From the IMG/VR virus record IMGVR_UViG_3300010160_000244, positions 1 through 22,525 of that record: a DNA stretch of 22,525 nt, one strand, 5' to 3'. Positions 1 to 22,525 of this stretch are shown piece by piece. Positions within the stretch are counted from its first letter, which is position 1; the number at the start of each line of letters is the position of its first letter. The stretch is from a virus. The notes beneath the pieces were generated by a model that did not search any database, was not told where the DNA came from, and saw only the letters and a list, made by a program, of their open reading frames with translations. The translations under genes were made by a program, and so were the position numbers.

Positions 1-16
1 ACTTTCAGGAAATTAA
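1..16 (+). other. possible 3' tail of an upstream gene
   Basis: The first bases read in frame 2 as four sense codons (L S G N) and a TAA at 14-16, which directly abuts the polymerase ATG at 17. Abutting stop/start pairs are common elsewhere in this window, so this may be the end of a gene cut by the window edge. The same bases (AGGA at 7-10) also serve as the polymerase ribosome binding site. Too short to identify. Confidence 0.25.
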
Positions 17-1948
17 ATGTCAACCCTCCACCTCGATCTGGAGACGTTCAGCACTGTGCCTATTACGCACGGCACGCACGCCTACGCCGAGAAGTCGGAG
101 GTGCTGCTGGTCGCCTATGCGTTCGACGACGAGGCCGTGGAGGTAATGGACCTGACTGCCGGTGGCAGCCTGGACAACGTCCAGATGCTGATCGACAGCG
201 CCGACACCGTGGTGATCCACAACAGTGCGTTCGACCGCACCGTGCTGCGCCACCGGGGCATCCACATTCCAGTGGATAAAGTCCACGACACGATGGTCCA
301 GGCCATGGCGCACAGCCTGCCTGGATCACTGGGCCAGCTCTGCGACATCCTTGAGGTGCCGACCGACAAGGCCAAGGACAAGGCGGGCAAGCGCCTGATC
401 CACCTGTTCACCAAGCCCCTGGGCAGGAACCGCAAGCTGGACCGCGCCACGTCCGCCACGCACCCCGACGAGTGGGCCGAGTTCGTTGAGTATGCGCGCC
501 TCGACGTGGAGGCCATGCGCAGTGTCTACACGGCGTTGCCGGTCTGGAACCTGACAGTGCCCGAGCGGTCGCTCTGGCTGCTCGACCAGCGCATAAACGA
601 CCGTGGCGTGGCCGTGGACCGAGAGCTGGCGACAGCGGCCCTACGCGCCGCCCAGAGGGCCGGGCGGGCCCTTGCCGATGAGATCAGCCTCCTGACCGGC
701 GGCCTAGTCACCAACACGACCCAGCGAGGCAAGACCCTCGACCACCTGCGTTCTATCGGCCTGGAGACGGACGACCTGAAGAGGGGCACCGTCAAGGCCC
801 TGCTAAAGGGCACGGCGATCAGTCCCGAGGTGCGCGCTATGCTGGAGGTGAGGCTACAGGCTGCGGCGACCAGCCCCGCCAAGTACCGCACTTTGCTCCA
901 AGCCACGTCGGCTGACGGGCGGCTGCGGGGGACGCTACAGTTCTGCGGCGCGACACGCACGGGCCGGTGGGGCGGGCGGCTGTTCCAGCCCCAGAACCTG
1001 CCCAGGCCGACCCTCAAGCAGTCTAAGATCGACATCGGCATTGCCGCGATGAAGGCCGACGCCGAGGACCTCTTGTTCGGCAACGTGATGGAGCTGTGCA
1101 CGTCCGCAGTGCGGGGCTGCCTCGTCGCGCCCGAGGACAAGAAACTGGTTATCGCCGACCTGTCCAACATCGAGGGGCGTATGCTGGCGTTCCTGGCCGG
1201 TGAGGAGTGGAAGCTGGAAGCCTTCCGCGATTTTGACAAGGGCATCGGCCACGACATCTACAAGCTGGCCTACGCCAAGTCGTTCAACATCAAGCCCCAG
1301 GACGTGACCAAAGATCAGCGCCAGCTAGGCAAGGTGCAGGAGCTGGCCCTGGGCTACCAAGGCGGTCTGGGTGCGTTCTCCACTATGGCCGCCCTGTACG
1401 GCGTCGATCTGTTCGAAGAGACGATCAACGATCTGGTGACGGCGTGGCGCACGGCGCACCCCAAGACCAAGAGCCTCTGGTACAATTGCGAGGACGCCGC
1501 CAAAAGCGCAATTCGAGAACCCGACGACATGTTCGAGGTGGGCAAGCTGATGTTCCGCATGGACGACAAGTGCCTGCGCATGGTGCTGCCGTCTGGGCGC
1601 TCGCTCTGCTACCCCAACGCCGAGATCATCGGCGGCAAGCTGACCTACGAGGGCGTCAACCAGTACACCCGTAAATGGGAGCGGTTGGAGACCTACGGCG
1701 GCAAGCTGGTCGAGAACGCCACGCAGGCGGCATCCCGAGACATTCTAGCTCACGGCCTGAGAGCAGCCGAGGCGGCGGGTTACGAGGTGGTGCTGCACGT
1801 CCACGATGAGCTGATCTGTGAGACGCCGGACATTGAAGAATATTCTGTTGATAAGTTGGCGCAGATGATGTCGTCTGGGCCGTTGTGGGCCATGGGCCTG
1901 CCGCTGGCTGCGGCGGGGTTCGAGACTACTCGCTACCGCAAAGAATGA
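17..1948 (+). CDS. polA: phage family A DNA polymerase with 3'-5' exonuclease
   Basis: Replicative DNA polymerase of 643 aa, without the 5'-3' FEN domain of bacterial Pol I. The N-terminal proofreading exonuclease has Exo I 'DLE' at D7/E9, Exo II 'HNSAFD' near residues 69-74 and Exo III 'YARLDVE' near residue 160. The polymerase domain has motif A 'DLSNIEGR' from D381, motif B with R435, K439, L443 and Y447, and motif C 'HVHDE' (H596, D597, E598), so both active sites look intact. Counting from the motif B lysine, L443 occupies the place of E. coli Phe762. The ATG is preceded by AGGA seven bases upstream. It heads the + strand replication unit and an HNH gene starts 9 bp after its stop. The family is certain; the subfamily is inferred from motif B. 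Confidence 0.97.
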   Translation: MSTLHLDLETFSTVPITHGTHAYAEKSEVLLVAYAFDDEAVEVMDLTAGGSLDNVQMLIDSADTVVIHNSAFDRTVLRHRGIHIPVDKVHDTMVQAMAHSLPGSLGQLCDILEVPTDKAKDKAGKRLIHLFTKPLGRNRKLDRATSATHPDEWAEFVEYARLDVEAMRSVYTALPVWNLTVPERSLWLLDQRINDRGVAVDRELATAALRAAQRAGRALADEISLLTGGLVTNTTQRGKTLDHLRSIGLETDDLKRGTVKALLKGTAISPEVRAMLEVRLQAAATSPAKYRTLLQATSADGRLRGTLQFCGATRTGRWGGRLFQPQNLPRPTLKQSKIDIGIAAMKADAEDLLFGNVMELCTSAVRGCLVAPEDKKLVIADLSNIEGRMLAFLAGEEWKLEAFRDFDKGIGHDIYKLAYAKSFNIKPQDVTKDQRQLGKVQELALGYQGGLGAFSTMAALYGVDLFEETINDLVTAWRTAHPKTKSLWYNCEDAAKSAIREPDDMFEVGKLMFRMDDKCLRMVLPSGRSLCYPNAEIIGGKLTYEGVNQYTRKWERLETYGGKLVENATQAASRDILAHGLRAAEAAGYEVVLHVHDELICETPDIEEYSVDKLAQMMSSGPLWAMGLPLAAAGFETTRYRKE

Positions 1949-1957
1949 GTAAAAGCA

Positions 1958-2455
1958 ATGACTTATGAGGATGTAAGGCGATTGTTTGTTTACGAGCCTG
2001 ATACCGGGCGCTTGCGTCGTACTGAGGGCCGCAAGCCGTATCCGTGGCACGGCTGCGGGTCTAAGCGGCAATACTTAGCGACAAGCGCGGGTTCAAAAAA
2101 TGGCCGCAAAGAGTACGCGCACCGTCTGGTGTGGCTGTACCATCACGGCTTTATGCCAAAAATGGTGGATCACATAGACGGTGACACTAAAAACAATCGG
2201 ATTGAAAACCTCCGAGAGTGCAACAACGCTCAGAACCAATACAACGGGCGACGCAAAAGCAACAACCGCTCGGGCTACAAGGGCGTGGCGTTTTGCAAAG
2301 GTTACCGGAAACCTTGGCGGGCAAGGATAGTCGTGGACAAGAACCCTGTTGATCTCGGCTATTTCAACACGCCAGAGCTTGCGGCGGCAGCTTACGCAGA
2401 AGGTGCTAAAACTTACGCCAAAGAGTTTGCTAAATACGACGCAATACAACTTTAA
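1958..2455 (+). CDS. HNH homing-type endonuclease with C-terminal AP2 domain
   Basis: Free-standing HNH endonuclease of 165 aa, the kind found as selfish genes in phages. The HNH core runs from about residue 55 ('AHRLVWLYHHG') through 'DHIDGD' (H72) to 'NNRIENLREC' (N80-R81). An AP2-like DNA-binding domain follows at about 103-156 ('GYKGVAFCKGYRKPWRA', then 'LGYFNTPELAAAAY'), the standard HNH+AP2 arrangement. It lies 9 bp after the polymerase stop. There is no convincing Shine-Dalgarno (upstream is GAGTAAAAGCA), so expression may depend on readthrough from the polymerase gene. The coding sequence is visibly richer in A/T (runs such as TCAAAAAATGG) than its neighbours, suggesting recent arrival. 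A role in cutting a polymerase-gene allele is inference; the gene is beside polA, not inside it. Confidence 0.93.
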   Translation: MTYEDVRRLFVYEPDTGRLRRTEGRKPYPWHGCGSKRQYLATSAGSKNGRKEYAHRLVWLYHHGFMPKMVDHIDGDTKNNRIENLRECNNAQNQYNGRRKSNNRSGYKGVAFCKGYRKPWRARIVVDKNPVDLGYFNTPELAAAAYAEGAKTYAKEFAKYDAIQL

Positions 2456-2458
2456 AAG

Positions 2459-2464
2459 AAGGAG
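2459..2464 (+). promoter_or_regulatory. ribosome binding site of the VRR-NUC gene
   Basis: AAGGAG four bases before the ATG at 2469. This strong site decides the start: the frame is open back to 2349, inside the HNH gene, but the in-frame ATG at 2469 is the only one with a good site and avoids a long overlap. Confidence 0.8.
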
Positions 2465-2468
2465 TGAC

Positions 2469-2768
2469 ATGACCCCCGAAGGCAAGATCGAAGCGCACCT
2501 TGTTAAGCGCGTCGGGCAACTCGGCGGCGAGATCAGGAAGTTGTCCTGGATCGGTCGGCGCGGGGCCCCTGACCGCTTTATCTGGTGGCCTGGGCCGATC
2601 TTCGCCTTCGTCGAGGTCAAGGCCCCCGGCGGGCGCATCTCCACCCTACAAAAGCGCGAGATGGACCGGCTGGCCGAAGCCGGGTTCAACGTCGCCGTGG
2701 TCTGGGATGAAGAAGGTGTAGACGAGCTACTTTTCATGTTGACTACGTCACCAAGGGGCCTACAGTAA
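2469..2768 (+). CDS. VRR-NUC domain nuclease
   Basis: Single-domain nuclease of 99 aa, the usual size of stand-alone phage VRR-NUC proteins in the PD-(D/E)xK superfamily. Visible catalytic pattern: E8 in the first helix, 'GAPDR' with D35, then 'FVEVKAPGG' with E49 and K51, and Q61 in the following helix ('LQKREMDRLAEAG'). Start chosen at the ATG preceded by AAGGAG. The last base of its TAA is the first base of the next ATG (TAATG), implying translational coupling. Phage VRR-NUC genes are often found near an SNF2-type helicase, as here (3765-5135). A structure-specific or Holliday-junction nuclease role is family inference and has not been shown for this protein. Confidence 0.92.
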   Translation: MTPEGKIEAHLVKRVGQLGGEIRKLSWIGRRGAPDRFIWWPGPIFAFVEVKAPGGRISTLQKREMDRLAEAGFNVAVVWDEEGVDELLFMLTTSPRGLQ

Positions 2769-2989
2769 TGGCCCCGGTGGCGACACTTCCGCAGTTTGAC
2801 CCAGACACAGGGCTGATCCGCGTGGGGTATCTCCGCCTCGATTACGACGACGCACTGTGGCTTCTGGAGCTTCAACTCCTAGAGGCCAAAACAACAATAA
2901 TAGCCGGTGAATGGCCGAGGAAGCTGCTCAAAGACATCGCGCACCTTCTGGTCGCCGTTAGGGCTCAATTGGGAGAAACAAATGACTGA
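2768..2989 (+). CDS. small protein of unknown function (73 aa)
   Basis: Not recognised. 73 aa, starting on the last base of the VRR-NUC stop (TAATG). The N-terminal half looks beta-rich ('GLIRVGYLRLDYDDALWLL'), then come two likely helices ('ELQLLEAKTTIIAGEW' and 'RKLLKDIAHLLVAVRAQ'). No signal peptide, Cys or metal motif. Its TGA at 2987-2989 lies inside the first codons of the next gene (ATG at 2982). Tight coupling on both sides supports a real gene in the replication operon. Confidence 0.75.
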   Translation: MAPVATLPQFDPDTGLIRVGYLRLDYDDALWLLELQLLEAKTTIIAGEWPRKLLKDIAHLLVAVRAQLGETND

Positions 2990-3173
2990 CTACAAAACTG
3001 TTAGCCCCGAGATGCACGCCGCTGTCAGCGAAATGTCCGCTGCCGCACGCCGTTTGAACAGCGTGTTCTCCGCATCGTATGTGACCGACGCCAGCCTACT
3101 GATGGTGAGTAATCTGTCGGCGGAACTGGAAATGGCCAACCGCCAGATACGCAGACTTGCCCGCGCCGCATAA
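2982..3173 (+). CDS. small helical protein of unknown function (63 aa)
   Basis: Not recognised. 63 aa, predicted mostly helical ('MHAAVSEMSAAARRLN' then 'LSAELEMANRQIRRLARAA'), with a basic C-terminus that could bind nucleic acid or another protein. Start chosen at 2982, where GGGAGAAACA gives a GGGAG site and the ATG overlaps the preceding gene's TGA by 8 bp. The frame is open further upstream to 2907, but that would overlap the previous gene deeply and has no better binding site. Confidence 0.7.
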   Translation: MTDYKTVSPEMHAAVSEMSAAARRLNSVFSASYVTDASLLMVSNLSAELEMANRQIRRLARAA

Positions 3174-3198
3174 GCGCGACCCTAAAAGAGACCTGACA

Positions 3199-3279
3199 AT
3201 GGAACATACAATAACGCGCCTCGCGCGCGAGGCCGCAACGCTGTCTGGAATACCTTACGAGGTGCCCCGTGGCGTATAA
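3199..3279 (+). CDS. 26-aa ORF preceding the GcrA-like gene
   Basis: ATG at 3199, TAA at 3277-3279, with a weak AAAGAGA site upstream. The peptide starts 'MEHTITRLAREAATLSG' and ends 'VPRGV', the same five residues that end the next gene. Its last codons contain the GAGG binding site and GTG start of that next gene, an 11-bp overlap. It may be a translated leader that couples translation into the GcrA-like gene, a very small protein, or the remnant of a duplicated gene end. The reading frame alone is weak evidence; the shared junction makes it worth listing. Confidence 0.4.
   Translation: MEHTITRLAREAATLSGIPYEVPRGV
3261..3279 (+). repeat. gene-junction repeat, copy 1
   Basis: GGTGCCCCGTGGCGTATAA. 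It matches 3757-3775 at 17 of 19 bases. In one frame it encodes V-P-R-G-V-stop; shifted, it supplies a binding site (GAGG/AGGTG) and the start GTG-GCG of the next gene. Confidence 0.8.
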
Positions 3280-3775
3280 TAGAGGTGACAGCGAGGGCGA
3301 GGGTACTCGCTGGTCGGACGAAGACCACGCGACAATGCTTCGGCTGTGGACAGATGGTTTTAGCGCTCGTTATATAGGCGATCTTATCGGGCGTACCCGC
3401 AACGCAGTTTTGGGATACATCCACCGCAGGAACATCAACAAGGGGATCAGGCGTGCGCCTTTGGCTCCCAAGGTGAGGGCCCCCAAGGAGTTAGGCAGCA
3501 ACCGTATTCGGCTTTCGCAAGTGCCGAAGACAAAGCCACAGCCAAAGAGCGGCTTGACGGTGTTGGCCATGCCGCAGCCGAGGCGCGAATACACCGGCGC
3601 ACGGCCCTGGATCACGCGGCAGGCGTTCGAGTGCAAGTTCCCCGTGTCGGGCGCTGGCGCGGACACGTTCTCCTGCTGCAAGCCAACAACAGTGCTCTAC
3701 GGCTACTGCAAGGAGCATGAGGCAAGGATGTACGTCCCGCGCAAGCCCCGTGTACAGGTGCCGCGTGGCGTCTAA
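3269..3775 (+). CDS. gcrA: GcrA-like cell-cycle regulator homologue
   Basis: 168 aa with the two-part layout of GcrA, the alphaproteobacterial sigma70-associated factor that activates promoters bearing CcrM-methylated GANTC. An N-terminal helix-turn-helix covers residues 15-53 ('WSDEDHATMLRLWTDGFSA', then 'IGDLIGRTRNAVLGYIHR'). A basic, Pro-rich linker (about 60-108) follows. The C-terminal Cys module has 'FECKFPV' (C122), 'CCKP' (C136/C137) and 'YGYCKEHEARMY' (C147, H150), the part that in cellular GcrA contacts RNA polymerase. The GTG start at 3269 has GAGG six bases upstream and puts the first Trp near the N-terminus, as in the family. The gene overlaps a 26-codon ORF upstream and its end overlaps the helicase start. 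Function in the phage is inferred; the window has no GANTC site for it to bind. Confidence 0.88.
   Translation: MAYNRGDSEGEGTRWSDEDHATMLRLWTDGFSARYIGDLIGRTRNAVLGYIHRRNINKGIRRAPLAPKVRAPKELGSNRIRLSQVPKTKPQPKSGLTVLAMPQPRREYTGARPWITRQAFECKFPVSGAGADTFSCCKPTTVLYGYCKEHEARMYVPRKPRVQVPRGV
3757..3775 (+). repeat. gene-junction repeat, copy 2
   Basis: GGTGCCGCGTGGCGTCTAA. It differs from 3261-3279 at two positions only. It ends the GcrA-like gene (V-P-R-G-V-stop) and supplies the GTG start at 3765 of the helicase gene. Confidence 0.8.
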
Positions 3776-5135
3776 GCCGTTTACACCACACCCCTATCAG
3801 CTAGACATCATTGAGTTCGTCACCGGCAACGCCCGCTGCTCGGTCTGGGCGGGCATGGGCACCGGCAAGACGGTGTCCACGCTGACGGCGCTGGAGCACC
3901 TGTCCCTGGTCGAGGAGGTGTACCCGGCGCTGGTGCTGGCACCGCTGCGCGTGGCGCGGACGACGTGGCCGGATGAGGTGGCTAAGTGGGTCCACACCGA
4001 GCGCCTGCGGATCGTGCCGGTGACGGGCAATGTCAAACAGCGTTTGACAGCCCTGGCCAAGGCCGCCGACATCTATGCAACGAATTACGAGCAGTTGCCG
4101 TGGCTGGTCGAGCATTACGGCGACCACTGGCCGTTCAAGACGGTCGTGGCTGACGAGCAGACGCGCCTCAAGTCCTACCGCACGCGGCAGGGTTCCAAGC
4201 GCGCCAAGGCGCTGGCGCAGGTGGCGCACACGCAGGTCAGCCGCTTCATTGGCCTGACCGGCACACCGTCGCCCAACGGGCTGGCGGACCTGTGGGGCCA
4301 GACGTGGTTTGTGGACCGTGGAGAGCGCCTGGGGCGGACTTACAGCGCCTTCGAGGCTCGGTGGTTCAAGAAGGGCTGGGACGGCTTCAGCGTCTCGCCG
4401 CTGCCCACGGCGCAGAAGGAGATCGAGGACAGGCTGAAGGACGTGTGCCTGACGGTCACCGGCCTGCCGGTGGACGAGCCCCTAGTTAACAACATCTATG
4501 TCGATCTGCCATCCGACGCCCGCGACACCTACGACGAGATGGAAAAAGAGATGTTCATGGAGATCGAGGAGTTCGGCGTTGAGGCGCTGAACGCTGCGGC
4601 CAAGACCATGAAGCTGCTGCAACTGGCCAACGGCGCGGCCTACATCGACGACAAACAAAACTGGCGAGAGGTCCATGACGAGAAGATCGAAGCCCTGCGC
4701 TCCGTTATCGAGGAGGCGGCTGGCGCTCCCGTACTGGTGGCCTACCATTTCAAGAGCGACTTGGCCCGGCTACGGGCAGCTTTTCCTAAAGCTAGGGTTC
4801 TCGACGCTGACCCTGCAACGATCCGTGAGTGGAACGAGGGGCGGATACCGCTCTTATTCGCTCACCCTGCGAGTGCTGGTCATGGACTTAACTTGGCACG
4901 CGGCGGCAACATCCTTGCCTTCTTCAGCCTCAACTGGTCGTTGGAGAACTATTTACAGATCATCGAGCGCATCGGCCCCATGCGGCAGAAGCAGGAGGGC
5001 CTAGATCGACCAGTGTTTATCCACCACATTATGGCGCGCGACACCGTGGACGACATGGTTCTGGAGCGTCTGGCGTCTAAGCGCGACGTGCAGGACATCT
5101 TGTTAGAAGCAATGAAGCGGAGGAAGAAGGGCTAG
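3765..5135 (+). CDS. SNF2/DEAD-like ATP-dependent helicase
   Basis: Superfamily 2 helicase of the short phage SNF2 type, 456 aa from the GTG at 3765. Motif Q-like 'PHPYQLD' at 9-15; Walker A 'GMGTGKT' at 30-36 (K35); Walker B 'VVADEQTRLK' with D130-E131; motif III 'LTGTPSPN' at 164-171. The second RecA domain has 'SAGHGLNL' at 370-377 and the arginine-bearing motif VI 'QIIERIGPMRQ' at 398-408 (R402, R407). The frame is open from an ATG at 3717, but that has AAGGAG only one base away, whereas the GTG copies the junction that starts the gcrA-like gene and gives the usual short N-terminus before motif Q. It probably works with the polymerase and VRR-NUC nuclease in replication or recombination; the DNA substrate is unknown. 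Confidence 0.93.
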   Translation: MASKPFTPHPYQLDIIEFVTGNARCSVWAGMGTGKTVSTLTALEHLSLVEEVYPALVLAPLRVARTTWPDEVAKWVHTERLRIVPVTGNVKQRLTALAKAADIYATNYEQLPWLVEHYGDHWPFKTVVADEQTRLKSYRTRQGSKRAKALAQVAHTQVSRFIGLTGTPSPNGLADLWGQTWFVDRGERLGRTYSAFEARWFKKGWDGFSVSPLPTAQKEIEDRLKDVCLTVTGLPVDEPLVNNIYVDLPSDARDTYDEMEKEMFMEIEEFGVEALNAAAKTMKLLQLANGAAYIDDKQNWREVHDEKIEALRSVIEEAAGAPVLVAYHFKSDLARLRAAFPKARVLDADPATIREWNEGRIPLLFAHPASAGHGLNLARGGNILAFFSLNWSLENYLQIIERIGPMRQKQEGLDRPVFIHHIMARDTVDDMVLERLASKRDVQDILLEAMKRRKKG

Positions 5136-5148
5136 ACACGAAAGCCTT

Positions 5149-5162
5149 CACCCACTAGGGTG
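5149..5162 (+). other. small inverted repeat
   Basis: CACCC-ACTA-GGGTG, a 5-bp perfect stem with a 4-base loop between the helicase stop and the 57-aa gene. No T-run follows, so I do not call it a terminator. It could slow RNA decay or be chance. Confidence 0.3.
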
Positions 5163-5190
5163 CAATCTTCAAAGAAGAGGAGAAGCAGGA

Positions 5191-5364
5191 ATGGCCGAAC
5201 GAACCCGGTTTACGTCTTACGAGGAGCTTTTGGTCAGGATGGGGCTAGAGAGAACGCGGGAAAATTACCTGTGGCTTATCTATAACGGCGAAGTGCCCGA
5301 GGAGTTTGATTACGACGACGAACAGGTCCTGCCGCCAGACCTTCGTATCATTCACGACGAGTAG
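5191..5364 (+). CDS. 57-aa acidic protein of unknown function
   Basis: Not recognised. ATG at 5191 behind an A/G-rich leader (AAGAAGAGGAGAAGCAGGA, containing AGGAG). The 57-aa product is strongly acidic in its second half ('NGEVPEEFDYDDEQ'), which could mimic DNA or bind a basic partner. It is the last + strand gene and its final 17 bp overlap the end of the convergent 949-aa gene. A small acidic protein at the end of an early operon would fit a host- or defence-modulating role, but nothing in the sequence proves that. Confidence 0.7.
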   Translation: MAERTRFTSYEELLVRMGLERTRENYLWLIYNGEVPEEFDYDDEQVLPPDLRIIHDE

Positions 5365-8197
5365 GCTTCACCGCAAACATCCGTCGAACAGGGCGCCCAA
5401 GCAGTTCCGCTATGGCGCGTCGAGCCGCGTCGGGACTAGGTGCGGTTCGCCAGATACTTTCTACCTGTTTCTTTAATTCGGGTGTTTTGAGGCCCTCGCC
5501 CCACAGCGTGCGGACACCGCCCCACGGGGCTGCTTGAGCTTCTGCGGGAAGCATCCCAAGGCGTTCTCCCGCGAGCGCGTGTGCGTCTGCCGCGACCCCG
5601 TAATAGCCCTTTGTCCCGGTTCTAGCCGAGTTTGGCGCTGCTTGAGGTAGCCCTGTACTCGGAGACAAACCCATTGTGCGATAGACTACAGGGTCTTTAC
5701 CCCCTCCCGGAAACAGGCTGAACGCTCCCGCGCTGTGCGTATCCATGGTCGCCATGGGAACTTTCGAGTACGGGTTGGCTACGTGGTTAAAGAAGGTGGG
5801 GACTTTGCCCCCCCCAAGCATCTGTTCTGTTATGTTCGCCATAGAGGGGTCGTTCATAATGTTCAGAGATTTGTTGACTATGTCGGAATTGCCCCAAGTC
5901 ATCTTTCCGAAGTCGTCGCCATACTCGCCCGGTGCAAGAAACCGTTTAACGGTGGGAGCGTTTTGGCTCAGGTCTGACATGAACACTTTTGCGTATCGTT
6001 CGAAACCATCCACAGGAAGATCGGCCATAGGGGTTTCAGCGACGCGCATGAGCCAATCATCGGGCATGGACGCAATCGACCCCAGTTCTGAGGGGTTTTT
6101 GGCGGCAGCCCTGCGATCAGCCACCCATTTCATGACGGCCTTTGGATCGGTGGCGTAGTCCGAGGTGTGCATGTTCAACAGCCGCGACATTCTGGCGACG
6201 TTAATGTCCCAAGGCGTTTGGGGAGAGGTAGTCGCGGTAACGCCGTAGCCGACCTGCTCAGGGAAACCTGTTTTCAGCGCAGCGTTTTTGGCTTCGGCGT
6301 GGGCGGCGGGGTAAAACCGCCGTGCGTAGTCCACGTCGGTCGGGCTCATGAGGTCGTTGACGATAAAAGATAGGTTGTCCGCGCCTTGATCGACGCCGTA
6401 TTTGAGGAGCAACTCGGGGTCGGTGGTGTTTGCCCCGCTCATGTAGGGTTCCTCCGCCAACAACTTCATGGCCTTCTCGAACGTGCCTGGAGTGTTGCGG
6501 AGGGCTTCCCCGGATTGTGTCAGAAGGTCAATGTTAGGGTTTCCCTGTGCCGCGTAGTTTGACGCCGAGGGTCTCCGCGTGCTTACCATGTAGGGGCTGT
6601 CGGCCTTGTTCAGCGGAAGGGCGGAGGTCCCTGACTTGACGTTGTACCTGTCCGCAAGCCCGCCGAGGGTTACGGGGCCTTTGTGTCCGTAGCCTTGATC
6701 GGCGGCTTCTCGGAGGTAGCCCTCAAGTCGGTCGGCGGCTTCTGACTGGAGAACCTGCGGTCCCAGTTGAATGGATGATCCGGGTGGTTCCACGGGCGAT
6801 GTTCGCCTGCCATAGCCGTCTCCTTTGTCCGGGAAAGCCACGTTAGCGTCGTAGCTGTCAACATCGTACCGCGCGTTCAACTGTTTGGCTATGTCGTCGC
6901 GGATGGCTGCGGTCTTGGCACCCCCAGGACCGGCCAGGATGTCCATATATCCTTGGCCCAGGTCTGTGGTGTGGCCCTCTGCCAACCCAGCCTTGTTCAG
7001 TTGGCTGTACACCTGATGGGCTTGGTCTTCCGTCACGTTTGGCGGAAGTTTGACACGCGCGACGCCAGAAGGTGAGCTGTTCTCGAACGGCCTTATGTCT
7101 GCCGCCATCATAGCGTCTTGGCGCAGTAGATCGCCCAGTCCGTGGACGGCTTTGGTAACGTCGGCGGGGTCTTTCGGTCGAAAGATGAAGTTCGGGTTCG
7201 AGGCACCCTCGTAACCACCGAGGCCCGAAACCATGTTCCCTTCGACCCCGGTTTCCCTTTTCCAGCGCGGCAGAAACTCCTCAACAATCTTGTTGGAAAT
7301 GGACGCCTTTGCTTCGGGATGCAGTTTCTCCCACTCGTGTTTTTGGGTTGCGTTCCACTTCTGACCGGGAGCCACCTCCGTCATGACGGCGGGGGGAGGC
7401 GCTTTGGGTGCTTTAGGCACTTTGGGTGCTTTGGACGCTTCAACGTCGTACTTCGCCGCTAGCTTCTCGACGTCCTTAACCGCCGCCTTCGGCTTCACGC
7501 CCATACCCAAAACGTGCTGACCGGGGCGAAGGGTTGGTCCCGCGACGTGGCTGGCCCCCAGGCCACCGCCGGTGACGTTCATAGCCATGTTGACCACGTC
7601 GCCCGTGTCGTAGCTGCCGCCTTGAGCCGCGACGCCGGGTGTCACGAACGCCTTGGCTAGGTCATAGGCGAACTGCGGCATCGTCCAAGGGTCTTTGCCA
7701 TCCTTTTGCGGAAACGGAAGAGGCAGAAGGCCCTGTGGACGCTCTACGCCCGGCTTCATGTGGGTCAACTTTTGCACGGCAAGCTCGATGTCGGTGGGCT
7801 TCTTAGTGCCGCCCTTGGCGTAGCCCTCGACGCCGTACTTCTCGGCCAGCCCGCCCATAGCCTTGCCCTTGTACTCTTCGCCCTGATCTTCATGCAGGCG
7901 CTGCGAGTAACCTTCGGCGTCCGCCAGCGTATCAAACGCTCCGAGGTGTTCGCCAGTCTTCTTGAAGTGGTCAATCGCTTCCTTGTTCGACACAACCTTG
8001 TCGCCAATCACGGTTGGCAGAACGTAGGTCTTGTTGCCAAAGCCGACAGTGATCGAGCGCACGGTGCTGATGCTGGCGTCGGCGTTATGCACGACGGGGC
8101 GGTTGTGCAGATCAAGGTTGCCGGGGATCGCGGGGCCGCCGGTTTGGTAGCCGTACTTCTCGGCCAGATCGCGTGCTGGGTTGGGCTTACGGGCCAC
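5348..8197 (-). CDS. large multidomain internal virion protein (949 aa)
   Basis: Last gene of the - strand structural unit. The GTG start abuts the TGA of the 708-aa gene with GAGGG just upstream. Residues about 43-110 form a compact domain ('TVRSITVGFGNKTYVLPTVI', then 'EAIDHFKKTGEHLGAFDT' and 'YSQRLHEDQGEEY') that I recognise from other large phage virion proteins. A Lys/Pro/Ala linker (255-270) separates it from a region at about 285-465. The C-terminal half (about 545-905) has 'TFFNHVANP', 'TMDTHSAGAF' and 'AEAQAAPWGGVRTLW', resembling a phage domain of unknown function with an F-NP-DTH-QA-W signature. Short LA-x-[KR]-Y-x-V motifs recur at 11, 117, 246 and 514. Its position after a transglycosylase-bearing protein suggests an ejected internal protein. 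No catalytic activity can be assigned. Confidence 0.88.
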   Translation of the reverse strand: MARKPNPARDLAEKYGYQTGGPAIPGNLDLHNRPVVHNADASISTVRSITVGFGNKTYVLPTVIGDKVVSNKEAIDHFKKTGEHLGAFDTLADAEGYSQRLHEDQGEEYKGKAMGGLAEKYGVEGYAKGGTKKPTDIELAVQKLTHMKPGVERPQGLLPLPFPQKDGKDPWTMPQFAYDLAKAFVTPGVAAQGGSYDTGDVVNMAMNVTGGGLGASHVAGPTLRPGQHVLGMGVKPKAAVKDVEKLAAKYDVEASKAPKVPKAPKAPPPAVMTEVAPGQKWNATQKHEWEKLHPEAKASISNKIVEEFLPRWKRETGVEGNMVSGLGGYEGASNPNFIFRPKDPADVTKAVHGLGDLLRQDAMMAADIRPFENSSPSGVARVKLPPNVTEDQAHQVYSQLNKAGLAEGHTTDLGQGYMDILAGPGGAKTAAIRDDIAKQLNARYDVDSYDANVAFPDKGDGYGRRTSPVEPPGSSIQLGPQVLQSEAADRLEGYLREAADQGYGHKGPVTLGGLADRYNVKSGTSALPLNKADSPYMVSTRRPSASNYAAQGNPNIDLLTQSGEALRNTPGTFEKAMKLLAEEPYMSGANTTDPELLLKYGVDQGADNLSFIVNDLMSPTDVDYARRFYPAAHAEAKNAALKTGFPEQVGYGVTATTSPQTPWDINVARMSRLLNMHTSDYATDPKAVMKWVADRRAAAKNPSELGSIASMPDDWLMRVAETPMADLPVDGFERYAKVFMSDLSQNAPTVKRFLAPGEYGDDFGKMTWGNSDIVNKSLNIMNDPSMANITEQMLGGGKVPTFFNHVANPYSKVPMATMDTHSAGAFSLFPGGGKDPVVYRTMGLSPSTGLPQAAPNSARTGTKGYYGVAADAHALAGERLGMLPAEAQAAPWGGVRTLWGEGLKTPELKKQVESIWRTAPSPDAARRAIAELLGRPVRRMFAVKPTRRE

Positions 8198-10324
8198 TCA
8201 ACCCTCGTCAAAAACAGTTTTACCCGACAGGGCGTTTACGTAGTCGCGGGTTTCCTTGGGCACTTTGGCGGGATCAGGGTTCTTCATCCACTCGTTCACC
8301 TTCCCTGGCCCCCAGTTGTAGGCCATCAACGCCAGCGGCACGTCGTTGTACTGATTGATCATAGCGTTGAGGTAGTCTTGCCCCACCCGGCGGTTCTCTT
8401 CCGGGCTGGCGTCCTTAGCGGGCGCAACGCCGTAACCGGGGCTACGAGCGGTGCCCTCCATGAGCTGCATGGGGCCCTTGGCACCCTTGGGGCTCACGGC
8501 GTTAACATCGCCCCGGCTTTCGCGGTGCTCAACCTTACCTCCCAGATCGCGCTGCAACGCCGCAATGTGCGCGTCTAGCTCTTCGGGGGTCATGTTCTCC
8601 AAGTCGGCGTCGTCCACTGCCACCGGCGCTGCCTTTGCGCCGCTGGGTGCGGTTTCCGCTTGAAGGCGGGCAATGTAGGCATCCAACTGTTCAGCGGTCA
8701 TCTTTTCTGGGTCGGGTTCCGCCGATACAGCAGGCGCAGCCTCTCCGGCAGGTTCTGCCTTCACAGGCGGCGCTTTGGCGTACTTCTGGATAAGCTCGTC
8801 CATTTCGGGGCTGGTTTGCCCGCGACCCAGAATACCCGCGCGAGTTCCATAGCCGCGTTCTGCGGCTTTACCCGCCAGCTCGGCCCATTCCAGCGGGTTC
8901 TTGAGAACAGTACCCGCTCGGTACGCAGCACTACCCATAAGGCGCGGCGACGCCAACGGGGCTAAAGCCGCCACAAGAGGGTTGTGAAGAAGCGCAGCGC
9001 CACCCAGAAGTGCGCCCCCCTCAATAGCACTGGACTTTATGGGAGGGAACATTGGGCGCAGCGTTTCACCCGCAACGGTGGCGAAGGTTTCGCCTCCGCC
9101 GCCTTGACGGATAAGGTTTGCGGCTTCGCGTTCGGCGGGATTGCGGGGGTCCATAAGCCGCTTTATTTTGTTGAAAGCGGTGGCGGCAGCCGCCTTTTCC
9201 CCGGCCCCCGTGGCGCGCGTGAACTCTTTGGCCAAGTCGCTTTGATTGCTGTAGTCCGTCATAATCTTGCCGTAGGCGGGAGCCTGTTCGACAATCTTGG
9301 CCTTGACGGTTTTGTACACCTCGTTGGCGGCGTTGTAGGCTGGTGTGCCGATCTGTTCAGCGTCCCGGATGCTGCCGATTTTCTGCTTCAGCTCGTCAAT
9401 CTGTCCGGGGGTGTGGAACTCTGCCGGGTCAAGCGCCTTCCATTCTTGGACAGCCTTGTTGACCTTGTTCCAGGCACTCGCCGCCTCAACGTCGGTTAGA
9501 ACCGGCGCAGCGGTTCCGCTGTGACCACGTGAATAGGCGCGGTTTTCCACCGACTTAACGGCGTCTTCGATCTCGTTAAAAGGTATGACGGCGGGATCGT
9601 TGTGTACGGCTCCCATACCTTTTTGGTAATCGGCGCGGCGCTTGTCGAAAACGCCTTTAATGACTTGCTGCACGGGATTGCGAACGTCCGCTGAAGTCGC
9701 TTTGCCGGTGAGGCCCTTCTTAAACGCACGAGACTGCGCGCTGCCTATGCCGGATCGCCCAGCTTGGAAAGCCTCCTGGAACACCGGGCCGCCTTTAGTC
9801 GTCGTGCCACCAATGACAGCCGCAACGCCTTTGCCTCCCTGGCGAGCGCCGTAGCCGACGGTTTTTGCGGCAAGCGCGACGGGGTCTATTGCGCGGCCTG
9901 TGGTTTCTACCACACGGGCTAGTTTGCCCGCCAAGCCTGGGGCTCTTGCAGCCAGCGTGCCGCCACCTGAGAGCACAGTAGAGGCGTCCGCCAGAAAGCC
10001 GACAGGGTCCTTCATAAACGTCTGGCGGATGTTCTCTGCGCCGCCGTAACGCTGCTTGAAATACTCCCCCACGGCGTCGGCCTGCGCCGTGCTCATGCGC
10101 GGTCCCAGCATCGCTTGCATCTCGCGCGGCAAAAGCTGCTTGCCGTGTTCCGCGACACCCGCGCCGATGTCCACGAGGTTACGGCCCGTGACGATTGGGT
10201 GCCGCACCGTCTGATACATACCCTTGGCAAACTCTAGGCCGCTGGGCAGCACGTTGCTTCCAGCCGTGGCAAGCGTCTCGCCGACCGTTTGAAGGGTGCC
10301 TTTTTTGCTCGGGGTAGCGGCCAT
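8198..10324 (-). CDS. internal virion protein with C-terminal lytic transglycosylase domain (708 aa)
   Basis: Probable ejection protein that opens peptidoglycan during DNA entry. The C-terminus (about 597-697) is an SLT-type lytic transglycosylase: catalytic Glu E602 in 'VEHRESRGD', then 'GPMQLM' (617-622), 'AYNWGPGKV' (668-676) and 'ETRDYV' (691-696). The long N-terminal part is helical with Gly/Ala-rich stretches, including 'QRYGGAENIRQTFMKDPVGF' (91-110) and a hydrophobic segment near 434-460. It resembles big virion proteins of environmental podoviruses. Just before the enzyme domain sit two related helical units, 'MTAEQLDAYIARLQ' (542-555) and 'MTPEELDAHIAALQ' (578-591). The ATG directly follows the TAG of the 451-aa gene, with GGAG upstream. 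It is comparable in role, not sequence, to T7 gp16. Confidence 0.92.
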   Translation of the reverse strand: MAATPSKKGTLQTVGETLATAGSNVLPSGLEFAKGMYQTVRHPIVTGRNLVDIGAGVAEHGKQLLPREMQAMLGPRMSTAQADAVGEYFKQRYGGAENIRQTFMKDPVGFLADASTVLSGGGTLAARAPGLAGKLARVVETTGRAIDPVALAAKTVGYGARQGGKGVAAVIGGTTTKGGPVFQEAFQAGRSGIGSAQSRAFKKGLTGKATSADVRNPVQQVIKGVFDKRRADYQKGMGAVHNDPAVIPFNEIEDAVKSVENRAYSRGHSGTAAPVLTDVEAASAWNKVNKAVQEWKALDPAEFHTPGQIDELKQKIGSIRDAEQIGTPAYNAANEVYKTVKAKIVEQAPAYGKIMTDYSNQSDLAKEFTRATGAGEKAAAATAFNKIKRLMDPRNPAEREAANLIRQGGGGETFATVAGETLRPMFPPIKSSAIEGGALLGGAALLHNPLVAALAPLASPRLMGSAAYRAGTVLKNPLEWAELAGKAAERGYGTRAGILGRGQTSPEMDELIQKYAKAPPVKAEPAGEAAPAVSAEPDPEKMTAEQLDAYIARLQAETAPSGAKAAPVAVDDADLENMTPEELDAHIAALQRDLGGKVEHRESRGDVNAVSPKGAKGPMQLMEGTARSPGYGVAPAKDASPEENRRVGQDYLNAMINQYNDVPLALMAYNWGPGKVNEWMKNPDPAKVPKETRDYVNALSGKTVFDEG

Positions 10325-11680
10325 CTACGATACTCCAGCCTCATTTGCTTTTTTAGCGGCGTCTTGTAACTTCTGGCGTTGAACCAAAGCGCGGGCAAGA
10401 GCGAGCGCGTTGGCGTTGGGTGCCGCCGGAGGGGCCGCTCCAGTCGCTGGCGATCCTTTGGCCCCGGCTTGCCCGGAAGGAGCCGGTGTCGCACCGATGG
10501 TTAGAATGGACGGAATGTCTGTCCATTCCGACATATCTATGGGACTGAGGCCACGCTGTGTGCGCCGGTTTTGAACTACGCGCGCCAAAGTCTGAGCGTT
10601 GCGGTCGTTCATTTGAGCAATTTGAGCAAGGCGTTGCGCGACGACCGCTTCACTTCCCAAGCTGCCGATCAGGGCGTTCCACGCGCGCTGCGCGTCGCCT
10701 TCGGTTTGAACGCCTTTGGCCAACAACAGACTGGCATTGCGCATCTGTTCCAGCGTGCCTTTGAACGACATGAAGTTGGCGGCTTCCTCGCCGCCCAGAC
10801 CCAAGTCACTGGCCGTTTTGTTCCACCAGTTCTTGACGGGACCGAGTTTAAGCGTGTGGTCCCTAAGTTGGTCTTGAAGGGTCTTTATGTCAGATTTCAA
10901 GCCGGAAAACGTGCTTATGGCGTTAAGGTTTTCGTCTTCCTTATTTTGCAGACCTGCCGGAAGCGCCTTGGGTGTGTTTGCACCCGGTTGCATGTACTCG
11001 GGGTACGGCGTCCAGATGTTGTCCTTGTTAATGTAGCCTTTTATTCCGTCGCGGATTTCGTCTTTGCCGGGCGTAGTCGACTTCTTGTCTCCAAAAATCT
11101 TTCTGCTTACTTCGTTTCCGTCCTTGTCATACGTGACGCTCCAGACGTTCCCTGCGCCGTCGGTAACCGTCTTGACAGTGACGGCTTTGGCTGCTTGCGC
11201 AGCTCTGGTTTGGGCTTCTTGAAGCGCTGCCAGTTGGCGTATGCGATCTAGACCCGTCGCGCCCATCTTACCTTCAAGTTCAAGGCCCTTGAGCTTATAT
11301 TCCATCTCCTTGTCGGCCTGAGCTTGATCAAAGGCAGACTTGTCTTTGTCATACGAGCTAAGGCCGCTGTTGATGTTAGCGAGGAGACCCGCGATACCCG
11401 GCTGATGCTGAACTTGGCTCAACCCCTGGGCTAACGAGCCCAACAGCGACGGCGCGCGCTGTCGCTTGAGCGCCGCAGTAGCTTGCTCAATCAACGCTTT
11501 CTGCGACAACTGAGTGCCTGACATTTGGTCGTAGTACTTACCTATGTTTTCAGCCGTCAGGCCACCAAGGCCACCAAGGCCAACGTCGCCTAAGCCTTGA
11601 TGCACACCGACATCGGTTCCGTTGTCTCCTTCGGCGTCGGCAACCCGAATAAGGGTGCCTTGGAGCTCTTCGTCGTCCAT
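10325..11680 (-). CDS. putative internal virion/ejection protein (451 aa)
   Basis: No enzymatic motif. A Gly/Asp-rich N-terminus (1-42) is followed by a helical region with likely coiled coil at 115-165 ('AFDQAQADKEMEYKLKGLE'), a beta-hairpin-like stretch at 170-191 ('TVTDGAGNVWSVTYDKDGNE'), a second helical part with 'LLLAKGVQTEGDAQRAW', and an Ala/Pro-rich tail before a final helix. The 'AKGVQTEGDAQRAW' type of segment recurs in phage DNA-ejection proteins. The start overlaps the preceding stop as TGATG and the stop TAG touches the next ATG, so it is coupled on both sides. The role is inferred from position between the 331-aa protein and the transglycosylase protein. Confidence 0.8.
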   Translation of the reverse strand: MDDEELQGTLIRVADAEGDNGTDVGVHQGLGDVGLGGLGGLTAENIGKYYDQMSGTQLSQKALIEQATAALKRQRAPSLLGSLAQGLSQVQHQPGIAGLLANINSGLSSYDKDKSAFDQAQADKEMEYKLKGLELEGKMGATGLDRIRQLAALQEAQTRAAQAAKAVTVKTVTDGAGNVWSVTYDKDGNEVSRKIFGDKKSTTPGKDEIRDGIKGYINKDNIWTPYPEYMQPGANTPKALPAGLQNKEDENLNAISTFSGLKSDIKTLQDQLRDHTLKLGPVKNWWNKTASDLGLGGEEAANFMSFKGTLEQMRNASLLLAKGVQTEGDAQRAWNALIGSLGSEAVVAQRLAQIAQMNDRNAQTLARVVQNRRTQRGLSPIDMSEWTDIPSILTIGATPAPSGQAGAKGSPATGAAPPAAPNANALALARALVQRQKLQDAAKKANEAGVS

Positions 11681-12675
11681 CAGATGAGCCCTTGTTTTTT
11701 AAGTGTGGCAAGAAAATCGGTTACGGTGGTGGCACCCGTAAGCCAGTTTGCCAGATCGCTCTTGGCGTAGGCCGTCTCGCTGGTTGCGGGGTCTGTACCC
11801 GCCGACACCACCGCTGACGGTACTCCGCTCTTGACGCCTTGCAGCGCGCCGATGAGCGCCGTGTTCTGCTGCTGCGGGTACGCCTGCTGACGCAGGAAGT
11901 CTTGGTACGCCAGATCGAGGTTCTTCTGGGCCTGACCCTGTTGCGCCGACCCAGCGGCTTGCAGAGCGCCAGCGCCGGTAATGCCCAAACCCTGTTGCTG
12001 CCCCGCCAAGTTAGCAAGCTGGCTGCCTTGAGCAAGCTGTTGCGAGCCCGCTGTATTGTATTGCGAGGCTATGTTGGTGCCCAGCTCACCTTGGCGGGTC
12101 AAGTCGTTTTGCGCCGCAGTCAGTGCGCCTCCGTAGCCACTCGCCAGCGCCTGCGCCTGGGCGGCGCTAATGCCCTCCATGGCGTCGCGCACACCGCGAC
12201 CGAACAGCTCGGCGTTGCGCGAGCCGCCGTAGGTGCCGCCTTGGATGAACTTGTCGCGGATGTTCGGCAGGATAGTTTCTTGAAGGGCGCGGTTACCCAG
12301 CTCACCAATCCGGTTCACGACATTCGTCGTGTATGGGTTCATGTATTGACCGACCTGCGACGCCGAGGTCTGGCCAGCCTGCTGATAGTACGGCGAGGCG
12401 GCGTAGAGGCCCAGGTACGGGTCCACGTTCCCCGTCGTCTGCATCGCCTGCGCTAGGCCGGGCTGATAGGCCGTGGCGGCTTGGCCAGCCATGCCGAAGG
12501 CTTGCTGCTGCTGCGGTGCCATCTCGGCGATGCGCGGCGCACCATACAGCGTATAGGGCTGGTTGGAGATGGCCTGCTGATTGGACAGGATGTCCATCGC
12601 ATAGTTGGTATACCAATCGGGCAGGACAGTTTCGGTCGTCTTGCTGCTTGGCGCCATTAAAACGTTGTCGGCCAT
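11680..12675 (-). CDS. Gln/Ala-rich virion protein, probable internal protein (331 aa)
   Basis: Soluble protein rich in Gln, Ala and Gly. Notable segments: 'WYTNYAMDILSNQQAISNQP' (21-40), 'GQYMNPYTTNVVNRIGE' (109-125) and 'DKFIQGGTYGGSRNAEL' (141-157), followed by a long Ala/Gln helix (about 170-270). The YMNPYT...GG-YG-SR-AE combination is one I associate with structural proteins of uncultured marine and freshwater podoviruses. No membrane segment or catalytic motif. Start ATG in a TAATG overlap, with GGAGG about 9 bases upstream. Likely packaged in the virion with the 451-aa and 708-aa proteins; the function is inferred. Confidence 0.8.
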   Translation of the reverse strand: MADNVLMAPSSKTTETVLPDWYTNYAMDILSNQQAISNQPYTLYGAPRIAEMAPQQQQAFGMAGQAATAYQPGLAQAMQTTGNVDPYLGLYAASPYYQQAGQTSASQVGQYMNPYTTNVVNRIGELGNRALQETILPNIRDKFIQGGTYGGSRNAELFGRGVRDAMEGISAAQAQALASGYGGALTAAQNDLTRQGELGTNIASQYNTAGSQQLAQGSQLANLAGQQQGLGITGAGALQAAGSAQQGQAQKNLDLAYQDFLRQQAYPQQQNTALIGALQGVKSGVPSAVVSAGTDPATSETAYAKSDLANWLTGATTVTDFLATLKKQGLI

Positions 12676-15600
12676 TACTTGCGCCCTCCAGACAGGTAGG
12701 CTTCCGGTGCCTTAGCATTAACGCTGAAACGGCCCTGGGCCAAGTTGCGACCCTTAGCTTTGCGCAAGTTGCTGCGCATAGCGTCGAGCTTCTTAGCGCC
12801 CGCCTTGGACGAGCCGTCGCCCAGCAGGGCTACCGTCTCGGCGTCCATGACGTACTCGCCGTCGCTAAGGGCGGCGGGGATGCTGTCGCTGCGGCCCGTG
12901 CCAGAACCCTGGACGGCAAACTGGCTGCGCGGCGAAGAGCCACCGCGCTTAAACGTCACGGGAGGACGACCCTCGGTGCCGTAGTTTGCCTCGTGCCACC
13001 TATAGTAGTCAGTGGGCGTAGCGAACTCTCCCGTTCCCGTAACGCGCGCTGCTTCTCTTGCTAGGTCTGGGTTAGCCGCAGCGTAAACCGCCAAGGCACT
13101 TGGAGCGGTTGTGTTAGTGGTGCCAGTCGTGCCAGTGGTGCCAGTGGTGCCAGTCGTGCCAGTGGTGGCGTTATTGGCGTTAAAGGCGAGGGCGGCTTTA
13201 ACGCTATCTAAACCAGCACTGTTCGGGTCAGAGGCGAGGGCGGCGGCGACCATCTTGGCGTAACCGGCGGGGTCAGCGGCCTGGAAGGCGCGAAGGGCGG
13301 CGGCGTCGCCGATAAGGGCGGCGTTCGCCATGTTAGTACTCAAAGTTGACGTAGCTCCGCCAGTCGTGCCAGTCCCAGTGCCAGTGGTGGTGGTGGCTCT
13401 AGGCGTGTAAGTGGTGTTAGCCCCGGGAGGGGCCCAGCCGCCGCCGACATTGAAGCCCGCAGCATACAACGCCTTGGCAACGCTTGAGTTGGGGTCTTCA
13501 GTGCCCGCAAAATAGCTGTCTAGAAGCGCTTTTGCGGCGCTTCTGGCACCGCCACCGCCGCTGGCACCGCCGACCCAGTGGTCGGCGCTGTTGAGGTTGA
13601 ACAAGCCGGTTGCTATGAGCCTATTTATGTCCGCCTCGGTGGTTAGGGTGCCGTAACTGGCAGCGTAGCCGGGAATACCGGTGCCGGTGGGGGTTTGGCG
13701 AGCGGTAGTCGTGACATTTGTAACCGGAGTGGTCGTATTGCCCCCCGTCGTGGTCGTATTGCCCCCAGTTGTGGTCGTACCGCCGCCAGCGCCGACGCCG
13801 CCGCCAGCGCCGACGCCGCCGTCAGTCCTGACGCCAAACATGTTGTAGGTGCCCGTGCCAGTCGGCGTGCTGGCCATCCACGGAGCCACAGACCCCTGAG
13901 CGAGGGCGTAGTTGTAATGCTGCGTCTCGCCGGTCGGGCTCTCGCCGTAGTGGTACATGCCGCCCATGGTGCCCGGATCGTAACCCGAGTAGGGGCTCTG
14001 ACGCGGCTGCATCACGCTGGGCGGTGCGACGATGCCTGAGCGGTAACTCTCGGCCAGGGCGCGGGGGTCAACGGCAAAGGACGAGGTTGGCAGATTGGCT
14101 ACCGGCTCGTTAGGCAGGCTCATGCTTGCCGCAGTGGTCGGCGCTGTTATGCCGTTGCGTTCGAGGTTGGGGTCAACGACAGCGCCGCCGTCGGCCTTCC
14201 GCATTACCTGAAAAAGAGAATTGCGCATATTTGTGTCCCTTGAGGGGTGTTGAATGTAGCCGCCTTTTTTGACGGCCAGCGTGCGGCCCTCGGCTTCGCC
14301 GTGCAGGATATAATGTTCCAAGGCAAAATCGTAATCGTTGATTACGCCGTCGTTGTTCACGTCACCGTAAGCGCCGGGGTTGGCTTTAGCTTCGGCGGCC
14401 ACGTCGGGGTAACGACGTAAGTAGTCGGCTAGGGCCGCAGTGCCTGCTGGGTTGACATTGCCAGTGCCTGACGGGTTGCCGGAGCCATCGGTGTTGACCG
14501 CCGCGTCGGTAAGGAGGTTGCTGATCGGGCGAGGGGTGTAGGGCGTGCCTGCCGTACCCAGCGCGCTGAACAGACCGCGCGGTGCGCCGAGCTTGGCGCT
14601 GAAGATTGGCGAGAGGCTGGCGCGTTGTTGAGCCAGAGTGCCGCCGGGTGTGCCGCCGAATGTGCCCCCACCCTTGTTGTTGCTGTTGACCGCGTTTGTA
14701 ACGGCTGTGGCGGCGGTTAGGCCCAGCTTAACGGCCTCTATTGGGTGTTCTTTGACCCAGTCGATTACTTTGGTAAGTGGCCCCGAAAAAGTCGGGTTTG
14801 GCCGCTCTGTTGGGTTCCCTTGGTTGTCGTAAGTACCATTGGGCGTAAAGCCCGGCCCCGGGTCGAGCTTAGGGACCGCGTTAACGACGGCGTTAGCGAC
14901 GGCTTCACTAAAGGGTATGACGGGGTTGAAGGGGTCGCGGGGTTTGCCTGAAACATCTACTTTGCTGACGGGGTTTTGTCTGGCCACCCATTCAGGAAAC
15001 TGAGTGGCGGTAATGCCGCTTGTTATAGCGCGAGTGACAAAGTCGGTAAGGTCTATGCCTAACTTTTTACCCAACACATCTCCTGTGACCGTAACCGCAT
15101 CAACTTCAGCCGGGGTCAGGGCTTTGACAGCGAGGGGGGTGCCCCCGCTGACTGTGCCAGTCGGCGACGCCGGTCTTACGGTTGGGTCGGCGTTTGAAGC
15201 GGGCGGGGATTGAGTTACGGGAGCTTGGTCGGGAAAATCATTGTAAGTGTTGTTTAATCCGGCATTGGCCGCATTGCTCAACGGCGAACCCACAGCCGAA
15301 CCCGCAATTAAACCCGGAGTTAAACCCGCAGTTGACCTAGCTGTGCCGGTAACTATCGCTGGCGCTACCGTAGGCGCTACGTCGCCTGCGGCAGCTCCCA
15401 GATCGGTTGCTACCGAACCGCCCAACTTTTCAAACGCGGCTTTTCCCGCAGCCGTTATGGTGCCTTTTGCCGCCATGTTGGTTAGCCCAACACTTATGGT
15501 TTTGTTGTAGGCTGCTTGCGCTGCCGCACTCATTTCGGCGGAAGTGGCGTTTGCGCCCAAAGCGCTTGCGGCTTTAGCAGCGGCCTCATTACCTAGGCTT

Positions 15601-16556
15601 GACAGCGCCGCATCGGCGGCGGAAGCAGAGGAGCTTAACAGAGTAGAGATTTCGCCGCCTATTTTGCCGCCGATGTAAGTCGTTGCGGCTGTGATAGCCA
15701 TGTTTTTTAGGGCTTGCGCGGAGTTCTGGTTCTGAAGCGCGGAATTAGCGGCGGAGGCCGCCGTAGCGGCCAATACCGCCCAGTGGGGCCCTGCTGCCAT
15801 TGCGGCAATAGTTGGCAACGCCACGTCGAGGAACGAATTGAGCTGCGTCTTCTTTGTCGTGCCGACGGTGTCCTGCGACACCTGTTGCCAGTCCGTTGCT
15901 CCAGGCGCTTGCTTCTGGAGTATCCACGTTGCGCCCGTGCCAAACTGCTTGCCCATCTGTTGGACGAGGTTGGAGATGGCAGCCGCGCCCGCAGCGCCGG
16001 ACCCCGAGTAGTAGACCGTCCCGTCTAGGCCGACGAGGCGCACCTTCTCGTCGGGCGCAGCCGAGAGCTGGTAAATCTTGTTCTTGGGGTTGCCGTAGTT
16101 CTCGGGGATTTCAAAGGACGACGCTGCACCGGACGCTATGCCGGTATCCATCGGGTTGCCGTTCTCGTCGTACTGCGGATACACCGACAGCGATGAGCTT
16201 GCGTTGTTGTTGGCGGCTGACGCAATGTTGGCGGCTGACGCAATGTTGGCAGGCGTGGTGTCAACCGCGCCTGTGGAAGTCCTCACAGCCAGACCCGGCA
16301 CCCCGCCGCGTCCCTCGTCGCCGAAGTGCTGTTGATGCCACGTGTAGTAGTCGGCGGGCGTAGTGAATTGCCCCGCGGCAACGGTCCGCGCCGCTTCCTG
16401 CTGTAGGTCCGGGTTGGCAGCGGCGTAGGCAGCAAGTTCGGGCGTTACGGCAAAGTTCGAATTAGGCGCAGGCTGCCCCGTAGGCGCACCGCCGCCGGTG
16501 TTAACGGCGAAGCTCGAACCGTCGTCGGTGTAATTACCTTGATCGTCGTATGGCAT
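12675..16556 (-). CDS. giant repeat-containing virion protein with three NPD/GR domains (1293 aa)
   Basis: Largest gene of the window. Three copies of a domain of about 50 aa with pattern L-x-x-Y-x-x-x-[NY]-P-D...Y-x-x-[HY]-x-x-x-G-x-[EA]-GR lie at residues 38-83, 705-760 and 1151-1197. The middle copy contains a dockerin/EF-hand-like loop 'DVNNDGVINDYD' at about 732-743. In between are an Ala/Ser-rich helical region (about 230-430), and Thr/Gly-rich low-complexity linkers at about 912-948 and 1132-1150. The C-terminal 'SDSIPAALSDGEYVMDAE' (about 1223-1240) plus 'KAGAKKLDAMR' is a motif I recognise from the ends of phage virion proteins. ATG start overlaps the preceding TAA. It is probably ejected or tail-associated; no enzymatic motif seen. 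Confidence 0.87.
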   Translation of the reverse strand: MPYDDQGNYTDDGSSFAVNTGGGAPTGQPAPNSNFAVTPELAAYAAANPDLQQEAARTVAAGQFTTPADYYTWHQQHFGDEGRGGVPGLAVRTSTGAVDTTPANIASAANIASAANNNASSSLSVYPQYDENGNPMDTGIASGAASSFEIPENYGNPKNKIYQLSAAPDEKVRLVGLDGTVYYSGSGAAGAAAISNLVQQMGKQFGTGATWILQKQAPGATDWQQVSQDTVGTTKKTQLNSFLDVALPTIAAMAAGPHWAVLAATAASAANSALQNQNSAQALKNMAITAATTYIGGKIGGEISTLLSSSASAADAALSSLGNEAAAKAASALGANATSAEMSAAAQAAYNKTISVGLTNMAAKGTITAAGKAAFEKLGGSVATDLGAAAGDVAPTVAPAIVTGTARSTAGLTPGLIAGSAVGSPLSNAANAGLNNTYNDFPDQAPVTQSPPASNADPTVRPASPTGTVSGGTPLAVKALTPAEVDAVTVTGDVLGKKLGIDLTDFVTRAITSGITATQFPEWVARQNPVSKVDVSGKPRDPFNPVIPFSEAVANAVVNAVPKLDPGPGFTPNGTYDNQGNPTERPNPTFSGPLTKVIDWVKEHPIEAVKLGLTAATAVTNAVNSNNKGGGTFGGTPGGTLAQQRASLSPIFSAKLGAPRGLFSALGTAGTPYTPRPISNLLTDAAVNTDGSGNPSGTGNVNPAGTAALADYLRRYPDVAAEAKANPGAYGDVNNDGVINDYDFALEHYILHGEAEGRTLAVKKGGYIQHPSRDTNMRNSLFQVMRKADGGAVVDPNLERNGITAPTTAASMSLPNEPVANLPTSSFAVDPRALAESYRSGIVAPPSVMQPRQSPYSGYDPGTMGGMYHYGESPTGETQHYNYALAQGSVAPWMASTPTGTGTYNMFGVRTDGGVGAGGGVGAGGGTTTTGGNTTTTGGNTTTPVTNVTTTARQTPTGTGIPGYAASYGTLTTEADINRLIATGLFNLNSADHWVGGASGGGGARSAAKALLDSYFAGTEDPNSSVAKALYAAGFNVGGGWAPPGANTTYTPRATTTTGTGTGTTGGATSTLSTNMANAALIGDAAALRAFQAADPAGYAKMVAAALASDPNSAGLDSVKAALAFNANNATTGTTGTTGTTGTTGTTNTTAPSALAVYAAANPDLAREAARVTGTGEFATPTDYYRWHEANYGTEGRPPVTFKRGGSSPRSQFAVQGSGTGRSDSIPAALSDGEYVMDAETVALLGDGSSKAGAKKLDAMRSNLRKAKGRNLAQGRFSVNAKAPEAYLSGGRK
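12966..13106 (-). repeat. NPD/GR domain, C-terminal copy
   Basis: Encodes 'ALAVYAAANPDLAREAAR' through 'DYYRWHEANYGTEGR'. It is closely similar to the copy at 16308-16445, including at the DNA level. Confidence 0.8.
13117..13170. repeat. 9-bp tandem repeat encoding Thr-Gly-Thr units
   Basis: Five consecutive units of GTSGTGCCA (13117-13161) and a sixth degenerate one. On the - strand they encode TGT repeats in a linker just before the last NPD/GR domain. The units vary only G/C at one position, so slippage could change the length. Confidence 0.85.
13729..13823. repeat. 21-bp and 18-bp tandem repeats encoding Thr/Gly linkers
   Basis: Three 21-bp units starting GTGGTCGTA at 13729, 13750 and 13771 encode TTTTGGN-type repeats. 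They run into two 18-bp units starting AGCGCCGACGCC at 13788 and 13806 that encode GGVGAG repeats. Confidence 0.8.
14277..14444 (-). repeat. NPD/GR domain, middle copy with calcium-loop-like insert
   Basis: Encodes 'ALADYLRRYPDVAAEAK', the acidic loop 'DVNNDGVINDYD' and 'ALEHYILHGEAEGR'. It is longer than the other two copies because of the dockerin-like loop. Confidence 0.75.
16210..16245. repeat. perfect 18-bp tandem duplication
   Basis: TTGGCGGCTGACGCAATG occurs twice back to back. On the - strand it encodes the repeated 'NIASAA' near residue 106 of the 1293-aa protein. Being exact, it is probably recent. Confidence 0.9.
16308..16445 (-). repeat. NPD/GR domain, N-terminal copy
   Basis: Encodes 'LAAYAAANPDLQQEAART' through 'DYYTWHQQHFGDEGR'; the pair of 12966-13106. 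Confidence 0.8.
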
Positions 16557-16789
16557 TAGATCGTCGCCTCAAGCATGGGGTAGGCGCGTTGCGCCCACTC
16601 CCGCCAATCGGTGAATTGATAGGGGTCAGGCACGTTGCGCTGGCTGTAGCCGTTGGCAACGACGAACGCCTTCGCCCAGCCCTGCCACTCGTTCTCGTTG
16701 TCCAGCTTGCCAAACGACCACACGTCGGTAACCGACAGAATGACGCTGTCAGCCCAGTCCCGGAGGGTCATGTGTCGCGGGTCGATCAT
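16556..16789 (-). CDS. 77-aa protein of unknown function
   Basis: Not recognised by fold. 77 aa, Trp-rich (six Trp: 'RDWADSVILSVTDVWSFGK', 'ENEWQGWAKAF', 'FTDWREWAQRAYP'), soluble. The ATG overlaps the stop of the gp10-like gene as ATGA, and its TAA overlaps the ATG of the 1293-aa gene, so it is translationally tied to both. Position between the tail hub and the giant repeat protein suggests a small structural or assembly protein. A second in-frame Met at residue 7 is possible but lacks a better binding site. Confidence 0.78.
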   Translation of the reverse strand: MIDPRHMTLRDWADSVILSVTDVWSFGKLDNENEWQGWAKAFVVANGYSQRNVPDPYQFTDWREWAQRAYPMLEATI

Positions 16790-18555
16790 CCAATGACGGT
16801 TCCATCGCCGGGTTGCAGGTGGCCCAGACAGATACCCATCTGGTAGTCGCCGCCTATGACGTTGCTCTCGAACCGGAACCGTAGCTCGCGCCGCTGATCT
16901 TTGAAGTATATCACCTGCTGCTGCGGGATAGAAGGCGTCTGCACAATCGTTTTGATTTCGCCATTAACCTCGGGTGCGCGGGCGTTTGCGCGGCCTGTGA
17001 CCTGCACCGTCATGTTGCCGACCTGCACGAAGTCAGGCTCCAGCATCAGCACCTGAAGCGCCCTGTTCTCCTGCGACATCACAGGCAGCGATATGTCGGC
17101 GGTCTCAAAGAACGACAGGATAGGCTGGATGTTCTGCCCGTCGATCTCGTCCTTGCCGATCTCGTGGACCCAGAACTTGAACGGATTGACGAAGGTTATG
17201 TTGAACGTGGCGTCGGCCCCGCTGCCGCCGGTCACGTCCACGGGGTTTTCGGGAGCCAGCGTATAGGAGCCAGCGTTGGAGATTTCCACCGTGTCAATGG
17301 CATCGCCCCCTCCAACAGTGAGCACCGTCAGTTGGGTTGGGATGCTGTACGCGCCGCCGACTACGGTAAGCACGTCACCCACCGTGTAGTTCGTGCCGCC
17401 CGCATCGAGGGCTACGTCGAAGGCCGCAGCGGGCTGCGGAGCCACGCCGGTCATCAGCGGCCTGCGGAACACCGCCGGGAACAGGCCCGCCGAGCGGCCA
17501 CCGTTGGGCAGTTCAAGGTCGTACCAAGTCTTTTCGCGGGTGTTGTAGATGACGGCGTGCGTACACTCCGTGGCTCCGTCACGGGGGTAGCACCACCAGA
17601 TTTCGCCGTAGCGCGGCACCTTCATGGCGAACACCTTCTGGCGGGCGGCGTAGTTCAGCCCGTCGAAGAAATAGTTAATGTTCAGGGTGTTCTCGACCTC
17701 GCGCACGACGCCGTTAAACATCAGGAAGCGGTCCACGCCGCACCAGTAGAAGACGCCGTCGTACTCGATCACGCAGTTGGACGACAGGATCGAGGTTTGG
17801 GTGGAGAGCGTGTCGGCCTGGAAGATTTGATCGCCGCCTACGAAGGATATGCGCACCAAGCTGTCGGCGGACCAGAACAGGCCCGAGGGCGAGTTGCCTG
17901 GGCCACCGCGCAGGGGTAGCCCGCGCACGATCTTCTGGGACGTGATGTAGGCGTCGCCAGAGCCAGCGCCGCTGAAGTCGCTTGGATCGCCGGGCACGGA
18001 CCACGCCACGTAGCCGTTTGAACCGTACATAAAGGTGTAGGGGTGCAGCGCCACGACGCCGCCGGTGGCGTTGCCGCCGCTTGGGATGGCGATAGCCGTT
18101 AGCGGGTCGGTGCCTAGCAGGTCGCCGTAAAACACCTCGCCGCCAAGGCTGTTGCAGATGCAGCTATAGTTCGGGGCTACCTGGGCGATGATCTGGTTGG
18201 CATCGCCCAAACCGTCGTAGGTGAACTGCCACATATTGCCGGGGTCGGGCGTGAAGTCGCTTTCCGGCGTGCGGTCAATTATGGGGCTGGTGTTGTTCGA
18301 GGCGTCGATGAAGAACCGCTCGACGTAGTTGGCCGAGCCGCTGTGGATGTAGGTGAGCTGGTCCTGGGTGTACTCACTCAGTTGGGTGCTGACTTCCCGC
18401 AGGTACTTGTTGATCGAGCGGTAGCCGCCGATCTTACGCGGCAGGCCGCGCTGGAACCGGACCCACTGCCCGTCCACATAGTTGTCGCCCTCGAACTTGG
18501 TCCCGTCACGCTTGATGCCGGGGAGCGACTTAATCTGGAGGATTTTGTCGGCCAT
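16786..18555 (-). CDS. P22 gp10-like packaged DNA stabilisation / tail hub protein
   Basis: 589 aa resembling the P22 gp10 family, which closes the tail tube after packaging and joins the portal/adaptor to the distal tail. N-terminus 'LPGIKRDGTKFEGDNYVDGQ' and 'WVRFQRGLPRKIGGYRSI' (about 11-47), then a beta-propeller-like region with repeated aromatic strands ('GVFYWCGVDRFLMFNG', 'RYGEIWWCYPRDG', 'VIYNTREKTWYDLEL'), and a C-terminal beta domain ('RRELRFRFESNVIGGDYQMG'). Between about residues 376 and 452 sits a Gly/Val-rich module ('GGTNYTVGDVLTVVGG' ... 'VTGGSGADATFNITF') that looks inserted and is found in other phage tail proteins. Its ATG overlaps the fibre gene's TAA. No clear Shine-Dalgarno precedes it, so coupling is likely. 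Confidence 0.85.
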   Translation of the reverse strand: MADKILQIKSLPGIKRDGTKFEGDNYVDGQWVRFQRGLPRKIGGYRSINKYLREVSTQLSEYTQDQLTYIHSGSANYVERFFIDASNNTSPIIDRTPESDFTPDPGNMWQFTYDGLGDANQIIAQVAPNYSCICNSLGGEVFYGDLLGTDPLTAIAIPSGGNATGGVVALHPYTFMYGSNGYVAWSVPGDPSDFSGAGSGDAYITSQKIVRGLPLRGGPGNSPSGLFWSADSLVRISFVGGDQIFQADTLSTQTSILSSNCVIEYDGVFYWCGVDRFLMFNGVVREVENTLNINYFFDGLNYAARQKVFAMKVPRYGEIWWCYPRDGATECTHAVIYNTREKTWYDLELPNGGRSAGLFPAVFRRPLMTGVAPQPAAAFDVALDAGGTNYTVGDVLTVVGGAYSIPTQLTVLTVGGGDAIDTVEISNAGSYTLAPENPVDVTGGSGADATFNITFVNPFKFWVHEIGKDEIDGQNIQPILSFFETADISLPVMSQENRALQVLMLEPDFVQVGNMTVQVTGRANARAPEVNGEIKTIVQTPSIPQQQVIYFKDQRRELRFRFESNVIGGDYQMGICLGHLQPGDGTVIG

Positions 18556-20543
18556 TAGACAAACGGCGTCAGAGAGGCGAGGACGGTGAAGGCCGCCGAC
18601 CCCGTCTTGATAACCGTGTAGGTGTACACATCAACGCCGGAGGCGTTGCCCGCAGCGGGCACCGCGCTTTGCCACTTCGTCGTCACGCCAATCGTCGCGC
18701 CGTCAACCTGCACGACGTTGTTATAGTACGCAGTAGCGCCTTGGGTGACGAGGAAGGCGGCGGTGACGCTCTCGCCGCTGGACATAGCGGTGTCTAGCGA
18801 CGTGCCCGACGAGGCGCGCAGGTTGACCGTCCAGTTGGCCGAGGCGTTAGAAGTGTAATACAGGACGCTCTGGGTTGTCACATCGTAGTTGATCGTGCCC
18901 GTCGCGGCGGTAGCGGACGCGGTGACTTTCTCTAGGGCGTTGACGAGCTTCGCCGCCAAGACGCTGGTCGAACCAGTGAACGTCTGCTGACCAGTCCAGG
19001 CGTTGGCGTAGGTCACGTCGAGGCTAAGAGTGCCGGTGGTAGTGATCGGACCGCCGGTCAAGCCGTTTCCCGACGCCACGCTGGTGACGCTGCCGCCAGA
19101 ACCTGTAGCGTTAATGGTGATCGTGCCGTTGCCGTTAGTGATGGTGACGCCGCTGCCTTGCGTCAGTGTTGCCTTAGTCAAACCGCCGCCGGAGCTGTTG
19201 CCGATCAGCAGTTGGCCATCTGTGTAGGAGGTGTTGCCTGTGCCGCCGGAAGCTACAGCCAGCGTGCCTCCCAAGGTCAACGTGCCAGTGGTTGTAATGG
19301 CCCCGCCAGCTAGCGTCAGTCCCGTCGAGCCGCCTGAGCCGCTAACGCTGGTTACGGAGCCATCGCCCGTGCCAGCGCCGATGGCGGTGCGCGCATTGGC
19401 TTGGGTCGAGGCAGTAAACACGTCAATGCCGACGGTCGTGCCACCCAGGTTTATGAGCGCGCCGCCAGCCGTGCTGGCACCTGTGCCACCGTCGCTGATG
19501 GCAATCGGCAGAGCAATCGACGCCGTGTCGGCCTTAACGACATCCGTGCCGTTGCAGTAGTAAATGCCCCGGCTGTCGCGCGGCACGTCCACCGGAACCG
19601 TCTGGCCGTCAGTGCCGATGCTCAGAGTGTAGGAGCCGCCGGTTGTGTCGTTGGAGACCCAGTACTGCTGCGTTGTGGCAGGCAGGATGACAGCGACATC
19701 ACCAACAATCTCGCCCACAAAGGAGTAGGCAATGCGGTTTAGCTCCGCGCCAGACAGGGTGTAGTCGCCGCCGCCCTCGCCCGCTAGGTTGATGGAGGTG
19801 TAGTCGAAGGCAAACACGGCCTGCTGGCCGAAGCCGACAGTGAAGAAGCTAGTGCCGTCGGTAATGACTGTGGCGCTGTCCTCGGGGCGCAGGACCAGCG
19901 TGCTTAGGGCGTTGATGGTGTCGCCGCCCTGCGCGGTGATGGTGAGGTTGCCCTCGCCACTGTTACGGACAGCCACAAACCAGTTGTTGCCGACCGAGGA
20001 GGCGGTGGGCAGCGTCAGGGTGCCGAGGCCACCCTCCCAGACAAAGGCCGCAGCGCGGTTGCCCGCGCCAAGCGTAAAGTCGTTGTTGAAGACCGTGACG
20101 GGCTGCGACTGCGACAGGAGGCTGCCCTGGGCGATCAGGCCGTAACCGGCCAGTTGAGAGGCTTGGGCCTGCGCCGTCGCGGCACCGGCTTGGAAGCTCT
20201 CCCACGTACCGGCGACGGTCGTGTTGTCGGTCAGGTACAGAGTGAAGGTCAGGCCCGCATCAATAGAGAGCAGCGTCCCGCCAGCATTATCCTTGATCGT
20301 GATGGTGTCGGGGCCGACGTTCAAGAACTGGGTGACTTGGCCCACGCCCGTCAGCATCGCGTCGGGCATCGTGATCGAGTAGGCGTCGGTCGGCGTAACG
20401 TCGATGATCCGCGCAACAATGTCGTTGCCGGTCGCTGTTTCCAGCGGCCATTGCAATTCCGTGTCGGCTGTGAGCGCCAGGGCCAGATAGCTGACATCCG
20501 ACGGGTAGATCGTGTTGCCGCCAAAAACTTGGGTGAATGACAC
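18555..20543 (-). CDS. tail fibre / receptor-binding protein (662 aa)
   Basis: Likely trimeric fibre. The N-terminal part (1-340) is beta-rich with Gly/Asp turns. A collagen-like, Gly/Thr/Ser repeat zone follows: 'GGTGASTAGGALINLG' (352-367), 'SVTSVSGSGGSTGLTLAGG' (396-414), 'GGTGNTSYTDGQLLIG' (433-448) and 'SVTSVASGNGLTGGPITTTG' (485-504). The C-terminal 130 residues ('EKVTASATAATGTINYDV', 'VLYYTSNASANWTVNLRA', 'FLVTQGATAYYNN') resemble a domain I know from fibres of marine phages, including cyanophages. It begins with GTG, with AAGGAGG five bases upstream, immediately after the adaptor's TAA. Receptor binding is inferred; host range cannot be read from sequence. Confidence 0.85.
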   Translation of the reverse strand: MSFTQVFGGNTIYPSDVSYLALALTADTELQWPLETATGNDIVARIIDVTPTDAYSITMPDAMLTGVGQVTQFLNVGPDTITIKDNAGGTLLSIDAGLTFTLYLTDNTTVAGTWESFQAGAATAQAQASQLAGYGLIAQGSLLSQSQPVTVFNNDFTLGAGNRAAAFVWEGGLGTLTLPTASSVGNNWFVAVRNSGEGNLTITAQGGDTINALSTLVLRPEDSATVITDGTSFFTVGFGQQAVFAFDYTSINLAGEGGGDYTLSGAELNRIAYSFVGEIVGDVAVILPATTQQYWVSNDTTGGSYTLSIGTDGQTVPVDVPRDSRGIYYCNGTDVVKADTASIALPIAISDGGTGASTAGGALINLGGTTVGIDVFTASTQANARTAIGAGTGDGSVTSVSGSGGSTGLTLAGGAITTTGTLTLGGTLAVASGGTGNTSYTDGQLLIGNSSGGGLTKATLTQGSGVTITNGNGTITINATGSGGSVTSVASGNGLTGGPITTTGTLSLDVTYANAWTGQQTFTGSTSVLAAKLVNALEKVTASATAATGTINYDVTTQSVLYYTSNASANWTVNLRASSGTSLDTAMSSGESVTAAFLVTQGATAYYNNVVQVDGATIGVTTKWQSAVPAAGNASGVDVYTYTVIKTGSAAFTVLASLTPFV

Positions 20544-21197
20544 TTATGCCTCCTTCCGCACGGCGGAACGGTCAAGGATTTTGGCGAGGTCTTCGCCGTT
20601 GAGCATGGCCGCCGAGCGGTCGTACATCTGCTGCCATACTGGGATGCGGTCGTCGTTCTTCAGGAAGGGCGTGGCCTCCAACAGGGTGGCGTACAGCAGC
20701 ACCTGCGGCGCGTAGTCGGTGAGCCAGTTGGTTTGGTTCTCGTCGTCCAGCAGCACCGGCAGCTCGTAGTACAGCACCTCGAAGGGGTAAGCCTCGTCGG
20801 GCGGCGGCAGGATCAGCCAGTTGGTGTAGTTGTAGTCGGCGTAGAACACCGGCTCCTCGGTCAGGCTCTCGTCGGGCCAGTACGAGCGCAGGTACTCATA
20901 GTCGCGTGTAAACAGGAACTTGCGGACATCGTTGGTAGCGCCCGTGCCGATGTTGATCGACACCGTGTCGCGCCAGCGGTCGGGCTTCTGGTAGACGGAT
21001 TGGCCGACGATCAGGGTGTCGGTGACGACGTTGATGAAGCCCTGGATTTTGAGTTCACGGGCGATCCGGCGCTCTGCCAGATTGATAAGACGCGGGATTT
21101 GCTCGTAGACGATGGCGTCTTCGGCTAGGGTAGCACCACGTTCAAGATAACGACGCACGTCCTGTTGGAGCGTCGTGAAGGTCATCGTCGTCGCCAT
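20544..21197 (-). CDS. SU10-type head-tail adaptor protein (217 aa)
   Basis: Adaptor/neck protein attaching the tail to the portal in podoviruses. 'IPRLINLAERRIARELKIQG' (about 35-54) is the conserved early helix and 'YAPQVLLYATLLEATPFLK' with 'DRIPVWQQMYDRSAAML' near the C-terminus is the typical closing helix pair. A central beta part ('EVLYYELPVLLDDENQTNW') lies between. The frame opens at a TTG at 21230, but the ATG at 21197 is preceded by AGTAGGTG at good distance and gives a family-like start, so I use it; another ATG at 21185 is possible. It is the first gene of the structural operon, about 58 bases downstream of the predicted transcription start. Its TAA touches the GTG of the fibre gene. 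Confidence 0.82.
   Translation of the reverse strand: MATTMTFTTLQQDVRRYLERGATLAEDAIVYEQIPRLINLAERRIARELKIQGFINVVTDTLIVGQSVYQKPDRWRDTVSINIGTGATNDVRKFLFTRDYEYLRSYWPDESLTEEPVFYADYNYTNWLILPPPDEAYPFEVLYYELPVLLDDENQTNWLTDYAPQVLLYATLLEATPFLKNDDRIPVWQQMYDRSAAMLNGEDLAKILDRSAVRKEA
20549..20555 (-). promoter_or_regulatory. strong ribosome binding site of the tail fibre gene
   Basis: On the - strand AAGGAGG, five bases before the GTG at 20543. It confirms the non-ATG start and is the best Shine-Dalgarno match of the structural unit. Confidence 0.8.
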
Positions 21198-21261
21198 ACA
21201 GCACCTACTGGTGGGTGATGGACGCCGCAACCTTACATGAGGCTTCGACCGTCAAGCTGTT

Positions 21262-21290
21262 TTTATAGCGCACTAAGGGCGGCCTGTCAC
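21262..21290 (-). promoter_or_regulatory. predicted sigma70-like promoter of the structural operon
   Basis: On the - strand -35 GTGACA (21290-21285), a 17-bp spacer and -10 TATAAA (21267-21262), each hexamer one mismatch from consensus. The predicted start near 21254 leaves a leader of about 58 bases before the adaptor ATG. It lies in the only large gap of the - strand genes. The -35 sits in the loop of the inverted repeat at 21277-21299. Confidence 0.6.
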
Positions 21291-21299
21291 GGGCCGCCC
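21277..21299. repeat. perfect GC-rich inverted repeat overlapping the -35 element
   Basis: GGGCGGCC - 7 bases - GGCCGCCC, an 8-bp perfect stem. It follows the lysis-like genes and could be the hairpin of a terminator, but on the - strand the next bases are TTAGTGCG, not a T-run. It may be an operator or a mixed terminator/promoter element. Confidence 0.65.
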
Positions 21300-21311
21300 C
21301 TCGCACTTTGG

Positions 21312-21473
21312 TTAACGCAAGCCGTTCCGCAGGGTAGCCGCCAAGATGGCGGTGACCGCCATTTGGATGGCCTGTATGGCCGTGGCGTCGCCGGTAGCGT
21401 AACTAGCGCCTGCGCCAATGATGGTCAGCAGCGCAGCGATGTAAGTCTTCTTGCCTTTAAGAATACCAAACAT
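21312..21473 (-). CDS. small membrane protein, putative holin (53 aa)
   Basis: 53 aa: basic start 'MFGILKGKKT', one clear membrane helix at about 11-26 ('YIAALLTIIGAGASYA'), a Gly-Asp turn, then a second amphipathic or membrane helix at about 31-47 and a basic end 'LRNGLR'. A start with KGKKTY before a hydrophobic helix is common in small phage membrane proteins next to endolysins. ATG at 21473 chosen because AAGGA lies upstream (AATAAGGAAAACAACC) and the longer open frame reads as non-membrane sequence. It lies 11 bp after the secreted protein gene and downstream of the M15 peptidase, which supports a lysis role, but pore formation is inferred. Confidence 0.65.
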   Translation of the reverse strand: MFGILKGKKTYIAALLTIIGAGASYATGDATAIQAIQMAVTAILAATLRNGLR

Positions 21474-21484
21474 GGTTGTTTTCC

Positions 21485-22048
21485 TTATTGAGGGATGGGG
21501 CCACCGACCGGGTAGGTCGCGCCCGTAGGCGCTTGGGTGACCACAAGAGTGCCCGAAACAACGGGCGCACCGGCAATGTTCTCGTTTATTGGGCCGTAGC
21601 ATTTGGCCAATTTAACGGTGCCGACACGCTTGGGTTCAAGCGTGCAGGCGAAAGAGAACATATTTGACAGCCCATTACCAGCACTTGTCGTGAAGGTGCG
21701 GATGGTGGCCACGTCGCTGCGCGACCAATTAGGAGCCTGCGGGAACTTGTCGCGGTACTGGTACAGGCTCCAAACCTGATTGGGGCCGGGCTGATCGCAC
21801 GAGCCCTTCATGTTGCCGCCAGCCACGTCGGCAATGGCCGGGCCGTTTAGCACCGGGCAGACAGCCATCGCTTCTGAAAACTGAGCCGTGCCGCCGCCCT
21901 CGACGTTGACTGTGATCATCTTGCCGGTCGGGGTGCTAGGTGAGGCGGCGCAGAGCGCGAACTTCTGGTGGCAGATTTGGTAGCTGCGGGCGTGGGCCGG
22001 AGCCGAGATGGCAAGCATGCCAGCGGCGAGGATGGCGATATGTTTCAT
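21485..22048 (-). CDS. secreted cysteine-rich protein of unknown function (187 aa)
   Basis: A Sec signal peptide spans residues 1-20: Lys/His start, hydrophobic core 'IAILAAGMLAISAP' and 'AHA' before the predicted cut at 20/21. The mature part has six Cys (C26, C33, C64, C84, C135, C150), allowing three disulfides, and conserved-looking stretches 'CPVLNGPAIADVAGGNMKG' and 'GPNQVWSLYQYRDKFPQ'. I associate similar secreted proteins with rhizobial genomes and phages but know no function. No lipobox. It overlaps the M15 gene (ATGA) and precedes the putative holin by 11 bp. Possible roles: a spanin-like or periplasmic lysis helper, a superinfection factor acting in the periplasm, or a structural protein. 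None is proven. Confidence 0.85.
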   Translation of the reverse strand: MKHIAILAAGMLAISAPAHARSYQICHQKFALCAASPSTPTGKMITVNVEGGGTAQFSEAMAVCPVLNGPAIADVAGGNMKGSCDQPGPNQVWSLYQYRDKFPQAPNWSRSDVATIRTFTTSAGNGLSNMFSFACTLEPKRVGTVKLAKCYGPINENIAGAPVVSGTLVVTQAPTGATYPVGGPIPQ

Positions 22049-22512
22049 GCGTGTATCCCCGGTGAGTAGGTCATCTTGCCGTTAATAACAGAAGCCGTAA
22101 GCACATCCTTGCGGTTGCCAGTATCTTTGTAGCTACAGTGAACCCAGCCGCTGGTTGGCACGCCGGGCTTATAGCACTCAAGGATCAGTTGGTCGAAGTC
22201 GAGGTTGTCGCGCACCCAGATGGCAAGGTCGCCGTTAGGCACGCCGGGGATTTCCATATCGACTGCCTCGCCCTTGCAGTGCTGGCTGCTAGACGCGCCG
22301 CCTACGGCCTTGTTCAGGGCTGGGCCTCGATAGCCGCTGTTAATGTGGACGGGCTTGCCAAAATGGGCGCGGACCTTCTCCACGACGTGCTCGCAGACCG
22401 CCTTCAACGCCGCCAGTTCAGCGGCAGGGGGCAGATTGTCTAGGCCAAGGCGCTCGCCCGTCTGGCTCTTGGTTAGCTCTTCGAGGGTGATGTGTTCAGT
22501 TATCTGGGTCAT
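22045..22512 (-). CDS. M15 family peptidase, probable endolysin
   Basis: 155 aa, the normal size of a single-domain M15A peptidase (D-Ala-D-Ala carboxypeptidase or L,D-endopeptidase type) that cleaves peptidoglycan peptides. The zinc site is visible: 'SGYRGPALNKAVGG' (59-72), 'SSQHCKGEAVDMEIPG' with H78 and D85, 'LILECY' with candidate base E112, and 'GWVHCSY' with H125. There is no signal peptide, so release would need the downstream small membrane protein or another holin. ATG at 22512. A TGA at 22521-22519, six bases upstream on the same strand, may end a further gene beyond the window. A virion-associated role cannot be excluded, but the location beside a membrane-protein gene favours lysis. 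Confidence 0.92.
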   Translation of the reverse strand: MTQITEHITLEELTKSQTGERLGLDNLPPAAELAALKAVCEHVVEKVRAHFGKPVHINSGYRGPALNKAVGGASSSQHCKGEAVDMEIPGVPNGDLAIWVRDNLDFDQLILECYKPGVPTSGWVHCSYKDTGNRKDVLTASVINGKMTYSPGIHA

Positions 22513-22525
22513 TTTGTCTCATCGC

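Follow-up and report, generated by a model that had tools for sequence, protein, structure and literature searches.

Methylation of GANTC by CcrM is an essential cell-cycle mark in alphaproteobacteria. Among phages of this class, depletion of GANTC has been reported in about half of 33 pelagiphages, where it clusters by phylogeny and is found especially in the Autographivirinae, as well as in a prophage region; the authors considered restriction as an explanation even though SAR11 bacteria have no R-M systems (Seong et al. 2022, PMC9516812). Other alphaproteobacterial phages make GANTC methyltransferases with CcrM-like specificity (phiLM21_p027, the phi2/phi3LM21 enzymes and OC p213). The specificity of phiLM21_p027 was established by HinfI protection (PMC5537653) and that of the CcrM-like protein p213 of Ochrobactrum phage OC was also demonstrated (PMC7139368), but the purpose of such enzymes in these phages was left open (PMC7139368). 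A third point of reference is the counter-selection of type II restriction palindromes in phages.

The sequence analyzed here, IMGVR_UViG_3300010160_000244, is a linear fragment of 22,525 bases from IMG/VR (hereafter the window) from which GANTC is missing altogether. As in type II palindrome counter-selection, the loss is near-complete, goes beyond composition and codon bias and is accompanied by that of other six-base palindromes; likewise, it is relieved where the matching methyltransferase family is present. Unlike in classic restriction-site avoidance, the word is the target of a cell-cycle methylase with no known restriction partner in these hosts, our search gave no cognate nuclease, and the purge extends over many hosts and families of phages. 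The window also differs from the methyltransferase phages: it encodes no enzyme of this kind and has gone the other way, its sites being erased. Compared with the pelagiphages, we are dealing with different phages and probably different host groups, and add the total absence of the word in genomes of 49-58 kb and in cultured Caulobacter phages, together with a link to the possession of a methyltransferase. The literature that we searched, most subscription journals lying outside it, contains no report of total GANTC absence in Caulobacter phages or of an erase-or-methylate relation.

Gene content and affiliation of the window

The features recognized in the window are as follows.

1..22525, both strands: contig without any GANTC (exact count and synonymous-codon shuffle null)
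17..1948, + strand: family A DNA polymerase with 3'-5' exonuclease and polymerase domains (PF00476, PF01612)
1958..2455, + strand: HNH endonuclease (PF13392, E=9e-17; PADLOC HEase, E=5e-5)
2469..2768, + strand: VRR-NUC nuclease (PF08774, E=1e-10; ORF list)
3269..3775, + strand: GcrA homologue of 168 aa (PF07750, 53.8 bits; PDB matches)
3717..5135, + strand: SNF2/DEAD-type helicase (PF00176, E=3e-16; start uncertain, overlaps the end of gcrA)
5348..22512, - strand: block of virion and lysis genes (PHROGs, Pfam), with the next five entries
8198-10324, - strand: protein with a transglycosylase region (PHROGs/Pfam)
11680-12675, - strand: DNA ejection-like protein (PHROGs/Pfam)
16786-18555, - strand: virion structural protein (PHROGs/Pfam)
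20544-21230, - strand: SU10-type adaptor (PHROGs/Pfam)
22045-22512, - strand: M15 peptidase (PHROGs/Pfam)

The HNH endonuclease next to the polymerase is probably a free-standing homing endonuclease. The VRR-NUC frame is listed as an ORF starting at 2349, its earliest ATG being at 2469.

Both the polymerase and the virion proteins relate the window to the podovirus-like phages around Caulobacter phage RW and Bordetella phage BPP-1. The polymerase is 63% identical to that of RW and 55% to that of BPP-1, and the structural protein is 63% identical to its RW counterpart; the nearest cultured relatives are thus Caulobacter phages of the RW group, with BPP-1 more remote. The RW group (proposed Riverwalkvirus) also shares with the window an arrangement in which polymerase and helicase genes are followed by virion genes on the minus strand. 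By these sequence relationships, the window is part of the genome of a podovirus-like phage related to RW. Bacterial genomes gave only distant matches to its polymerase (Acinetobacter, another gammaproteobacterium, one Rhizobiales genome and a Dependentiae MAG). The Caulobacter phage relatives, together with the GcrA gene, suggest that the host is probably an alphaproteobacterium carrying CcrM.

Absence of GANTC in the window, its clade and unrelated phages

An exact count confirmed the first-pass annotation in its central claim: GANTC occurs 0 times in the 22,525 bp, each of GAATC, GACTC, GAGTC and GATTC being absent. Its control counts and base composition were likewise accurate (GATC, given as 85-90, occurs 90 times; GANTG, given as more than 50, 55 times; GC, given as about 60%, is 60.7%), whereas its expectation of 70-80 sites was somewhat high, as dinucleotide frequencies predict 64.8 and a third-order Markov model 29.8. 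The strictest null that we applied keeps proteins and codon usage fixed and shuffles only synonymous codons; over 200 shuffles of the coding sequence it predicts 32.1 +/- 4.4 sites. Among the 256 words of the form XXNXX, GANTC ranks lowest in the window, followed by TCNCA at 0.39. The under-representation thus exceeds what composition, amino-acid and codon constraints impose and is specific to the word, look-alikes such as GATC and GANTG being spared, which bears out the annotation's contention that the removal is specific and not an effect of codons or GC. Codon and amino-acid bias explains roughly half of the naive figure, which the order-3 and codon models both reduce by that much, but not the zero. 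The chance that it is a compositional or codon by-product, an assembly artefact or a coincidence is negligible: not one of the 200 synonymous shuffles gave fewer than 20 sites, a result that refutes this reading by itself, and many independent contigs, as well as cultured isolates, show the identical zero.

With the window polymerase (17..1948) as a query, we collected 44 contigs with window-like polymerases, which together contain 30 GANTC where synonymous shuffling predicts 1,103 (ratio 0.027), versus a ratio of 0.81 in more distant polymerase relatives. The comparison with relatives that the first-pass annotation had proposed, the window record being a fragment, thus upholds its claim: four relatives of 49-58 kb have 0 GANTC each, where shuffling predicts 84-99 coding sites and dinucleotides 206-242 sites in all. 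Most other close relatives have 1-6. The purge is therefore a property of the whole clade, and selective. Leftover sites in purged relatives lie nearly all in coding sequence and are clustered in two records, as expected of recently gained genes and not of regulatory sites that have been kept; retention for regulation, which would have left them in promoters, was rejected on this ground.

The purge recurs in unrelated phages. Expressed as observed over expected coding sites, GANTC is at 0/78 in Caulobacter phage Percy, 0/71 in Cd1, 2/87 in Lullwater, 0/68 in SR18, 1/71 in JessA and 0/73 in BL94; at 0/69 in Brevundimonas phage AA; and at 1/72 and 6/74 in Rhodobacter phage RcTitan and pelagiphage HTVC019P, respectively. 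Control phages of other proteobacteria (BPP-1, BcepC6B and PaP3) have ratios of 0.90-1.07. Alphaproteobacterial chromosomal DNA is mildly low, at 0.75, and general under-representation of GANTC in alphaproteobacterial coding sequence has been described (PMC3973325). The purge has a sharp boundary around Percy: among contigs of 7 kb or more encoding relatives of its RNA polymerase, 16/16 with at least 64% identity are at 0-0.34 and all those with 60% identity or less are at 0.74-1.48. The cut-offs for calling a phage purged or kept were chosen after the data were seen.

Methyltransferases and the proposed cost of an unmethylated site

Three phages of C. vibrioides CB15 keep GANTC (RW at 0.50, Sansa at 0.52 and phiCbK at 0.57), and in all three, profile searches found a methyltransferase of PHROG 799 (E = 4e-24, 2e-39 and 3e-54, respectively), the PHROG to which phiLM21_p027 also belongs. 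The same search found none in SR18, JessA, BL94, Percy, Cd1 and Lullwater, nor in any purged or window-clade record. In the CB15 panel of nine phages, the enzyme is thus present in 3/3 keepers and 0/6 purged phages (Fisher p = 0.012; p = 0.029 at the genus level). Across alphaproteobacterial phage lineages, an enzyme of PHROG 799 or CcrM-like type occurs in 7/11 keepers and 0/7 purged lineages (p = 0.013), the statistics resting on small numbers of lineages. CcrM-like enzymes are found in OC and, related to that of OC, in Ruegeria phage DSS3-P1, both of which keep GANTC fully (0.94 and 1.13). For contigs with an RW-like methyltransferase the pooled ratio is 0.54, and no contig falls below 0.28. 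The purge is linked with the absence of PHROG 799 or CcrM-like methyltransferases, and phages of one and the same host that have either lost the word or possess the enzyme would allow a direct and cheap test. Phage type confounds this association, as the keepers include a disproportionate number of jumbo and temperate phages. SIO1 (0.52), HTVC010P (0.64) and DSS3phi2 (1.20) keep GANTC although they gave no match to the four methyltransferase families that we looked for; G014, G038, OchroOH and Atu_ph02, likewise without an enzyme of these families, have intermediate levels. Searches for Dam (PF05869) gave no match; D12 enzymes (PF02086), found in G020 and Sansa only, were left out of the GANTC-enzyme counts.

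RW is nested inside the purged polymerase clade but, in contrast to the window clade, has the enzyme and retains its sites. Two annotated terminase pieces flank its methyltransferase gene, as if the latter were newly gained. As judged from their PHROG, the RW, phiCbK and Sansa enzymes would methylate GANTC; relief by a cognate methyltransferase is seen here as an association, specificity having been proven for the phiLM21 and OC enzymes only.

A further indication comes from other palindromes. Under the synonymous null, 8-20 of these, most of them six bases long, are likewise missing from purged phages. RW, phiCbK and DSS3-P1 avoid 15-24 six-base palindromes equally strictly (about 15 in RW and phiCbK) and yet keep GANTC, which ties the cost to GANTC being unmethylated. 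In its behavior, GANTC resembles a further restriction site, with a cost that methylation lifts, plausibly by means of the phage enzyme. An R-M site newly described in Caulobacter, ATNNAT (PMC11945714), shows only a mild deficit in the window (14 versus 28 expected).

The first-pass annotation had suggested three reasons for the avoidance: evasion of restriction, avoidance of methylation-dependent regulators and avoidance of competition for CcrM. The second fits poorly (see below) and the third is weaker than the first. Restriction-like evasion fits best, because retention of GANTC tends to go with possession of a GANTC-type methyltransferase and because the word otherwise resembles the avoided six-base palindromes. 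We therefore favor, with moderate confidence, the view that unmethylated GANTC is a liability in CcrM hosts, most likely through restriction-type attack, and that phages either erase or methylate it. Methylation of GANTC by the host CcrM would mark self, and unmethylated GANTC in phage DNA would be cut or otherwise attacked by a restriction-type defense, a nuclease being the candidate. Selection would then remove every site, in coding sequence mainly through synonymous choice. Phages might respond in two ways, by erasing the site, as in the window, or by carrying their own GANTC methyltransferase and keeping it. One could further envision, more tentatively, that the CcrM mark doubles as a self mark throughout the alphaproteobacteria and that one or more defenses without a dedicated methyltransferase attack unmethylated GANTC, with the result that several phage families independently lost the word or gained GANTC methyltransferases. 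Should the cost of unmethylated GANTC be confirmed, an essential cell-cycle methylase would also have a role in defense, alphaproteobacteria would harbor a hidden GANTC-directed defense that awaits discovery, and a complete lack of GANTC would serve as a host-class marker for uncultured phages.

The putative attacker was sought in the HpyAIV family, whose namesake we take to cut GANTC. The family adjoins CcrM-like methyltransferases in gammaproteobacteria, where the positive control was found, and was absent from all 385 alphaproteobacterial genomes searched for it. No nuclease is annotated beside the CcrM copies of two alphaproteobacterial plasmids. For CB15, a lack of type II restriction systems has been reported (PMC11053796), so that the selection must be exerted by other natural hosts; other Caulobacter strains do have type II restriction, including systems with unannotated genes (PMC11053796, PMC11945714).

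A methyltransferase of phage origin would also bring relief if the harm lay in competition for CcrM, with many unmethylated phage sites tying up CcrM and holding up the host cell cycle on which the phage depends. This scenario accounts for the association between enzyme and kept GANTC as well, but it leaves the parallel avoidance of 8-20 other palindromes unexplained, and single sites are removed although a few could hardly titrate CcrM; we consider it unlikely. It is also conceivable that a phage nuclease cuts GANTC in host DNA and that the phage spares itself by having no site, and the window does encode HNH and VRR-NUC nucleases. No nuclease common to all purged lineages was found, and the specificity is difficult to rationalize: as host GANTC is methylated, a nuclease for the unmethylated word would spare the host, while one for the methylated word would make a phage methyltransferase a burden. 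This makes such a self-sparing nuclease improbable.

The GcrA homologue and the regulatory alternative

The GcrA gene of the window and the purged phage clade were both missed by the sequence-only reader. The protein matches PDB 7ye1_G over its full length (E=3e-15) and has both domains of the family (PF07750): residues 14-54 match the N-terminal DNA-binding domain (5yiu, E=7e-7) and residues 100-161 the C-terminal sigma70-interacting domain (5yix_B, E=0.0025).

That the window and some of its relatives encode their own GcrA indicates that this regulator matters to the phage, and inspires a different explanation of the purge, namely that CcrM-methylated GANTC in phage DNA recruits GcrA-RNA polymerase and disturbs phage transcription. 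The generally low GANTC content of alphaproteobacterial coding sequence mentioned above would fit as well. Against this, extra methylation should worsen the harm, but sites are kept by phages that have a methyltransferase of the GANTC families; the purge is as strict in Percy and Cd1, which encode an RNA polymerase of their own; and the leftover sites in purged relatives fall nearly all within genes and not in promoters. GcrA itself is patchy, occurring in 11/50 records where the purge is general, and we rejected the phage protein as the cause of the purge for this reason. Disturbance of transcription thus appears rather unlikely, if somewhat less so than competition for CcrM, and attack on unmethylated GANTC is the reading that we retain.

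Since the phage offers no methylated GANTC, the window GcrA would most simply have its targets on the host chromosome. A search for other phages with close GcrA relatives returned one weak match, in a phage with ordinary GANTC. A phage-borne member of the GcrA family was already known in phiCbK (gp222; Gill et al. 2012, PMC3556154). The two cases differ in their setting: phiCbK keeps about 290 GANTC in 210 kb, whereas the window GcrA is encoded in a fragment with zero.

Palindrome depletion and residual GANTC sites

Several further palindromes are depleted in the window beyond codon bias, as judged against synonymous-codon shuffles: CGGCCG (0 observed/23 expected), GCCGGC (0/23) and CAGCTG (0/11) are absent, and the depletion of CCGCGG (1/18) and GGCGCC (2/26) is near-complete. 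The coding sequence of Brevundimonas phage AA (L262-L263), an unrelated phage also purged of GANTC, has two four-base words at zero, AATT (0/40) and GTAC (0/76). All five GANTC sites of the 56-kb record G045 lie within its first 1.4 kb (L204:128-1375); because they crowd there, this end of the record would seem to be foreign or recently gained DNA.

GcrA and CcrM-like genes

Free of GANTC, the window encodes a two-domain homologue of the GcrA regulator:

3269-3775, + strand, GcrA homologue, DNA-binding and sigma70-interacting domains both matched

The distribution of GcrA among the window's relatives is patchy (11 of 50). Full-length CcrM-like methyltransferases (51-53% identity) occur in the gammaproteobacterial genomes L244 and L245, in which no HpyAIV-type (GANTC) nuclease was found. 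In contrast, two other gammaproteobacterial genomes, G150 and G236, carry methyltransferase-nuclease pairs.

Candidate insertions in relatives of the window

In Caulobacter phage RW, the nearest cultured relative, the large terminase gene is annotated in two pieces with a gene of the methyltransferase family PHROG 799 between them, an arrangement that resembles an insertion:

L218:46194-46772, - strand, PHROG 799 methyltransferase

The polymerases of two other relatives and of RW (L040, L041, L195) contain approximately 200-300 extra internal residues compared with that of the window, possibly an intein or insertion.
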